From the NCBI RefSeq assembly GCF_000730425.1, contig NZ_CP008896.1, forward strand, positions 5,456,001 through 5,520,000: 64,000 nucleotides of DNA, written 5' to 3'. The position numbers were made by a program, and so were the translations under genes. Of the stretch, positions 1-64,000 are shown one piece after another. Position 1 is the first letter of the stretch. Every line of letters begins with the position of its first letter. The DNA comes from Pseudomonas fluorescens. Its GTDB lineage: Bacteria > Pseudomonadota > Gammaproteobacteria > Pseudomonadales > Pseudomonadaceae. The notes under the pieces were generated by a model. The model saw nothing but the letters and a program-made list of their open reading frames with translations. It had not been told where the DNA came from and did not search any database.

Positions 1-1216
1 GATACCACACATCCGGATCGTCGGAGCGCGACTTGAGCAAGCCTTCCAGGGCTTTTTCTGCGTCAGCGGTGCGGTTCTGCTTGAGTAGCAGGTCCACGCG
101 CACCTGGTTCAACGGGTAGTTGCCGGGGTACTGGGTCAGCATGCGGTCGGTGCGTTGCTGTGCGTCGGGCATGCGGTTGTTGGTGATATCCAGTTCGATC
201 TGCGCCAGGTTGTAGGTGATGTCGTTGGGGGCCTTGACCAGCAGCGGCTTGAGGGTTTCCCGCGCCTCATTGAGCTGGGTACCCTTGATCTGGGCGATGG
301 CCAGGCCATAGCGTGCTACATCGCTTTTTGGGTTCTCATCCAACTGGGCACGGAAGCGCTTGGCGGCCAACCCGGGCGTGTCTTCGTAAAACAACTGGAC
401 CCGGGCGCGTATCAGTTGATAGCGAAGGCTGTCTTCTGTACCGCCAGTCTTGGCCTGTTCGGCGCGGTTGCGGGTGTCGGCGATCCGCGATTCGGTGACC
501 GGGTGTGTCAGCAAGAACTCCGGTGGCTTGGCATCGAAGCGGTACTGGCGCATCAGGCGCTCGAACATGGTCGGCATGGAGCGCGGATCGTAGCCGGCCT
601 TGACCATATTGAGGATGCCGATGCGGTCGGCCTCTTGCTCGTTTTGTCGGGAAAAGCGCCGCTGTTCCTGGATTGCAGCGGCCTGGCTGCCGGCAATCGC
701 GGCAATCCCGGCATCCCCGGCGCCGGCGGCGGCGGCAATAATCCCGCCGAGCAGGGCGGCCATCATCGGGATCTGCATCCGTTGCTGGGCTTCCACACCA
801 CGGGCGAAGTGACGCTGGGACAAGTGCGCCAATTCGTGGGCCATGACCGAGGCATATTCGCCTTCGGTCTGAGCGTTGAGGAACAGGCCGCCGTTGACCC
901 CGACAATCCCGCCCGGCGCGGCAAACGCGTTGAGTTGCGGGCTGTTGATCAGGATGAACTCCAGGCGCCGGTCATTGACCTGGCTGGTCTCTACCAGCTT
1001 GTAAACGCTGGTTTCGACGTAATCCTTGAGCTGCGGGTCGTTGAGGACCGACACCTGGCCGCGCAGGAATGCCAGCCAGGCCCGGCCCAGTTGATGTTCC
1101 TGCTGTGGCGAGACAATGGCAGAACTGGCGTCGCCAAGTGACGGCAGATCGTCAGCGAAGCCTGGAGAGGCAAGCAGGCAAGCCAGCGTCAGCAGGGTAG
1201 GGCGCAATAAAGTCAT
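1..1216 (-). CDS. M48 family metalloprotease with TPR tail (BepA-like), 3' end outside window
   Basis: Exported zinc protease of the BepA/YfgC type, which in the periplasm degrades or helps fold outer-membrane beta-barrel proteins. The protein starts MTLLRPTLLTLACLLASPGFA, a clear signal peptide. An HELAH (HExxH) zinc motif follows in the first third, then an Ala/Gly-rich helix and a downstream NEQEADRIG segment carrying the third ligand. The C-terminal part reads like TPR helices. The reading frame runs off the left edge, so the C-terminus is missing. It diverges from the tusA-like gene with about 95 bases between them. The family call is firm; the substrate is inferred. Confidence 0.9.
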   Translation of the reverse strand, partial: MTLLRPTLLTLACLLASPGFADDLPSLGDASSAIVSPQQEHQLGRAWLAFLRGQVSVLNDPQLKDYVETSVYKLVETSQVNDRRLEFILINSPQLNAFAAPGGIVGVNGGLFLNAQTEGEYASVMAHELAHLSQRHFARGVEAQQRMQIPMMAALLGGIIAAAAGAGDAGIAAIAGSQAAAIQEQRRFSRQNEQEADRIGILNMVKAGYDPRSMPTMFERLMRQYRFDAKPPEFLLTHPVTESRIADTRNRAEQAKTGGTEDSLRYQLIRARVQLFYEDTPGLAAKRFRAQLDENPKSDVARYGLAIAQIKGTQLNEARETLKPLLVKAPNDITYNLAQIELDITNNRMPDAQQRTDRMLTQYPGNYPLNQVRVDLLLKQNRTADAEKALEGLLKSRSDDPDVWY

Positions 1217-1311
1217 GCACAAAGCCTTTCGACAAAGACCTTACTGTAGCCGGACACTGAGCCTGGGACCAGATATTCTAAGCGCCCCCTGATGCCGCCT
1301 GGAGCAAAACC

Positions 1312-1551
1312 ATGACCGATGCTGTAAACCACGACGCCGAGCTCGATGCCAGCGGCCTGAACTGCCCGTTGCCACTGCTCAAGGCCAAGATGGAACTCAA
1401 TCGGCTGGCCAGCGGTGCGGTGCTCAAGGTGATCGCTACGGATGCGGGTTCCCAGCGGGACTTTCGCACGTTTGCCAGGTTGGCGGGGCACGTGCTGTTG
1501 CACGAGGAGGCCGATAACGGCGTCTATCGCTACTGGTTGCGTAAGGCCTGA
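1312..1551 (+). CDS. TusA/SirA-family sulfur carrier protein
   Basis: Small sulfurtransferase-fold protein of 79 residues. The signature Cys-Pro-x-Pro motif is visible in LNCPLPLLKAK near residue 20; the cysteine carries persulfide sulfur in TusA-family proteins. The length matches the family. Whether this copy serves tRNA thiolation (TusA proper) or another sulfur relay cannot be decided from the sequence. It stands alone between a divergent protease gene and a REP pair followed by bcp on the other strand. Confidence 0.85.
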   Translation: MTDAVNHDAELDASGLNCPLPLLKAKMELNRLASGAVLKVIATDAGSQRDFRTFARLAGHVLLHEEADNGVYRYWLRKA

Positions 1552-1566
1552 GCTGCGAGGAGTACC

Positions 1567-1654
1567 CCCATCGCGGGCAAGCCCGCTCCCACATTGACCG
1601 GGTTGTCTTGCCGGGCACCGATCTGATGTAGGAGCTGGCTTGCCAGCGATAGCT
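1567..1654. repeat. REP pair, inverted
   Basis: Two Pseudomonas REP elements face each other between the convergent tusA-like and bcp genes. The left one reads CGCGGGCAAGCCCGCTCCCA and the right one GTAGGAGCTGGCTTGCCAGC. Each has its own short palindrome. Confidence 0.85.
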
Positions 1655-1675
1655 ATCTAACGGCCACCAGCCTCA

Positions 1676-2149
1676 TCAAGCCTTGTCCAGCGCCTGCGCC
1701 GCAGCCAATACCGCATCCACATGCCCCGGCACCTTCACACCGCGCCATTCCTGGCGCAGCACACCCTTCTTGTCGATCAGGAAGGTGCTGCGATCCACCC
1801 CCATATATTCCTTGCCGTACAGTTTCTTCAGCTTGATCACATCAAACAGCTGGCAAACCGCTTCATCCTTGTCGCTGATCAGCTCGAAGGGGAAGGCCTG
1901 CTTGGCCTTGAAGTTCTCGTGGGACTTCACGCTGTCCCGGGACACCCCGAATACCTCGGTGTTCGCAGCCTGGAACGCGGCATGTTGATCGCGAAAACCC
2001 TGGCCTTCGGTGGTGCAGCCGGGCGTGCTGTCTTTAGGGTAGAAGTAGATCACCACTTGCTTGCCCTTGAGTCCCGCGAGGCTGAACGTCTGCCCGCTGG
2101 TCGCCTGGGCTTGGAAATCGGCGACCGGTTTGTCGATGACTACCGCCAT
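1676..2149 (-). CDS. bcp: Peroxiredoxin, BCP/PrxQ family
   Basis: Thioredoxin-dependent thiol peroxidase of the bacterioferritin co-migratory protein family, 157 residues, cytosolic. The peroxidatic cysteine sits in DSTPGCTTEGQGF near residue 45. The E. coli second cysteine five residues later is replaced (TTEGQG), so the enzyme is probably 1-Cys or uses the later cysteine in EAVCQLFDV. The start at MAVVIDKPV was chosen because GGAAG lies just upstream; a longer reading frame starting MAPTES has no such site. It lies 11 bases after gcvR on the same strand and is probably co-transcribed with it. Confidence 0.93.
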   Translation of the reverse strand: MAVVIDKPVADFQAQATSGQTFSLAGLKGKQVVIYFYPKDSTPGCTTEGQGFRDQHAAFQAANTEVFGVSRDSVKSHENFKAKQAFPFELISDKDEAVCQLFDVIKLKKLYGKEYMGVDRSTFLIDKKGVLRQEWRGVKVPGHVDAVLAAAQALDKA

Positions 2150-2160
2150 GAAGAACTTCC

Positions 2161-2721
2161 TTACATTGGATTCTGTGGGCGCCACGGTTCGATCAGTGCA
2201 TCCAGGTTCAGTGCATCGGCGAAATCCAGGAACTGGTCACGCAGCCAACTGATCTGCACACCGGCCGGCAAGGTCACGGTAAAGGTGGCGTTAAGCATCG
2301 TGCCACCAGTCTGCGGGGCCTGGTAGGTATCGCAGGTCAGGTTTTCCAGCTCGACGTTATGGTCGATAAAGAACTGGCACAGTTCATTGACGATGTCCGA
2401 ACGGTAGGCCGAGCTGACGTAGGCCACATACGGCAATGCCTGGGGGCGGTTTTCCAGCGCCGCACTGCGCACCACGTTGACAGTGAAGTCGTGCTTCTTG
2501 GCCAGGGTCGGCAAGCCGGCCTCCAGGCGCGCCAGGGCATCCCAGCTCCCGGAAATCTGCAGGACCAGCGCACTGCACTCGCCATGGCGAGTCAGGCGTG
2601 AGGTCACGACGGCGCAGCGGTTCTCATGGCTGGCACGGCACAGGACGTTAGTCAGCTCCATGGGGTTGGCGCCAAGGGCACTGATAACAAGGAATTGTTC
2701 GCGGACTGTGGGGGTGGACAT
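2161..2721 (-). CDS. gcvR: Glycine cleavage system transcriptional repressor, ACT-domain protein
   Basis: Protein of 186 residues made of two ACT-like halves, matching the GcvR family, which senses amino acids and in E. coli acts with GcvA on the glycine cleavage operon. The opening REQFLVISALGANP and the second-half segment YVSSAYRSDIVNELCQFF are ACT-type beta-alpha-beta patterns. The gcvR-bcp pair diverging from dapA is the usual Pseudomonas arrangement. The 260 bases before dapA hold both promoters; no clear operator was seen there. Confidence 0.85.
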   Translation of the reverse strand: MSTPTVREQFLVISALGANPMELTNVLCRASHENRCAVVTSRLTRHGECSALVLQISGSWDALARLEAGLPTLAKKHDFTVNVVRSAALENRPQALPYVAYVSSAYRSDIVNELCQFFIDHNVELENLTCDTYQAPQTGGTMLNATFTVTLPAGVQISWLRDQFLDFADALNLDALIEPWRPQNPM

Positions 2722-2981
2722 GCAGCATTCCTAAAGCGATGAGCGGTCGATACGAACGTGCGGTACCGATCAAAGGATCAAGGGTAGCGAAAAGTGCCGC
2801 CAAGGGCTAGGACGTGGCGTTTTCATTGCATATTCAATGGCCGTTGGCCGTGCTTTGGCCCAATGATGGCATTGCTCGCAACTAAGTTGATCCAGAACGC
2901 ATCCTCGGAGGGTACTTCGCTTGTGCAAGCATCTTGGCGCCAGTACCATTACGGCTCTCTTTTTCCGGCAGGAGCGGTTGC

Positions 2982-3860
2982 ATGATTGCGGGCAGTATGG
3001 TGGCACTGGTCACACCCATGGATGCACAAGGTAATCTCGACTGGGACAGCCTGGGCAAACTGGTGGACTTTCACCTGCAAGAAGGCACCAACGCCATTGT
3101 GGCCGTAGGCACCACGGGTGAGTCGGCCACGCTTGATGTGGAAGAGCACATCGAGGTGATCGAGTTTGTGGTCAAGCGCGTTGCAGGGCGTATCGCGGTG
3201 ATCGCCGGGACGGGCGCCAACTCGACGCGCGAAGCGATCGAGCTGACCAAGAACGCCAAGAAAGCCGGCGCCGATGCCTGCCTGCTGGTGACGCCGTATT
3301 ACAACAAGCCGACCCAGGAAGGCTTGTACCAGCACTTCAAGGCCATCGCCGAAGCCGTCGACATCCCGCAGATCCTCTACAACGTGCCGGGTCGCACGGC
3401 ATGCGACATGCAGGCCGCGACTGTGATCCGCCTGTCTACCGTGCCGAATATCATCGGTATCAAGGAAGCCACGGGCGACCTGCAGCGCGCCAAGGACATC
3501 CTGGCCGGCGTGAGCAGCGACTTCCTGTTGTACTCCGGCGACGACGCCACGGCCGTGGAACTGATCCTGCTGGGTGGCAAAGGCAATATCTCGGTAACCG
3601 CCAATGTGGCCCCGCGCGCCATGAGCGAGCTGTGTGCCGCAGCCATCGCCGGTGATGCCGTCAAGGCCCGGGCGATCCATGAGCAACTGATGCCGCTCAA
3701 CAAGACCTTGTTTATCGAATCCAATCCTATTCCCGTGAAATGGGCGCTGCATGAAATGGGCCTGATGCCGGACGGTATCCGTCTGCCGCTCACCCAACTC
3801 AGCCCAGCCTGTCACGAACCGCTGCGACAGGCCCTGCGCCAGTCCGGCGTCCTGGTTTAA
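2982..3860 (+). CDS. dapA: 4-hydroxy-tetrahydrodipicolinate synthase
   Basis: Condenses pyruvate with aspartate semialdehyde, the first committed step of lysine and diaminopimelate synthesis in the cytosol. The protein has 292 residues, the normal length, and is a TIM barrel. TTGESATL near the N-terminus, the catalytic-tyrosine segment YNVPGRT, and the Schiff-base lysine in IGIKEATGD are all visible. The start at [12 protein letters not shown] follows a GGCAGGAG ribosome site; an in-frame extension of 16 residues upstream is not family-like. bamC follows after 17 bases, a conserved pairing. Confidence 0.97.
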
Positions 3861-3877
3861 TTGAGGAAGCACTACGC

Positions 3878-4993
3878 ATGAAGCGATTGGCCGGACTTTC
3901 CGCACTTGCCTTGATTATCTCCAGCACCAGTGGCTGCGGTTGGATCTGGGGCCCGGAAGGCTACTTCCGTGACCGCGGCAGCGATTACCTGGAAGCACAA
4001 CAAACCGCACCGATGCAATTACCGCCGGACGTCAACGTCGCCAAGCGCCTTGACCCACTGCTGCCGATCCCGCGCAACGTGGCCGACGATACGGTCAAGG
4101 GCGAGTACGAGGTGCCCCGTCCACAGCCGATTTCGGCCACGGCCGATGCCAGCGACTACAGCCTGCAGAAAAGCGGCGACTCGCGCTGGATCATGGCCCA
4201 GCGCCCGCCTGCCGAAGTCTGGCCGGTGGCGGTGCAGTTCTTCCAGGACAATGGCTTTCGTATCGACGAGCAGCGTCCGCAGACCGGTGAATTCACCACG
4301 GCATGGCAGCAGCCGAGCGAGCTGTCGGCCAACATGGCCAAGCGCTTGCAGGCTGGTGGTGTCGCCGCTGATGGCGAAAGCCGCATCCGCGTGCGCATCG
4401 AGCCAGGCGTGCAACGCAATACCAGCGAAGTCTACGTAGTCAGCGCCGAGCGTCCTGCCGGCAGCACCTCCAACGTCGAATTCACCAATCGCTCGGTCAA
4501 TAGCGGTGTTGATGCTGCGCTGGTCGACGAGATGCTTGCCAGCATGAGCCGCATCTCCGAGAAGGGCGGTTCCGTGTCCCTGCTCGCCGCGCGTGATTAC
4601 GACACCCCTAGCCGTGTCAGCCTCACCGAAGATGGCAGCGGCAACGTCGTACTCAACCTGGGTGAAGACCTGGATCGTGCCTGGGCCAGCGTTGGCCGTG
4701 CCTTGGAGCAGGGGCCATGGCGTGTCGAGGACATCAACCGCAGCCTGGGCCTGTATTACATCAACGTGGCTGAAAAGGCCGAGAAGAAAGACGACGAGCG
4801 TGGTTTCTTCAGCAAGTTGTTCGGCAGCGAGCCGACCAAGGAAGAGATCGAGACCCGCGCCGAGCGTTATCAAGTGCGCTTGAGCAAGGTTGGCGACAAC
4901 GTGCAAGTCACCGTCGAGAAAAACATCAATACTGTGGCGCCAGCAGAAACGGCGCGCAAAGTGTTGGGTGTGATTCAGGACAACCTGGGCTGA
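3878..4993 (+). CDS. bamC: Outer membrane protein assembly factor BamC (lipoprotein)
   Basis: Lipoprotein of the BAM complex that inserts beta-barrel proteins into the outer membrane. The N-terminus [20 protein letters not shown] is a signal peptide ending in a lipobox, with Cys at position 20. The mature protein has an unstructured start and two helix-grip domains. It is 371 residues, slightly longer than the E. coli protein, as usual in Pseudomonas. It lies between dapA and an MBL gene with short gaps and is probably co-transcribed with dapA. Confidence 0.93.
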
Positions 4994-4997
4994 TCCG

Positions 4998-5756
4998 ATG
5001 CGTTTTGCTGTTCTCGGCAGCGGTAGCCAAGGGAACGGCACGCTTGTAGCCCATGACGACACGTACGTCCTGGTAGATTGTGGTTTCTCCTTGCGGGAAA
5101 CCGAGCGCCGCCTGCTGCGCCTGGGGGTTCATCCAGCGCAGTTGAGCGCGATCCTAGTGACCCACGAGCATGCCGACCACGTGCATGGCGTGGGTTTGCT
5201 GTCTCGGCGCTACAATCTTCCGGTGTATTTGAGTCGCGGCACCTTGCGCGGGATGCGCAAACCCGTTGAGCCGGCAGGTTTCCTGGCCGATGGCGAGCAA
5301 CTGCAGATCGGCGCCTTGAGCATCGATGTGATTGCCGTTGCCCACGATGCCCATGAGCCTACGCAATATGTATTCAGTGACGGCGAGCGCCGCTTCGGCC
5401 TGCTTACCGACCTGGGTTCCTACTGTGCCAAGGTGCTGGAAGGCTATCGGGACCTCGATGCGCTGATGATCGAGTCCAACCATTGCCGTGACCTGTTGGC
5501 GCGTGGTCATTACCCGTACTTTCTCAAACAGCGGGTCGGCGGTGAACTGGGACATTTGAACAACCACCAGGCGGCATACCTGGTGTACGAGTTGGGCTGG
5601 CAAGACCTGCAACACCTGGTCCTGGCCCACCTGAGCAGCAAGAACAACCTGCCGCAGCTTGCCCGGCAATGTTTTGTCGACACCCTTGGGTGCGACCCGG
5701 ACTGGCTGCAACTGGCCGATCAAGATTCAGGGCTCGACTGGCGACATATCGCCTAG
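4998..5756 (+). CDS. MBL-fold metallo-hydrolase (YycJ/WalJ-like)
   Basis: Cytosolic metallo-beta-lactamase-fold enzyme of 252 residues. The N-terminal [15 protein letters not shown] strand and the [10 protein letters not shown] zinc motif (HxHxDH) near residue 60 are intact, and later ligands are in SNHCRDLL and LAHLSSKNN. This arrangement is that of the YycJ/VicX group, linked to DNA or RNA nuclease functions; the substrate here is unknown. It starts only 4 bases after the bamC stop, so it belongs to the dapA-bamC unit, with purC next. Confidence 0.88.
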
Positions 5757-5784
5757 CCCATCTACTTACCAAGCGGAGCCCATC

Positions 5785-6498
5785 ATGGAAAAACGTGAAG
5801 AACTCTACCGCGGCAAAGCCAAGTCGGTTTACAAGACCGACGACGCCAACCGCTTGATCCTGCTGTTTCGCAACGACACCTCGGCGTTCGACGGCAAGCG
5901 CATCGAACAGCTCGACCGCAAGGGCATGGTGAACAACAAGTTCAACGCCTTCATCATGCAGAAACTCGAAGCGGCCGGTATCCCGACCCAATTCGACAAG
6001 CTGCTGGGCGACAACGAATGCCTGGTAAAAAAACTCGACATGATTCCGGTGGAGTGCGTGGTGCGTAACTACGCCGCCGGCAGCCTGGTCAAGCGCCTGG
6101 GCGTGGAAGAGGGCCTCAAGCTCAACCCTTACACGTTCGAATTGTTTCTCAAGGACGACGCCAAGGGCGACCCGTTCATCAACGAATCTCACGTCGTGGC
6201 ATTCGGTTGGGGCACTGCTGAGCAACTGGCGCGCATGAAGGAACTGTCGCTCAAGGTCAACGACGTCCTGAGTAAACTGTTCGACGACGCCGGCCTGCTG
6301 CTGGTGGACTTCAAACTGGAATTCGGTGTGTTCCACGACGGCTCCATCGTCCTGGGCGACGAGTTCAGCCCGGATGGTTGCCGGCTGTGGGACAAGGACA
6401 CGCGCAAGAAGATGGACAAAGACCGCTTCCGCCAGGGCCTCGGTGACGTTATCGAAGCCTACGAAGAGGTCGCCAACCGCCTCGGCGTACCGCTGTAA
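5785..6498 (+). CDS. purC: Phosphoribosylaminoimidazole-succinocarboxamide synthase
   Basis: SAICAR synthetase of purine synthesis: ATP-dependent joining of CAIR and aspartate. Length is 237 residues, as expected. Family landmarks include [13 protein letters not shown] at the N-terminus, [15 protein letters not shown] in the middle and LVDFKLEFG near the C-terminal third, then [12 protein letters not shown]. The start [13 protein letters not shown] was chosen over a longer upstream frame because only it matches the family. It closes the core operon-like block before the tRNA gene. Confidence 0.97.
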
Positions 6499-6581
6499 TC
6501 GACGCAAGCATCTGATAGCACGGAAAAAAATCCACTGAGAGCTTTGCTTCCCAGTAACAGGCTGTTATGATGCGCGCCGTT

Positions 6582-6671
6582 GGAGAGATGCCAGAGTGGC
6601 CGAATGGGACGGATTCGAAATCCGTTGTACCTTCACCGGTACCTAGGGTTCGAATCCCTATCTCTCCGCCA
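6582..6671 (+). tRNA. tRNA-Ser(CGA)
   Basis: The 90-base gene begins GGAGAGA and ends TCTCTCC-G-CCA, a 7-bp acceptor stem with encoded CCA. The anticodon stem ACGGA/TCCGT encloses the loop TTCGAAA, giving anticodon CGA at 6616-6618 (codon UCG). A long variable arm and the GGTTCGAATCC T-arm fit the serine class. The 3' ends of tRNA-Ser genes are common integration sites, and the DNA just downstream looks accessory. Confidence 0.97.
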
Positions 6672-6680
6672 TATCAGTAC

Positions 6681-6709
6681 AAAAAGGCCCCGTTTACGGG
6701 GCCTTTTTG
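6681..6709 (+). terminator. Rho-independent terminator of tRNA-Ser
   Basis: Hairpin AAAAAGGCCCCG - TTTA - CGGGGCCTTTTT with a GC-rich stem and flanking A and T runs, 9 bases after the tRNA end. The symmetric A/T runs mean it could stop transcription from either side. Confidence 0.93.
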
Positions 6710-6721
6710 CATTCCGCGGTT

Positions 6722-6894
6722 TTATTCTCTTACTCCAATCTCTCGGCGGTGTTCATGCTGCCGCTTCCTGGGGCGCCGGGTCATGGCCAGCCGTGCGGCT
6801 GGGGAGAGGTCTTCTGCCTCGTCGATGCTGACCCGCGTGCCATAAGGCCCATCTCAATCTGCCCGTAGACGATCCAGTAGTTGACTTGACGCAT
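6722..6894 (-). pseudogene. Decayed coding fragment next to tRNA-Ser
   Basis: On the minus strand a coding-like stretch MRQVNYWIVYGQIEMG (6894 down to 6847) is followed in another frame by YGTRVSIDEAEDLSPAARL and a basic tail ending in TAA at 6722-6724. The two pieces join smoothly if one frameshift near 6844 is assumed, suggesting the broken C-terminal end of one gene. The family was not recognised. Its place right behind the tRNA fits a leftover of an integrated element. The reading is inferred and weak. Confidence 0.35.
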
Positions 6895-6939
6895 CTTCTG
6901 GTCGCCCGGGCGCCCAGCAATTCGCGCAACTGAACTACG

Positions 6940-7698
6940 TTACCCTGGCGTTTGCGAACTCAGCGCCGCGGCATAGTCTGGAAAGTCATCCAGGCGAAGA
7001 AGCTTAACACCGCGCTCAGCCACTTCGGCGGGTACGTTTAGACCATAGTTATCAGCAGCAGAAACATTGCGAATTCCAAAGCGCTCCATGTCTTTGATCG
7101 ACACGGTCCATTCCTGCGCGGCTTTGAGCTGTTGCCCCATGACGGTGATGCGATCATCTATGCCGATTTTCTTGAAAAGCGCGTTTTGCCTCACTTTGGC
7201 GTCTTCGACATAGCGAATCGCGTCGCCTCGCCAGCTCTCGAACAAGGCCATTTTGTCTGGCCCAGACAACGCCGCGCCGTCCTCGAATTTGATGTCTTCA
7301 AGGGTAGGACCTGCCATCAGGCTTTCCTGAATGGCTGATCCGTGCCAGATCACGACAGCGCCAGGGTTGATCTGTTTACGTTTGCCTGCCGGGAAAACGT
7401 AGTTGGCGCAAGAAGAGGCGCAGAGCCGTTTGACGATCACATCAAGTTCAGCGGCCAGGACGATCTCGGCGAGATCCATTCCGACGTTGACATCACCGCC
7501 ACCGGAATCGATTACCAGCTTGGCGACGCTCCCGTTCGACGCTTTTACTTGGTCTGCCAGTTTGGCGACTGCATCGGCATTCAGGTCGCCGGTGTAATGA
7601 ACGGAGTCACCGATAACGTCTACCGTCACCGGCAAGGCCTCAGCCAGTGCGGCTGGTGCTGTGGTGAGCAGGGATATTGCGAGCAGTGTTTTTCTCAT
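6940..7698 (-). CDS. Exported ClpP/crotonase-fold putative serine peptidase
   Basis: Protein of 252 residues with a signal peptide (MRKTLLAISLLTTAPAALAE). After it comes a ClpP-like core: a glycine-rich oxyanion segment IDSGGGDVNVG (residues 63-73), a candidate nucleophile Ser96 in LCASSCANYVFPAG and a candidate His119 in AVVIWHGS. The spacing of about 23 residues between Ser and His resembles the ClpP pair. Periplasmic proteins of this type are known (COG3904-like) but their function is unclear. Two cysteines, 93 and 97, flank the nucleophile. The gene sits alone between tRNA-Ser and the catabolic cluster and is probably accessory. Confidence 0.6.
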   Translation of the reverse strand: MRKTLLAISLLTTAPAALAEALPVTVDVIGDSVHYTGDLNADAVAKLADQVKASNGSVAKLVIDSGGGDVNVGMDLAEIVLAAELDVIVKRLCASSCANYVFPAGKRKQINPGAVVIWHGSAIQESLMAGPTLEDIKFEDGAALSGPDKMALFESWRGDAIRYVEDAKVRQNALFKKIGIDDRITVMGQQLKAAQEWTVSIKDMERFGIRNVSAADNYGLNVPAEVAERGVKLLRLDDFPDYAAALSSQTPG

Positions 7699-8283
7699 TT
7701 TTTATAACTCACTGTGAGAGTTGACCGCAGAAAAACTACCACTTACTCGGCGCTGGTTGATGCACCCCTGGCGAGGGAGTTACTTCAAAATGCTTCTTCA
7801 GGGACGCCGGTTTTGTGCCGGACGACAGCCCACAACACGGCATTGGCCGCACCTATCACCCCAACCACGCTGCGATATTTTCAGGCACGGACGGTTCGCT
7901 TTGCAGTGAACGGGCGCCCGACCCGCGAGGTGTATGGGGCAGCAGCGTGCGCGATATGGCTTCTGGCATGCCCTAAGGCCGCCACGTTTGGCTGTCATGC
8001 CTTGGAAGTTTTGAGGGGGAGTTTTGCCTGGCGAAATTCACCTAGAAGGAGTGCGCTTATATTTATTTAAATAAATCAATAAAAAACAATGGCTTATTTA
8101 TTTTTTGATTTTGTTTTCCCGTTGCCTATTTACTTAAAATTTGCCTAATGCTTATATTTTGTCGTTAATTCAAAATATAGTTCCGCACAGCGAAATATAT
8201 TGAATTGTAAAAGCTGTAGCGTTCCTTCGTCATTGGCGAGGGGCGAGGGGCTTCACACATAACAACAAAAATAGGGCTGCATC
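7699..8283. other. Intergenic region between the ClpP-like gene and the porin gene
   Basis: About 585 bases without a convincing gene. Short frames exist in 7714-8070 and on the other strand at 7798-7998 but show no domain or start signal. From about 8055 to 8215 the DNA turns markedly AT-rich, unlike its surroundings, and carries the IclR-type dyad at 8180-8196. This part probably holds the porin promoter. Confidence 0.6.
8180..8196. promoter_or_regulatory. IclR-type operator upstream of the porin-MFS unit
   Basis: GTTCCGC-ACA-GCGAAAT, a 17-base dyad of 7-3-7 form found again at 11092, 20301 and 26107. It lies about 90 bases before the porin start, and a wider AATTCAA / TTGAATT repeat at 8167-8173 and 8200-8206 flanks it. 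Assignment to the local IclR protein is inferred. Confidence 0.65.
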
Positions 8284-9549
8284 ATGGAGTGCCATTCCCG
8301 CGTCATTGCTACGTGTCTGCTGGTTTCCATTGGGCAGATAGGCCTGTGCGCCTCGGCGCAGGCGGACTTTTTCGTAGACAGCAAGGCCAGCGTCGAACTG
8401 CGCAACTTTTACATCAATCGCGACTACAGCCAGGCCAGCACCACCCAGTCCAAGCAGGAAGAATGGGCCCAGGGCTTTTTGCTGCGCTACGCATCTGGCT
8501 TTACTGCCGGCCCTGTGGGGTTTGGGCTGGATGCCATCGGCTTGGTTGGCTTGAAGCTCGACTCCAGCCTGGACCGTGCCGGTTCCGGTTTGTTGCCTCG
8601 CCGGCGAGATGGCCATGCGGTCGATGAAAGTGGCTCTCTTGGCCTGACTGCCAAGGTGCGGGCGTCCAAGAGCCTGCTTCGGATCGGGACCTTGCATCCG
8701 CGCCTGCCGGTGGTGCAGTTCAACGACACCCGCTTGCTGCCGCAGACGTTCGAGGGCGTGCATTTGAACGCCCAGGAGTTCGCCAACGTGACCCTTGATG
8801 CCGGGCAGATCCGCCAAGTGACCCAGCGCGACTCCACGAACCGTGAAGACCTGGCGCCCTCAGTGGCCAATGCCAAGGGCATTCGGGTCAGCAAGGGCGC
8901 CACCAGCGATGAGTTCAACTTTGCCGGTGTCGGTTACAAGTGGAGTAACCAGTTAAGTGGCAGCTACTTCTACGGCGAACTCGACCGGTTTTACCGCCAG
9001 CACAATTTCAGCCTGTTGCATGTGCTGCCGCTTGGGGAAGGGCAGTCGCTCAAGAGTGACCTGCGTTATGCCAGGTCCTACAACGAAGGCCAGAGCAATA
9101 TCGATAACACTGCAGTGTCGGCGATGTTCACGTACAGCGTGGGCGGTCACGCCTTTGGCCTGGCCTACCAGAAGATGAGTGGCGACACTGGCTACGCCTA
9201 TATCCATGGCGCCGATGCCTTCCTGCCCAACTTTATCTCCAACAATGACTTTGCCAACCGGGATGAAAAGTCCTGGCAGGCGCGTTACGACTTCAACTTC
9301 GCCGCTGTCGGTATTCCGGGCCTGAGCTTCATGACCCGCTATGTCTACGGCAGTGAGATCGAGTTGGGAGCCGGCAAGCCGACGGGCTCGGAATGGGAGC
9401 GCGATACGGACATTGCCTACGTGTTCCAGGAAGGGGCGTTGAAAAACCTGGGGGTGAAATGGCGTAACTCTTCTTTGCGCATGAACCACTTTGGCAGTGA
9501 TCTGGACGATAACCGCCTGATCGTCAGTTACACCCTGCCACTGCTGTAG
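8284..9549 (+). CDS. OprD-family outer membrane porin
   Basis: Substrate-specific porin of 421 residues. A signal peptide is followed by the OprD-type opening FFVDSKASVELRNFYINRDY; the body alternates as a beta-barrel and the C-terminus ends SYTLPLL. OprD porins take up small carboxylates and amino acids, so this is probably the outer-membrane entry for the acid used by the cluster. It starts the first unit of the regulon, with an MFS gene 57 bases downstream. The exact substrate is unknown. Confidence 0.9.
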   Translation: MECHSRVIATCLLVSIGQIGLCASAQADFFVDSKASVELRNFYINRDYSQASTTQSKQEEWAQGFLLRYASGFTAGPVGFGLDAIGLVGLKLDSSLDRAGSGLLPRRRDGHAVDESGSLGLTAKVRASKSLLRIGTLHPRLPVVQFNDTRLLPQTFEGVHLNAQEFANVTLDAGQIRQVTQRDSTNREDLAPSVANAKGIRVSKGATSDEFNFAGVGYKWSNQLSGSYFYGELDRFYRQHNFSLLHVLPLGEGQSLKSDLRYARSYNEGQSNIDNTAVSAMFTYSVGGHAFGLAYQKMSGDTGYAYIHGADAFLPNFISNNDFANRDEKSWQARYDFNFAAVGIPGLSFMTRYVYGSEIELGAGKPTGSEWERDTDIAYVFQEGALKNLGVKWRNSSLRMNHFGSDLDDNRLIVSYTLPLL

Positions 9550-9606
9550 TCGAGTCGGTAACAGCCCGCCGGGCGGGTCTATAACAACAATGAGGTCGTA
9601 GCGGCT

Positions 9607-10971
9607 ATGAAGAACGCACTTTACCCATCACGTGTACGCGCCTGGTTTACCGTCAGCATACTGATGCTGGCCTATGTCCTGTCCTTCGTTGACCGGCAGA
9701 TTCTCAACCTTCTGGTGGGGCCGATCCGTCACGACATGGATATCAGCGACACGCAGATGAGCCTGTTGATGGGGCTGTCGTTCGCGATTTTCTACACGCT
9801 CTGTGGCATCCCGCTGGGGCGCATTGCCGACAGCAAGAGCCGACGTAACCTGTTGATGTGCGGGATCCTGGTGTGGAGCGGTATGACGGCTGCCTGCGGC
9901 ATGGTCAAAGGCTACTGGCAGTTTCTTTTTTGCCGGATCGGCGTGGCGGCTGGCGAGGCCTCGCTGGCGCCTTGTGCGTATTCGATGATCTCCGACAGCT
10001 TCACCCCCGAGCGTCGCGGTACGGCCTTCAGCGTGTATTCGACGGCGATTTACCTGGGCTCGGGCGTTGCCCTGTTGCTGGGCGGAGTCGCAGTGCACTT
10101 TGCTACCAGTCAGGGCGATATGACATTGCCGCTGATTGGCACGGTGCGCCCGTGGCAAATGGTGTTCCTGATTCTCGGCGCTGTTGGCGTGGTCTTTTCC
10201 CTGTGCTTGCTGTTGTTGCGCGAGCCGGTGCGTCATGGCGTGGGGGCGGGGTTGGAACTGCCGTTTTCGGAGTTCGTCGATTACCTGCGTAAAAACCGGC
10301 GCACCATGCTTTGCCATAACCTGGGCTTTGCTTGCCTGACGTTTACGGCCTACGGCAGCAGTGCCTGGATCCCGACATTTTTTGTGCGTTCGTTCGACAT
10401 GAGCGTACCTGAGGTCGGGGTGATCTACGGCAGCATGCTGGCGATCTGTGGCTCCCTTGGCTTGCTGGTGGGCGGCCGGTTGTGCGACTGGCTGATCAAG
10501 CGTGGTCACCGTGACGCGCCCTTGCGTATCGCAATCCTGGCCGCCGTGCTGACCCTGCCGTCGAACCTGGGCTATCTGGTCGATGATAAGAACCTTGCTC
10601 TGGTGATGATGGCTTTGCACGTCTTCACTGTGAGCATGCCATTCGGCGTCGGTCCCTTGGCCGTGCAAGAAGTCGTGCCCAGCCCGATGCGTGGCCAGGC
10701 ATCGGCTCTTTATCAGTTTGCAGTGACGTTGATCGGCCTGGGGATCGGCCCGACCGCCGTGGCCTTGGGCACCGATTATGTCTTTGGCAGTGACTCGGCG
10801 CTGCGCTATTCGCTGGCGGTGGTGACGGGGGTTTCGCTGGTGCTGGCCGTGGTGATTCTGATGAGCGGCCTGCGTTCGTATCGCGAAAGCCTGGAGCGTC
10901 TCAAAAGCTGGGCGCCCAAGGATCCTACGGTGGCGATACCTGGCCGGCAGGTGCCTGCGGCTGACGCTTGA
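9607..10971 (+). CDS. MFS transporter, probable organic acid carrier of the catabolic cluster
   Basis: Inner-membrane carrier of 454 residues with about 12 hydrophobic segments. The loop-2 MFS motif is GRIADSKSRRN, and FVDRQILNLL in the first helix is typical of the spinster-like/ACS side of the superfamily. It is co-oriented with the porin and ends at a strong terminator, so porin and carrier form one unit. By position it brings the regulon substrate across the inner membrane. In the Acinetobacter dca cluster a carrier and a porin also accompany dicarboxylate oxidation genes. Confidence 0.88.
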   Translation: MKNALYPSRVRAWFTVSILMLAYVLSFVDRQILNLLVGPIRHDMDISDTQMSLLMGLSFAIFYTLCGIPLGRIADSKSRRNLLMCGILVWSGMTAACGMVKGYWQFLFCRIGVAAGEASLAPCAYSMISDSFTPERRGTAFSVYSTAIYLGSGVALLLGGVAVHFATSQGDMTLPLIGTVRPWQMVFLILGAVGVVFSLCLLLLREPVRHGVGAGLELPFSEFVDYLRKNRRTMLCHNLGFACLTFTAYGSSAWIPTFFVRSFDMSVPEVGVIYGSMLAICGSLGLLVGGRLCDWLIKRGHRDAPLRIAILAAVLTLPSNLGYLVDDKNLALVMMALHVFTVSMPFGVGPLAVQEVVPSPMRGQASALYQFAVTLIGLGIGPTAVALGTDYVFGSDSALRYSLAVVTGVSLVLAVVILMSGLRSYRESLERLKSWAPKDPTVAIPGRQVPAADA

Positions 10972-10995
10972 GCCCTCTATTTTTCTGGCCTGATC

Positions 10996-11028
10996 AAGCT
11001 GACACCCCTTGGGTGTCAGCTTTTTTTT
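10996..11028 (+). terminator. Rho-independent terminator after the MFS gene
   Basis: Stem AAGCTGACACCC / GGGTGTCAGCTT with a short CTT loop followed by eight T in total. It separates the porin-carrier unit from the beta-oxidation operon. Confidence 0.95.
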
Positions 11029-11091
11029 CGTCGGCAATCGCTCCACAAATCGTTTGCCAAAACATGATGCTTTGATAATATTTAGTAGCAT

Positions 11092-11108
11092 GTTCCGCAA
11101 TGCGGAAT
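11092..11108. promoter_or_regulatory. IclR-type operator before the beta-oxidation operon
   Basis: GTTCCGC-AAT-GCGGAAT, the most symmetric of the four dyads. It starts about 10 bases after a possible -10 box (TAATAT, 11076-11081, with TTGCCA at 11054-11059), a position suited to repression. A GGTTTCAA half-site follows at 11111. The start codon is 34 bases further on. Confidence 0.7.
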
Positions 11109-11142
11109 ATGGTTTCAATAAAAACAAAATACCGAGGTTCAG

Positions 11143-13248
11143 ATGAATTCCAGCGTGAGCTACGAGCGCCAAGGCGAGATTGCACTGATCACCCTGAACA
11201 ACCCGCCGGTCAACGCCCTCGGCCAGGCCCAGCGTGAAGGCCTGCTGCAAGCCTTGCGCCAGGCACAGGTCGACACGCAGGCCAAGGTGCTGGTGTTGCT
11301 GTGCGCGGGTCGCACCTTTATTGCCGGGGCTGATATCAAGGAGTTCGGCAAGCCGCCTCTGGCGCCGAGCCTGCCGGAAGTGGTCAACGCTTATGAACAC
11401 AGCGACAAACCCTGTGTGGCGGTGATTCACGGCACGGCCCTGGGCGGTGGCCTGGAAATGGCCCTGGGTTGCCATTATCGGATCGCCCGCCGCGATGCCA
11501 GGGTCGGCCTGCCGGAGGTCAAACTCGGGCTGCTGCCGGGAGCCGGTGGTACTCAACGCTTGCCCCGCCTGGCAGGCGTGGCCAAGGCCCTGGAGATGAT
11601 TGTCTCAGGCCAGCCCATCAGCGCCACTCAAGCCCGGGAACAGCACATTGTCGATGAACTGTTCGATGGCGATCCCCGCACCGCCGCCATCGCCTTTGCC
11701 CAGCGGATGCTGGACAACGGCCTGGCTGTGCGGCGCACCGGTGAGCAAACTGCCGCCCTCAAGGGCGTGGACAATGCAGCGTTGATTGCCGCCAAGCGCG
11801 CCGAGGTCGCCAAGCGTTTGCCAGGGTTCTTTTCCCCACCGCGCTGCGTCACGGCGGTCGAGGCGGCAACCCTGCTGCCACTGGCCGAAGGCTTGCAGCG
11901 CGAGCGCGCGCTGTTCCAGGAATGCCTGGCGTCTGAGCAACGCGCGGCGCTGGTGCATGGTTTTTTTGCCGAGCGCCAGTGCGCCCTGATCGACGACCTG
12001 CCCAGGGACACGCCCGTACGCACCGTTGAGCGCGTCGGGGTGATCGGTGGCGGCACCATGGGCGTGGGCATTGCCTTGAGTTTTGTCAGCGCCGGCATTG
12101 CTGTGCTGCTGCTGGAAGTCGACGAGCCAGCCTTGCAGCGGGCACTGCAACGTGCCCGCCAGACCTGCGAAGCCAGCGTGGCTCGTGGCAGCTTGAGCCC
12201 AGTGGTGATGGAGCAACGCCTGGCGCTGCTGCACGGCGGGGTGGACTACAGCGAACTGGCCAGCGCCGACCTGGTCATCGAGGCAGTGTTTGAAAGCCTG
12301 GAGGTCAAGCGCCAGGTGTTTGAGCGCCTGGACCACGTCTGCAAACCCGGCGCGATCCTCGCCAGCAATACGTCGTCGCTGGACCTGGACGTCATCGCCG
12401 GCTTCACTTCACGGGCCCAGGATGTGGTGGGCCTGCACTTTTTCAGCCCGGCCAATGTCATGCGCCTGCTTGAAGTCGTGCGCGGGCGGCACACCGCTTT
12501 CGACGTGTTGGCCACCGTCATGCAACTGAGCAAAAAGCTGAACAAGATTGCCGTGGTGGTGGGCGTCTGTGACGGTTTCGTCGGTAACCGGATGATCTTC
12601 CAATATGGCCGCGAGGCCGAGTTCCTGCTGGAGGAAGGGGCCACCCCGGAGCAAGTGGACGCGGCCTTGCGTACCTTCGGTATGGCCATGGGGCCCAATG
12701 CCATGCGCGACCTGTCGGGGCTGGATATCGGCTGGAGCATCCGCCAGCGTCAGCGCACCACGCTGCCAGCGAACTACCCGCTGCCGGGCGTGCTCGACAA
12801 GCTGTACGCCGCCGGCATGCTCGGCCAGAAGACCGGCAAGGGCTTCTATTGCTATGCCGCCGGTTCCCGCCGTCCCGAGCCGAACCCTGAACTGCTGCCG
12901 TTGCTCGAAGCCGTCTCCCGCGACAAAGGTATCGAGCGCCGCGCCCTGAGCGATGAATACATCGTCGAGCGCTGCCTGTTCGCCTTGATCAACGAGGGCG
13001 CAAAAATCCTTCAGGAAGGCATTGCCCGGCGTAGCAGTGACATCGATGTGATCTACCTCAACGGCTACGGTTTTGCCGCCTGGCGAGGCGGCCCGATGTT
13101 TTATGCCGACAGCCTGGGCCTGGACAAGGTGCTGGCCCGTATTCGCGAGTTCCACCAACGCTTCGGCGCCTGGTGGGAACCCGCGCCGCTGCTGGAAAAA
13201 CTGGCGGCAGAAGGGCGGCGCTTCGCTGACTGGAAACTGGATGCATAA
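11143..13248 (+). CDS. Enoyl-CoA hydratase / 3-hydroxyacyl-CoA dehydrogenase fusion (PimF-like)
   Basis: Two beta-oxidation enzymes in one chain of 701 residues. The N-terminal crotonase domain has both hydratase glutamates, Glu105 (GGGLEMAL) and Glu125 (LPEVKLG), and the AGADIKEF oxyanion segment. From about residue 295 comes the NAD domain with GGGTMG at 302-307, then HFFSPANVM and a two-part C-terminal helical domain. The order and length match PimF and peroxisomal-type multifunctional enzymes rather than a FadBA partner, since no fadA is adjacent. First gene of an operon with two acyl-CoA dehydrogenases and etfBA. Confidence 0.92.
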   Translation: MNSSVSYERQGEIALITLNNPPVNALGQAQREGLLQALRQAQVDTQAKVLVLLCAGRTFIAGADIKEFGKPPLAPSLPEVVNAYEHSDKPCVAVIHGTALGGGLEMALGCHYRIARRDARVGLPEVKLGLLPGAGGTQRLPRLAGVAKALEMIVSGQPISATQAREQHIVDELFDGDPRTAAIAFAQRMLDNGLAVRRTGEQTAALKGVDNAALIAAKRAEVAKRLPGFFSPPRCVTAVEAATLLPLAEGLQRERALFQECLASEQRAALVHGFFAERQCALIDDLPRDTPVRTVERVGVIGGGTMGVGIALSFVSAGIAVLLLEVDEPALQRALQRARQTCEASVARGSLSPVVMEQRLALLHGGVDYSELASADLVIEAVFESLEVKRQVFERLDHVCKPGAILASNTSSLDLDVIAGFTSRAQDVVGLHFFSPANVMRLLEVVRGRHTAFDVLATVMQLSKKLNKIAVVVGVCDGFVGNRMIFQYGREAEFLLEEGATPEQVDAALRTFGMAMGPNAMRDLSGLDIGWSIRQRQRTTLPANYPLPGVLDKLYAAGMLGQKTGKGFYCYAAGSRRPEPNPELLPLLEAVSRDKGIERRALSDEYIVERCLFALINEGAKILQEGIARRSSDIDVIYLNGYGFAAWRGGPMFYADSLGLDKVLARIREFHQRFGAWWEPAPLLEKLAAEGRRFADWKLDA

Positions 13249-13288
13249 CGGCCTGCTTCACGGTCTATCAATGGCTTGGAGAAACAAC

Positions 13289-14485
13289 ATGGATATTCAT
13301 TTTACCGCTGAAGAACTGGCGTTTCGTGATGAAGTCAGGGCCTTCTTGAAGCACAAACTGCCCCAGGACCTGGCCGACAAGGTACGCCTGGGCAAGCCCT
13401 TGTCCAAGGATGACCACCTGCGTTGGCAGGCCATCCAGAATGCTCAGGGTTGGTACGCCACCCATTGGCCGGTGGCCTTTGGCGGTACTGGCTGGGGCGC
13501 CGTGCAAAAGCATATCTATGAAGAGGAATGCGCGCTGGTGGGCGCTCCGCGCAGTATTCCGTTTGGGGTCAACATGGTGGCACCGGTGCTGATCAAGTTC
13601 GGCACGCCACAGCAACAAGACTACTACTTGCCACGCATCCTCAACGGTGCGCACTGGTGGTGCCAGGGCTACTCCGAGCCCGGTGCCGGCTCTGACCTGG
13701 CCTCGTTGAAAACCCGTGCGGTGCGCGAGGGCGACTCTTACATCGTCAATGGCCAGAAGACCTGGACCACCCTGGGCCAGCACGCCAACATGATTTTCTG
13801 CCTGGTGCGCACTGACCCGCAGGCGCAGAAGCAACGGGGTATTTCCTTCCTGTTGATCGATATGGCCAGCCCGGGTATCAGCGTGCGGCCGATCATCACC
13901 CTGGACGGCGAACACGAGGTCAACGAGGTGTTCTTCGACAACGTCAAGGTGCCGGTCGAGAACCTGGTAGGCGAAGAAAACCAAGGCTGGACGTGCGCCA
14001 AATACCTGCTCACCTACGAGCGTACCGGCCTTGCGGGAATCGGCGCATCGAAGGCGGCGCTGGCCCATCTCAAGCGCATTGCCCGCAAACAGATGAGCGA
14101 AGGCCGACCGATCTTCGACGACCCACTGTTCAGGGCCCAGGTCGCGGAGTTGGAAATGCAATTGATGGCCACCGAAATGAGCACCCTGCGCACCCTGGCT
14201 GCGGCCAAGGACGGCGGGGTGCCCGGTGCGGAAAGTTCGATCCTCAAGGTCAAGGGCACCGAAGTCCGTCAGGCCATCAGCCACTTGCTGCGCAAAGTGA
14301 TCGGGCCTTACGCGCTGCCCTATCTGGAAGAAGAACTGGGCCTGGATCATCCGGGCGATCCCCTGCTCGCCGACTACAGCGTGGCGTTGGCCAGCCAGTA
14401 TTTCAACCTGCGCAAGCTGTCGATTTTCGGCGGCTCCAACGAAATTCAGAAAAACATCGTCGCCAAGATGATTCTCGAACTGTAA
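13289..14485 (+). CDS. Acyl-CoA dehydrogenase, catalytic subunit (PimC-like)
   Basis: FAD enzyme of 398 residues that makes the trans-2-enoyl-CoA. YSEPGAGSDLASL and the KTWTT segment form the FAD site. The base used by MCAD-type enzymes is absent (IFGGSNEIQ has Gly there); instead LLTYERTGLAG carries a glutamate, about residue 244, at the position used by isovaleryl- and long-chain acyl-CoA dehydrogenases. PimC, the large subunit of pimeloyl-CoA dehydrogenase, has nearly the same length. The start MDIHFTAEE follows GGAGA; a longer upstream frame overlaps the previous gene and is rejected. The partner subunit follows after 12 bases. Confidence 0.9.
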   Translation: MDIHFTAEELAFRDEVRAFLKHKLPQDLADKVRLGKPLSKDDHLRWQAIQNAQGWYATHWPVAFGGTGWGAVQKHIYEEECALVGAPRSIPFGVNMVAPVLIKFGTPQQQDYYLPRILNGAHWWCQGYSEPGAGSDLASLKTRAVREGDSYIVNGQKTWTTLGQHANMIFCLVRTDPQAQKQRGISFLLIDMASPGISVRPIITLDGEHEVNEVFFDNVKVPVENLVGEENQGWTCAKYLLTYERTGLAGIGASKAALAHLKRIARKQMSEGRPIFDDPLFRAQVAELEMQLMATEMSTLRTLAAAKDGGVPGAESSILKVKGTEVRQAISHLLRKVIGPYALPYLEEELGLDHPGDPLLADYSVALASQYFNLRKLSIFGGSNEIQKNIVAKMILEL

Positions 14486-14497
14486 GGGGCTCTGATC

Positions 14498-15640
14498 ATG
14501 GACTTCAAACTGACCGAAGAGCAGCAGATGCTGCAAGATACCGCCACCCGCCTGGTGCGCGACGCCTACAGCTTCGAGGCACGTGAGCAGTACGCCCGGA
14601 GCGAGGAGGGCTTCAGCCGTGCGTTCTGGCAGCAGCTCGGTGAACTGGGGCTGACGGCGGTGCCATTCCCCGAGGCCCTGGGCGGTTTTGGTGGGGGTGG
14701 CGTCGATACGATGCTGCTGATGACCGAGTTCGGCCGCGGCTTGTGCCTGGAACCTTACGTGGAGTCGGTGATTTATGCCGGTGGCTTGCTGATGCAGCTC
14801 GCCAGCCCGGCCCAGCAGCAAGAGCTGCTGGCGCCAGTGGCCAGCGGGCAATTGCTGCTTGCCACAGCCTTTGAGGAGCAACACAGCCACTACCATTTGA
14901 ACGATGTGCAGACCCGTGCCGAACACAGCGCCGAGGGCTGGACACTGACCGGGCGCAAAGCGGTGGTGATGGGGGGGCATCAGGCCGGCTTGATTCTGGT
15001 CAGCGCGCGGATCAGCGGTGAGAGTCGCGATGAGCACGGCATCGGCCTGTTCCTGATCGATCCGCAGGCCGCTGGCGTCGAGCGTCGTACCTACCCTACG
15101 GTTGATGGTCGCAAAGCCTGCGACCTTTACCTGGACAAGGTAAAGGTCTCTGCCGATCACGTCGTGGGTGAGCCGGGCCAGGCATTGGCAGCCATGCGTT
15201 ATCAGCAAGGGCGGGCCATTGCCGCACAGTGCGCGGATGCCCTGGGCAGCATGCAGGAAGCGTGTCGCCTGACCCTGGAATACCTGAAGACCCGGCAACA
15301 GTTCGGGGTGGCGATTGGTCAGTTCCAGGTGCTGCAGCACCGCATGGTGGACATGCGCACCGACCTGGAACAGGCCACCAGCATGGCCATCCTGGCCGCG
15401 TGCTGCTGCGATGAAGGCGATAGCCTGGAACGCACCAGGACCTTGGCCGCGGCCAAGTTCATCGTCACCCGCGCCGCGCGCAGCATCGCCGAGCAGGCGA
15501 TCCAGCTGCACGGCGGTATCGGCATGACCTGGGAATACACCCTGGCGCATCACGCCAAGCGCCTGGTGATGCTCAGCCATCAGTTCGGAGATGACGACCA
15601 TCACCTCAAGGCCTATGCCGCCTTGCTCGATGCCGCATGA
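14498..15640 (+). CDS. Acyl-CoA dehydrogenase, partner subunit (PimD-like)
   Basis: Second acyl-CoA dehydrogenase of 380 residues, the length of PimD. The fold landmarks are present ([15 protein letters not shown] and [11 protein letters not shown] near the C-terminus), but no glutamate is seen at either catalytic position: helix G reads [10 protein letters not shown], and the chain ends soon after HHAKRLVM without a YEG segment. This suggests a non-catalytic partner in an alpha2beta2 enzyme, as in PimCD and some steroid FadE pairs. It sits between its partner and etfB. Confidence 0.85.
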
Positions 15641-15671
15641 ACCGCCCATTTTTCATTCTGAGGGAGCAATC

Positions 15672-16436
15672 ATGAAAGTCCTCGTCGCAGTCAAACGAGT
15701 GGTCGACTACAACGTGAAAGTTCGCGTCAAGGCGGACAATTGCGGCGTCGATCTGGCTAACGTCAAAATGTCGATGAACCCCTTCTGCGAAATCGCCGTG
15801 GAAGAAGCCGTACGCCTGAAAGAGCTCTCTATAAAAGAAGGGCGTGTCGCGACTGAAATCGTCGTGGTTTCCGTAGGACCATCCACGGCTCAAGAGCAGC
15901 TGCGCACCGCCCTGGCCCTAGGCGCCGACCGTGCCATCCTGGTCGAATCCGCTGAAGACCTGACCTCCCTGGCCGTTGCCAAGCTGCTCAAAGCCGTTGT
16001 CGACAAGGAGCAGCCGCAGCTGGTGATCCTCGGCAAACAGGCCATCGACAGCGACAACAACCAGACTGGCCAGATGCTGGCTGCCCTGACCGGTTACGGC
16101 CAGGGCACTTTCGCCTCGAAAGTCGAAGTCAGTGGCGACAGCGTTGCCGTGACCCGTGAAATCGATGGCGGCGCGCAGACTGTTTCCTTGAAACTGCCGG
16201 CCATTGTCACCACTGACCTGCGTTTGAACGAGCCGCGTTATGCGTCCCTGCCAAACATCATGAAAGCCAAGAAGAAGCCGCTTGAGTCGGTGACTCCAGA
16301 GGCTTTGGGCGTTTCCACCGCCTCCACCAACAAGACCGTCAAAGTTGAAGCACCGGCTGCACGCAGCGCGGGCATCAAGGTCAAGTCGGTGGCCGAACTG
16401 GTCGAGAAACTGAAAAACGAAGCGAAGGTAATCTAA
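15672..16436 (+). CDS. etfB: Electron transfer flavoprotein beta subunit
   Basis: Accepts electrons from acyl-CoA dehydrogenases together with Etf[20 protein letters not shown] at the N-terminus and the signature block [20 protein letters not shown] near residue 200 are typical. Length is 254 residues. The start at 15672 follows GAGGGAGC; an in-frame extension into the previous gene is rejected. A copy inside a catabolic operon suggests a dedicated Etf in addition to a housekeeping pair elsewhere in the genome (inferred). Confidence 0.95.
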
Positions 16437-16438
16437 AC

Positions 16439-17368
16439 ATGACTATCTTGGTAATCGCTGAACACGACAACAAGGTGCTGGCCCCGGCCACCCTGAACAC
16501 CGTGGCCGCTGCCGCCAAAATCGGTGGTGAGATTCACGTGCTGGTAGCCGGCCAGGGCGCTGGCGCCGTGGCTGAAGCCGCTGCGAAAATCGCGGGCGTG
16601 AGCAAGGTACTGCTGGCCGACAACGCCGCTTACGCTCACCAGTTGCCGGAAAACGTCGCTCCTTTGGTTGCAGAACTGGGCGCCGCCTACAGCCACATCC
16701 TGGCGGCCGCGACCTCCAACGGCAAAAACATCCTGCCGCGCGTTGCTGCGCAGTTGGACGTTGACCAGATCTCCGAGATCGTTTCGGTCGAAAGCGCCGA
16801 CACCTTCAAGCGCCCGATCTACGCCGGTAACGCCATTGCCACTGTGCAATCGACGGCTGGCGTCAAAGTCATCACCGTGCGTGCCACCGGCTTCGACCCG
16901 GTAGCAGCCGAAGGTGGTTCGGCTGTCGTTGAAGCAGTTGCTGCTGCTCACGATGCTGGCACCTCCAGCTTTGTGGGCGAAGAGCTGGCCAAGTCGGACC
17001 GTCCTGAACTGACCGCTGCCAAGATCGTCGTTTCCGGCGGTCGTGGCATGCAGAACGGTGACAACTTCAAGCACCTGTATGCCCTGGCCGACAAGCTGGG
17101 TGCTGCGGTGGGCGCGTCGCGCGCGGCGGTCGACGCAGGTTTCGTCCCCAACGACATGCAGGTCGGCCAGACCGGCAAGATCGTGGCGCCACAGCTGTAC
17201 ATCGCGGTCGGTATCTCCGGCGCGATCCAGCACTTGGCGGGTATGAAAGACTCCAAGGTGATCGTTGCGATCAACAAGGACGAAGAAGCGCCGATCTTCC
17301 AGGTGGCTGATTACGGCCTGGTTGCGGACTTGTTCGAGGCTGTGCCGGAGTTGAGCGCCAGCCTGTAA
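16439..17368 (+). CDS. etfA: Electron transfer flavoprotein alpha subunit
   Basis: FAD-binding partner of EtfB, 309 residues. The C-terminal FAD signature is seen in [34 protein letters not shown] and [17 protein letters not shown]. It starts 2 bases after the etfB stop, so translation is probably coupled. It is the last gene of the operon, and a REP pair separates it from the convergent iclR gene. EtfBA passes electrons to the ubiquinone pool through Etf-QO, which is not in this window. Confidence 0.96.
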
Positions 17369-17376
17369 TGGGAGAG

Positions 17377-17476
17377 GCAGGAGCCGGCTTGCCGGCGAAG
17401 AACCCAAACACAACACGGGGGCCAGCAAGCTCCCCGCGTTATCGCTGACGATTTTCGCTGGCAAGCCAGCGCCTGC
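17377..17476. repeat. REP pair, inverted, between etfA and iclR
   Basis: AGGAGCCGGCTTGCCGGCGA and, about 60 bases on, CGCTGGCAAGCCAGCGCCTG form an inverted REP pair with a third degenerate core in between. It lies between convergent genes and may act as a transcription boundary. Confidence 0.75.
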
Positions 17477-17478
17477 AG

Positions 17479-18267
17479 TCAGGCGCCCAGGCTTTCGATA
17501 TCCCTGGCCAACATCACCAACTGGTGAGCCAGGGAGCTTTGCAGGGTGTCAGTGGGCAGTTGGAATTTCGGCGCGCCACAGGTCAGTGCCATGATGCTGC
17601 CGTCGGCCAGGCGCAGCGGAACGCCAGCGGCGTTGACGTTGCGGTCCCATTCGCCGAGGGACAGGCAAAAACCGAACTCTTCATACTCGCGGAACGACTC
17701 GTTCAACGAGATCTCCAGGGCCGGCCATTCGTCACCGGCTTTCTTGGCTATTTCGCCGATCAGATGGGCCCGCTCGTTTTCCGGCGTCGCGGCCAGGTAG
17801 GCGCGACCTGCGGCAGTGGTGCTCAACGGCAGGCGCACGCCGGCTTCCATCCGCAGGCTGGCCACATCGGGTGGGCGACAGCTTTCCACGTAGATCATCG
17901 ACAGGCGATCGCGGCAGGTGAGGCCAACGGTGGTGTTGGTGCGCCGTGCGAACTCGTCCATCAGCGGCTTGCCGAGCTGGCGCACCCGCAGGTTGTTGAC
18001 GTAGGCATAACCCAGGGCCAGCACTCCGGAATCGAGCTGGTACTTTTCCACGTCCTGGTTGTAGCTCAGGTAGCCCAGCTGCGTCAGGGTGTAGGTCAGG
18101 CGCGAAACCGTGGGCTTGGGCAGGCCGGTAATCCGGGCGATGTCCTGGTTGCCGCGGGTGACGTTGCCGTGGGTGAACGCGCGCAACACTTCAAGGCCCC
18201 GACTCAGGGCTTCGACGAATTTCCGGTCCTTGGGGTCGTTCTCGGGCGTTTCGATTTCTTCAGTCAT
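17479..18267 (-). CDS. IclR-family transcriptional regulator of the catabolic cluster
   Basis: Regulator of 262 residues close to the PcaR/PobR branch of IclR proteins. The winged helix lies in EALSRGLEVLRAF to ARITGLPKPTVSRLTYTL (about residues 17-60), followed by an effector domain with LPLSTTAAGRAYLA. The start MTEEIETPEND is preferred; an upstream in-frame extension of 33 residues lacks family features, though the ribosome site is weak. It ends a probable three-gene minus-strand operon with a thioesterase and a permease. Dyads of IclR type lie at five places around it, including just upstream, so self-regulation is likely. Confidence 0.9.
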   Translation of the reverse strand: MTEEIETPENDPKDRKFVEALSRGLEVLRAFTHGNVTRGNQDIARITGLPKPTVSRLTYTLTQLGYLSYNQDVEKYQLDSGVLALGYAYVNNLRVRQLGKPLMDEFARRTNTTVGLTCRDRLSMIYVESCRPPDVASLRMEAGVRLPLSTTAAGRAYLAATPENERAHLIGEIAKKAGDEWPALEISLNESFREYEEFGFCLSLGEWDRNVNAAGVPLRLADGSIMALTCGAPKFQLPTDTLQSSLAHQLVMLARDIESLGA

Positions 18268-18389
18268 GGAGGCTCGTTTGGGCAGCGGACAGGCAGTGGA
18301 AGAGGTTAGCCGATAATGCCGGGCAGTGTGGGCAGTAACTGTCGTGATTTCAATGCGGCGGCCCATATAGTCGCGCGAAATGGCAGCAG

Positions 18390-18408
18390 AGCGGAATCCT
18401 GTTCCGCT
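18390..18408. promoter_or_regulatory. Everted operator-like repeat upstream of iclR
   Basis: AGCGGAA-TCCTG-TTCCGCT, a perfect 7-base inverted repeat made of the same half-sites as the regulon dyad but pointing the other way. It overlaps the permease stop codon and lies about 120 bases before the iclR start. A role in autoregulation is inferred. Confidence 0.45.
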
Positions 18409-19738
18409 AGTGCAGCCATTGCACGACCCAGGACAGGGCCAGCAATAGCGGAATGGCGATCAGGGCGAAACGGCCATTCCAGGTGAGGACAATCGTCCAG
18501 GGCGAGGTGCCAGCGGTGCGCGCCAGGATCAGCACGGCGGGCCCGAAGGGTGAGAGCAGCATCGCCAGGGAAAAGGCGCAGACCAGACTGACGGCGGGCC
18601 CCAATGGGTTGATTCCGGCCACCTGCAATTGGGCCAGCAGGCCGGCACACATGCTCAGGGTAATAATCGGCGCGATGCCAACCAGGGCGAGCCCGACCAC
18701 ACCCAGCAGCGCCACGCATTGCAGCCAGAACACCTGCGAGGCGCCGCCCAGCAGCGGCACCAGTTGCTCCAGGGGCACCAGTTGATTGAACAGCGCGCCG
18801 AACAGCGCGGAGCAGCCAAAGATAAAGACCTCGTTGCGCATGCCCGCCAGGTGCTCGGCCAATTCATCGTAGGCCTTGCGCGGGCTTTCCAGGAACAGCC
18901 AGGCACTGACCAGCAGCGGCACCACCATCAGCGAGGCCTGGGTGATGTTCAACCCACTGAAGCTGGCCAACGCCACGATCGCAGCGATGCCCACGGCCGT
19001 GCCGAGCGCAAGAGGGGTGAGAGAGGCGACAGGGACCTCGGGAGATTTGTCCACCAGCGTCTGCAAGTGGCGGTTTTCGCTGCGTGCGCCAATGAACATC
19101 AGCAACACGGTGGCGATCACTCCATAAGGCAGCAGGTCGGTCCACGCCAGGCTTGGCACCTCACGAGTGATGATCGCCACGACAATGCTGGTTGGCGCGA
19201 CCAGGGGCACCAGGGCAAAACCGCGAATGGCGGCGGTCAGTACACCTCGCTGGCCATCACGCCGGCCGAGGTGATCGGGGGCAAAAGGTTGCAGGTAGCT
19301 GTGCAAGGTCGAGCACATCAGGTTGAGCATGCCGAAACTGAGAATTGACCCCAGCCCCAGCGCCGCCAGCACGTAGCGCGGGTAGAGCAGCACGCGTGGC
19401 CCGCGCAACAGAACACGGTGCACCTCCCCAAGCGTCGGCAAGCGCTTGACCAGGCACCCCATCAGCCCCAACCCGGCAATGAACGCTGCGTAATACGCGG
19501 CGGCGCTGCTCATGCGCTGGGCGGCGGGCAGATCCAGGGGGGCCTTGACCAGCCAGAGAGCGAACAACCCCAGCGTCGCCAGGCCCAGGCGCCTGGGGTA
19601 GGGCATGAGTGACTGCCAGTGACGGATAAAGAACAAACCGAACAGCAGCGCCGCGATCAGGCTGAACGCACTGGTACGCGTGCCCAGGGCGATCAGCTCA
19701 CACAGCAGGGCCAGTGGCAGCAGGCGTGTCAGCTTCAC
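18407..19738 (-). CDS. Unrecognised polytopic membrane protein, probable permease
   Basis: Hydrophobic protein of 443 residues with about ten or more membrane segments and few charged loops. No family signature was recognised. The C-terminal part with GPAVLILARTAG and an internal pseudo-repeat recall ion-transporter-type permeases, but this is only an impression. Its start overlaps the thioesterase stop by 4 bases, and iclR follows after about 140 bases on the same strand, so it belongs to the regulator operon. It could import or export a substrate or intermediate of the pathway. Confidence 0.6.
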   Translation of the reverse strand: MKLTRLLPLALLCELIALGTRTSAFSLIAALLFGLFFIRHWQSLMPYPRRLGLATLGLFALWLVKAPLDLPAAQRMSSAAAYYAAFIAGLGLMGCLVKRLPTLGEVHRVLLRGPRVLLYPRYVLAALGLGSILSFGMLNLMCSTLHSYLQPFAPDHLGRRDGQRGVLTAAIRGFALVPLVAPTSIVVAIITREVPSLAWTDLLPYGVIATVLLMFIGARSENRHLQTLVDKSPEVPVASLTPLALGTAVGIAAIVALASFSGLNITQASLMVVPLLVSAWLFLESPRKAYDELAEHLAGMRNEVFIFGCSALFGALFNQLVPLEQLVPLLGGASQVFWLQCVALLGVVGLALVGIAPIITLSMCAGLLAQLQVAGINPLGPAVSLVCAFSLAMLLSPFGPAVLILARTAGTSPWTIVLTWNGRFALIAIPLLLALSWVVQWLH

Positions 19739-20163
19739 GCGGGCAGGCGGCGCAGGCGGCTGCGTTTGAACACGCCTTCGGCGCTGGCCAGCAGGTTGTC
19801 TTCGGCATCGAGTACGTCACAGGCGGCCATGTAGATTTTCGGCCCGCCGCCGCGCACCCGGGCGACTGCCCGTACCCGGCTGCCTGCGGGGGCAGGTGCC
19901 ATGTAATTGATGTTCAGTGACAGGGTCAGGGACAGGCGCCACAGGTCCGGGTCGATGTTCCAGGTTCCGCACATGCCCAGTGCCGAGTCGGCCATGGCTG
20001 CGATCACACCGCCGTGCAGGTTGCCGGCCTGGTTCAGGTGCTCGGGGTTGATCTGCAACGCGATGATGGTCTGCGCCTGGCCGTACTCAACCAGCTCAAG
20101 GCCCAGGTACGCGGCGAATCCACTGAACAGGCCTGTCAGGTCGGCGGGGGGTGAGACGGTCAT
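19735..20163 (-). CDS. Hotdog-fold acyl-CoA thioesterase, PaaI family
   Basis: Small thioesterase of 142 residues. The hotdog helix with catalytic context, NLHGGVIAAMADSALG, is clear, and the strand LTLSLNINYMAPAPAG matches the PaaI/4HBT-like group. Such enzymes release CoA from stalled acyl-CoA intermediates. The start MTVSPPADL (20163) was chosen over a longer frame. First gene of the minus-strand operon with the permease and iclR, divergent from the PaaH-like gene; the shared 171-base gap holds one good and one weak operator. Confidence 0.85.
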   Translation of the reverse strand: MTVSPPADLTGLFSGFAAYLGLELVEYGQAQTIIALQINPEHLNQAGNLHGGVIAAMADSALGMCGTWNIDPDLWRLSLTLSLNINYMAPAPAGSRVRAVARVRGGGPKIYMAACDVLDAEDNLLASAEGVFKRSRLRRLPA

Positions 20164-20227
20164 GGTGTGTTCTCTTCTTGTTATGGGTGACGTGTTTTTC
20201 AACGGCGGCACTTGCTATGCACGGTAT

Positions 20228-20244
20228 GTTCCGCAAAGAGCCGT
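20228..20244. promoter_or_regulatory. Weak IclR-type operator near the thioesterase start
   Basis: GTTCCGC-AAA-GAGCCGT has a perfect left half-site and a poor right one. It lies 65 bases before the thioesterase start, in the divergent promoter region. Confidence 0.35.
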
Positions 20245-20300
20245 TTTTAGATTGAAGTTGAGCCTGACAATAATTAGTATTCTAGTCAATATGGAATTAG

Positions 20301-20317
20301 GTTCTGCACAGCGAAAC
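20301..20317. promoter_or_regulatory. IclR-type operator before the PaaH-like gene
   Basis: GTTCTGC-ACA-GCGAAAC, the same 7-3-7 dyad as at 8180, 11092 and 26107. It lies 18 bases before the start codon, close to the ribosome site GGAGAAG, so it should overlap the transcription start of the plus-strand unit and may also govern the divergent operon. Confidence 0.65.
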
Positions 20318-20334
20318 ATTAATTCGGAGAAGTC

Positions 20335-21867
20335 ATGTTTTCACGTATCGGTGTGATTGGCAGCGGCGCCATGGGCCGTGGCATTGTTCAAGTGTTTGCG
20401 ACGTCGGGCTGCGAAGTGTTGCTGTATGACGTGCGTCCCGAGGCCGTCGAGCAGGCGCTGAGCTTTAACCGGGAACTGTTGGAACGCCAGGTGGCCAAGG
20501 GCAAACTCAGCCCCGCCCAACTGGAGCAGACCCTGGCGCGCATGCAGCCCGCCGCCAGCCTGCAGGCGTTGGCCGGCTGCGATCTGTTGATCGAAGCGAT
20601 CGTGGAGAACCTGGAAGCCAAGCAAGGGTTGTTCCGTGAGTTGGAGGCCATCGTTGCGCCGAGCGCGGTATTGGCCACCAACACGTCGTCGCTGTCCGTC
20701 ACACGGATCGCCAGCGGTTGCCAACACCCTGAGCGGGTTGCCGGCTTTCACTTCTTCAACCCGGTGCCGCTGATGAAGATCGTCGAGGTGGTGCGCGGCG
20801 AGCGTACCCAGGTGCAGGTGGTCGAGCGCCTGTGTGCGCTGGCCGAGGCGGCTGGCCACTTTGCCGCGCAAACCCCGGACACGCCGGGCTTTCTGGTCAA
20901 CCATGCCGGGCGTGCCTATGGCACTGAAGCCTTGCGTATCCTGGGCGAGAACATTGCCGGTTTCGAGCAGATCGACCGCATTCTGCGCGACGGCCCGGGG
21001 TTTCGCATGGGGCCGTTCGAGTTGTTTGACCTGACGGGCCTGGATATTTCCCACGGGGTGATGGAGTCGATCTACGCGCAGTTTTATGGTGACCCGCGTT
21101 ATACCCCGTCTTACCTGGCCGCCCAACGCGTGGCCGCCGGTTTGCTGGGGCGCAAGAGTGACGGGCAGGGTTTCTACCGCTACGTCGACGGCCAGCCGCT
21201 GCGTTCGCCGCAGCCGGCGCGCGCGGTGGTATCGGTTGAACGTTCCTTCTGGCTCGACAGCCAGGATCGGCAGGTGCGCGCTGAAGTGGCAGCCTTGCTC
21301 GCGGCGGGCGGGGCGACGCTTGAAGAGGCCGCTCAACCACCGGCCAACGCGATCTGCCTGATTACCCCGTTGGGCGAAGACGCCAGCAGTGTGATCGCGC
21401 GCCAGGGTTTACCCGCTGAGCGCACCCTTGCGCTGGATACCTTCTGTGATTTTTCCAAGCGCCTGGTGCTGATGCGCCAACCGGCGCTTGACCCAGGGCT
21501 GGAAGCCCAGGCGGTGCAGGCCCTGGGCAGCAGCGGGGTGCCCATTGAAGTGATCAATGACTCGCCCGGTTTCATCATTCAGCGGGTTGTGGCAAGCGTG
21601 GCCAACCTGGGGGCGGAAATCGTCCAGCGTGGCATCGCCACCCCGGCCACCCTCGACCGCGCGGTGAGGCTGGCGCTGGGTTATCCGCACGGCCCACTGG
21701 CCTTCGCCGAGTTCTATGGCGCAGACAAAATCCTTGCGGTGCTGCGTGGCCTTCAAGGGTGCTATGAGGAGCCGCGCTATCGTCCCAGCCCCTGGCTGCG
21801 CCGCCGGGTTCAGTTGGGGCTGAGCCTGCAAACTCCCGATCAACCCTCTGCCGTGCTGGAGCAATGA
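20335..21867 (+). CDS. 3-hydroxyacyl-CoA dehydrogenase, PaaH type
   Basis: NAD-dependent dehydrogenase of 510 residues, matching PaaH (3-hydroxyadipyl-CoA dehydrogenase) in length and order. The NAD motif GSGAMG is at residues 9-14; EAIVENLEAKQGLF, the catalytic-histidine segment FHFFNPVPLMKIVEVV and the first C-terminal domain (FRMGPFELFDLTGLD) follow. A second, diverged copy of the C-terminal domain runs from about residue 400. PaaH acts on a dicarboxyl-CoA, supporting a dicarboxylate substrate here. Its stop overlaps the thiolase start by 4 bases. Confidence 0.9.
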   Translation: MFSRIGVIGSGAMGRGIVQVFATSGCEVLLYDVRPEAVEQALSFNRELLERQVAKGKLSPAQLEQTLARMQPAASLQALAGCDLLIEAIVENLEAKQGLFRELEAIVAPSAVLATNTSSLSVTRIASGCQHPERVAGFHFFNPVPLMKIVEVVRGERTQVQVVERLCALAEAAGHFAAQTPDTPGFLVNHAGRAYGTEALRILGENIAGFEQIDRILRDGPGFRMGPFELFDLTGLDISHGVMESIYAQFYGDPRYTPSYLAAQRVAAGLLGRKSDGQGFYRYVDGQPLRSPQPARAVVSVERSFWLDSQDRQVRAEVAALLAAGGATLEEAAQPPANAICLITPLGEDASSVIARQGLPAERTLALDTFCDFSKRLVLMRQPALDPGLEAQAVQALGSSGVPIEVINDSPGFIIQRVVASVANLGAEIVQRGIATPATLDRAVRLALGYPHGPLAFAEFYGADKILAVLRGLQGCYEEPRYRPSPWLRRRVQLGLSLQTPDQPSAVLEQ

Positions 21868-23072
21868 CCATGTCTGCTTATATCTATGATGGCCTGCGTA
21901 CCCCCTTTGGCCGCAGCGCCGGGGGCTTGGCCAGCGTGCGCCCGGATGACTTGCTGGGCGAGGTTATCCGTGCCCTGGTGGCGCGCAGCCCGTTCGCCGG
22001 TGCGGACTATGAAGACGTCGTGGCAGGCTGCGCCTGCCAGGCCGGTGAAGATGCGCGCAACGTGGCCCGCAATGCGGCATTGCTCGCGGGGCTGCCACTG
22101 ACCACGGGTGGCCTGACCGTCAACCGCCTGTGCGGTTCGGGGCTGGCGGCGGTGCTGGATGTCAATCGGATGATTCGTTGCGATGAAGGTCAGTTGTTCA
22201 TCGCCGGTGGCACCGAGAGCATGAGTCGTGCGCCGTTTGTGGTCGGCAAGAGTGAGGCTGCATTCTCCCGAGCCTTCCAGGTGTTCGACAGCAGCATCGG
22301 TGCACGCTTTCCCAACCCACGTATCGAGGCCGGGTTTGGCGCCGACAGCATGCCGCAGACCGCCGATAACATTGCGTCTGATCTGGGTATCAGCCGTGCC
22401 GACAGTGATGCGTTCGCGGCACGCAGCCAGGCGTTGTATGCCAAGGCGTTGGCCGAAGGTTTCTATGTTGGGGAGCTGATGTCGGTCCCGGTGCCGCAAG
22501 GGCGCAAGTTGCCGCCCAAGGACATGGCGGCTGATGAGCACCCACGCCCGTCCACCGATGAGCCAGCGCTGGCCCGATTAGGCGCACTGTTTGAGGGGGG
22601 CGTGGTCACCGCGGGTAATGCCTCGGGCATCAACGATGGCGCGGCGGCACTGATCATGGGCAACCGTGCAATCGGTGAGCGTCATGACGTCAAGCCACGG
22701 GCACGGATTGTGGCCGGTGCGGTTGCAGGCGTTGCACCTCGGGTGATGGGCTTGGGGCCGGTTCCCGCGATCCGCAAGGTATTGGCGCGTGCCGGGCTGA
22801 GCCTGGCGCAGATGGACGTGATTGAAATCAATGAGGCCTTTGCCACCCAGGTATTGGGGTGCGCCAAAGAGTTGGGCCTGGCCTTTGACGACCCCCGCTT
22901 GAATGCCCAGGGCGGTGCGATTGCCATTGGCCATCCGCTGGGTGCTTCGGGGGCCCGCCTGGTCCTGACGGCCTTGCGTAGCCTGGAGCGCCAGCAAGGG
23001 CGCTACGCCTTGGTGAGCCTGTGTATCGGGATTGGCCAGGGCATCGCCTGTGTGATCGAGCGCCTCGACTGA
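21864..23072 (+). CDS. Thiolase, PcaF/PaaJ-like (3-oxoadipyl-CoA thiolase type)
   Basis: Splits a 3-ketoacyl-CoA with CoA. This 402-residue protein resembles PcaF strongly: RTPFGRSAGGLASVRPDDL, GCACQAGEDARNVARN, MSRAPFVVGKSEAAFSRA and DEHPRPSTDE. The nucleophile is Cys90 (NRLCGSG); the later His is in GHPLGASGA and the second Cys in CIGIGQG. By analogy it yields acetyl-CoA and succinyl-CoA from 3-oxoadipyl-CoA. It is translationally coupled to the PaaH-like gene (ATGA overlap); MSAY six bases later is an alternative start. Confidence 0.92.
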   Translation: MTMSAYIYDGLRTPFGRSAGGLASVRPDDLLGEVIRALVARSPFAGADYEDVVAGCACQAGEDARNVARNAALLAGLPLTTGGLTVNRLCGSGLAAVLDVNRMIRCDEGQLFIAGGTESMSRAPFVVGKSEAAFSRAFQVFDSSIGARFPNPRIEAGFGADSMPQTADNIASDLGISRADSDAFAARSQALYAKALAEGFYVGELMSVPVPQGRKLPPKDMAADEHPRPSTDEPALARLGALFEGGVVTAGNASGINDGAAALIMGNRAIGERHDVKPRARIVAGAVAGVAPRVMGLGPVPAIRKVLARAGLSLAQMDVIEINEAFATQVLGCAKELGLAFDDPRLNAQGGAIAIGHPLGASGARLVLTALRSLERQQGRYALVSLCIGIGQGIACVIERLD

Positions 23073-23081
23073 AGCCCCACG

Positions 23082-23119
23082 CCCCCGGTAGGAGCCGGCT
23101 TGCCAGCTCCTACCGGGGG
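23082..23119. terminator. Bidirectional hairpin between convergent thiolase genes
   Basis: Perfect 14-bp stem CCCCCGGTAGGAGC / GCTCCTACCGGGGG around the loop CGGCTTGCCA. The loop and inner stem are a REP core, so a REP element seems to form the hairpin. It fills the short gap between the two stop codons and probably ends transcription both ways. Confidence 0.7.
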
Positions 23120-24304
23120 TCAGACGACCTCGAACAGGCCGGCAGCCCCTTGCCCGCCGCCGATGCACATGGTCACCACCACATAGCGGGCGCCGCGCCG
23201 CTTGCCTTCGATCAGGGCATGACCGGTCAGGCGTGAGCCGGTGACGCCATAAGGATGGCCGATGGCGATGGAGCCGCCATTGACGTTCATTTTTTCCAGG
23301 GGAATGCCCAGTTTTTCGCGGCAGTAGATCACCTGCGAGGCGAAGGCTTCATTGAGCTCCCACACGTCGATATCGTCGATCGTCAGGCCGTTGCGCTTGA
23401 GCAGGCGCGGGATGGCGTAGACCGGGCCGATACCCATCTCGTCCGGCTCGCAACCGGCCACCGCAAACCCACGGAAAATCCCCAGCGGCTCCAGATTGTT
23501 GCGTTCGGCATACAGGCTGTCCATGACCAGGCACACCGACGCCCCGTCGGACAACTGGCTGGCATTGCCCGCTGTGACGAATTGCCCGGCACCGCGCACC
23601 GGCTCCAGCAAGGCCAGGTTTTGCAGGGTGGTAGACGGGCGGTTGCACTCGTCCCGAGTGAGGGTGACGGCCTGCTCGCTGACCTCGCCACTGTGTTTAT
23701 CCTTGACCAGCATTTGTGTGGTGAAAGGGACAATTTCAGCGTCGAACAGACCTGCCGCCTGGGCAGCGGCGGTGCGCTGCTGGCTGAGTAGGGCGTATTC
23801 GTCCTGGGCTTCGCGGCTGATGTTGTAGCGGCGGGCAACGATGTCGGCGGTTTCAATCATCGACAGGTACAGCTCGGGTTTGTGTTCCTGCAACCACGGG
23901 TTCTGGCTGCGATAGGTATTGAGCTTGTCGTTTTGCAGCAGGCTGATGGATTCCACGCCGCCGGCGATCATCGCCGGGACTTTCTCCGACACGATACGCT
24001 GTGCCGCGAGGGCAATGGCTTGCAGCCCCGAGCTGCAAAAGCGGTTGATCGACAACCCTGCCGTTGCAGTGGACAGCCCGCCACGGATGGCTGCCAGGCG
24101 CGCCATGTTCTTGCCCTGGGCGCCCTCATGAAACGTTGCACCGAGGATCACATCTTCAATCAAGCCCGGATCAATCCCGGCACGGGCCACGGCTTCCTGG
24201 ATCACATGCCCGGCCAGGTCGATGCTATGGGTGTTGTTCAGGGCGCCCCGGTAGGATTTGCCCAGGGCGGTACGCGCGGTGGAGACAATAACGGCGTCAG
24301 ACAT
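23120..24304 (-). CDS. Acetyl-CoA acyltransferase (thiolase), PimB-like
   Basis: Second thiolase of the cluster, 394 residues. Nucleophile Cys90 in [21 protein letters not shown] and [15 protein letters not shown] complete the active site. [13 protein letters not shown] and [18 protein letters not shown] match my recollection of PimB from the Rhodopseudomonas pim operon better than FadA. It should shorten the longer dicarboxyl- or acyl-CoA intermediates. The ATG at 24304 lies 3 bases after the ligase stop; the TTG one codon earlier is less likely. Same operon as the ligase. Confidence 0.9.
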
Positions 24305-24307
24305 CAA

Positions 24308-25993
24308 TCAGCTTCCTGTGCCAGAAATAGTGGGGGCGTGGGCGGCCCATTCTTCATCCTGCAATTGACGCCACAGCAGTTTGCCGGCACCTGACTGCGG
24401 CAGATGCTCGCGAAACTCGAGGGTGGCCGGGACTTTGTAGGCCGACATATTGGCCTTGCACCATTCGATGATGTCGCTGGCGGTGGTGTCCTGCCGCCCG
24501 GGATGCAGGGTCACCAGGGCTTTGACCGCTTCACCGCGGCGCGCGTCGGGTGAAGAGATGACGCAGCATTGTTTGATCGCTGGATGGCGGTACATCAGGC
24601 TTTCGACCTCCGAAGGCCAGACCTTGTAGCCGGAGGCGTTGATCATGCGTTTGATGCGGTCGACCATGAAGAAATAGCCATCTTCGTCGTAGTAACCCAG
24701 ATCGCCGGTGCGTAGGAAGCGTTTGCCTTCCAGTTCGATAAAGGCTTTTTCGGTGTCCTGGGGGAGCCGCCAGTAGCCTTTGAAAATCTGCGGGCCCCGG
24801 CAGATGATTTCTCCCACCTCGTGGGGCGCCAACTCCAGCCCGGTCGTACTGTCGATGACGCGTGAGTCCACGTCGAACGCCGGAATCCCCAGGCATTGGG
24901 ATTTGCTGCGCGCCTTGGGGTTCATATGGGTCGCGGCCATGGTTTCGGTCATGCCATAACCTTCGATGTAGTCCAGGCCCAATAACTGCTTGAGCTTGTC
25001 CTTGACCGGGCCGGGCATCGCCGCGCCGCCGCCGCCAATGTAGTTCAGGCTCGACAGGTCATAGCGACCAAGCCCGTCCTGGGTCAGGAAGTCCACGGCC
25101 ATGGTGACGATATTGGACCAGTTGCTGACGCGATAACGCTGCATCAACTGCGCGGCGACTTCGCGGTTCCAGCGGGTCATGACCACCACACAGGCCCCAC
25201 TGAAAATCGGCCCGTTCATGGACGACTGCATGCCGGCGACATGGAACAGTGGCAACGTGGTCAGCACCACGTCTTCGCAATTGCGGTTGGTCCAGGCCTG
25301 GCGGTGCACCGTCGTTGCCATTACCGATGCGTGTGTATGCAGGCACCCCTTGGGCACCCCGGTCGTGCCTGAGCTGTAAGGCATCACGCAGTGGTCGTCG
25401 GCGCCACTCAGGTGTGGGCCAGGACGTTGCCCGCAATCGAGTGCGGCCTGCCAGCACGTCACGCCAGGCAGCGCTGGCGTTTCAACCGGGGCAAGCAGCT
25501 CGGGCGGCAGGGGCAGGTCGGTGGGGGTGCGCAGGTACTCGGAGTAAGCCGTCGTCAACACGTGGCGCAGCTTGAAGCGCCCGAGCAGCGGAGTGACAAA
25601 CGGTGCGAGATCCTGGGCGCAGACGACGATCTCGCCATCCGTATCGTGCAGGTAGTGTTCCAGTTCGCTGGCGCGGCTCATGGGGTTGAGCGGCACCACC
25701 ATGGCATCGGCGCGCAGGGCGGCGTAGTAGGTGATGATGAATTGCGGCGAGTTCTGCATGAACAGCAGAACCCGGTCGCCACGCTTGATCCCCTGGGATT
25801 GGAAATACCCGGCCAGGCGTTCTACCTCATCGAGCAACTGGGCGTAGGTGATGAGGGTGTCGTAGTAGATGATCGCAGTCTTTTGCGGATAACGCCGGGC
25901 AGCGATCTCCAGGTTACAGAACAGACTGGTAGCCGGCAGTGTCAGGTGGTGGGGGGCACCCTCCGGCCAATGGGGCAGGTGACGGTTGAACAT
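24308..25993 (-). CDS. Acyl-CoA synthetase (AMP-forming), PimA-like
   Basis: Activates the incoming acid to its CoA thioester using ATP. The 561-residue ANL enzyme shows the P-loop YSSGTTGVPKGCLHTH, GYGMTETMAATH, TGDLGYYDEDGYFF and the hinge segment VDRIKRMINASGYKVWPSEV. The C-terminal catalytic lysine is in QSGAGKLLWRQL. First gene of a two-gene operon with the PimB-like thiolase; an IclR-type dyad lies about 115 bases upstream. Substrate specificity cannot be read from the sequence, but PimA is the natural counterpart in this gene set. Confidence 0.92.
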   Translation of the reverse strand: MFNRHLPHWPEGAPHHLTLPATSLFCNLEIAARRYPQKTAIIYYDTLITYAQLLDEVERLAGYFQSQGIKRGDRVLLFMQNSPQFIITYYAALRADAMVVPLNPMSRASELEHYLHDTDGEIVVCAQDLAPFVTPLLGRFKLRHVLTTAYSEYLRTPTDLPLPPELLAPVETPALPGVTCWQAALDCGQRPGPHLSGADDHCVMPYSSGTTGVPKGCLHTHASVMATTVHRQAWTNRNCEDVVLTTLPLFHVAGMQSSMNGPIFSGACVVVMTRWNREVAAQLMQRYRVSNWSNIVTMAVDFLTQDGLGRYDLSSLNYIGGGGAAMPGPVKDKLKQLLGLDYIEGYGMTETMAATHMNPKARSKSQCLGIPAFDVDSRVIDSTTGLELAPHEVGEIICRGPQIFKGYWRLPQDTEKAFIELEGKRFLRTGDLGYYDEDGYFFMVDRIKRMINASGYKVWPSEVESLMYRHPAIKQCCVISSPDARRGEAVKALVTLHPGRQDTTASDIIEWCKANMSAYKVPATLEFREHLPQSGAGKLLWRQLQDEEWAAHAPTISGTGS

Positions 25994-26106
25994 TCTAAAA
26001 CCCTATTGTTATGAGTCTGGGTTAATCGATATGCGGGCGGTGTGGCGGTGCCATCTCGCTGGAGATTTGCACGCAATGCGGCTTGGTGTCAAATATACGG
26101 AATATG

Positions 26107-26123
26107 GTTTCGCTATGCGGAAC
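26107..26123. promoter_or_regulatory. IclR-type operator before the ligase-thiolase operon
   Basis: GTTTCGC-TAT-GCGGAAC; its reverse complement GTTCCGCATAGCGAAAC matches the other dyads closely. A further half-site (ACGGAATATGG) lies beside it at 26097-26107, repeating the GGAATATGGTTTC arrangement seen at 11104. The last base overlaps the isomerase stop codon. Confidence 0.7.
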
Positions 26124-26923
26124 TAATGATTGATTGTTCGTAGGCTGTCGAAGTCTGCAGGTCGTTTGTCGAAGAACGCTGCGATGCCCAAAGCGGCTTC
26201 GTCGTCCCCCATGGACTCCACCATATGGGTGGCCTCCAACGCCAACTGCTGCTCCAGGGTCGTGCTGCTGGCCTGACGGCACAAGGTCTTGATTCGCCCC
26301 ATTGCACGCTGCGGGCCTGCGGCAACCCGGGTTGCCAGGGTGATGGCTGCCGAGAGCGCCTCATCGGGTTCGGTCAACGCATTCACTGCGCCCAAGGCAT
26401 GCAGGCGCTCACCGCTGATACGTTCACCGGTCAGGCACAGCTGTGTCAGGACCTGGCGCGAGACAAACTCGGCGAGGAACGCCGTGGCGCCACCATCCGG
26501 CGTGAGGCCGACCTTGACGTAGGCCACCGAAAACGACGCGTTGCGTGCAGCCACCAGCATGTCGCACGCCAACGCAATGGACAGGCCTGCGCCGGCGGCG
26601 GCGCCTTCGACGGCGGCAATCACCGGCTTGCTGCAGTGTTGGATCGCGCGGATCAGGTCATGCAGCCCTTCAAGGTTGACCCGCCGCGCTGCCGGCGTCA
26701 TGGCCCGGCGCAAGGCCAGCCGATGCAGGTCGCCGCCGGCGCAGAAATGCCCGCCGACACCGGTCAACACCACGGCGCCAATCGTCGGATCCACTTCGGC
26801 CTGGGCCAGGGCCTGGCGCAGTGCGTCATAAAACTCGGGCGTGAGGGCATTACGGGCGGCGGGGTTGTTGTTGGACAGCACCAGGACAGCGCCTTCACGG
26901 TGTACAAGAATCGGCTCACGCAT
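26123..26923 (-). CDS. Crotonase-family protein, PaaG-like enoyl-CoA isomerase
   Basis: Crotonase-fold protein of 266 residues. Both hydratase glutamates are missing: the first position reads GAGLSIAL (Ser115) and the second FSVAYVKVG. It instead has Asp143 in LTPDGGAT, the catalytic acid of PaaG-type isomerases, which also shift 3-enoyl to 2-enoyl-CoA. Oxyanion segment FCAGGDLHRL is intact. The start MREPILVHREG (26923) follows AGGTG; a longer frame is rejected. It lies upstream of the ligase operon on the same strand and divergent from a LysR gene. Confidence 0.85.
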   Translation of the reverse strand: MREPILVHREGAVLVLSNNNPAARNALTPEFYDALRQALAQAEVDPTIGAVVLTGVGGHFCAGGDLHRLALRRAMTPAARRVNLEGLHDLIRAIQHCSKPVIAAVEGAAAGAGLSIALACDMLVAARNASFSVAYVKVGLTPDGGATAFLAEFVSRQVLTQLCLTGERISGERLHALGAVNALTEPDEALSAAITLATRVAAGPQRAMGRIKTLCRQASSTTLEQQLALEATHMVESMGDDEAALGIAAFFDKRPADFDSLRTINH

Positions 26924-26984
26924 GGTTTCACCTGTTGTGCTCAGTAGCGGGTTATCCCAAGGATTATCGGAAGGCAAAGCTTTG

Positions 26985-27010
26985 TTGACAATCACAGCCA
27001 TGATTGACAG
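26985..27010. promoter_or_regulatory. Candidate LysR-type operator
   Basis: Imperfect dyad TTGACAATC - 8 bases - GATTGACAG (7 of 9 positions pair) in the 118-base gap between the isomerase and the divergent lysR gene. The position suits a LysR autoregulatory site. This is a weak pattern call. Confidence 0.3.
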
Positions 27011-27041
27011 GCTGTTCAAAATTCTTTGACAGTGACCGCCC

Positions 27042-27971
27042 ATGGACCTCAAGTCGCTGACCTTGCTGGTCGAAATCATCGATGCAGGCAACCTCAGTGA
27101 AGCCGCCCGGCGACTCAAAGTCAGCCGGGCCAACATCAGCTACCACCTCAGTCGCCTGGAACAGTCGATCGGTCTGCAACTGGTGCGGCGCACCACGCGC
27201 CGCATTGAGCCTACCGAGATCGGCCTGCGCCTGTATGAGCACGGGCGCGCCATTCGCAATGAACTGCTGGCGGCGCAGGAGTCGATCTCATCCCTGGGGC
27301 AGAGCCTGCAAGGCAGGGTCCGGTTGAGTGTGCCCAGCGGTTATGGCCAATGGGTGATGGCCGACTGGCTGCTCGACTTCAAGCGGCTGTATCCGGGGAT
27401 CGTGCTGGATGTGATGTTTGAAAATCGCGTTGAAGACCTGATGCGCGATGAGGTGGATATCGCAGTACGGGTCATGTCCGAACCACCGCAAAACCTGGTG
27501 GCGCGGGACATGGGCGTGTTGCGCTACGTGGCGTGCGTTTCTGCGGCCTATGCCCGGGAGCATGGCGTGCCTGAACAACTCAGCGACTTGCGCACCGCGC
27601 CGCTGATTACAGCGGCGGTGGTTGGCCGACAATTGCGGGTTGCTGCTTACCTGGACGAGGAGCGCCATGAGGTCTTGCTGGAGCCCACCCTGATTTCAGA
27701 GAACTTCCTGTTCTTGCGCCAGGCCGTGTTGGCCGGGCTGGGCGTAGGGCTGGTGCCGGATTACCTGGTGCAGGATGACGTGCGCCAGGGCACGCTGGTC
27801 AGTGCACTGGACGCCTGGCGGCTGAGTATCTTCGGCACCAACATGTATATGCTCTACATGCCTGACCACCATCACACCCGCGCGACATCGACCTTCATCG
27901 ACTTCATGCTCGCCCGGGCCAGAACCACGGAGATAGATTGCGCCCCATGTCCATCCAACACGCACTCCTGA
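27042..27971 (+). CDS. LysR-family transcriptional regulator
   Basis: Regulator of 309 residues. An N-terminal helix-turn-helix (LSEAARRLKVSRANISYHLSRL) is followed by a periplasmic-binding-like effector domain with RLSVPSGYGQWVMADWL and AVLAGLGVGLVPDYL. It resembles the CrgA/DsdC-like short LysR group often autoregulated. It is divergent from the PaaG-like isomerase gene, so that gene is the likely target. The padR frame overlaps its 3' end by 25 bases. Confidence 0.9.
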   Translation: MDLKSLTLLVEIIDAGNLSEAARRLKVSRANISYHLSRLEQSIGLQLVRRTTRRIEPTEIGLRLYEHGRAIRNELLAAQESISSLGQSLQGRVRLSVPSGYGQWVMADWLLDFKRLYPGIVLDVMFENRVEDLMRDEVDIAVRVMSEPPQNLVARDMGVLRYVACVSAAYAREHGVPEQLSDLRTAPLITAAVVGRQLRVAAYLDEERHEVLLEPTLISENFLFLRQAVLAGLGVGLVPDYLVQDDVRQGTLVSALDAWRLSIFGTNMYMLYMPDHHHTRATSTFIDFMLARARTTEIDCAPCPSNTHS

Positions 27972-28477
27972 CCTCGCTCCTGGAAAAACCCTCGACGGGG
28001 TATGAGTTGGCCAATCGGTTCGACCGCTCCATTGGTTACTTCTGGCAAGCCACCCATCAGCAGATCTATCGCGAACTGGGCCGTATGGTCACTGCCGGCT
28101 GGGTGGTGGCGCAGGACGGCCCCGAGGCTGACAAACGGCGAAAAAAGATCTACCAGGTGCTGCCTGCCGGGCGTGAAGCGTTGCAGCGTTGGGCCGGCGA
28201 GCCGCAGGAGTCGGGGGATCAGAGCCAGGCACTGCTGGTCAAGCTGCGTGCCGAGGCGGTCATCGGGCCGTTGGGCCTGGGGGAGGAAGTGCTGCGCCTG
28301 ATCAAGCAACACCAGGCCATGCTTGAGACGTACCGGCAGATTGAACAGCGTGATTTTTCAGCCACTTCTCTAACCCGCGCACAGCGCCTGCAATACCAGG
28401 TGCTGCGGCGTGGAATCATGATCGAAGAAAGCTGGCTGGCCTGGGCGGACGAGTTGTTGCCGTTGATCGAGGCCTGA
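27947..28477 (+). CDS. PadR-family transcriptional regulator
   Basis: Regulator of 176 residues with a winged-helix PadR N-terminus (HALLTSLLEKPSTGYELANR, then FWQATHQQIYRELGRM) and a C-terminal Vir-like helical domain used for dimerisation. Start MSIQHALL at 27947; a TTG 9 bases earlier is possible. It overlaps the end of the lysR gene by 25 bases, so the two regulators are probably co-expressed. The ligand is unknown; PadR proteins often answer phenolic compounds. Confidence 0.88.
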   Translation: MSIQHALLTSLLEKPSTGYELANRFDRSIGYFWQATHQQIYRELGRMVTAGWVVAQDGPEADKRRKKIYQVLPAGREALQRWAGEPQESGDQSQALLVKLRAEAVIGPLGLGEEVLRLIKQHQAMLETYRQIEQRDFSATSLTRAQRLQYQVLRRGIMIEESWLAWADELLPLIEA

Positions 28478-28488
28478 GACCCAGGCGC

Positions 28489-28560
28489 TTTTGGCCAAAC
28501 GAAGTGGAACCCCTGCGAGGGCTCGATAACTTCCACATTTGAATTGTGGTGTGGCCAAAA
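28489..28560. repeat. 72-base nested inverted repeat, not REP
   Basis: Outer 9-base arms TTTTGGCCA (28489-28497) and TGGCCAAAA (28552-28560) are perfect; inner arms GTGGAA (28504-28509) and TTCCAC (28531-28536) nest inside. It starts 12 bases after the padR stop. It may be a terminator-like RNA fold or a small mobile repeat. Confidence 0.5.
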
Positions 28561-28583
28561 TTCCGTGCGCAACAGAGATCCCC

Positions 28584-28675
28584 TGTGGGAGCGGGCTTGC
28601 CCGCGATAGGGGCTGTTCAGACACCACCTCTATTGACCGGCGCACCGCTATCGCAGGCAAGCCAGCGCCTACATT
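28584..28675. repeat. REP pair, inverted
   Basis: TGTGGGAGCGGGCTTGCCCG and, about 60 bases on, ATCGCAGGCAAGCCAGCGCC face each other between the convergent padR and nitronate monooxygenase genes. Confidence 0.85.
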
Positions 28676-28697
28676 TGATCTTCGGTGCCTTGGGCCT

Positions 28698-29672
28698 TTA
28701 ATGAGTGATGCCCAGGTCCAGGCGTTTGCGTGAGGCGTGATATTCGCCCTTGAGTCGTTCGATCAGCCGGCCTGCCGGGAGCACCGACTTGACGGCGCCT
28801 ACGCCTTGGCCCGCGCCCCAGATATCTTTCCAGGCCTTGGCCTTGGCGCCTTCGCCGGTGCCGAAATTCATTTTCGAGGGATCGGACGCCGGCAGTTCAT
28901 CCGGGTCCAGGCCGCTGTTGGCGATGCTTTGACGCAGGTAGTTGCCATGCACGCCGGTAAACAGGTTGGAGTAGACAATGTCGTCGGCCGAACTGTCGAC
29001 AATCATTTGTTTGTAGGCGGCCAGGGCATGGGCTTCTTCAGTGGCGATAAACGCCGAGCCGATGTAGGCCAGGTCGGCGCCTGCCGCCTGGGCCGCGAGA
29101 ATCCCATTGCCGTGTGAAATCGCCCCCGAAAGCAGCAGTGGGCCGTCGAACCATTCACGAATTTCCTGGATAAGCGCAAAGGGTGAAATCTTCCCCGCAT
29201 GCCCCCCGGCACCGGCAGCCACGGCAATCAGGCCGTCGGCGCCTTTCTCGATGGCTTTTCTGGCGAAGGTATTGTTGATCACGTCGTGCAGCACGATGCC
29301 GCCGTAGGCGTGTACCGCATCATTCACATCCACCCGCGCGCCCAGGGAGGTGATGATGATCGGGACTTTGTACTTGGCGCACAGTGCCAGGTCATGTTCG
29401 AGCCGATCATTGGACTTGTGCACGATTTGGTTGACCGCAAACGGCGCAGAGGGCTTGTCTGGATGCAGGGCATCGTACGCGGCCAGTTCGGTGGTGATTT
29501 GTGTGAGCCACTGCTCCAGTACCGGTGCCGGTCGCGCGTTCAGCGCCGGGAACGAACCCACCACGCCCGCCTTGCATTGGGCGATCACCAACTCAGGGCT
29601 GGAAATAATAAACAGCGGCGAACACACCACTGGAATCGAAAGACGGCCTTGCAGGACAGCTGGCAGAGACAT
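28698..29672 (-). CDS. Nitronate monooxygenase family FMN enzyme
   Basis: TIM-barrel flavoprotein of 324 residues in the 2-nitropropane dioxygenase / nitronate monooxygenase family, which oxidises alkyl nitronates such as propionate 3-nitronate. FMN-site segments ADGLIAVAAGAGGHAG and GADLAYIGSAFIAT are present, and the catalytic-type histidine lies in the first of these. The N-terminal IPVVCSPLFIIS strand is family-typical. Single gene between a REP pair and a divergent small gene. Confidence 0.88.
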   Translation of the reverse strand: MSLPAVLQGRLSIPVVCSPLFIISSPELVIAQCKAGVVGSFPALNARPAPVLEQWLTQITTELAAYDALHPDKPSAPFAVNQIVHKSNDRLEHDLALCAKYKVPIIITSLGARVDVNDAVHAYGGIVLHDVINNTFARKAIEKGADGLIAVAAGAGGHAGKISPFALIQEIREWFDGPLLLSGAISHGNGILAAQAAGADLAYIGSAFIATEEAHALAAYKQMIVDSSADDIVYSNLFTGVHGNYLRQSIANSGLDPDELPASDPSKMNFGTGEGAKAKAWKDIWGAGQGVGAVKSVLPAGRLIERLKGEYHASRKRLDLGITH

Positions 29673-29843
29673 GGCGGCTCCAATCGGATCGGGTGTCGGG
29701 TACCCGGCGAGGAGAAATTAGCAGGGTGAATTTTAATATGCAACCAGTTGCATATTTGGGGGCGCCGGTCGCTGTCCGCAAGAAATGGGTAGGCTGTTCT
29801 AAGCTTGTTCAGCGGGACTTATTCTTATGGATTGGAGGTAGGT

Positions 29844-29990
29844 ATGAGCAATGAACCCAAGCCGAACGATGACGCGCAGCAGAAGCGCGCCCGGCAGCGT
29901 CGTGAGGAAGAGAAGCCACAGACCTGGAAGCACCCGGACGACGGTACGGAATTGTCCGAGCTCGATCAGGAACGCCCACTCAAACCCTGA
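29844..29990 (+). CDS. Small highly charged conserved-type protein
   Basis: Protein of 48 residues starting MSNEPKPNDDAQQKRARQ and ending ERPLKP, with about half its residues charged and no hydrophobic stretch. The start follows GGAGGTAGGT, a strong ribosome site. No family was recognised; it is probably a disordered cytosolic protein. It stands alone between divergent nitronate monooxygenase and convergent VOC genes. Confidence 0.6.
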   Translation: MSNEPKPNDDAQQKRARQRREEEKPQTWKHPDDGTELSELDQERPLKP

Positions 29991-30089
29991 CTGCAGGAGC
30001 CCGCTTGCTGGCGATGGTGGTCAACGATGACGCTGGGTACCGGGCACCCGTCGGCATTTTATCGGCCACTATCGCAGGCAAGGGGCACG

Positions 30090-30482
30090 TCAGTTTTGGA
30101 TCGGCGTACACAACTCCACCAGCGTCCCATCCGGGCAGCGCACATAAGACACCACCTGGCCCCAGGGCTTGCTGCTCGGTGCACAAAGCTCGGTTGCCCC
30201 TGCGGCCAGTGCCTTGGCGTGGGCGGCCGGCACGTCATCGGTCACTAACCCCAGCTCCATACCCAGTGGCTGCTTGGAGCTATGCGCGGCAACGTGCCCA
30301 CCCTTGAAATTCAATTCCCCCAGCTCATGGGCGGCGAAGGACAAGGTGGTGCCACCGGTTTCCAACTCGCCATAGGTGCCTGACTCATGCAGGAAACGAC
30401 GGTTGAAACCAAAGGCATTTTCAAAAAAATACAGCGACGCGGCGACGTCCGGGACGTAGACGATGGTGTAGGCGAATTTCAT
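30090..30482 (-). CDS. VOC-superfamily (glyoxalase/bleomycin resistance-like) protein
   Basis: Protein of 130 residues with the paired beta-alpha-beta-beta-beta modules of the VOC fold: FAYTIVYVPDVAASLYFFE at the start and GMELGLVTDDVPAAHAKAL in the second half, ending GTLVELCTP with the C-terminal metal-ligand glutamate. Substrate unknown. Single gene on the minus strand; the small membrane protein gene upstream is in the same direction. Confidence 0.85.
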   Translation of the reverse strand: MKFAYTIVYVPDVAASLYFFENAFGFNRRFLHESGTYGELETGGTTLSFAAHELGELNFKGGHVAAHSSKQPLGMELGLVTDDVPAAHAKALAAGATELCAPSSKPWGQVVSYVRCPDGTLVELCTPIQN

Positions 30483-30539
30483 GGCTAAGCGCTCCGTGCT
30501 TGAAGAAGGTGGCTATTAGGGGGCGCGTTGCTGCTCTCG

Positions 30540-30746
30540 TCAACCGGCCGATACCAACAAGGCGGTAGGAAACCCCGCTGCCAGCACCAGGTACGCGACG
30601 ATGGCGGCCAGGCACAGCCCGACAAATACCCGCAGCAGCGTCCTGGCGGTCGGGTGGGCGATGAACCTGATGCTCCAGAGACACAGCCCGGCCATCAGGA
30701 TGGCCAGGGCAAGAATGACCGGCACGGGGGTGTTCTCGGTTGCCAT
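30540..30746 (-). CDS. Small membrane protein, unknown function
   Basis: Protein of 68 residues from MATENTPVPVIL; it has two hydrophobic segments (VILALAILMAGLCLWSI and LLRVFVGLCLAAIVAYLVLA) joined by a short basic loop, a helical hairpin. A longer frame starts 16 residues earlier without support. It is divergent from a LysR gene 111 bases away, a possible target of it. Confidence 0.5.
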   Translation of the reverse strand: MATENTPVPVILALAILMAGLCLWSIRFIAHPTARTLLRVFVGLCLAAIVAYLVLAAGFPTALLVSAG

Positions 30747-30857
30747 GGAAGCTGACTTATAGTCCCAAACCGGTAGGTTGGATAGTCGGCGCATAGACGC
30801 AGGCCCCGCGGTGTTCCTAAACTGCCGGCTGTCCTGGGCTGTGGTGGTGCGCTTGCC

Positions 30858-31760
30858 ATGAATCGCAATGAATTACGCAAGGCCGATATCAACCTGATGG
30901 TGGTGTTTGAAACACTGATGCTGGAGCGCAACGTGACGCGCGCGGCAGAGAAGCTGTTTCTCGGCCAGCCGACGATCAGCTCGGCCCTCAACCGCCTGCG
31001 CACGTTGTTCAATGACCCGCTGTTTATCCGCGTCGGCCATCGCATGGAACCCACGGCGCGTGCCGAGGAACTTATCCTGCACCTGTCACCGGCCCTGGAC
31101 TCGCTGTCGGCGGCGTTGAGCCTTACCCATGATTTCGACCCGTCTGTCAGCACCATGACGTTTCGCATCGGCCTGTCCGATGACGTCGAGTTCGGCCTGC
31201 TGCCGCCGCTGCTACGTGCCCTGCGTACCGAAGCGCCCCAGGTGGTGTTTGTGGTGCAGCACGTCGATTACTGGCGCATCCCCGATTTGCTGGCCTCTGG
31301 CGATATCACCGTCGGGATCACCCAGACCCGTGGCTTGCCGGCCAACGCCAAGCGCAAGTTGTTGCGCCATATCCGCCCCAGTGTGTTGCGCGCCGATGCC
31401 TCGGACCAGCCCCTGACCCTCGATGAATATTGCTCACGGCCCCATGTGCTGGTGTCCCACACCGCCAATGTTGCGGGCTTTGCCGATGAGTGGCTGGCGG
31501 AGATCGGCCGCAAGCGGCATGTGGTGTTATCCGTGCCGCAATACAGCTCGTTGCCGGCGCTGCTGGCGGGCACCGATATGATCGCCAGCCTGCCGGACTA
31601 CACGGCCCAGGCCATGGCGGCGGCGGGCAAGCTGTTTTGTGAGCCGTTCCCGTTCGAGACGCCGACCCTGGACCTGTCCATGGTCTGGCTCAGCCACGTT
31701 GACAGTGACCCGGCCGAACGCTGGATGCGCTCGCGGCTGGAAGCGTTCATGGGGGCATGA
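30858..31760 (+). CDS. LysR-family transcriptional regulator (NodD-like)
   Basis: Regulator of 300 residues. The opening ADINLMVVFETLMLERNVTR with AAEKLFLGQPTISSALNRLR is the DNA-binding domain of the NodD/LinR-like branch. The effector domain includes FRIGLSDDVEFGLLPPLL. Convergent with another LysR gene only 25 bases away. Its divergent neighbour is the small membrane protein gene. Confidence 0.9.
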   Translation: MNRNELRKADINLMVVFETLMLERNVTRAAEKLFLGQPTISSALNRLRTLFNDPLFIRVGHRMEPTARAEELILHLSPALDSLSAALSLTHDFDPSVSTMTFRIGLSDDVEFGLLPPLLRALRTEAPQVVFVVQHVDYWRIPDLLASGDITVGITQTRGLPANAKRKLLRHIRPSVLRADASDQPLTLDEYCSRPHVLVSHTANVAGFADEWLAEIGRKRHVVLSVPQYSSLPALLAGTDMIASLPDYTAQAMAAAGKLFCEPFPFETPTLDLSMVWLSHVDSDPAERWMRSRLEAFMGA

Positions 31761-31785
31761 GCACGGCCAGCCAAGACATTGCCTC

Positions 31786-32727
31786 TCAGGCCGCGTCCTG
31801 CTTGCAGCTGGCCGCTACCCCCGCCACCTGCTCGCGAAACCACGCGTTGGCGCTTTCCTGCTCGCTGGCGTCGTTCCACTGCATCTCCAGCGTAAACCCT
31901 GGCAGGCCATTGGGGGCTTCGCAGTGACCAAACTGCGGCTCCACGGCCAGCAACTGTTGCACGCGCCGGGGCAGGGTGACGATGAAGTCGGTACCGGCAA
32001 TCATCTTCAGCGCCGCGCTGTAGCTGTTGGCCCGGGCGATGACCTGGCGCTTGTGGGCCTGGTGGGCCAGCCAACCGTCGATCATGTTGGTGTCCGAGGT
32101 CCAGTGTGTGGGGAACACATGGCGGCGGGCCACAAAGGACTGCAGGCTGAACGCCGGCTCCCGGGGGGCGGCGCGTTTGTCGAAGACACAGACCAGATCG
32201 TCTTCCAGCAGCATCTGGGTCCTCAGATCCTTGTGCTCGCGATGAAAGTGCGGGCCGAAGCAGATCACCAGGTCCAGGCGCCCGTCACGCAGCGCCTCGA
32301 CAGGAATCTCGGTTTCCAGCTTCTGCACGTTGACGATCACCGGCAGGTCGGCATGGTCGAAGTGTTTCAACAGTCTGGGCAGGATCAGTTGCTCGAAGTA
32401 TTCGGGCGCACAGAGGTTGAAGGTGACGGCTTTTTGCGTGGGGTCGAACGTCTGTGCGCCTGCGTGGCACAGGTTGATGCTTTCGAGGATTTTCTGCACA
32501 TGCCCGTACATGGTGCTGGCTTTGTAGGTCGGGCGCATGCCGGCACGGGTATTGATAAACAGGTCGTCCTCGAAGCTGGTGCGCAGCTTCTTGAGGCTGT
32601 AACTGACGGTGGACTGGCTGACAAACAGGGTTTCGGACACATCGGTGACACTGCTTTGCTCGTACACAGCGATAAACACCATCAGGTCCTGCATATCGAG
32701 CTTTCTAAGCAAGTTGCTGTTTAGCAT
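31786..32727 (-). CDS. LysR-family transcriptional regulator
   Basis: Regulator of 313 residues; start MLNSNLLRKLDMQDL chosen as typical of the family, with an in-frame extension of 14 residues upstream as the alternative. HTH in VTDVSETLFVSQSTVSYSLK; effector domain with TFNLCAPEYFEQLILPRLL, also of the NodD-like branch. The 268 bases upstream hold only a REP element before an oxidoreductase gene, so no obvious target is adjacent. Confidence 0.88.
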   Translation of the reverse strand: MLNSNLLRKLDMQDLMVFIAVYEQSSVTDVSETLFVSQSTVSYSLKKLRTSFEDDLFINTRAGMRPTYKASTMYGHVQKILESINLCHAGAQTFDPTQKAVTFNLCAPEYFEQLILPRLLKHFDHADLPVIVNVQKLETEIPVEALRDGRLDLVICFGPHFHREHKDLRTQMLLEDDLVCVFDKRAAPREPAFSLQSFVARRHVFPTHWTSDTNMIDGWLAHQAHKRQVIARANSYSAALKMIAGTDFIVTLPRRVQQLLAVEPQFGHCEAPNGLPGFTLEMQWNDASEQESANAWFREQVAGVAASCKQDAA

Positions 32728-32958
32728 GCGTTCCGTCCGTGACCTGTTGCGCGACTGCAGCGCAAACAAGGCAAAATGTTAACGGAACGTTCGTACCAAT
32801 AGAAAGGTCTGTCGGACGTTTCTATGTTCATAGTGGGACAGATACTGTTTGGAACACGACGCCCTAGCGGATATGCCGTGCATAGTGGCGCGGGTCGAAG
32901 CGCAGGACTATCAGCAACATCACCACCCCCACGGCGATAGCGGCCTATCTGCTCGACC

Positions 32959-32986
32959 GCTATCGCCGGCAAGCCGGCTCCTGCAG
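32959..32986. repeat. Single REP element
   Basis: GCTATCGCCGGCAAGCCGGC followed by TCCTGCAG, directly after the oxidoreductase stop codon on the minus strand. No clear facing partner is present. Confidence 0.75.
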
Positions 32987-32995
32987 GGTGTGTGC

Positions 32996-33610
32996 TTAGT
33001 AGCCTACGGTGAAGCGCTGGCGGGAATGCTTCGGTGTTTCCACTTCGTCAATCAGGGCAATGGCGTAGTCGGCAAAGCTGATCCAGCTACGGCCTTCGCT
33101 GCTCACCAGCAGGTCATCCTGGCCCAGGCGGAATGCGCCGGTACGTTCGGTCTCGACAAACTCCGCCGAGGGCGAAAGGAAGGTCCAGTCCAACTGCTTT
33201 TCCTGGCGCAAGGTGTCGAGGAACGCCGCGCCAGCACTGGCCTCGGTCTTGTATTCGGCAGGGAAGCCTTCGCTGTCGATGACCCGCCCACCGCCCGGCA
33301 GCAGCAGCGAGCCTGCGCCACCCACCACCAGCAGGCGCTTCACGCCGGCCAGTTTTACCGGCCCGATCACCGCACCAGCAGGCAGGGTGGTGAAGTGCGC
33401 GGCGCTGATCACCACGTCACTGCCGCTGATGGCCTGCTGCAGGGCGGCAGCGTCCAGGGCATCGAGCTGTTTGACGGTCAGGCCGGGGCGCGCTGCGATA
33501 GCGCCAGTGTTGCGGGCAATGGCGGTGACCGTGTGGCCGCGACGCAGGGCTTCTTCCAGCAGTTGGCTACCGGCACGGCCGGTGGCACCAATGATTGCAA
33601 TCTTGCTCAT
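32996..33610 (-). CDS. NAD(P)-binding oxidoreductase (NmrA/SDR-like)
   Basis: Rossmann-fold protein of 204 residues. The nucleotide site is IIGATGRAGSQLLEEA (GxxGxxG) at the N-terminus, followed by LLVVGGAGSLLLPGG and FLSPSAEF in the short atypical-SDR pattern; the classical YxxxK pair is not evident, pointing to the NmrA/BVR-B-like group. Start MSKIAIIGATG has GGAGAACG upstream. It lies 34 bases after the MBL gene on the same strand and is probably co-transcribed under the divergent LysR. Confidence 0.87.
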   Translation of the reverse strand: MSKIAIIGATGRAGSQLLEEALRRGHTVTAIARNTGAIAARPGLTVKQLDALDAAALQQAISGSDVVISAAHFTTLPAGAVIGPVKLAGVKRLLVVGGAGSLLLPGGGRVIDSEGFPAEYKTEASAGAAFLDTLRQEKQLDWTFLSPSAEFVETERTGAFRLGQDDLLVSSEGRSWISFADYAIALIDEVETPKHSRQRFTVGY

Positions 33611-33644
33611 GACGTTCTCCAGGGTGGGTAAGGGTTGGATCAAT

Positions 33645-34511
33645 TCACCACTTCATTTCGCCCTTGGCGACTTTGGCGCTCAGCTCCAGGGAGCTTTCAT
33701 CGGCCAGGTTCGGGTAGCGTTTTTTCATGGCGCCGATCAGGGCGGCGGAATCCTTGGCCTTGGCCGCTTCTACGTCGAAAGCCTTGATGTAGTCGGCCGT
33801 GAAGGCGACAGATTTGAGCGAAGGCGTGCCCAGGTAGTGACCGGGTACCACGGTGACCGGTTGGAGTTTCTCGATACGTTGCAGGGTGCCCAGCCAATCG
33901 GCATGGGATTGCGCGCCCTGGGTGTCGGCCATCCACAGGTGGATGTTTTGCGAGACCACCACGCCGCCGACCACGGCCTTGATCGAGGGGATCCAGACGA
34001 AGCTGCGATCCGGCTGCGGGCCGTCCAGGCCGATGACGTCCAGCGGCTGGCCTTCGAGCGTCAGCTGATGGCCTTCGAGGACTTGGGGAATGATGGTTTT
34101 GGCCGGCTTGTCGGCGCCCATTTTCGGACCCCAGTATTCGATTTTTCCGGCAACGGTGGCCTTGATATGGTCGACCACCGGTTGTGGTGCGAGGATCTTG
34201 GCGTGTGGGAAGGCACTGGCCAGGGTGTCGAGGCCGAAGTAGTAATCGGGGTCGCCATGGCTGATGTAGATGGTGGTCAGTTGCTTGCCGCTGGCACGGA
34301 TCTTCTGTACCAGTTGCTCGGCCTGGCTTTTGCCGAACTGTGCGTCCACCAGGATTGCGTCTTTCTCGCCACTGACCAGCACCGAGCTGACGGGGAAGAT
34401 CGCCGATTCGCCCGGGTTGTACACGTCAAGGGTGAGGTCGGCGGCGGTGGCGTGGGCGGCGAAGCCGAGAACGCTGGTGGCCAATACAAAGCGCTTGAGG
34501 GTGGTGAGCAT
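33645..34511 (-). CDS. Exported MBL-fold protein with degenerate metal site
   Basis: Protein of 288 residues with a signal peptide ending ATAAD near residue 24. The MBL core is recognisable (SVLVSGEKDAILVDAQFG), but the HxHxDH motif reads H85-G-D-P-D89-Y90: the second and last histidines are replaced. A later VVPGHYLG keeps a histidine. It may bind one metal or none, or follow a different subfamily rule. First gene of a probable operon with the oxidoreductase; divergent from a LysR gene. Confidence 0.82.
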   Translation of the reverse strand: MLTTLKRFVLATSVLGFAAHATAADLTLDVYNPGESAIFPVSSVLVSGEKDAILVDAQFGKSQAEQLVQKIRASGKQLTTIYISHGDPDYYFGLDTLASAFPHAKILAPQPVVDHIKATVAGKIEYWGPKMGADKPAKTIIPQVLEGHQLTLEGQPLDVIGLDGPQPDRSFVWIPSIKAVVGGVVVSQNIHLWMADTQGAQSHADWLGTLQRIEKLQPVTVVPGHYLGTPSLKSVAFTADYIKAFDVEAAKAKDSAALIGAMKKRYPNLADESSLELSAKVAKGEMKW

Positions 34512-34624
34512 GTTCAGGTCCAGGTCGGAGGTGCCTTGGCAGGCGATGGACAGAGCTTAGTTGCACTGAACACAGCAAAAAATGCGATGCTGGAACATAG
34601 TTTGTTTCTGAAACCGGGCAAATC

Positions 34625-35530
34625 ATGGATCGTCTTCAAGCAATGCGGGTGTTTGTCACTGTGGTCGACCTGGGCAGCCAATCAGCGGCCGCCGATCATC
34701 TGGATTTGTCGCGCCCGGTGGTGTCGCGCTACCTGGCGGAGCTGGAGGACTGGGTAGGTGCGCGCCTGTTGCACCGCACCACGCGCAAGCTCAGCCTGAC
34801 CGCTGCGGGCAGCGAAACCCTGCCACGCTGCCGGCAGATGCTGGACTTGTCCTGCGACATGCAGGCCGCCGTCAGCGAGCCGGACGACGCGCCCCGCGGC
34901 CTGGTGCGCTTGAGCGCGAGCACGTCGTTTGGCCAGGCGCAATTGGCCGAGGCCGTGGCCGAGTACGTCAGGCGCTACCCGCAAGTCAGCATTGACCTGC
35001 AATTGCTCGACCGCACGGTGAACCTGGTGGATGAGCGGATCGACCTGGCGATCCGCGCCAGCAACGACCTGGACCCCAACCTGATTGCGCGTCAACTGAC
35101 GATTTGTCGCTCAGTGGTGTGCGCCTCGCCTGCCTATATGCAGGAACACCCGCAACCCCAGCGGGTAGAAGAGTTGGCTGGGCACAACTGCCTGACTCAC
35201 TCCTATTTCGGTAAAAGCCTGTGGCATTTCGAGGAGCACGGCGAACCCGTATCGGTGCCCGTGCACGGCACTATCAGCGCCAATGAAGCCAGCACCTTGC
35301 TGCGCGCGACCCTGGCCGGGGCAGGGGTCGCGATGTTGCCGACCTACCAGGCCGGCGACTATATCCGCAGCGGCCAGTTGATCCGCTTGCTGCCCCATGC
35401 CGAACCCCGGCAGATGCCCATGTACGCGGTGTATGCCTCGCGCAAGCACATGCCCCAGGCGATGCGCAGCCTCCTGGATTTTCTGGTGTTGAGGTTCCCG
35501 CCTGAGGCGCAATGGGATGTCGGGCTGTAG
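34625..35530 (+). CDS. LysR-family transcriptional regulator
   Basis: Regulator of 301 residues of the short CrgA-like LysR group. HTH in SQSAAADHLDLSRPVVSRYL, then LLHRTTRKLSLTAAG, and an effector domain with VRLSASTSFGQAQLAEAV and LAGAGVAMLPTYQAG. It is divergent from the MBL-oxidoreductase pair with 113 bases between, so those genes are the likely targets. Confidence 0.9.
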   Translation: MDRLQAMRVFVTVVDLGSQSAAADHLDLSRPVVSRYLAELEDWVGARLLHRTTRKLSLTAAGSETLPRCRQMLDLSCDMQAAVSEPDDAPRGLVRLSASTSFGQAQLAEAVAEYVRRYPQVSIDLQLLDRTVNLVDERIDLAIRASNDLDPNLIARQLTICRSVVCASPAYMQEHPQPQRVEELAGHNCLTHSYFGKSLWHFEEHGEPVSVPVHGTISANEASTLLRATLAGAGVAMLPTYQAGDYIRSGQLIRLLPHAEPRQMPMYAVYASRKHMPQAMRSLLDFLVLRFPPEAQWDVGL

Positions 35531-35629
35531 GCCCGATAAGGCGCCTGAATACCGGTCAATACTGGCAACTTGCCTTGGCTGACCTATGCTTGAAACAGCA
35601 CCTTCTTGATCGGTCCGGAGGTCACCGCC

Positions 35630-35803
35630 ATGACGATCAAAACCAGAAAGTACCTGATGATTTTTGCCCTCTGCGCCTTTGCCACGGCCCTCTATGGCAC
35701 CGCCGCCTACCGCGCCGAACAGGCCCGCCTGCAACCCGGCATGGCCGCTGCCTGCAACCATGGGCAATGCACCTACTCCGCGACCTTGAGTGCGCTGCGC
35801 TGA
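35630..35803 (+). CDS. Small membrane-anchored or exported protein
   Basis: Protein of 57 residues. The N-terminus MTIKTRKYLMIFALCAFATA is a basic stretch followed by a hydrophobic segment, either a signal peptide or an anchor. The short tail holds two cysteines in CNHGQC, which could pair in the periplasm. The start follows CGGAGG. No family recognised. It lies alone after a LysR gene. Confidence 0.5.
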   Translation: MTIKTRKYLMIFALCAFATALYGTAAYRAEQARLQPGMAAACNHGQCTYSATLSALR

Positions 35804-35804
35804 C

Positions 35805-35902
35805 ACGTAGCCCGTGCCGGCGATAGCGTCCAAAAAACACTGCGGGGTGCCAGCTCGTCAGGGTCATCGTTGACGAGCATCGCCGGCAAGCCGGCTCCTA
35901 CA
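35805..35902. repeat. REP pair, partly degenerate
   Basis: A degenerate CCGTGCCGGCGATAGC core and a good REP (CATCGCCGGCAAGCCGGCTC) about 60 bases on, between the small gene and the convergent pobR. Confidence 0.7.
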
Positions 35903-35916
35903 GGATGTGGGGCAGG

Positions 35917-36792
35917 TCAAGCCGTCGTCAGTTGTTCACGAAACGCCTTGGGTGAAAACCCCACGCGGCGTCGGAACAGGCGCGAAAAGTTTGTCGGATC
36001 AGAAAACCCCAGCACCTCTGACATTTCATTGATGGTCATGCTGGTGTAGGTCAGCAGGCGCTTGGCCTCCAGCAATTGACGGTCATGCATGATCTGCAGG
36101 GCCGGCTGCCCGCCCAGCTCACGGCAGGTGCCGTTGAGGTGCGAGACCGAGATCCCCAGCTTGTGCGCCAGGTCTTCGATCTTCGGGTGCTCGCGGTAGT
36201 GCTGTTCCACCAACTGGGTGAAGCGCCGGAAATACTCACGGCCCCGTGGTGCCCGCGGATGGCGGCTCTGGATGGCCTGGCGGCTGATCCATACCAGCAG
36301 TACGCTGACCAGGGCATGCATCATCATGTCCCGGGCCGGGAAGTCGTCGCTGTACTCGTCTTGCAGCCGGGTAAACAGGCCGTTGAGGTAGTCACTGTCC
36401 TGGCCCGCCGGGTAACTGCCCAGGGCGCTCAAACCATCCACCGCCGAGCCCAGTTGGCCTTGCAGGTGCGCCACCAGTGGCGCGGCCAGGGTCACGACAA
36501 AGCCTTCGACATCCTCGGCAAACCGAAACCCATGCACGCACAGCGGCGGCAGCACTTGCAGGGTCGATTGCGTCAGCGTCGTGCGCTGGCCCTCGATCTC
36601 CAGTTGCGCCTGGCCCTTGTACACATAGAGCAATTGGCACAGGTCCGCATGCCGGTGGGGGTGGATCTCCCACTGGTACTCGCGGCTGCGCCGGGAGATG
36701 GTTTCACAGTGCAACAAATCCGGGGTCGGCCACTGTTGGCTTTCCCCATAGAGCTTGAACACTGGAATCGCAGGACTGGCGTTTTTGGTCAT
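35917..36792 (-). CDS. pobR: AraC-family activator of 4-hydroxybenzoate hydroxylase
   Basis: AraC/XylS regulator of 291 residues with an N-terminal cupin (HPHRHADLCQLLYVYKGQ) and a C-terminal double HTH (IEDLAHKLGISVSHLNGTCR and MTINEMSEVLGFSDPTNFSR). Divergent from pobA with 180 bases between, the Pseudomonas arrangement in which PobR binds 4-hydroxybenzoate and activates pobA. The start MTKNASPAIPVF was chosen over an upstream in-frame one. The gene name rests mainly on this context. Confidence 0.88.
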   Translation of the reverse strand: MTKNASPAIPVFKLYGESQQWPTPDLLHCETISRRSREYQWEIHPHRHADLCQLLYVYKGQAQLEIEGQRTTLTQSTLQVLPPLCVHGFRFAEDVEGFVVTLAAPLVAHLQGQLGSAVDGLSALGSYPAGQDSDYLNGLFTRLQDEYSDDFPARDMMMHALVSVLLVWISRQAIQSRHPRAPRGREYFRRFTQLVEQHYREHPKIEDLAHKLGISVSHLNGTCRELGGQPALQIMHDRQLLEAKRLLTYTSMTINEMSEVLGFSDPTNFSRLFRRRVGFSPKAFREQLTTA

Positions 36793-36879
36793 GGTTTCAA
36801 TCCGATACTCTGGACAGTGGTTCGGTAATCGCCCCAATTGGCGAAAAGCGCAGGCTTTGGCTCAGTTTTCACCTTCTAG

Positions 36880-38166
<1,287 letters not shown>

Positions 38167-38237
38167 CCGGCTATCGAGTAACATGACGGGCATTGCCACG
38201 GGCCTTTTTTTCCGTGGCCTTGCCTGCAGGTTCTGTC

Positions 38238-39737
38238 GTGACTCAACCCACACCTTCCGTACGCAGTGTCCTCGCCGCGCTGATGCTGGCGATTTTCCTC
38301 GGTGCGCTGGACCAGACCATCGTCGCCGTGTCGATGCCGGCCATTTCCGCGCAATTCAACGACGTCAATCTGCTGGCCTGGGTCATCTCCGGCTACATGG
38401 TCGCGATGACCGTGGCGGTGCCGATCTACGGCAAGCTCGGCGACTTGTATGGGCGCCGCCCCATGATGCTGATCGGCATGGGCCTGTTTACCGTGGCCTC
38501 ACTGTTTTGTGGCATGGCGCAAAGCATGGAGCAACTGGTGCTGGCGCGCATTCTCCAGGGCATTGGGGCCGGCGGGATGATTTCGGTGAGCCAGGCGATT
38601 ATTGGCGACATCATCGCGCCCCGTGAACGTGGGCGATACCAGGGGTATTTCAGCAGCATGTACGCAGTCGCCAGCGTGGCCGGGCCGGTGCTGGGCGGCT
38701 ATATGACCGAGTACCTGTCCTGGCGCTGGGTGTTTTTGATCAACCTGCCCTTGGGCGCGGGCGCCTGGTGGGTGGCCCACCGCACCCTGGTCGGGTTGCC
38801 GGTGCCGCAGCGCAAGCCGATCATCGACTACCTTGGCACGCTGCTGCTGATCATGGGCCTGACGGCGCTGTTGCTGGGCATCACTGAAATCGGCCAGGGC
38901 CATCATTGGCGTGACGATCAGGTGCTGGGCCTGCTGGCCTGTGCCCTGGTGGCGCTGACCGTGTTTGTCTGGCATGAGCGTCGGGCACGGGAGCCGTTGT
39001 TGCCCATGCACCTGTTCGCCAACCGCAGCGCGGTGCTGTGCTGGTGCACGATTTTCTTCACCAGCTTCCAGGCCATCTCGCTGATTGTGCTGATGCCCCT
39101 GCGCTACCAGAGCGTTACTGGCGCCGGGGCTGACAGCGCCGCCCTGCATCTGCTGCCACTGGCGATCGGCTTGCCCATGGGGGCGTTCTTCGCCGGGCGC
39201 ATGACTTCGGTGACCGGGCGCTATAAACCGATGATCCTTACCGGGGCGATGCTCATGCCGGTGGCGATCCTGGGCATGGCCTTCAGCGCGCCCCAGTCCC
39301 TGATCCTCAGCAGCCTGTTTATGGTGCTCGGCGGCATTGCCTGCGGCATGCAGTTCCCGACCTCCCTGGTGGGCACGCAAAACTCGGTGGCGCAACACGA
39401 CATCGGCGTCGCCACCAGCACGACCAACCTGTTTCGCTCGCTGGGGGGCGCGGTTGGCGTGGCGTGCATGTCGGCCTTGCTGCTGGCGTTGTTGCAGGAT
39501 TCGAGTGTTGCCCACCTGGCCAATGGCTCGATGATGGCTGAAGGCAGCTCCGGCAATGTCTTGCTCGATGGCCTCAACGCCGCTGCCGGCCCGGCGCAGG
39601 ACGCCTTGCGCGCCGAGTTGCTGAGCACCTTCCGGCATTTATTGATGGTCAGTGCGGCGGTGTCGCTGCTGGGGCTGGCGGCAGCGATTGTCATGCCTGA
39701 CAAGCTGTTGCGTGGGCGCGAAGACAAGGCGCAGTAG
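38238..39737 (+). CDS. DHA2-type MFS drug/efflux transporter
   Basis: Inner-membrane protein of 499 residues with about 14 hydrophobic segments, as in EmrB/QacA-type exporters. Motifs: LDQTIVAVSMPAI in helix 1 and GKLGDLYGRRPMM in loop 2, with GPVLGGYMTEYLSWRWVF (motif C type) in helix 5. The start is taken as GTG at 38238 (MTQPTPSVRS) behind GCAGG; a longer frame starts 15 codons earlier. It follows pobA by 71 bases on the same strand and might export aromatic acids, but this is inferred. Confidence 0.88.
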   Translation: MTQPTPSVRSVLAALMLAIFLGALDQTIVAVSMPAISAQFNDVNLLAWVISGYMVAMTVAVPIYGKLGDLYGRRPMMLIGMGLFTVASLFCGMAQSMEQLVLARILQGIGAGGMISVSQAIIGDIIAPRERGRYQGYFSSMYAVASVAGPVLGGYMTEYLSWRWVFLINLPLGAGAWWVAHRTLVGLPVPQRKPIIDYLGTLLLIMGLTALLLGITEIGQGHHWRDDQVLGLLACALVALTVFVWHERRAREPLLPMHLFANRSAVLCWCTIFFTSFQAISLIVLMPLRYQSVTGAGADSAALHLLPLAIGLPMGAFFAGRMTSVTGRYKPMILTGAMLMPVAILGMAFSAPQSLILSSLFMVLGGIACGMQFPTSLVGTQNSVAQHDIGVATSTTNLFRSLGGAVGVACMSALLLALLQDSSVAHLANGSMMAEGSSGNVLLDGLNAAAGPAQDALRAELLSTFRHLLMVSAAVSLLGLAAAIVMPDKLLRGREDKAQ

Positions 39738-39822
39738 TGTAGGCGCCGGCTTGCCGGCGATTGGGTGCCTGACACCCCGCACTGTTTTTGCTGGCGCCAT
39801 TGCCGGCAAGCCGGCTCCTACA
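39738..39822. repeat. REP pair, inverted
   Basis: TGTAGGCGCCGGCTTGCCGG and ATTGCCGGCAAGCCGGCTCC face each other between the convergent exporter and Cache genes. Confidence 0.85.
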
Positions 39823-39834
39823 AGGGATGCAGCT

Positions 39835-40677
39835 TTACGGGCTGTAGTAACCCACCGCCACCAGGAACCGCCCGCTCTTGCGCAGGTAGGCATGCTTGTT
39901 TTCTACCTTGCCGGTCACCGGGTTTTTCCAGCGGTACTCGTATTCGCCCTGGTCTTGTTCCTTCATCAATTGCAGGATCGGCTCGCCCACGGGCTTGCCG
40001 TCCGGGTCCTTGATCTTGGCGAAGTCGGTATTGATCAGGCGCAGGTTGGTCCCGTGGGCCACGTAGCGGCCGGTATCGAGGTCGACCACGAACACATACA
40101 GGTCGTCCTGCAGGAAACCGCCTTGCAGCGCGTTGATCGCCTTCAGCGTGCCGGCTTCGTTTTTTTCCAGTTCCTTGACTGCCTTGTCCCGCAGGGCCTT
40201 GGCCTGTTCGGGCGTGGCTCGGGGCAGGTAATAGCCGACGGCGAGGATGCGCTGGCCGATACGCTGGTAGAACACATGCTTGCGTTCCACCTTGCCGTCG
40301 TTCCAGTTCTGCCAGCGGTATTCGGCCTGTTGGATGCCATTGCCTTCCGGGATCTTCAACGCGTCCTTGAACGACTGGCGCAGGTCCGGGCCGAGCACTT
40401 CGGACACGTCGCGCCCGATCAGCGCCGCCGAAGGGCCGCCGCTGGCCAGTAGCACGCCCTTGGTATCGACCACGAACACGTAGCGGTCCTTGTCGACAAA
40501 CTCACCCTGGCGGCTGAAGGCGGCGAAGGCCTTGTCACCATTGTCGTGATAATAGGCCAGGGCTTTCTCCAGCAAGGCCACGGCGGCCTTGGCGTCCTGT
40601 TCCTGGGTAGTTGCGGCGTGGGCCTGGCTGACACACAACAACAGCAGCAGCCAGGTGGCGCGGAGCATTCCCTTCAT
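39835..40677 (-). CDS. Exported protein with two tandem Cache domains
   Basis: Protein of 280 residues: signal peptide (MKGMLRATWLLLLLCVSQAHA), then two repeats of a small-molecule-sensing Cache module. The repeats share YVFVVDTKGVLLASGG / YVFVVDLDTGRYVAHG, EYRWQNW / EYRWKNP, KVERKHVFYQ / KVENKHAYLR and AVGYYLP / AVGYYSP, near residues 60-155 and 185-280. No membrane anchor or output domain follows, so it is a free periplasmic sensor or binding protein. The start MKGMLRATW was chosen because it begins the signal peptide. Confidence 0.85.
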   Translation of the reverse strand: MKGMLRATWLLLLLCVSQAHAATTQEQDAKAAVALLEKALAYYHDNGDKAFAAFSRQGEFVDKDRYVFVVDTKGVLLASGGPSAALIGRDVSEVLGPDLRQSFKDALKIPEGNGIQQAEYRWQNWNDGKVERKHVFYQRIGQRILAVGYYLPRATPEQAKALRDKAVKELEKNEAGTLKAINALQGGFLQDDLYVFVVDLDTGRYVAHGTNLRLINTDFAKIKDPDGKPVGEPILQLMKEQDQGEYEYRWKNPVTGKVENKHAYLRKSGRFLVAVGYYSP

Positions 40678-41096
40678 TGACCCGTCCCTCGTTCTCGTGA
40701 ATGTCCCAACAGCGTAGACGGCTGTGAGCCATGTATGAATATTCAGCAAACGGTGTAAGTTGCGTCGAATGTTTAGTGCGATCGCATCCAAACTCCATAA
40801 AGGGTGAATTTAACGCCTTGTTACGCCGTGTGACGCTGCTGCCCATCTCTTCATTGTGATCACTGCATGGACGGTTCCCCCGACACTCACCCCGAGGCCT
40901 TGCCGGGAGCCATTGCGCCCAGCCGCCCGGGATGTCGGCTGGAGGTTGATGCACTGCCTTCTGAACTGGCCTTTTGGGCGCTGTGGCATTGCCGCCATGC
41001 GCGCCCGCCGGATACCGCTCCCTTACTACGCTGATTGCCCCCATTCCGGGTGCGCCGTCGTGTGCGCCTGCCGAACGCAAACGTAAGAGAGTTGCC
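40678..41096. other. Intergenic region between divergent Cache and ligase genes
   Basis: About 420 bases with no convincing gene. Several short frames are chance openings on high-GC DNA. It must contain both promoters; no clear operator or RNA element was seen. Confidence 0.6.
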
Positions 41097-42470
41097 ATGA
41101 GTACCGTCTTTGCCAGCCTGCACGAAGCCCAATCCTTTCTTGACCACAACCCCGATATCGAGATGTTCGAGTTGTTCATCCTCGACAGCAATGGCGTGCC
41201 CCGGGGCAAGTTGCTGCACCGTGATGAATTGCTGGCGGTCTACGTCAGTGGCCGGCCACTGCCCAGTACCATCCTGGGCCTGACCCTCAATGGCGATGAC
41301 GTGGAAAACTCCGGCCTGGTGTGGGACGTGGGCGATATCGATTGCCGTGCCTATCCGGTCAGCGGCAGCCTGCAACGCATGCCGTGGCGGTTGATTCCCA
41401 CGGCGGCGGTGCAGGTCAGCATGCACCCTGAGGAGGGCTTGCCGGCGACAATTGCCGATCCCCGGCATCTGCTGGCCAGGGTCATCGACGGGCTCCAGGC
41501 CGACGGTTACTACCCGGTGATGGCGGCGGAGCTGGAGTTCTACCTGCTGGACCAGAAGCCCGACAGCAATGGCCGCCCGCAACCGGCGCGGGATATGGAT
41601 GGCGCTCGCCCACGCTCGACCCAGGTCTATGGCCTGCGCGAACTGGAGCAGATCGAGCCATTCCTGGCTGACCTGTACAGCGCGTGCAAGCTGCAAGGCA
41701 TTCCCGCGCGCACCGCGATCTCTGAATACGCCCCGGGCCAGGTGGAAATCACCCTGGAGCATCGCAACGATGCGCTACAGGCGATGGATGAGGCGGTGCG
41801 TTACAAGCGCCTGGTCAAGGGCGTGGCCCACAAGCACGGGATGACCGCCTGTTTCATGGCCAAACCGTTCGATGACCTGGCCGGCACCGGCATGCATATG
41901 CATGTCAGCCTGGCGGACGCCGAGGGCAACAACCTGTTTGCCAGCGAGGCGCCCGACGGCACGCCGCTGCTGCGCCAGGCGGTCGGCGGGATGCTCAGTA
42001 CCTTGCTCGACTCTTTGCTGTTGTTCTGCCCCAACGCCAACTCTTACCGCCGCTTCCAGAGCAATAGTTATGCGCCGCTGGCGGCCACCTGGGGCGTCGA
42101 CAACCGCACCGTGAGCCTGCGTGTGCCTGGCGGCCCGGCGTTTTCGCGACATATCGAACACCGCATCTGCGGTGCCGATGCCAACCCGTACCTGGCCGCA
42201 GCGGCCATTCTCGCGGGGATTCACCGAGGGATCCGCGAGCAGCGCGACCCCGGCGCGCCGGTGACGGGCAACGGTTATGCCCAGGCCAAGGCGCTGTTGC
42301 CCACCGATTGGCTGACCACCCTGCGCGCCTTGGAAGGTTCGGCCTGGGCGCGTGAGGCGTTCGGCGAGGCGTTTCTCGGCGTGTACCTGGCAGTCAAGCG
42401 GGCCGAGTACCGGCAGTTCATGGGCGAGGTGGGCGAGCAGGACTGGCGTTGGTACCTGCATCAGGCATGA
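41097..42470 (+). CDS. Glutamine synthetase-family gamma-glutamyl-amine ligase (PuuA/SpuI-like)
   Basis: ATP-dependent ligase of 457 residues. Glutamine-synthetase active-site segments are intact: AAELEFYLL, SEYAPGQVEITL, GTGMHMHVSL, FCPNANSYRRF and the C-terminal FSRHIEHRICGADANPYLA. In Pseudomonas, proteins of this branch join glutamate to polyamines or ethanolamine-like amines in the first step of their catabolism. No other polyamine gene is adjacent, so the amine is unknown. The start MSTVFASLHEAQ was chosen over a frame opening 41 codons earlier. Confidence 0.88.
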   Translation: MSTVFASLHEAQSFLDHNPDIEMFELFILDSNGVPRGKLLHRDELLAVYVSGRPLPSTILGLTLNGDDVENSGLVWDVGDIDCRAYPVSGSLQRMPWRLIPTAAVQVSMHPEEGLPATIADPRHLLARVIDGLQADGYYPVMAAELEFYLLDQKPDSNGRPQPARDMDGARPRSTQVYGLRELEQIEPFLADLYSACKLQGIPARTAISEYAPGQVEITLEHRNDALQAMDEAVRYKRLVKGVAHKHGMTACFMAKPFDDLAGTGMHMHVSLADAEGNNLFASEAPDGTPLLRQAVGGMLSTLLDSLLLFCPNANSYRRFQSNSYAPLAATWGVDNRTVSLRVPGGPAFSRHIEHRICGADANPYLAAAAILAGIHRGIREQRDPGAPVTGNGYAQAKALLPTDWLTTLRALEGSAWAREAFGEAFLGVYLAVKRAEYRQFMGEVGEQDWRWYLHQA

Positions 42471-42549
42471 GGGTGAATCTTTCGACCTTTTTTTCACGCG
42501 GGGGTGGTTAAGCTGAAAATCCAGTGTCCGTAGAGACCGGTTCATCTAC

Positions 42550-43218
42550 ATGAGTACCGTGATGTCGTCGCAACCCCCATCGTCCATCGAGGCTGAATTT
42601 GCCGCGCACTGTGATCGTGACCACGCTTTAGTCTGCGGCGACACGCGACCGCCCGGTTTGCGGCGGCGCTTGTGGTCATGGCGCGACGAGCGCCTGGTGC
42701 GCCACGCCCTGAAAGTGGCGGGGGAGCCTGGGCTGCTGCTGGATCTTGCCTGTGGGGCGGGGCGTTTCTGGCCGGTGCTGGCCGAACACAGCAACCGCGT
42801 GATCCTGGCCTCGGACCCTTCCCAGGCCATGCTCGACCACGCCATGAGCCACCATGGCGCGGCATTTTTGCGGCGGATCAAGACGTTCCAGGGGTCAGCC
42901 TTCTCCATCGGCCTGTCGGCCAATGCGGTGGACTGCATTTTTTGCCTGGAACTGTTTCGCCACGTCCCCACGGCCGAGGCGCGACTGGCGTTGTTGCGCG
43001 AGTTCCACCGGGTCAGCCGCGATACGGTGATTGTCTCGGTAGACAGCGACAGCCGTCATCGTGAACGCAGCCCCGCAGGAGCAGGACAACCCGTGCGGTC
43101 TCACCGTATCGAGGTGGAAGCGGAGTTCCGCCAGGCGGGCTTCACTGTGCTGAACCAGCAGGAGTTCATGCCTGGCTCGGCCTTGTGGCGGGTTTATGTG
43201 CTGCGTAAGCGGGGATAA
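42550..43218 (+). CDS. Class I SAM-dependent methyltransferase
   Basis: Rossmann-fold methyltransferase of 222 residues. Motif I is LLLDLACGAGRFWPVL near residue 65, the acidic end of strand 2 is ILASDPSQAMLDHA, and motif post-II is VDCIFCLELFRHVP. The C-terminal region with a conserved basic stretch may bind the substrate. Substrate unknown. The gene lies 80 bases after the ligase gene on the same strand, perhaps with its own promoter. Confidence 0.87.
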   Translation: MSTVMSSQPPSSIEAEFAAHCDRDHALVCGDTRPPGLRRRLWSWRDERLVRHALKVAGEPGLLLDLACGAGRFWPVLAEHSNRVILASDPSQAMLDHAMSHHGAAFLRRIKTFQGSAFSIGLSANAVDCIFCLELFRHVPTAEARLALLREFHRVSRDTVIVSVDSDSRHRERSPAGAGQPVRSHRIEVEAEFRQAGFTVLNQQEFMPGSALWRVYVLRKRG

Positions 43219-43340
43219 CCTTCAACTGTCAGGCTATTCTCTGTCTTCTGTCAGAGTTTTCATGATGGCTGGCACACTGCGGGTGCTCGAAAGTCCCTCT
43301 GGCGATATATACTGCGCGCCATTCTTCAAGGGAGAGCCGT

Positions 43341-44474
43341 GTGGCCATCGATATTCACTGGATCTGCGACAACGATAGCCTCGGCCAGCATTGCGCCAAA
43401 TGGCAGCAGTTGCCATTCGTCGCCCTCGACACCGAATTCATGCGGGTCGATACCTTCTATCCCATCGCCGGGTTGATCCAGATCGGGGACGGTATCAGCG
43501 CTTATCTGATCGATCCCCTGACCATCGATAACTGGCAACCTTTGGCCGCCCTGCTGGAAAACCCGGCGGTGATCAAGGTGGTGCATGCCTGCAGTGAAGA
43601 CCTGGAAGTGTTGTTGCGCCTGACCGGCAGCCTGCCAGTGCCATTGTTCGACACCCAACTGGCCGCCGCCTACTTGAACCTCGGTTTCTCCATGGGCTAC
43701 TCGCGGCTGGTGCAAGCGGTGCTCGACATCGAGTTGCCCAAGGGTGAGACCCGCTCGGACTGGCTGCAGCGGCCATTGTCCGATACCCAGGTCAGTTACG
43801 CCGCCGAAGACGCGGTGCACCTGGCACAGGTCTACACACGCCTGCGCCCGCAACTGTCCGACGAGAAATACGCCTGGGTCCTGGAAGACGGCGCCGAACT
43901 GGTGGCTAACCTGCGCCGGGAAATCGACCCCTACGAGGTCTACCGCGACGCCAAGCTGGCCTGGAAACTCTCCCGTGCCCAGCTCGCCGTACTGCGCGAG
44001 CTGTGCGCCTGGCGCGAGCAGCAAGCCCGTGCCCGCGACCTGCCACGCAACCGCGTCATCCGCGAGCACTCGCTATGGCCCCTGGCCAAGTCGCAGCCGG
44101 ATAACCTCGCTGCCCTGGGCAAAATCGAAGATATGCACCCGCGCACTGTGCGCCAGGACGGTGAGTTCCTGCTGGACCTGATCAAGCGTGCCGCCGGGGT
44201 GTCGATGGACCAATGGCCACCGGCTATCCCTGAGCCGTTGCCAGTGGATGCCGCCGTGCTGATCAAGCAGCTGCGCGCCCTGGGCCAGACCTTCGCCGAA
44301 CGCCTGGACATGGCGCCGGAGCTGATGCTGCGCAAGAAAACCCTTGAGGCCCTGGTCAAGAGTGGCTACCCCGATGGGCCTTACCAATTGCCTGACTCGC
44401 TGCGTGGCTGGCGCCGCGAGCTGATGGGCCAGGCGCTGCTGGACAGCCTGGCCACTGCCGGAGAACAGCCTTGA
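43341..44474 (+). CDS. rnd: Ribonuclease D
   Basis: 3'-5' exoribonuclease that trims tRNA precursors. Length 377 residues. Exo I is [14 protein letters not shown] (DxE), Exo [15 protein letters not shown], and Exo [14 protein letters not shown] (YxxxD), all DEDDy-type; one HRDC domain from about residue 210 and a second C-terminal helical domain follow. The start is GTG at 43341 behind AAGGGAGAG. A possible -10 box TATACT lies at 43308-43313. The next gene, ycgL, overlaps the stop codon. Confidence 0.95.
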
Positions 44475-44764
44475 AATATATTTGCTCCATCTACCGCAGC
44501 CCGAAACGCGTTGGCATGTACCTCTATGTGCTCAAGAGCGATGCCCTGGAGCGTGTGCCCGAAGGCCTGCTGACGGTGTTCGGCAAGCCGGTACATGCGT
44601 TCAACCTGGTGCTGACGCCGGAACGCAAGCTGCAACAGGAAGACATCGTGGCGGTCCTGGCTAACCTCGAAAAGCAGGGCTACCACCTGCAAATGCCACC
44701 TCCTGACGACGAGTACATCGAACACCTGCCCGAAGAATTGCTACGCCGCAACGACCCGATGTGA
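44471..44764 (+). CDS. ycgL: YcgL-domain protein
   Basis: Conserved small protein of 97 residues. The family begins with [18 protein letters not shown] and ends near HLQMPPP, both visible. Function is not established, but the gene is regularly linked to rnd in gammaproteobacteria. The start is TTG at 44471, overlapping the rnd stop by 4 bases (TTGA), so translation is probably coupled; an unusual start, supported by the family N-terminus. Confidence 0.92.
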
Positions 44765-44770
44765 TCGGCC

Positions 44771-44793
44771 CGTGTCCCGTTCGGGACACGTTT
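44771..44793 (+). terminator. Terminator after rnd-ycgL
   Basis: Perfect stem CGTGTCCC / GGGACACG around GTTC, followed by TTT. Located 7 bases after the ycgL stop. The T run is short, so efficiency may be moderate. Confidence 0.7.
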
Positions 44794-44877
44794 GAATCGA
44801 ATGACCCGGCGAGCCCCGAGCCCAGCAGTCAGTGTGCTGCCGGTGGCCGCCTGTACTGTTTTTGAAAGGTTTGAACC

Positions 44878-45810
44878 ATGCGCGTTCTGATAGCAGAACA
44901 GGACCACCCGCTGTACGCCCGGCTGCTGCGCGAAGCGGCACCGGACCTTGAAGTCCTCACCAGCGGAGATTCGGCCCAATTGTCGCGCCTGGCTGCCGAT
45001 TGCCCGGTGTGGCTGGGCCAGCCGGACCTGCTGGCAACCCTGTTGCGCCAGGGCCATCACCCGCAATGGCTGCAGTCGACCTGGGCCGGCATCACGCCGC
45101 TGTTGGCCGAGGGCTTGCCGCGGGATTATCGGCTGACCCGCGCCGTGGGCATTTTTGGCCAGGTGATGGCCGAGTACGTGCTCACCTACATGCTCGGCCA
45201 CGAGCGTGAGGTGCTGGCGCGCCTGGTCAGCCAGGTCGAGCGCAAGTGGGACAACCGCATGGGCCAGAGCCTGGCGGGGCGCAAGGTGCTGATCGTCGGC
45301 ACCGGCGATATCGGCCAGAGCGTGGCGCAGTTCCTGCTGCCCTTTGGTGTGGAGTTGTACGGCATTGCCAGCGAAGCCCGGGAACAGGCGCCGTTTATCG
45401 AGGTGGCCGGGCCGGATCAACTGGGTCGCCTGGTGGGGGAGGTGGACTACGTGGTCAACCTGCTGCCCAACACGCCCAATACCCACGATTTGTACGATGC
45501 TGTGCTGTTCAAGCAGTTCAAGCCCACCGGCCTGTTTATCAACGTTGGCCGTGGCGTGGCGGTGGTGGATGCCGATCTGGTCGAGGCCTTGAAAGAAGGG
45601 CACCTGGCCGGTGCGGTGATCGACGTTTGCCGCCAGGAGCCACTGCCCCAGCGCCATCCGTTCTGGACCGCCTGGGGCTTGCTGCTGACGGGCCATAGCT
45701 CGGCGCCGACGTGCCCGCGGCGGATGGTGGCGCTGTTTGTCGAGAACCTGCGGGCGTACCAGGCCAAGGACGTGCTGCGGGGCGAAGTGAGCTTCGAACG
45801 CGGTTACTGA
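44878..45810 (+). CDS. D-2-hydroxyacid dehydrogenase (NAD-binding)
   Basis: Dehydrogenase of 310 residues in the GhrA-like group. The dinucleotide motif VLIVGTGDIGQSVAQFL (GxGxxG) is near residue 143. Catalytic arginine in FINVGRGVAVVD, glutamate in CRQEPLP and histidine in TGHSSAPT are present. GhrA-type enzymes reduce glyoxylate and hydroxypyruvate; the exact substrate here is inferred. Neighbours rnd-ycgL upstream and ycgN downstream are the Pseudomonas core order. Confidence 0.92.
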   Translation: MRVLIAEQDHPLYARLLREAAPDLEVLTSGDSAQLSRLAADCPVWLGQPDLLATLLRQGHHPQWLQSTWAGITPLLAEGLPRDYRLTRAVGIFGQVMAEYVLTYMLGHEREVLARLVSQVERKWDNRMGQSLAGRKVLIVGTGDIGQSVAQFLLPFGVELYGIASEAREQAPFIEVAGPDQLGRLVGEVDYVVNLLPNTPNTHDLYDAVLFKQFKPTGLFINVGRGVAVVDADLVEALKEGHLAGAVIDVCRQEPLPQRHPFWTAWGLLLTGHSSAPTCPRRMVALFVENLRAYQAKDVLRGEVSFERGY

Positions 45811-45813
45811 CCC

Positions 45814-45876
45814 TGTAGGAGCCGGCTTGCCGGCGATAGCGGTGCAAGCAGGCCGCTGGCAAGCCAGCTCCTACAA
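45814..45876. repeat. REP pair, inverted, tightly spaced
   Basis: TGTAGGAGCCGGCTTGCCGG and CGCTGGCAAGCCAGCTCCTA are separated by only about 20 bases, between convergent genes; the pair can form one long hairpin. Confidence 0.88.
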
Positions 45877-45880
45877 GGTG

Positions 45881-46474
45881 TTACAAGCTGAAATCGCCTG
45901 CCGATACCAACTCGCTCAACGGCCGGCGCGGGCTTGGGGCTTCCCGGGCTTGCAGGTAGTCTGCCAGGGTCGACTTGTCCCCCAGCTTGCCCACGGCGAC
46001 TGCTGCGTGCAGGGCATAGCCTTCGGGGATTTTCAGTTCCTTGCGGGACAGTTCCTGATCGAAACCGGCCATGCCGTGGGTGTGCCAGCCGCTGATGCTG
46101 GCTTGCAGCGCCAGGTGGCCCCAGGCTGAACCGGTGTCAAAGGTGTGCCACAGAGCGGGGGTTTCTTCACTGGCGCCGGGCACCGTGAAATCGGTTTTCG
46201 AGATGACGATCACCAGCGCCGAGGCGTGTTGCGCCCAACCACGGTTGAATTCGTTCAGCAGGCCCAGGAAACGCGGCCAGTCCGGGGTGTCGCGACGGGC
46301 GTAGAGAAAGCGCCAAGGCTGCGAGTTGTAGGCCGAAGGCGCCCAGCGCGCCGCTTCGAAAAAGCTCAGCAGGGTTTCTTCCGGGATGTTTTCTGCGGTA
46401 AACGCGCGCGGCGACCAACGCTCGGTGAATTGCGGGTGGATCGGATAATCGGCAACGCGTGCTTCAGTGCTCAT
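45881..46474 (-). CDS. Nitroreductase-family flavoprotein
   Basis: FMN oxidoreductase of 197 residues. The N-terminal FMN-binding segment RWSPRAFTAENIP and the AARWAPSAYNSQPWRFLYARR loop are typical, as is GSAWGHLALQASISGWHTHG in the middle. Family members reduce nitro groups, quinones or enones with NAD(P)H; the physiological substrate is unknown. Single gene, convergent with the dehydrogenase gene. Confidence 0.9.
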   Translation of the reverse strand: MSTEARVADYPIHPQFTERWSPRAFTAENIPEETLLSFFEAARWAPSAYNSQPWRFLYARRDTPDWPRFLGLLNEFNRGWAQHASALVIVISKTDFTVPGASEETPALWHTFDTGSAWGHLALQASISGWHTHGMAGFDQELSRKELKIPEGYALHAAVAVGKLGDKSTLADYLQAREAPSPRRPLSELVSAGDFSL

Positions 46475-46626
46475 AAACGCATCCTGATGAAAAAACGGTC
46501 TTCAAAACTACTGCGCCACTGCGTACCTGACAAGTCTGGCCCTACCGGCAGTCGTAAGCGCTTGGCCCCAGGGGGCTTGGGCACTAGACTGGCGGCCTTT
46601 TAACATACCGAAACTGATGTAGAGCC

Positions 46627-47076
46627 ATGGCCGCCAAAGTCGAACCTTTCTGGATACGCAAAACCCTTGAGCACCTCGACCAGGAGGAATGGGAGTCGCT
46701 GTGCGACGGCTGCGGCCTGTGCTGCCTGCAAAAGCTCGAAGATGAAGACGACAACAGCGTTTATTACACGCGTATCGCCTGCAAACTGCTGGACCTGAAA
46801 ACCTGCCAGTGCAGCGACTACCCCAACCGTCGGGACTCGGTGCCCGATTGCATCCAGCTCACGCCGGGCCAGGCCGATCAGTTCAAATGGCTGCCGCCGA
46901 CCTGCGGCTATCGCCTGGTCAGTGAGCGCAAGGACTTGCCGCTCTGGCACCACCTGGTCTGCGGTGATCGCGATGCCGTGCACCATGAACGCATTTCCCA
47001 GTCCGGTCGCATGCTCAGCGAAGGCAGCGTGCCCGAGGACGATTGGGAGGACTACCTGATATTCCGTGCAGGCTGA
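46627..47076 (+). CDS. YcgN-family cysteine cluster protein
   Basis: Protein of 149 residues of the UPF0260/YcgN family. Cysteines lie in [29 protein letters not shown] and DCIQLTP, the YkgJ-type cluster thought to bind an iron-sulfur cluster or zinc. Function unknown. Followed after 12 bases by the exported peptidase-like protein gene, suggesting one operon. The ycgL-ycgN neighbourhood is widely conserved. Confidence 0.92.
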
Positions 47077-47088
47077 AAAGGAGAGCGT

Positions 47089-48321
47089 ATGACGGTCCAA
47101 GCCAAGCTGGCGGTGAGCCTGCTGTTGCTGGGGTTGAGTGCGCCGGCGTGGTCGGCGAAAAAAGTCGACCTGGATTATCACATCAAACTGTTGCCCCAGA
47201 GCGATCAGGCCGAGGTGCGCTTGAGCCTGTCCCAGGGCTCGGCGGTGCGCAGCCTGAACTTCGACCTGGGGCGCGAGGGTGACTACAGCGACTTCAAGGC
47301 CGATGGCCAGTGGCAAGTCACCCCGCAAGCGGGAGCCAGTCGCGGTCTGTGGCAGCCGGGCGCCGACAAGGCCAGCCTGACTTACCGCGTGCGCCTGAGC
47401 CATGCGCGCAAGGCCGGCATCTACGAATCGCGCATGACCCCCAGTTGGGCGCTGTTTCGTGGGGAAGACCTGGTGCCCGCCGCCCGTCTTGACCAGCAGG
47501 ACGGCGTGGAGTTGGTATCGCGGCTGACCTTTGAGCTGCCGGCGGGGTGGAAAAGTGTCGAAACCCCCTGGCCGCGGATCGGCAAGCATAAATTCCGTAT
47601 CGACAATGTGTCCCGTCTGTTCGACCGGCCCACTGGCTGGATGCTCGCTGGCACCCTGGGCAGCCGCCGGGTACGCCTGGGCGAGACTGAAATCACCGTG
47701 ACCTCGCCCAAGGGCCAGGCCATGCGCCGCATGGATGTGCTGACGCTGCTCACGTTCGTCTGGCCTCAGGTGCAAGCGGCGTTCCCACGCCATCCCGCCA
47801 AGCTGCTGATCGTCGGCGCCAGCGACCCGATGCGCCGTGGCGCATTCGCCGGGCGCGATTCGGTGTACCTCAACAGTCGCACGCCGCTGGTCAGCGAAAA
47901 TGGCAGCAGTCCGTTGATCCGCGAAGTGGTGCAGGCCATTGCTCGGTTCAACGACCACCAGGGCAGCGACTGGATCAGCGAGGGCCTCTCGGAGTACTAC
48001 GCCATTGAACTGCTGCGTCGTGCAGGAGGTATCAGCGACGAGCGGTACGTGGCGATACAGGCGCGCTTGGGCAAGGACGGCAAGGGCGTGACGACGCTAC
48101 GCGGGGAGCACGTCAGCGGTGCTACGGTGGCGCGGGCGGTGGTGGTACTGCAGGAGCTGGATCGCGAAATTCGCCTGAAAACCCACAACAAGCGTTCACT
48201 GGATGACCTGACCCAAGCGCTGATGCGCCTGGACCGCATCACTACCCAGGCGTTTGTGCAGTTGGCCGAAAGCGTGATCGGCGAATCCTCGGTGGTGCTC
48301 GACAGCAAGCTGCTGCACTGA
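47089..48321 (+). CDS. Exported protein resembling a metallopeptidase lacking zinc histidines
   Basis: Protein of 410 residues with a signal peptide ending APAWSA. An N-terminal beta-rich part is followed by a helical part in which DWISEGLSEYYAIELLRR (Glu298) resembles the third zinc-ligand helix of M1/M61 peptidases. Where HExxH is expected the sequence reads R278-E-V-V-Q282, so both histidines are gone while the glutamate remains. It is therefore either a catalytically dead relative or an unrelated protein with a similar helix. Located after ycgN in a probable operon. Confidence 0.6.
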   Translation: MTVQAKLAVSLLLLGLSAPAWSAKKVDLDYHIKLLPQSDQAEVRLSLSQGSAVRSLNFDLGREGDYSDFKADGQWQVTPQAGASRGLWQPGADKASLTYRVRLSHARKAGIYESRMTPSWALFRGEDLVPAARLDQQDGVELVSRLTFELPAGWKSVETPWPRIGKHKFRIDNVSRLFDRPTGWMLAGTLGSRRVRLGETEITVTSPKGQAMRRMDVLTLLTFVWPQVQAAFPRHPAKLLIVGASDPMRRGAFAGRDSVYLNSRTPLVSENGSSPLIREVVQAIARFNDHQGSDWISEGLSEYYAIELLRRAGGISDERYVAIQARLGKDGKGVTTLRGEHVSGATVARAVVVLQELDREIRLKTHNKRSLDDLTQALMRLDRITTQAFVQLAESVIGESSVVLDSKLLH

Positions 48322-48333
48322 CCCATAGGACCG

Positions 48334-48420
48334 TGTAGGCGCTGGCTTGCCAGCGATAGCATCACCTCTGTGTAGCTGATGGACCGAGGTGCCTGCATCG
48401 CTGGCAAGCCAGTTCCTACA
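48334..48420. repeat. REP pair, inverted
   Basis: TGTAGGCGCTGGCTTGCCAG and ATCGCTGGCAAGCCAGTTCC facing each other between convergent genes. Confidence 0.85.
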
Positions 48421-48432
48421 TTTTGATTGGGG

Positions 48433-48774
48433 TCAGTGGGTGGTTTTTTCGGCCGCCACTTCAGCCCGGGTCTTGAGACTCTTCAATTCCTCGCCGGCCC
48501 GCTCAATCCGGGTCCGCACGCTATTGATGTCCTGGCGGCTTTTTTCCAGCATTGCCTTGGCCGAGCTGTGGCCGCTGATCCCGCGAGCCAGCGCCACGCC
48601 GCCAATCGCCACCTGGATCAGGCCGAAAAAACCACCCCGGCGAATACCCTTGCCCATCATCACCACACCACCGGCCAGGGAGCCAATGCGCTCCCAGCCC
48701 TGGACGTTCTGGGTCGGCTGGGTCTGGAATGGCGTCGATTCAATCACAGGGTTGAGGGGTTTGCGGTCGCTCAT
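48433..48774 (-). CDS. DUF2892-type membrane protein with C-terminal coiled coil
   Basis: Protein of 113 residues. A TQNVQGWERIGSLAGG segment opens a DUF2892-like hairpin of two hydrophobic helices (about residues 30-65), and the C-terminal half is a charged helix rich in Lys, Arg and Glu, likely a coiled coil. Start MSDRKPLNP (48774) was chosen over a frame beginning 8 codons earlier. Function unknown. It lies in the same direction as the downstream-listed methyltransferase gene but upstream transcription is unclear. Confidence 0.75.
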   Translation of the reverse strand: MSDRKPLNPVIESTPFQTQPTQNVQGWERIGSLAGGVVMMGKGIRRGGFFGLIQVAIGGVALARGISGHSSAKAMLEKSRQDINSVRTRIERAGEELKSLKTRAEVAAEKTTH

Positions 48775-48843
48775 GGTCTGTCTCCAACAAAGGGCCATTG
48801 ATATGCAACTGACTGCCGGCAGCTCGGGGATGTTCCCGAAAGA

Positions 48844-49311
48844 TCAGTACTTGGGGCCCGAGCGGGTGTTATTGCCCTTGGCCAGGCGGTCGTAGAGCAC
48901 CACGTTGACGGTGGCTGCCAGGTTCATGCAACCGGTGGTCGGGATGTAGATCACGTCTTCGCACCAGTCGCGGATCTCTTTGTCGAGGGAGCCGTCTTCG
49001 GGGCCGAAGATATACAGCGCACGGTCAGGATGGGTGTATTCGGGCAGCGGTCGGGCGCCGTCCACCAGCTCCACGGCGACCGGAATGCAGCCCAGGGGCA
49101 GGATCTTTTTCAGGTCGTCGATGCCGATCAGCGGGATGTCGTGATGGACCTTCTTGGTATCGGTAATAAAGTCCCGGGCCCGCTCATAGCGTTTACCGGT
49201 GTAGAACACCGAAGCCACGCCATAGCAGCCGGCAGCACGCATGACCGAGCCGACATTTTCGGGGGATTTGGGGTTGTACAGACCGATGCAGCTGTAGCGT
49301 TTATTGCCCAC
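48844..49311 (-). CDS. TrmH/SpoU-family RNA methyltransferase
   Basis: Minimal SPOUT methyltransferase of 155 residues. Motif 1 is SPENVGSVMRAAGCYG, motif 2 LYIFGPEDGSLDKEI and motif 3 IYIPTTGCMNLAATVNVVLYD, which together form the trefoil-knot SAM site. No N-terminal substrate domain is present, as in short family members that 2'-O-methylate RNA. The target RNA is unknown. Single gene followed by the DUF2892-type gene on the same strand. Confidence 0.9.
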   Translation of the reverse strand: MGNKRYSCIGLYNPKSPENVGSVMRAAGCYGVASVFYTGKRYERARDFITDTKKVHHDIPLIGIDDLKKILPLGCIPVAVELVDGARPLPEYTHPDRALYIFGPEDGSLDKEIRDWCEDVIYIPTTGCMNLAATVNVVLYDRLAKGNNTRSGPKY

Positions 49312-49396
49312 GGGAGAGGGTGCCTTCGAGAAAAAGCGCGATTATACGGGGATTGTTCGACCAGGGGGCGCTATCAGGCGCGGTGTTGCTTGGGGG

Positions 49397-49468
49397 GCTA
49401 TCGCTGGCAAGCCAGCTCCTGCACTTGGAGTGCATTTCCCTGTAGGAGCTGGCTTGCCAGCGATGGCG
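49397..49468. repeat. REP pair, inverted
   Basis: GCTATCGCTGGCAAGCCAGC and TGTAGGAGCTGGCTTGCCAG face each other about 30 bases apart, upstream of the methyltransferase gene and behind the HNH gene. Confidence 0.88.
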
Positions 49469-49490
49469 TCGTAACGTTCAGCGACGACCG

Positions 49491-49868
49491 TCAGTCGTCC
49501 TTCTTCATCAACCCCGCCAACGCTGCAAATGGGTTGTGCGTAGCCTTGGCAATGGTCGGGCTGCTGGTGGAGCCTTCGCCGAAATACTGTTGGTCGGTGT
49601 AGCGCGAGTGTTCGTTGTCGTGGCAGTACAGGCAGAGCAATTCCCAGTTGGAACCGTCCTGGGGATTGTCGTCATGGTTGTGGTTGCGGTGGTGCACGGT
49701 CAGTTCGCTGAGGCGTTTGCCGGCGAATTCGCGGGCGCAGCGACCACACACGTGGGGGTACATTTTCAGGGCTTTGTCGCGGTAGCCCATTTCCCGGTCG
49801 CGCTGGGCATCGGCGAGGATACGGTCCAGCTTGGCGGTGTGGGAGGGCGGGTTGCTCGAGCTCATCAT
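49491..49868 (-). CDS. HNH nuclease family protein (YajD-like)
   Basis: Protein of 125 residues. Zinc-type cysteines in HVCGRCAREF and LLCLYCHDNEH frame the HNH core LTVHHRNHNHDDNPQDGSNW. Length and order match the YajD family, whose role is unknown. Two adjacent ATG codons are possible starts (49868 or 49865). Single gene; neighbours are conserved core genes. Confidence 0.88.
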   Translation of the reverse strand: MMSSSNPPSHTAKLDRILADAQRDREMGYRDKALKMYPHVCGRCAREFAGKRLSELTVHHRNHNHDDNPQDGSNWELLCLYCHDNEHSRYTDQQYFGEGSTSSPTIAKATHNPFAALAGLMKKDD

Positions 49869-49936
49869 GGCGCCTGTTCATTTATTGGATGGGTCACGGA
49901 TAACGTGGATTCTAGCCGTTTGCCTGGCAATTTTCC

Positions 49937-50623
49937 TCAGCCCTTGAGCTTCTCGGCAATCCAGATGGTATGCCGGGTGCCCTTGTTGCCGTGGGCAAAG
50001 ACTTGCACTTCCTCGGCCTTGAAGCCGGCCTTGCGCAGTTTGTCGCTAAATTGCTTGTCGGCGCTGGCCGACCACACGGCCAGCACGCCCTTGGGGCGCA
50101 GGGCCTTGGCGCAGGCGCTGAGGCCGCCGGCCGAATACAGCCAGCTATTGGCCTTTTGCGTCAGGCCCTCGGGGCCGTTGTCGACGTCGAGCATGATTGC
50201 ATCAAAGCCCTGGGGCTCGGTTTGCAGCACCTTGGCCACGTCTTCCAGGCGGATCACGGTGCGCGGGTCCTGCAGCGGGTTGCCGGACTTCTCCCCAAGG
50301 GGGCCGCGATTCCACTCCACTACGCCTGGCACCAGTTCTGCCACCACCACTTCAGCGGTCTTGCCCAGGTGTTTGAGCGCCGAGGCCAGGGTGAACCCCA
50401 TGCCCAGGCCGCCAATCAACACCCGCGAACCGGGGCGCCCGGCGACCTTGCGGCAAGGAATCTCTGCCAGGGCGTCTTCGGAACCGTGCATGCGGGTGTT
50501 CATCAATTGCCCGCCGTCACCGCCCTGGATCTTGATCACAAAATCCTCGCCGTACTCGAACAGGCACAGGGCGCCGCCGTTATCGGGGATCGGGGTGGTG
50601 TCGAGCAGCACGAAACGTTTCAT
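49937..50623 (-). CDS. Spermidine-synthase-like SAM methyltransferase fold protein
   Basis: Protein of 228 residues related to polyamine aminopropyltransferases. The nucleotide loop VLIGGLGMGFTLASALKHL, the acidic strand VVVAELVPGVVEWNR and FDAIMLDVDNGPEG are visible. The N-terminal beta domain starts MKRFVLLDTTPIPDNGG and is shorter than in true spermidine synthases. It may be a methyltransferase rather than an aminopropyltransferase. Single gene on the minus strand. Confidence 0.82.
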   Translation of the reverse strand: MKRFVLLDTTPIPDNGGALCLFEYGEDFVIKIQGGDGGQLMNTRMHGSEDALAEIPCRKVAGRPGSRVLIGGLGMGFTLASALKHLGKTAEVVVAELVPGVVEWNRGPLGEKSGNPLQDPRTVIRLEDVAKVLQTEPQGFDAIMLDVDNGPEGLTQKANSWLYSAGGLSACAKALRPKGVLAVWSASADKQFSDKLRKAGFKAEEVQVFAHGNKGTRHTIWIAEKLKG

Positions 50624-50704
50624 GGAAATCTCATTGGGAAGGGCATTCTTGCGCGGTTGGGAGTAGCCTTGGGACTGGTTAACAGTCAGGCCATGGAGCC
50701 ATCG

Positions 50705-50995
50705 ATGAAGTGCAGCATTCTAGCGGTCATTGTAGGGAGCGTGCTCACATTGGGTGCCGCACACGCCCAGCAGTTGCAACCCGTGCCGAACACACCGGCG
50801 ACCACCACGGGGGTGCCGGGTACAGCAACGCCCACGCCCTATCCGCAGGTCACACCACCGACGGCGCCCAAGCCTCAAGGGACCGGGGCGCCTTTGTTGC
50901 CGCCGATCGAAATGCCCAAGCCGCCCAAGGACCAGACTCTGCCGGGCCTGCAGCAAAACGACAGCAAGCCGAAGCCATCGGCAGCGGGTTCTTAA
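50705..50995 (+). CDS. Exported proline-rich small protein
   Basis: Protein of 96 residues: signal peptide MKCSILAVIVGSVLTLGAAHA, then a chain rich in proline, threonine and lysine with no predicted fold (PTAPKPQG, PPIEMPKPPKDQ). An ATG four codons earlier is also possible. Probably a disordered periplasmic or envelope protein of unknown function. Its TAA overlaps the stop of the convergent ptrB gene by 4 bases. Confidence 0.65.
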   Translation: MKCSILAVIVGSVLTLGAAHAQQLQPVPNTPATTTGVPGTATPTPYPQVTPPTAPKPQGTGAPLLPPIEMPKPPKDQTLPGLQQNDSKPKPSAAGS

Positions 50996-53046
50996 ACCAG
51001 CCCCAGGGCCTTGAACACAAAGGCATATTCCAGGGCCACGTCACGCAAGCCCTGATACCGCCCGCTCATGCCGCCATGACCGGCGCCCAGTTCGGTCTTG
51101 AGCAACAGCAGGTTGTCGTCGGTCTTGGTCGCGCGCAGCTTGGCGACCCACTTGGCGGCTTCCCAGTACTGCACGCGGCTGTCGTTATAGCCGGCGATCA
51201 CCAGCATCGCCGGGTAGGCCTGGGCCTTGACGTTTTCGTAGGGCGCGTAGGCCTTGATCCGCTCGTACACCTCAGGTTCCTGTGGGTTGCCCCACTCGTC
51301 ATATTCGGTGACGGTCAATGGCAGGTCCGGGTCGAGCATGGTGTTGAGCACATCGACAAATGGCACTTCGGCAATCGCCGCCTGGAACAGCTCCGGGCGC
51401 TGGTTGAGCACGGCACCGATCAGCAGCCCGCCGGCGCTGCCGCCGCTGATGGCCAGTTGCTTGGACGTGGTCAGGCCCTGGGCGATCAAGTGCTCGGCGC
51501 AGGCAATAAAGTCGCTGAAGGTGTTTTGCTTGTGTTCCTGCTTGCCGGCGCGGTACCAGGCCTCGCCCAGTTCGCCACCACCGCGCACATGGGCAATGGC
51601 GAACGCGACACCCCGGTCCAGCAGGCTCAGGCGTGCATGGGAGAACCACGGGTCGAGGCTTGAGCCGTAAGCCCCGTAGCCATACAGGTACAGCGGCGTT
51701 GGCTGGCCTATCTGGTCGCGCTTGACCACCAGGCTGATCGGCACCTGGGTACCATCGGCAGACGTTGCCCACAGTCGCTGGCTGACGTAGTCGTCAGCGT
51801 TGAACTCACCCAGCACCGGGGTTTCCTTAAGTACCTGCTGTGCGCCGCTGGCCAGTTCCAACTGGCGAACCTGGGCCGGGCGGTTCAGGGCTTCATAGCG
51901 CAGGCGGATCTTGTCGCTGTCGAACTCCAGGCTGTTTTGCACATACAGGCTGTAGGCTGCGTCTGGCAGTTCCACGCGATAGCTCGGCAGACCTTGTGGA
52001 TGCACGTCGATCACCGGCAGGCCGCCGATGCGCAGGCTCAGGGTCATGGCCCGGGCGTTGAGGGTCACGCCATCGAGCATCACTGCGTCGTCGTGGGCAA
52101 TCAGGTTGTGCCATTGGTCTTCGCTGGGCACGCTGCCGTTGTCTGCCGCCTGGAACAGCGCAAAGTTGATGCCATCGCGGTTGCTGCGGATAAACCAGGT
52201 CCACTGGTCGTCCAGCTTGCCGTGATCGACATCGTATTCATGGCCTTCAACCCGCGGCGCCAGGCAGACAAACGCCTGCTGTGGCTGCGCGGCGTCCAGG
52301 GCCCAGATTTCACTGGTGGTCTTGCTGCCCAGGGACAACAGCAATTGACGCTCGGAACTGGAGCGGTAGCAATGCAGGAAGAAACGACCGTCGGGTTCGT
52401 GGAACACTTCTTCGGCGGCGCTAGCGTCCAGGCGATAGCGATACAGCTTGTGCGGGCGATGGGTCTCGTCCAGTTCGCCAAAGAACAGCGTCAGGCTGTC
52501 GTTGGCCCAGGTCATGCTGCCGTCGCAGTCTTCAAAGCCCAGTTCGCGGACTGTGCCCGAGGACAATTCCTTCACGTACAGGGTGTAGATCTCTTCGCCA
52601 TTGGTGTCCAGGCTGTAGGCCAGGCGCTTATGGTCCGGGCTGATGCTGAAGGCACCGAGGGAGAAAAACCCGCCATTGGCCAGCACATTCGGGTCCAGCA
52701 GCAATTCTTCGGCGCTTTCGTCGATCTGCTGGCTGTCATCGGCCGGGCGTGGGCAGCGGTAATGGCGTGCGTATTCGTCACCGGCGGTGGTACGCGTGTA
52801 ATACAGGTACGGCCCCCAGGGCGAGGGCAATGACAGGTCGGTCTCGAGGATACGGCCCTTGATTTCTTGAAAGAGACTTTCGCGCAGCGCTTTTTGATCC
52901 TCGAGCTGCGCTTCTTGCCAGGCATTCTCGGCCTTGAGGTAGTCGAGCACCTCGCTGCTGTCGCGTTCCTGCAACCAGGCGTACGGGTCCTGGCCTGGGG
53001 CGCTGCGGGCAATCGGGGCGGCAGTGATGTGGGTCGATGGAGGCAT
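50992..53046 (-). CDS. ptrB: Oligopeptidase B, S9 family
   Basis: Serine peptidase cleaving short peptides after basic residues, cytosolic, 684 residues. An N-terminal beta-propeller (to about residue 400) shields the C-terminal alpha/beta-hydrolase domain. The catalytic triad is visible: Ser in LAISGGSAGGLLIGA, Asp in VIAGYNDSRVQYWE and His in LGAGHGGMSGR. YLYGYGAYG and HVRGGGELGEAWY are S9A-typical. The stop overlaps the convergent exported protein gene. Confidence 0.93.
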   Translation of the reverse strand: MPPSTHITAAPIARSAPGQDPYAWLQERDSSEVLDYLKAENAWQEAQLEDQKALRESLFQEIKGRILETDLSLPSPWGPYLYYTRTTAGDEYARHYRCPRPADDSQQIDESAEELLLDPNVLANGGFFSLGAFSISPDHKRLAYSLDTNGEEIYTLYVKELSSGTVRELGFEDCDGSMTWANDSLTLFFGELDETHRPHKLYRYRLDASAAEEVFHEPDGRFFLHCYRSSSERQLLLSLGSKTTSEIWALDAAQPQQAFVCLAPRVEGHEYDVDHGKLDDQWTWFIRSNRDGINFALFQAADNGSVPSEDQWHNLIAHDDAVMLDGVTLNARAMTLSLRIGGLPVIDVHPQGLPSYRVELPDAAYSLYVQNSLEFDSDKIRLRYEALNRPAQVRQLELASGAQQVLKETPVLGEFNADDYVSQRLWATSADGTQVPISLVVKRDQIGQPTPLYLYGYGAYGSSLDPWFSHARLSLLDRGVAFAIAHVRGGGELGEAWYRAGKQEHKQNTFSDFIACAEHLIAQGLTTSKQLAISGGSAGGLLIGAVLNQRPELFQAAIAEVPFVDVLNTMLDPDLPLTVTEYDEWGNPQEPEVYERIKAYAPYENVKAQAYPAMLVIAGYNDSRVQYWEAAKWVAKLRATKTDDNLLLLKTELGAGHGGMSGRYQGLRDVALEYAFVFKALGLV

Positions 53047-53136
53047 GGATCACTCTCTGTCTGGCAGTGGGCTGACGGCATTGCAGCCGTGGCACGGAAA
53101 AGCCGTTATCATACGGGCCTGTTTGCCTACCTTGCC

Positions 53137-53601
53137 ATGGACACCATGACCGAGAACGACTATCTGACTGCTTGGGGCCTCTACGCCTTCGCTGCTTTGG
53201 GCTGCCTGCTGGTGTGGTTTCGCCTGACCCGCTGGATGTGGCGCTGGCTGCGCGAACCGTTGCGGCTGCTGATGGCGGTGTTGCTGCTGAGCCCGACCAT
53301 TGTCGACCCGGTCAAGGAGCAATTTGCCCCCGCCGTGGCCATCACGGCCCTGGATCTGTTGCTCAAAGTGGGCAATAACGCCTGGCGGGCGATTTCCGAT
53401 TTGCTGATGTACGCGATGATCGCCTTTGGCCTGTACCTGATCCTTGTGCTGATCCGTTGGCCCATCGAGCGTGCTGCCAAAGCCCGGCGTGAACAGAAGG
53501 CTGCCACGGCGGCTGCCGTCGCGGCCGAGCCGGAGGACGACGAGCCCTATGGGCGTGCGCCGGCCCCTGTCAGTGGCATGCGGGTCGAGCCGCGTCTTTA
53601 A
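53137..53601 (+). CDS. Conserved-type inner membrane protein, unknown function
   Basis: Protein of 154 residues starting MDTMTENDYLTAWGLY. Three or four hydrophobic segments lie between residues 10 and 110, with a cytosolic tail rich in Ala, Arg and Glu. TIVDPVKEQFAPAVAIT between the segments is probably periplasmic. An ATG three codons later is also possible. No family recognised. It is followed by a glutamine amidotransferase gene 30 bases on and may share its transcript. Confidence 0.65.
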   Translation: MDTMTENDYLTAWGLYAFAALGCLLVWFRLTRWMWRWLREPLRLLMAVLLLSPTIVDPVKEQFAPAVAITALDLLLKVGNNAWRAISDLLMYAMIAFGLYLILVLIRWPIERAAKARREQKAATAAAVAAEPEDDEPYGRAPAPVSGMRVEPRL

Positions 53602-53631
53602 CGTTGTACGCCCAGCATCGAGAGTCCTGGC

Positions 53632-54408
53632 ATGTGTGAATTATTGGGCATGAGTGCCAACGTACCGACCGATATCGTGTTCAGCTTCACCGGGCTGATG
53701 CAGCGCGGTGGGCGCACCGGCCCGCACCGCGATGGCTGGGGCATTGCCTTCTACGAGGGCCGTGGCCTGCGGCTGTTCCAGGACCCGGCGGCCAGCAGCG
53801 AGTCGGAAGTGGCATTGCTGGTGCAGCGTTATCCGATCAAGAGTGAGGTGGTGATTGGCCATATCCGCCAGGCCAATGTGGGCAAGGTGAGCCTGTCCAA
53901 CACCCATCCGTTCGTGCGCGAATTGTGGGGCCGCAACTGGTGTTTCGCCCACAACGGCCAATTGGCTGACTTCATGCCCCAGGCCACGTTCTACCGTCCG
54001 GTAGGGGATACCGACAGTGAAGCGGCGTTCTGTGACCTGCTCAATCGTGTCCGCGAGGCGTTTCCCGAGCCGGTGGACATCGAGCAGGTGTTGCCGGACC
54101 TGATCGCCGCCTGCGCCGAGTACCGCAGCAAGGGCGTGTTCAACTGCCTGCTCAGTGATGGCGATTGGCTGTTTTGCTACTGTTCGACCAAATTGGCGCA
54201 GATCACCCGTCGCGCGCCATTTGGCCCGGCGCGCCTGAAAGATGTCGACGTGATCGTCGATTTTCAGGCCGAAACAACGCCAAACGATGTAGTAACGGTG
54301 ATTGCCACCGAACCCTTGACCGAAAACGAGACCTGGACCCGCTACGAACCGGGCCAGTGGAGCCTGTGGCGGCGTGGCGAATGCGTCAGTCAGGGCACAA
54401 CTGCATAA
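53632..54408 (+). CDS. Class II glutamine amidotransferase (YafJ-like)
   Basis: Ntn-hydrolase of 258 residues. The start MCELLGMSANVP puts the nucleophile at Cys2. Family landmarks GRTGPHRDGWGIAFYEG, VIGHIRQANVG, NTHPFVRELWGRNWCFAHNG and GDTDSEAAF are intact. Such YafJ-type proteins release ammonia from glutamine, but no synthetase partner is fused or adjacent, and the role is unknown. Followed after 11 bases by the DUF2937 gene. Confidence 0.92.
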   Translation: MCELLGMSANVPTDIVFSFTGLMQRGGRTGPHRDGWGIAFYEGRGLRLFQDPAASSESEVALLVQRYPIKSEVVIGHIRQANVGKVSLSNTHPFVRELWGRNWCFAHNGQLADFMPQATFYRPVGDTDSEAAFCDLLNRVREAFPEPVDIEQVLPDLIAACAEYRSKGVFNCLLSDGDWLFCYCSTKLAQITRRAPFGPARLKDVDVIVDFQAETTPNDVVTVIATEPLTENETWTRYEPGQWSLWRRGECVSQGTTA

Positions 54409-54419
54409 GGACGTCGATT

Positions 54420-54962
54420 ATGTTGCTCAGCTATCTGCGCCTGGTGTTGTTTGCCGTCGGTTTGTTGGTCGGGGTGCAAGTCCCGGGGTTTATCAACGAC
54501 TACGCCAAGCGTGTCGAAGCGCATCTGATCGAGGCCCAGACCGGCCTGCGCGGTTTTGAAAGCACTGCACAACATTTCTTCAATGGCGATTTGCAGGCCC
54601 TGGTCGCCCATTACCGCGCCAGCGATGACCCGGTGTTCCGCAGCGATGCCAACAGCCTGGGCACCTTGCTTGATCGCCAGGTGGCATTGGACAAGCAATT
54701 CCAGGCCATGCAGGGGCCGTGGTACATCCGCGCCCTGCAGGTGGCGGTGGCCGCCGACCCGGACATTCGTCGGGAAACCTGGAACGGCTACAGCTACCAG
54801 ATCCTCCTGACCCCTGAAGCGATGGGCTGGGGACTGGGCGGGGCGATGCTGCTGTCGTTCGGCCTGGAGTGCCTGTTCCGCCTGATCGACTGGGTGGTGC
54901 TGGGTGGCAAGCGCCTGCGCCAGAGCCGGCCGATTGAAGAACGGGACCTCAAGGGCCTGTAG
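54420..54962 (+). CDS. DUF2937 membrane protein
   Basis: Protein of 180 residues with one hydrophobic segment at each end (LRLVLFAVGLLVGVQVPGF and WGLGGAMLLSFGLECLF), enclosing a periplasmic loop with charged helices. The N-terminal VGVQVPGFINDYAKRVEAH matches DUF2937. Function unknown. It probably forms one unit with the amidotransferase gene. Confidence 0.85.
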   Translation: MLLSYLRLVLFAVGLLVGVQVPGFINDYAKRVEAHLIEAQTGLRGFESTAQHFFNGDLQALVAHYRASDDPVFRSDANSLGTLLDRQVALDKQFQAMQGPWYIRALQVAVAADPDIRRETWNGYSYQILLTPEAMGWGLGGAMLLSFGLECLFRLIDWVVLGGKRLRQSRPIEERDLKGL

Positions 54963-54983
54963 GGCATAGGTAGGGCTTGCGTA

Positions 54984-55070
54984 TGTAGGAGCTGGCTTGC
55001 CTGCGATGGCAACACCTCGGTACATCAGTTGCACCGCGTTGATGCCATCGCAGGCAAGCCAGCTCCTACA
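54984..55070. repeat. REP pair, inverted
   Basis: TGTAGGAGCTGGCTTGCCTG and ATCGCAGGCAAGCCAGCTCC face each other between the convergent DUF2937 and lysR genes. Confidence 0.88.
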
Positions 55071-55084
55071 CACACAAGTCAGTT

Positions 55085-56023
55085 TCAATCGGGTTTCTTC
55101 AGTGAGGGGGGTTGACTGAGCACCATGCGCTCTTCGCCCACTTCTTCGGCATACCGCGCCACTACGCGCTGGCACAGTGCAACAATCTCCTCCACCAACT
55201 CCACCCCCACCCGCCACGACACCACCACCGGCAGGTTGGGCAAGCGCTGTGCCATGGGCAGCATGATCAACTCGCCCCGTGCCAACTCTTCGCTGACCAG
55301 CACCGGTGGCAACGCGCCGATACCGAAGCCGTCCCGTAGCAAACGGGTGATGGCCGACACTGAGTTCACGCAGTTCATGCGCGGCGCCGCCACGCCATGG
55401 GCCTGCATCAGGCTCAACACGTCCTGATGCGGATGGGAGTTTTTCGAGTAGGTGATGATCCGTTCCTGGGCCAGTTCGGCCAGGGAGGCATAGTCGCGGT
55501 TGTAGATCGAATGGCTGGCGACGATCCAGCCCATGGGGTGGCTGGCCAGTTCCAGGCTGCGTACCGACTCCTGGCGCAGCAGGTCGGTTTGCAGGATCAG
55601 GTCGAGAAAGCCTTTTTGCAGTTGATCGCAGAGGTTCAACGCGGTATCGGCGACCAATTCGATTTCCACCAGGGGGAAATGGTCCATCAATTCGGTCACC
55701 AACGGGCTGAGCCAGGTATGGATCACCGTGTCCATCGCGCCGATGCGGATACGTCCGATCTTGCTGCTGGTGGTTTCCAGCGACTGCTTGAGCCCCTGCA
55801 GGGTGACCATCATCTGCTCGGCATAATCGAGCACCTTCATCCCATCCGGGGTCAGGCTCACACCTCGCGAGTCACGCAAAAACAGCTTCACCCCCAGCTC
55901 GCTTTCCAGCACGGCAATGCGGCTGGAGATCGAGGCCTGGGTGGTGAACAGCTTCTCTGCCGTCAGCCGGAAACTCTTGAGCCGGGCCACCCAGACGAAG
56001 GTTTCGAGGAACTTCAAATTCAT
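55085..56023 (-). CDS. LysR-family regulator, likely controlling pxpABC
   Basis: Regulator of 312 residues: HTH in FRLTAEKLFTTQASISSRIA, then an effector domain with GRIRIGAMDTVIHTWLSPLV and LLRDGFGIGALPPVLV. It is divergent from pxpA with a 178-base gap that holds a perfect 8-base inverted repeat (56144-56164). By position it should sense 5-oxoproline or a related compound and control its breakdown; this is inferred. Confidence 0.9.
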   Translation of the reverse strand: MNLKFLETFVWVARLKSFRLTAEKLFTTQASISSRIAVLESELGVKLFLRDSRGVSLTPDGMKVLDYAEQMMVTLQGLKQSLETTSSKIGRIRIGAMDTVIHTWLSPLVTELMDHFPLVEIELVADTALNLCDQLQKGFLDLILQTDLLRQESVRSLELASHPMGWIVASHSIYNRDYASLAELAQERIITYSKNSHPHQDVLSLMQAHGVAAPRMNCVNSVSAITRLLRDGFGIGALPPVLVSEELARGELIMLPMAQRLPNLPVVVSWRVGVELVEEIVALCQRVVARYAEEVGEERMVLSQPPSLKKPD

Positions 56024-56143
56024 GGGATCAACTTTTTCTTATGCATGGATCGGTTTTTATTAGTTGGACGCAGCAGTGGCTGCGCGCCAAAAATCGGGCC
56101 GTCTCACGATAAGCGTCGTCGAGGCTCAGGACAACATCGTTGC

Positions 56144-56164
56144 GGGATCTTGGTAAAAGATCCC
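56144..56164. promoter_or_regulatory. Inverted repeat in the pxpA leader
   Basis: GGGATCTT-GGTAA-AAGATCCC, perfect 8-base arms, about 37 bases before the pxpA start. It could be an operator or a leader hairpin; it lacks a T run, so it is not a typical terminator. Confidence 0.5.
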
Positions 56165-56201
56165 ACACTACAAAAAAATAAAACCTACAGGAGTCCTCAG
56201 C

Positions 56202-56945
56202 GTGAGCCGCCTGCTACTGAATTGCGACATCGGCGAAAGTTTTGGCGCCTGGACCATGGGTCTGGATGCCGAGGTCATGCCATTTATTGATTGCGCCAAC
56301 ATCGCCTGCGGTTTTCACGCCGGCGACCCGAGCATCATGCGCAAGACCGTCGCCCTGGCATTGCAGCATGGCGTGCAGATCGGTGCGCACCCGGCCTATC
56401 AGGACCTGGCAGGCTTTGGCCGCCGCTCCATGGCCTATGCGCCCCAGGAACTCCAGGACCTGCTGCATTACCAGATCGGTGCGCTCGAGGGCATTTGCCG
56501 GGCCCAGGGTGGCCGGGTCAGCTACGTCAAGCCCCATGGCGCGATGTACAACGACATGATGGCCAAGCCTGTGCAATTGCGCGCGGTGATCCAGGCCGTG
56601 GCGGCGTATGACGCCAGCCTGCCGTTGATGCTGATGGCCACCCGTGACAACAGCGCCGCCCAGGCCCTGGGTGATGAATATGGCGTGACCCTGTGGTTCG
56701 AAGCCTTTGCCGACCGCGCCTACGACAACGCCGGGCACCTGGTCTCGCGTCAGTTACCCGGGGCGGTGCATCACGATGCACAGGTCATCCTCCAGCAGGC
56801 CCTGAGCATTGCCCGTGGTGAAACCCTGGTCGCCAGCGATGGCAGCCCAGTGCTGTTGCAGGCCCACACCCTCTGCGTGCATGGCGACAACGCCAGCTCG
56901 GTGGCGGCGGTGCAGCGCATTCGCCAGGCGTTGACGCTCCAATGA
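56202..56945 (+). CDS. pxpA: 5-oxoprolinase subunit A
   Basis: LamB/YcsF-family subunit of the ATP-dependent 5-oxoprolinase that opens 5-oxoproline to glutamate. Length 247 residues. [32 protein letters not shown] and [18 protein letters not shown] are the family signature, and [10 protein letters not shown] follows. The start is GTG at 56202 behind CAGGAG. First of three genes coupled by ATGA overlaps. Confidence 0.95.
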
Positions 56946-57646
56946 AACCACGGATCGAAGTAGTGGCCATTGACTGCCTGATGGTGCGCCTGTTTGACGT
57001 GATCGCCGAACACAACATGCCCTGGATGCTCGCCGCCACGCGCCGGCTGCGTGAGGGTTTTGGCGCGGCGCTGGTGGACCTGGTGCCGTCCTACACAACC
57101 TTGATGGTGCATTACGACCTGCTGGCGCTGAGCCCGGCACAGGCACGGGAACTGATTGATCAGGCCCTGACGGATTTGCAGCCGCAGGCCCAGGGCAGCG
57201 GGCAATGTCATGTATTGCCGGTGTGGTACGACCTGAGCGTCGGGCCTGAGCTGAGCTTGCTCGCACAGCGCAGCGGGCTTGAGGTCAACGAGGTGATCCG
57301 GCGCCACAGCCAGCATCATTACCAGGTCTTTGCCCTTGGGTTCGCCCCAGGTTTTGCCTTTATGGGCCTGGTGGAAGAGCAACTTGCCGCCCCGCGCCTG
57401 GGCACCCCGCGCAAACGCGTGGCGCCGGGCAGCGTCGGCATCGCCGAGCGGCAGACTGCCGCCTATCCGGTGGAGTCCCCGGGGGGCTGGAACCTGATCG
57501 GTCGCACCCCGGCCAAACTGTTTGACCGTGAGCGCGACGGCTACAGCCTGGTGCAGCCAGGCGACAGTGTGCGTTTCGAAAGCATCGGGCGCGCTGAATT
57601 TATCAACCTGGGTGGCGACGACACGCCCTTGGAGGCCCAGGCATGA
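56942..57646 (+). CDS. pxpB: 5-oxoprolinase subunit B
   Basis: KipI-like subunit of 5-oxoprolinase, 234 residues. Signatures: [13 protein letters not shown] in the N-terminal half, [14 protein letters not shown], and [15 protein letters not shown] with [19 protein letters not shown] in the C-terminal cyclophilin-like half. [10 protein letters not shown] near the end binds in the PxpBC complex. It overlaps pxpA by 4 bases and pxpC by 4 bases. Confidence 0.95.
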
Positions 57647-58557
57647 GTCGCTTGTTGATCGAGGCCAGCACCGCGCTGTGCCTGTTGCAGGATGCCGGAC
57701 GCTTTGGTGTGCGGCACCTGGGCGTGACCCAGGGCGGCGCGTTGGATTGGGTGTCGATGTCCTGGGCCAACTGGCTGCTGGGCAATCCGCTGGATGCGCC
57801 GGTGGTGGAAGTCACCCTGGGCGGTTTTACCGTCCAGGCTGAGGACTATTGCATGTTGGCCCTGGCCGGCGCGGACCTGGGGGCGTATATCGACGAGCGC
57901 GCCATCAGCCCGGGTCGCAGTTTCATTCTGCAAAAAGGCCAGCGCTTGCGCTTCACCCAGCCACACCGGGGTGCGCGGGCTTACCTGGCGGCGCCGGGCG
58001 GTTTTGATGCGCCCAAGGTGCTGGGCAGTTGTGCCAGTGTCGGGCGCGAAGCCTTGGGCGGGCTGGATGGGTTTGGTCGGGCCTTGGCCGAAGGCGCCTC
58101 GCTGGGGTATTCCGGTATGGGCAGTCACTTGCGTGAGCTGCCGGTTGAGCGGTTGCAGCCTGCGACGCCCCTCGACGTGATCCTCGGCGCGCAGATCGGC
58201 CAGTTCAGCGGCCAGAGCCTGTTCGATGCCTTCAATACCGAATGGGCCCTGGACAGCCGGGCCGACCGCATGGGTGTGCGCCTGTTGGGCACGCCGTTGC
58301 AGTATCAGGGGCCGTCGCTGATCTCGGAAGGCATTCCATTGGGCGCGATCCAGGTGCCGCCGGATGGGCAGCCGATTGTGCTGCTCAATGACCGGCAGAC
58401 CATTGGCGGCTACCCGCGATTGGGCGCGTTGACGCCGTTGTCATTGGCGCGCCTGGCCCAGTGCCTGCCGGGGGAGACGGTGCGGTTGGCGCCGGTGATG
58501 CAGGAGACGGCACATCGTGAGCACCTGAGCTATTTGCAGCGATTTACGAACCGCTAA
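57643..58557 (+). CDS. pxpC: 5-oxoprolinase subunit C
   Basis: KipA-like (biotin-dependent carboxyltransferase-like) subunit, 304 residues. Typical blocks: LLQDAGRFGVRHLGVTQGGA, LGNPLDAPVVEVTLGGF, GARAYLAAPGGFDAPKVLGS and DRMGVRLLGTPLQ, then IPLGAIQVPPDGQPIVLLND. Last gene of the operon, followed by a REP pair. Together PxpABC convert 5-oxoproline, a damage product of glutamate and glutamine, to glutamate. Confidence 0.95.
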   Translation: MSRLLIEASTALCLLQDAGRFGVRHLGVTQGGALDWVSMSWANWLLGNPLDAPVVEVTLGGFTVQAEDYCMLALAGADLGAYIDERAISPGRSFILQKGQRLRFTQPHRGARAYLAAPGGFDAPKVLGSCASVGREALGGLDGFGRALAEGASLGYSGMGSHLRELPVERLQPATPLDVILGAQIGQFSGQSLFDAFNTEWALDSRADRMGVRLLGTPLQYQGPSLISEGIPLGAIQVPPDGQPIVLLNDRQTIGGYPRLGALTPLSLARLAQCLPGETVRLAPVMQETAHREHLSYLQRFTNR

Positions 58558-58560
58558 AAG

Positions 58561-58654
58561 CATCGCCGGCAAGCCCGCTCCCACATGTGGACTGCGTTCA
58601 CACAGTAAAATATGTGAATGCGCTCCATGTGGGAGCTGGCTTGCCGGCGATAGC
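58561..58654. repeat. REP pair, inverted
   Basis: CATCGCCGGCAAGCCCGCTC and ATGTGGGAGCTGGCTTGCCG face each other between the convergent pxpC and VWA genes. Confidence 0.85.
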
Positions 58655-58671
58655 GTCAGTGAATTGCCCAC

Positions 58672-59850
58672 CTATTTGGAAAGAAAACGCATCCCTTCTT
58701 CCAATCCCCGCAAGGTCAGCGGATACATCTGGTCCTCAATCAAATCCCGCACGATGTTGGTCGACGAGGTATAGCCCCAGGTATCTTTCGGGTACGGATT
58801 GATCCAGATCAGCTTCTTGTACTTCTCCATGAACCGTTGCATCCACACATAGCCGGGCTCCTCGTTCCAGTGCTCTACGCTGCCACCGGCCTGGGTGATT
58901 TCGTAGGGGGCCATGGCCGCGTCGCCGATGAATATCACCTTGTAGTCGGCGCCGTACTTGTGCAGCAAATCCTGGGTCGAGGTGCGTTCGGAGGTGCGGC
59001 GCATGTTGTTCTTCCACACCGATTCATAAATGAAGTTGTGGAAGTAGAAGTACTCCAGGTGCTTGAACTCGGTCTTGCAGGCCGAGAACAATTCCTCGCA
59101 GATCTTCACATGGGCATCCATCGAACCGCCGATGTCGAACAGCAACAGCAGCTTGACCGTGTTGCGCCGTTCCGGACGCATCTGGATATTCAGCAGGCCG
59201 GCGTCACGGGCGGTGTGGTCGATGGTGCCATCGATATCCAGCTCTTCGGCCGCACCCTGGCGCGCGAACTTGCGCAGGCGACGCAGGGCCACCTTGATAT
59301 TGCGCGTGCCCAGTTCCACCGAGTCATCGAGGTTCTTGTACTCGCGCTGGTCCCAGACCTTGACCGCCTTGCCCTGGCGCTTGCCGGCATCGCCCACGCG
59401 AATGCCCTCGGGGTTGAAACCGCCGGAACCGAACGGGCTGGTGCCGCCGGTACCGATCCATTTGTTGCCGCCGGCGTGGCGTTCCTTCTGTTCTTCCAGG
59501 CGTTTCTTGAACTCTTCGATCAGCTTGTCCAGGCCACCCAGGGACTGGATCTGCGCGCGCTCCTCATCGGTCAGCGAGCGCTCGAACTCCTTGCGCAGCC
59601 AGTCTTCGGGAATCAGCGCCTGCAAGTGATCGTCGAGTTTTTCCAGGCCGTTGAAGTAGGCGCCGAAGGCCCGGTCAAACTTGTCGAAATGGCGCTCGTC
59701 CTTTACCAGGATCGCCCGGGACAAGTAATAGAACTCGTCCATGTCAGCGAAGGTCACCCGCTGTTTCAGGGCATTGATCAGGTCCAGCAGCTCACGCACC
59801 GAGACCGGCACCTTGGCTGCACGCATTTCATTGAACAGGTTGAGCAGCAT
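58672..59850 (-). CDS. VWA-domain protein, CoxE-like partner of the MoxR ATPase
   Basis: Protein of 392 residues with a C-terminal von Willebrand A domain. The MIDAS metal site begins LLLLFDIGGSMDAHV, DxGxS instead of the usual DxSxS, and continues with IFIGDAAMAPYEI. The N-terminal half is helical and charged (KRLEEQKERHAGGNKW). It follows the MoxR gene by 11 bases. MoxR-VWA pairs act as chaperones in maturing enzymes or complexes; the client here is unknown. Confidence 0.88.
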   Translation of the reverse strand: MLLNLFNEMRAAKVPVSVRELLDLINALKQRVTFADMDEFYYLSRAILVKDERHFDKFDRAFGAYFNGLEKLDDHLQALIPEDWLRKEFERSLTDEERAQIQSLGGLDKLIEEFKKRLEEQKERHAGGNKWIGTGGTSPFGSGGFNPEGIRVGDAGKRQGKAVKVWDQREYKNLDDSVELGTRNIKVALRRLRKFARQGAAEELDIDGTIDHTARDAGLLNIQMRPERRNTVKLLLLFDIGGSMDAHVKICEELFSACKTEFKHLEYFYFHNFIYESVWKNNMRRTSERTSTQDLLHKYGADYKVIFIGDAAMAPYEITQAGGSVEHWNEEPGYVWMQRFMEKYKKLIWINPYPKDTWGYTSSTNIVRDLIEDQMYPLTLRGLEEGMRFLSK

Positions 59851-59861
59851 GGCAAAAGCCC

Positions 59862-60707
59862 TTATCGAGTGCCGCGACGGCTCATGAACGCCAAGCGCTC
59901 AAGCAGTTGTACGTCCTGCTCGTTTTTCACCAGGGCGCCGGCCAGTGGCGGGATAGCCTTGGTCGGATCACGCTCGCGCAGTACGGCTTCGCCGATATTG
60001 TCGGCCATCAGCAGTTTGAGCCAGTCCACCAGTTCGGAGGTGGAGGGCTTTTTCTTCAGGCCCGGTACCTTGCGTACGTCGAAGAACACGTCCAGCGCCT
60101 CGCTGACCAGGTCTTTCTTGATGTGCGGGTAGTGCACGTCGACGATTTTCTGCAGGGTGGTGCGGTCGGGGAAGGCGATGTAGTGGAAGAAGCAGCGACG
60201 CAGGAAGGCATCCGGCAGCTCTTTCTCGTTGTTGGAGGTAATGATGATGATCGGGCGTTTCTTGGCCTTGATGGTCTCGTCGATTTCGTAGACGTAGAAC
60301 TCCATCTTGTCGAGTTCTTGCAACAGGTCGTTGGGGAACTCGATATCGGCCTTGTCGATCTCGTCGATCAGCAGGATCACCCGCTCTTCAGACTCGAACG
60401 CCTCCCACAACTTGCCCTTCTTCAGGTAGTTGCGCACGTCGTGGACCTTGTCCACGCCCAACTGCGAATCGCGCAGGCGGCTGACCGCATCGTATTCATA
60501 CAGGCCCTGGTGCGCCTTGGTCGTGGACTTGATGTGCCAGGTGATCAACCGGGCCCCGAACGATTCAGCCAGTTGTTCGGCGAGCATGGTCTTGCCGGTG
60601 CCCGGCTCGCCCTTGACCAGCAGCGGCCGCTCCAGCGTGATGGCAGCGTTGACGGCCAGTTTCAGGTCATCGGTGGCAACGTAGGCCTGGGTGCCTTCGA
60701 ACTTCAT
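59862..60707 (-). CDS. MoxR-family AAA+ ATPase
   Basis: ATPase of 281 residues. Walker A LLVKGEPGTGKTMLAEQLA near residue 30, Walker B VILLIDEIDKAD, sensor 1 IIIITSNNEKELPDAFLRRC with the arginine finger. The remainder is the helical lid. First gene of the pair with the VWA protein, a widely found MoxR-CoxE arrangement with roles in complex assembly. Confidence 0.92.
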   Translation of the reverse strand: MKFEGTQAYVATDDLKLAVNAAITLERPLLVKGEPGTGKTMLAEQLAESFGARLITWHIKSTTKAHQGLYEYDAVSRLRDSQLGVDKVHDVRNYLKKGKLWEAFESEERVILLIDEIDKADIEFPNDLLQELDKMEFYVYEIDETIKAKKRPIIIITSNNEKELPDAFLRRCFFHYIAFPDRTTLQKIVDVHYPHIKKDLVSEALDVFFDVRKVPGLKKKPSTSELVDWLKLLMADNIGEAVLRERDPTKAIPPLAGALVKNEQDVQLLERLAFMSRRGTR

Positions 60708-60821
60708 TTCTCAATCCTCGAACATGACGCCGGTAGTCAGCATGCCTGCGACTATAGCGCGCAGCCCCGGTGACTGTGAACGCAGACGGGTTATTCAGTC
60801 TCTGAATGACCGGTCACGCCT

Positions 60822-60888
60822 TGTGGGAGCCGGCTTGCCGACGATGGGGCCCTTGAGGACGCTATCGCCGGCAAGCCGGTTCCTACAG
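60822..60888. repeat. REP pair, inverted
   Basis: TGTGGGAGCCGGCTTGCCGA and CTATCGCCGGCAAGCCGGTT face each other; the right end touches the stop codon of the DUF748 gene. Confidence 0.85.
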
Positions 60889-61953
60889 GGGTTTGGGTTG
60901 TTCGTAGCGGGCATTGAACGCGTGGACAAAACCATTGCGCAAAATCTGCAAAAACGCCTGGAATGCGCTGATATCCTGCTGATGAACGCTGCCACTCAGT
61001 TCCACCCGGGTGGCGAACTGGTTTTTGCTCTGGTTCTTCAGCACGGTTTCGCCGGCACCGACTACGGCTTCCCAGATCGAGCGGAAAATCCCCTTGTCCT
61101 TGTTCTCCACATCCTGCTGCCAGTCGAACACTTCCACATCCCGCAGCAGCGGCTTGATATAGCCGGTCAATTGGGCCTTTTCGGCCTGGGCCTCGATGAC
61201 TACGTCGCCGGTGCCGGCATTGAAATCGAACTTGCCGTAGGCCGAGGCGAAGTCGTTCAGGCGTTTGAGCTGGATATCACGGGCGCGAAAGCGGAACTCG
61301 AAGTCTTCAAAATTGCTCAGCGGGTCGAAGGTCGCGCTGGCTTCCAGCGGCGCATGCCCCAGCAACAGAGCCTTGCCATCAAAGCGCGCATCGCGCTTGC
61401 CTTGCACATCCACCACATTGGTCAGGTTGTAGAAGCTGGCGTTGACCTGGGTGGCGCTCATATTGACCGGCGGTTTGGAATTGAAGTTGCGGAAGGCGAC
61501 TTTGCCGTCGTCGATGCGCACTTCGTTGAGGGTGATGGGCAGGAGTTTGCCCAGTTGCGCCCGCCAATCGGTGCCGCGACCGGTCTGGGACGCCTGTTTG
61601 TTGGCGCCGCCGTCGACGAAGTTGAGCTCCGGCTGGATAAATTGCACTTGGGCTACCACCGCGTGGTCGTACCACAAGGAGTGCCAGCTCACCGACAGGT
61701 CGATCACCGGCGCTTTGACGAAGGGTACAGGCACCTTGCCATCGACCTTGACGATCTGCAGGCCATTGATCCGGTACGCGCCGCGCCACAGGGCCAGGTC
61801 GACATCCGTCACCTGGCCGCGGTAGTCGCCCATGTCGGCGAGTTTTTCATTGAGGTAGTTGCGCACCAGGTAGGGGAGGGCGATATGCACTGCCGCGAGG
61901 ACGACCACCAGCGTGGCGAGCGTCCAGAGCGGCCAACGGTAGCGACGCTTCAT
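60883..61953 (-). CDS. DUF748-domain envelope protein
   Basis: Protein of 356 residues, anchored by an N-terminal helix (WPLWTLATLVVVLAAVHIAL) with the rest in the periplasm. The middle carries AsmA/DUF748-like beta strands (FVKAPVIDLSVSWHSLWYDH, LNEVRIDDGKVAFRNF). Related proteins belong to the large beta-groove lipid-transport or envelope-integrity families, but no function is known here. The start MKRRYRWPLW has AGGGAG upstream; a longer frame overlapping the divergent cysK start is rejected. Confidence 0.85.
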   Translation of the reverse strand: MKRRYRWPLWTLATLVVVLAAVHIALPYLVRNYLNEKLADMGDYRGQVTDVDLALWRGAYRINGLQIVKVDGKVPVPFVKAPVIDLSVSWHSLWYDHAVVAQVQFIQPELNFVDGGANKQASQTGRGTDWRAQLGKLLPITLNEVRIDDGKVAFRNFNSKPPVNMSATQVNASFYNLTNVVDVQGKRDARFDGKALLLGHAPLEASATFDPLSNFEDFEFRFRARDIQLKRLNDFASAYGKFDFNAGTGDVVIEAQAEKAQLTGYIKPLLRDVEVFDWQQDVENKDKGIFRSIWEAVVGAGETVLKNQSKNQFATRVELSGSVHQQDISAFQAFLQILRNGFVHAFNARYEQPKPL

Positions 61954-62077
61954 AGGTTTTGGCTCCCTGTGTATAGGCGGTTGACTACGCAGACAGCGGC
62001 AACGTTCCTCGACTGGACGCCTTGGAACACGAGGCATACCCTTGTTGCCTTCTTGAAACCGCCTAAAGGACCCCGCC

Positions 62078-63052
62078 ATGAGCCGCATTTTTGCAGACAA
62101 CGCGCACTCCATCGGTAACACGCCCCTGGTTCAGATCAACCGTATCGCGCCCCGTGGCGTGACTATCCTGGCCAAGATCGAAGGGCGTAACCCTGGGTAT
62201 TCGGTGAAGTGCCGGATTGGCGCGAACATGATCTGGGACGCGGAAAGCAGCGGCAAACTCAAGCCGGGCATGACCATCGTCGAACCGACCTCGGGCAACA
62301 CAGGGATTGGCCTGGCCTTCGTTGCCGCCGCCCGTGGCTACAAGTTGCTACTGACCATGCCGGCATCCATGAGCATCGAGCGGCGCAAGGTGCTCAAGGC
62401 GCTGGGCGCCGAACTGGTGCTGACGGAGCCGGCCAAGGGCATGAAAGGCGCCATCGAGAAAGCCGGCGAAATCCTTGCCAGCGACCCGGCGACCTATTTC
62501 ATGCCGGCCCAGTTCGACAACCCGGCCAACCCGGCCATCCATGAGAAAACCACCGGCCCGGAAATCTGGAATGACACCGACGGCGCGGTGGATGTGCTGG
62601 TAGCGGGTGTCGGCACGGGGGGGACCATCAGCGGCGTGTCGCGCTATATCAAGAACACGGCGGGCAAGCCGATCCTCTCGGTGGCGGTGGAGCCCATCAG
62701 TTCCCCGGTGATTACCCAGGCGCTGGCGGGCGAAGAAATCAAGCCCAGCCCCCACAAGATTCAGGGCATTGGCGCAGGCTTTGTGCCGAAGAACCTCGAC
62801 TTGTCGATGGTGGACCGGGTGGAGTTGGTCAGTGATGAGGAGTCCAAGGCCATGGCCCTGCGCCTGATGCAGGAAGAAGGCATCCTGTGCGGGATTTCCT
62901 GTGGCGCGGCGATGGCCGTGGCCGTGCGCCTGGCCGAGAAGCCGGAAATGCAGGGCAAGACCATCGTGGTGATCCTGCCGGACTCCGGCGAGCGCTACCT
63001 GTCGAGCATGCTGTTCAGCGATCTGTTCACCGACCAGGAAAACCAGGCCTGA
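62078..63052 (+). CDS. cysK: Cysteine synthase A (O-acetylserine sulfhydrylase)
   Basis: PLP enzyme making cysteine from O-acetylserine and sulfide, 324 residues. The PLP lysine lies in [17 protein letters not shown], the substrate loop is [17 protein letters not shown], and the phosphate loop is [16 protein letters not shown]. Length and the NPGYSVKCR form fit CysK better than the shorter CysM. Divergent from the DUF748 gene with 124 bases between. Confidence 0.93.
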
Positions 63053-63054
63053 GC

Positions 63055-63127
63055 CTTGTAGGCCCAGGCTTGAGCGCGATGGCGCCGTGACCGATAAGTC
63101 GCCATCGCCAGTAAGCCGGCTCCGGGC
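63055..63127. repeat. Degenerate REP pair
   Basis: TTGTAGGCCCAGGCTTGAGC and CGCCATCGCCAGTAAGCCGG are diverged REP cores facing each other just after cysK. Confidence 0.5.
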
Positions 63128-63311
63128 GAAATCGGGTTGATCCATATCAGCCCGGTTTTATGCCTCTTATGCATAATTGATTGCTCGCCGCGCGCCCCTT
63201 AAAACGGATTGTTGGGTCACGCGGGTTTTTCCTCCGGCCCGGAGTGTTTATCATGGCCGGCTGCTATGTCGGGTTTCCCGCTGCCGGGAGGCTATTTCCA
63301 GGAGTTGCTGC

Positions 63312-64000
63312 ATGACCTTTTCTTTGGCCGCCAAACTGTCGGTGCTGCTGCTGTTTATCGGCAGTACGCTTTACGTGCACCTGCGCGGCAAGGCGCGTTT
63401 GCCGGTGCTGCGTCAGTTCGTCAACCATTCGGCGCTGTTCGCCCCGTATAACGCCTTGATGTACATCTTTTCGGGTGTGCCGTCCAAACCCTACCTGGAC
63501 CGCAGCAAGTTCCCGGAACTGGATGTGCTCAAGGACAACTGGGAAGTGATCCGCGACGAGGCCATGCACCTGTTCGACGAAGGCTATATCCGCGCCGCCG
63601 AGAAGAACAACGATGCCGGTTTTGGCTCGTTCTTCAAGAAAGGCTGGAAACGCTTCTACCTCAAGTGGTACGACAAACCGCTGCCGTCGGCCGAGTTGCT
63701 GTGCCCGAAAACCGTGGCTCTGGTCAGTAGCATCCCCAACGTCAAGGGCGCCATGTTTGCCCTGTTGCCGGGCGGCAGCCATCTCAACCCCCATCGCGAC
63801 CCGTTTGCCGGGTCCCTGCGTTATCACTTGGGGCTGTCGACGCCCAATTCCGACGACTGCCGGATTTTTGTCGATGGCCAGATCTACGCCTGGCGCGATG
63901 GCGAAGACGTGATGTTCGACGAAACCTATGTGCATTGGGTGAAGAACGAAACCGAAAAGACCCGGGTGATTCTGTTCTGCGATATCGAGCGGCCGCTGAG
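63312..64000 (+). CDS. lpxO: Lipid A hydroxylase (aspartyl/asparaginyl beta-hydroxylase family), 3' end outside window
   Basis: Fe(II)/2-oxoglutarate dioxygenase that hydroxylates a secondary acyl chain of lipid A at the inner membrane. N-terminal hydrophobic segment LAAKLSVLLLFIGSTLYVHL, then iron-site segments GSHLNPHRDPFAGSLRYHL and MFDETYVHWVKNET, whose histidines and acidic residue are the usual ligands. Start MTFSLAAKL follows CAGGAG. At least 229 codons are present before the window edge. The LpxO call rests on overall resemblance to Pseudomonas and Salmonella LpxO. Confidence 0.87.
   Translation, partial: MTFSLAAKLSVLLLFIGSTLYVHLRGKARLPVLRQFVNHSALFAPYNALMYIFSGVPSKPYLDRSKFPELDVLKDNWEVIRDEAMHLFDEGYIRAAEKNNDAGFGSFFKKGWKRFYLKWYDKPLPSAELLCPKTVALVSSIPNVKGAMFALLPGGSHLNPHRDPFAGSLRYHLGLSTPNSDDCRIFVDGQIYAWRDGEDVMFDETYVHWVKNETEKTRVILFCDIERPL

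Follow-up and report, generated by a model that had tools for sequence, protein, structure and literature searches.

An acid-degradation gene cluster of Pseudomonas fluorescens, lying in a window of 64,000 nucleotides (contig NZ_CP008896.1, positions 5,456,001 to 5,520,000), carries 17-bp dyads of one pattern in front of several of its transcription units, and this raises the question of which protein they serve and to what effect. The genes concerned are the following:

8284..9549, plus strand: OprD-family outer-membrane porin (profile match)
9607..10971, plus strand: MFS transporter (profile match)
11143..13248, plus strand: FadB/FadJ-like enoyl-CoA hydratase / 3-hydroxyacyl-CoA dehydrogenase
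13268..14485, plus strand: PimC-like acyl-CoA dehydrogenase (start codon uncertain)
14498..15640, plus strand: PimD-like acyl-CoA dehydrogenase
15672..16436, plus strand: electron-transfer flavoprotein beta subunit
16439..17368, plus strand: electron-transfer flavoprotein alpha subunit
17479..18267, minus strand: gene of the 262-aa IclR regulator (PcaR/PcaU/PobR as best NCBIfam match, under its cut-off)
18407..19738, minus strand: predicted membrane protein of 443 aa without family match
19735..20163, minus strand: hotdog-fold thioesterase (start placed by eye)
20335..21867, plus strand: PaaH-like 3-hydroxyacyl-CoA dehydrogenase
21864..23072, plus strand: 3-oxoadipyl-CoA thiolase (NF006001, over cut-off)
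23120..24307, minus strand: acetyl-CoA C-acyltransferase (NF005494, over cut-off)
24308..25993, minus strand: long-chain acyl-CoA ligase (NF006181, over cut-off)
26123..26923, minus strand: enoyl-CoA hydratase family gene, upstream neighbour

The substrates of this cluster are probably fatty-acid-like acids of the dicarboxylic type. The pim genes of Rhodopseudomonas palustris serve the degradation of pimelate, and the present cluster resembles them in that its two acyl-CoA dehydrogenases are best matched by the pimC and pimD models and that a FadB-like protein, a thiolase and a ligase are encoded nearby. The matches to the pimC, pimD and pimA models nevertheless all fall below the cut-offs and, unlike the pim genes, those found here are accompanied by oprD, MFS, ETF and paaH- and pcaF-like genes.

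A sequence-only reading of the window had reported dyads at 8180, 11092, 20301 and 26107, and all four were found at these positions. It had noticed the pattern nowhere else in the window; a fifth copy, however, is present at 8021, so that the set reads:

8021..8037, no strand assigned: distal operator dyad GTTTTGCCTGGCGAAAT, 5' of oprD (pattern search and relatives)
8180..8196, no strand assigned: GTTCCGCACAGCGAAAT, the operator dyad proximal to oprD, at a distance of 159 bp from the one at 8021
11092..11108, no strand assigned: GTTCCGCAATGCGGAAT, operator dyad 5' of the fadB-like operon
20228..20235, plus strand: GTTCCGCA, a half-site kept in relatives, with 73 bp to the dyad at 20301
20301..20317, no strand assigned: GTTCTGCACAGCGAAAC, operator dyad with the thioesterase-iclR unit on one side and paaH on the other
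26107..26123, no strand assigned: operator dyad GTTTCGCTATGCGGAAC, before the ligase-thiolase unit

For the dyad at 26107 the exact place is corrected here: on one side of it the enoyl-CoA hydratase gene ends with its stop codon, and on the other the acyl-CoA ligase gene starts; the hydratase gene is probably not under its control. What had been taken for a weaker copy at 20228 is a conserved left half only, which all 10 genomes examined retain at a distance of 71-73 bp to the full site, and a full second copy at this position is ruled out. The cluster dyads fit the consensus for group 1 operators of the IclR family, GKTYCRYW3-4RYGRAMC, a palindrome with a TTYCG..CGRAA core from which 8021 (TTTTG) and 20301 (TTCTG) depart at one position in one half each. 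Suvorova and Gelfand (2021, PMC8222616) divide these operators into the subgroups GTT-11-AAC and WTT-11-AAW, and their formulae GTTYCRYW3RYGRAAC / WTTYCRYW3RYGRAAW nearly cover the RTTYYGCNNNGCRRAAY of the cluster.

The pattern GTTYYGCNNNGCRRAAY, which covers the four dyads first reported, occurs without mismatch at six distinct places in the whole genome, namely these four, 8021 and C1:1776406, which adjoins another iclR gene. The exact matches are thus confined to the cluster and another iclR of the same subfamily, and unrelated promoters were not matched. In the whole 6.06 Mb the self-complementary RTTYYGCNNNGCRRAAY occurs seven times, against once for the reversed control; five of the seven are in the cluster and two before a paralogous iclR, all of them iclR loci of one subfamily, and another paralogous iclR carries two one-mismatch copies. 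A set of 16 genomes that encode either the regulator or a 49-50% relative has 76 exact matches, of which 49 lie within about 14 kb of a subfamily iclR (reversed control: 19); the remaining 27, or 1.7 per genome, are close to the level in 20 genomes without a regulator match at E<=1e-60, where 46 matches (2.3 per genome; reversed control 25) were counted. Once three mismatches are tolerated, matches to a near-identical pattern are about as frequent in the window as chance predicts (35 against 32.1), and weak copies elsewhere therefore carry no meaning. This last count is what a non-regulatory repeat or chance palindromes would predict, but as the exact copies keep to intergenic DNA of iclR loci and persist while their flanks diverge, we regard such an origin as extremely improbable. 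Chance palindromes in particular are ruled out by the whole-genome count together with conservation.

Relatives carrying the cluster have sites before the same genes with few misses, and these are kept in other Pseudomonas species and in other genera while the flanking DNA diverges. The dyad at 8021 is present at the equivalent place in five other genomes, in one of them (G104) with one mismatch, and the site before fadB in 9/9 genomes (our own and eight others) whose fadB orthologue start fell within the examined stretch. Among 19 iclR loci of the window type that a family-wide search supplied, 15 have an exact dyad within 420 bp upstream, three a one-mismatch dyad and one has none. Named loci that apparently duplicate genomes of the set were not counted again. 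No site with at most one mismatch was found at the ligase of G203 or at the thioesterase of G324. Paired sites are not found everywhere: of nine relatives from outside the family, two have a single site (strong in one, fair in the other), a third has several weaker sites, a fourth two weak ones, and the other five have none. The 292 relatives of G263 yielded no new member of the 50% clade.

The only IclR gene of the window had been noted to lie amid the dyads, and it is indeed the one window match among eight to PF01614 (IclR_C) genome-wide. The cluster regulator belongs to the IclR family (PF09339, 56.8 bits, and PF01614, 70.6 bits, with cut-offs of 22 and 24). Two paralogous IclR proteins, at C1:763 kb and C1:1776 kb, share 39% identity with it and 68% with each other, and the recognition helices of all three are near-identical. 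The operator sequence is not private to the cluster, as the two paralogous regulators share the same dyads. A fourth IclR protein, at C1:5395435, has a rather similar helix, RLPKATVSRML, and the whole-genome exact pattern search found no exact dyad near its gene. We infer that the cluster IclR (17479-18267) is the protein that binds the dyads, as a dimer, yet in vivo the sites might instead be bound mainly by one of the paralogues or by all three in a shared regulon. For such sharing, which we hold to be possible but doubtful, speak the near-identical helices, the single class of operator sequence at all three loci, and the acyl-CoA enzymes also encoded at the paralogue loci, where an enoyl-CoA hydratase and a PaaH-like enzyme score over their cut-offs and matches to CaiB-type succinate-glutarate CoA-transferases below theirs. 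Against it, an orthologue of at least 75% identity is encoded in 13 genomes (our own included), and seven of them have no second subfamily member at E<=1e-60 among up to six candidates scored per genome; those of the seven whose loci were examined still have sites. Note that the dyads shared with paralogues, the similar fourth helix and homologous promoters without sites also count against repression by the cluster's own IclR.

The dyads are accompanied by possible further half-sites:

8170..8176, minus strand: possible third half-site, 6/7, 3 bp from the dyad at 8180
11112..11118, plus strand: possible third half-site, 5/7, beside the dyad at 11092
20291..20297, minus strand: possible third half-site, 5/7, the other flank also scoring 5/7 and the side unsettled
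26097..26103, minus strand: third half-site ATTCCGT, 6/7, between the dyad at 26107 and a conserved TTGACA

At a 3-bp gap the mean score over nine sites of our own genome is 5.11/7, versus 1.89-3.78 at 25 other gaps; seven of the nine score at least 5, the exceptions being 8021 (2) and 763883 (4), and in relatives the 3-bp offset ranks among the best five in 8/9 site classes. A half-site in alternating direction is thus found beside the palindrome, and the operator appears often to be larger, comprising three half-sites, and in some cases to be paired. Group 1 operators are likewise described with tandem sites and with three boxes that alternate in direction, and PcaU, PobR and HmgR have an extra half-site beside the palindrome as in the cluster (PMC8222616).

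The predicted oprD promoter, TTTACT-18-TATATT, occupies 8129-8158 with the dyad at 8180 downstream of it, the dyad at 11092 begins 10 bp after the predicted fadB promoter TTGCCA-16-TAATAT, and at paaH the dyad at 20301 is downstream of a -10 box identified by eye; such a placement would suit a repressor. For the ligase gene, the dyad at 26107 is upstream of the conserved -35 box, ending 14 bp before TTGACA. The by-eye promoters of paaH and the ligase are absent from the matches of the promoter scan, which before paaH gives a different candidate, TTTAGA-17-AATAAT (20246-20274). We consider it likely that the cluster's own IclR has its operators in the dyads, where it would mainly repress and, at the ligase-thiolase unit, possibly activate. 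The bound protein, of which operators that are paired or have three boxes probably take up two dimers, would keep the uptake genes (porin and MFS), the fadB-pimCD-etf operon and the paaH-pcaF operon from being transcribed, and the thioesterase-iclR unit would be repressed via its half-site; a pathway dicarboxylate or its CoA ester would release IclR, and the same protein may activate the ligase-thiolase unit, the operator being upstream of the conserved -35 box.

The TIGR02431 (PcaR/PcaU/PobR) subfamily includes activators. At 123.7 bits the regulator does not reach its cut-off of 284.75, but it may still work like these proteins. An activator or dual regulator such as PcaU or PobR, with three-box operators serving mainly as activation sites, seems rather unlikely to us: TIGR02431 is the best NCBIfam match, three-box operators of PcaU, PobR and HmgR are published (PMC8222616) and the ligase dyad has the corresponding place before TTGACA, but the oprD, fadB and paaH dyads lie downstream of the predicted -10, where bound protein would block polymerase. 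The activator-type placement at the ligase, the activators within TIGR02431 and the by-eye promoters outside the scan matches are also observations that count against repression by the cluster IclR. The operator core of PcaR/PcaU/PobR is given as CGC/GCG in contrast to CGATWATCG here, and the cluster regulator targets acyl-CoA beta-oxidation genes, unlike these proteins of the beta-ketoadipate pathway. For a P. putida PcaR, a response to diacids, adipic and glutaric acid among them, has been reported (PMC12543098). A further related system is AzeR of Pseudomonas nitroreducens (azelaic acid), an IclR-family protein likewise tied to beta-oxidation-like use of dicarboxylic acids (PMC10945470, PMC7398563) and called a repressor in an editorial (PMC7398563); in Phycobacter azeR adjoins the transporter genes azeTSL (PMC10945470, PMC7398563), none of which is named among the gene matches of this cluster.

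Most operator pairs are 159-163 bp apart despite diverging DNA between them, and this spacing is constant within Pseudomonas clades, with 13 of 77 pairs departing, mostly in other genera. The inter-operator stretch of the 1776 clade measures 143-145 bp at a median identity of 66%, the control spacer between iclR and an acyl-CoA dehydrogenase gene 48, 61 or 63-64 bp at 86% (24 rows, three being repeats of the same locus). The 763 clade gives 160-162 bp from site to site at 62%, operators included, in an alignment of 12 sequences, and 57-61 bp at 78% for the control spacer in 14 loci. With moderate confidence, the control being one short spacer, length conservation of the pairs would not just reflect a property common to these loci as a whole. 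A Rayleigh test on 14 spacing classes gave no support for helical phasing (p 0.28-0.37 with repeats of 10.4-11.0 bp), and strict phasing was dropped once other genera were included. The near-constant pairing may reflect a repression loop. Tentatively, this IclR clade might repress by bridging operators some 160 bp, or about 15 helical turns, apart in a protein-held loop, and at the iclR operon the half-site at 71-73 bp would add another contact over a shorter distance. The regulator would set the loop size: the same spacing is seen where the paralogues have their divergent promoters and again at oprD, whose promoter is unrelated. Published distances between group 1 sites are 18-22 nt and about three and four turns, unlike the pairs near 160 bp seen here (PMC8222616).

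The motif class and the three-box form are already published for IclR proteins, and the constant pair distance is less expected; the main text of the paper on group 1 operators (PMC8222616) contains neither dicarboxylate nor pimel-, adip- or fatty acid as a word, and no direct precedent was found in the literature searched. With named targets, an operator sequence and a likely substrate class, an uncharacterised regulator becomes testable, in a type of pathway relevant to the breakdown of plastic-derived diacids. One operator sequence for three regulators predicts cross-talk between acid-degradation pathways, and if the pairing at about 160 bp does reflect looping, IclR proteins would enter the small set of loop-forming repressors.

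The sequence-only reading had taken four 17-bp dyads, at 8180, 11092, 20301 and 26107, as the mark of an IclR regulon. All four were confirmed exactly in the window, and a fifth copy, GTTTTGCCTGGCGAAAT at 8021, has to be added to the set. A pattern covering the four occurs at six places in the genome, namely the four themselves, 8021 and C1:1776406 (contig coordinates), the last of which adjoins another iclR gene. Its self-complementary form matched exactly at seven places versus one for the reversed pattern used as control, and these matches are confined to the catabolic cluster (five) and the region before the iclR gene at 1776 kb (two). Alongside a third iclR gene, at 763 kb, lie two copies with one mismatch each (C1:763883 and 764044). 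With one mismatch allowed, the whole genome yielded 73 strand matches versus 79 for the reversed control, and those lying elsewhere, some tens, are scattered and single. As such matches are no commoner than in the control, the claim stands on the exact matches and their position. Together with conservation in relatives these leave the inferred IclR regulon well supported.

The window falls within one 6.06-Mb contig, and the cluster spans about 8.2–26 kb of it according to NCBIfam and Pfam annotation:

Uptake: OprD porin and MFS transporter
Beta-oxidation type: FadB-like protein and two acyl-CoA dehydrogenases nearest the PimC and PimD models
Electron transfer: electron-transfer flavoprotein subunits
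Middle of the cluster: IclR regulator, 443-aa protein without a family match, thioesterase
Remaining enzymes: PaaH-like dehydrogenase, 3-oxoadipyl-CoA thiolase, second thiolase, acyl-CoA ligase
18407–19738, minus strand: the 443-aa predicted membrane protein, with 13 hydrophobic stretches, between thioesterase and iclR

Such a set of enzymes points to dicarboxylic acids or similar acyl-CoAs being degraded by beta-oxidation; we only infer the substrate class, because the cluster proteins score under the cut-offs of the pim models. Neither NCBIfam and Pfam nor the PDB sequences gave a match to the 443-aa protein, which may be a transporter that has gone unrecognised. In the gap between its gene and iclR lies an inverted repeat, AGCGGAATCCTGTTCCGCT at 18390–18408, that by eye resembles outward-turned operator halves. 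A 252-aa open reading frame without a Pfam or NCBIfam match (6940–7698, minus strand) adjoins the cluster.

Eight proteins of the genome match IclR_C. The three encoded near dyads have GLPKPTV[ST]R[LM]T in common in the recognition-helix region, where four others are clearly different; the eighth, at C1:5395435, has a closer helix (RLPKATVSRML), and the genome-wide exact scan found no dyad nearby. The two paralogues of the window IclR share 68% identity with one another and 39% each with the window protein, and acyl-CoA metabolism genes adjoin all three dyad-linked iclR genes. Both paralogous loci (C1:757000–771000 and C1:1770000–1784000) carry genes for acyl-CoA dehydrogenase and CaiB-type CoA-transferase-like proteins; the divergent gene at the 1776 locus encodes a CoA transferase here and an enoyl-CoA hydratase in many relatives.

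The fadB dyad starts 10 bp past a conserved TTGCCA-16-TAATAT promoter and is parted from the MFS gene by a preceding terminator-like stem (10996–11022). An oprD dyad lies downstream of TTTACT-18-TATATT, predicted by promoter scan. The paaH dyad follows a conserved CTGACA-17-CAATAT read by eye; the scan gives TTTAGA-17-AATAAT (20246–20274) instead, and the dyad is downstream of either candidate. Since all three lie downstream of predicted promoters, their positions fit a repressor. At the ligase, 14 bp separate the end of the dyad from a conserved TTGACA downstream of it (seen by eye, absent from the promoter-scan matches), and an extra half-site, ATTCCGT, lies in between, an arrangement that would fit activation. 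Over the nine own-genome sites such a half-site matches best when exactly 3 bp part it from the dyad, averaging 5.11 matching bases of 7 versus 1.89–3.78 at other gaps, and only 8021 and 763883 have no good one there. The dyad is a member of an already published class, and the sites with an extra half-site share the three-box arrangement that PMC8222616 reports for PcaU, PobR and HmgR and predicts for 32 IclR groups. The weaker copy proposed at 20228 proved to be a half-site only (GTTCCGCA), but one held 71–73 bp from the full site in 10/10 genomes. Just upstream of the thioesterase–iclR unit, it may serve autoregulation of that unit.

Among 398 genus genomes searched, 45 held a match to the window IclR at E≤1e-60 and 13, our own included, an orthologue of at least 75% identity. 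In 16 genomes (stretches around 12 orthologues and four relatives of 49–50% identity) sites recur before fadB, paaH and the ligase and, as a pair, before oprD. In four genomes that differ in gene order, a site separates the thioesterase gene from a ligase gene. At ≤1 mismatch none was found at the G203 ligase or the G324 thioesterase. The four nearest genomes, with IclR 99–100% identical, prove little alone. Genomes G104, G203, G342 and the group at 82% are more telling, because there the dyad persists in flanking DNA that has changed; the region upstream of G342 fadB shows this most clearly. In the same 16 genomes 49 of 76 exact matches lie within about 14 kb of a subfamily iclR (48 from one tally and one further from the site survey; reversed control 19). 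A set of 20 genomes in which the window IclR has no match at E≤1e-60 gave 46 exact matches versus 25 for the control. Of 20 loci hand-picked from the 48–54% matches of a family-wide search, 19 fit the window IclR best; within 420 bp upstream of iclR, 15 of these carry an exact dyad, three a one-mismatch copy and one none.

The two oprD dyads lie 159–161 bp apart in 6/6 genomes (our own and five others), the outer one in G104 with a mismatch. At the paralogue promoters (107 loci less 19 of window type and nine repeated places, 79 by our count; ≤2 mismatches per site) pairs spaced 160–163 bp occur at 64 loci and pairs at other spacings at 13 (118, 119, 120, 138 twice, 146 three times, 148, 151, 164, 165 and 167 bp), while two loci have none. 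Three loci (L164–L166) show three dyads per promoter upstream of iclR, each with 1 or 2 mismatches, at 0, 119–120 and 161–162 bp, two spacings seen elsewhere and 42 bp apart. In the 1776 clade the spacing is 160 or 161 bp in 22/22 loci (160 in our own). The stretch between operators measures 143–145 bp at a median identity of 66% (56% in its middle; 24 rows, three of them repeats), whereas the control spacer from iclR to the dehydrogenase gene varies from 48 to 64 bp at 86%; the length thus seems to be held while the sequence drifts. Several points speak against this: the 763 and 1776 clades share a common descent, which leaves oprD as the sole independent case; other genera deviate from 160 bp, relatives outside the family mostly have no pairs, and helical phasing was unsupported over 14 spacing classes (Rayleigh p 0.28–0.37). 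A DNA loop between the operators is a fair hypothesis rather than a result. Among the papers listed, mostly from outside subscription titles, none was a direct precedent for DNA looping by IclR proteins. The worth of the finding lies in a named regulon, an operator sequence common to three regulators, and a constant operator spacing.
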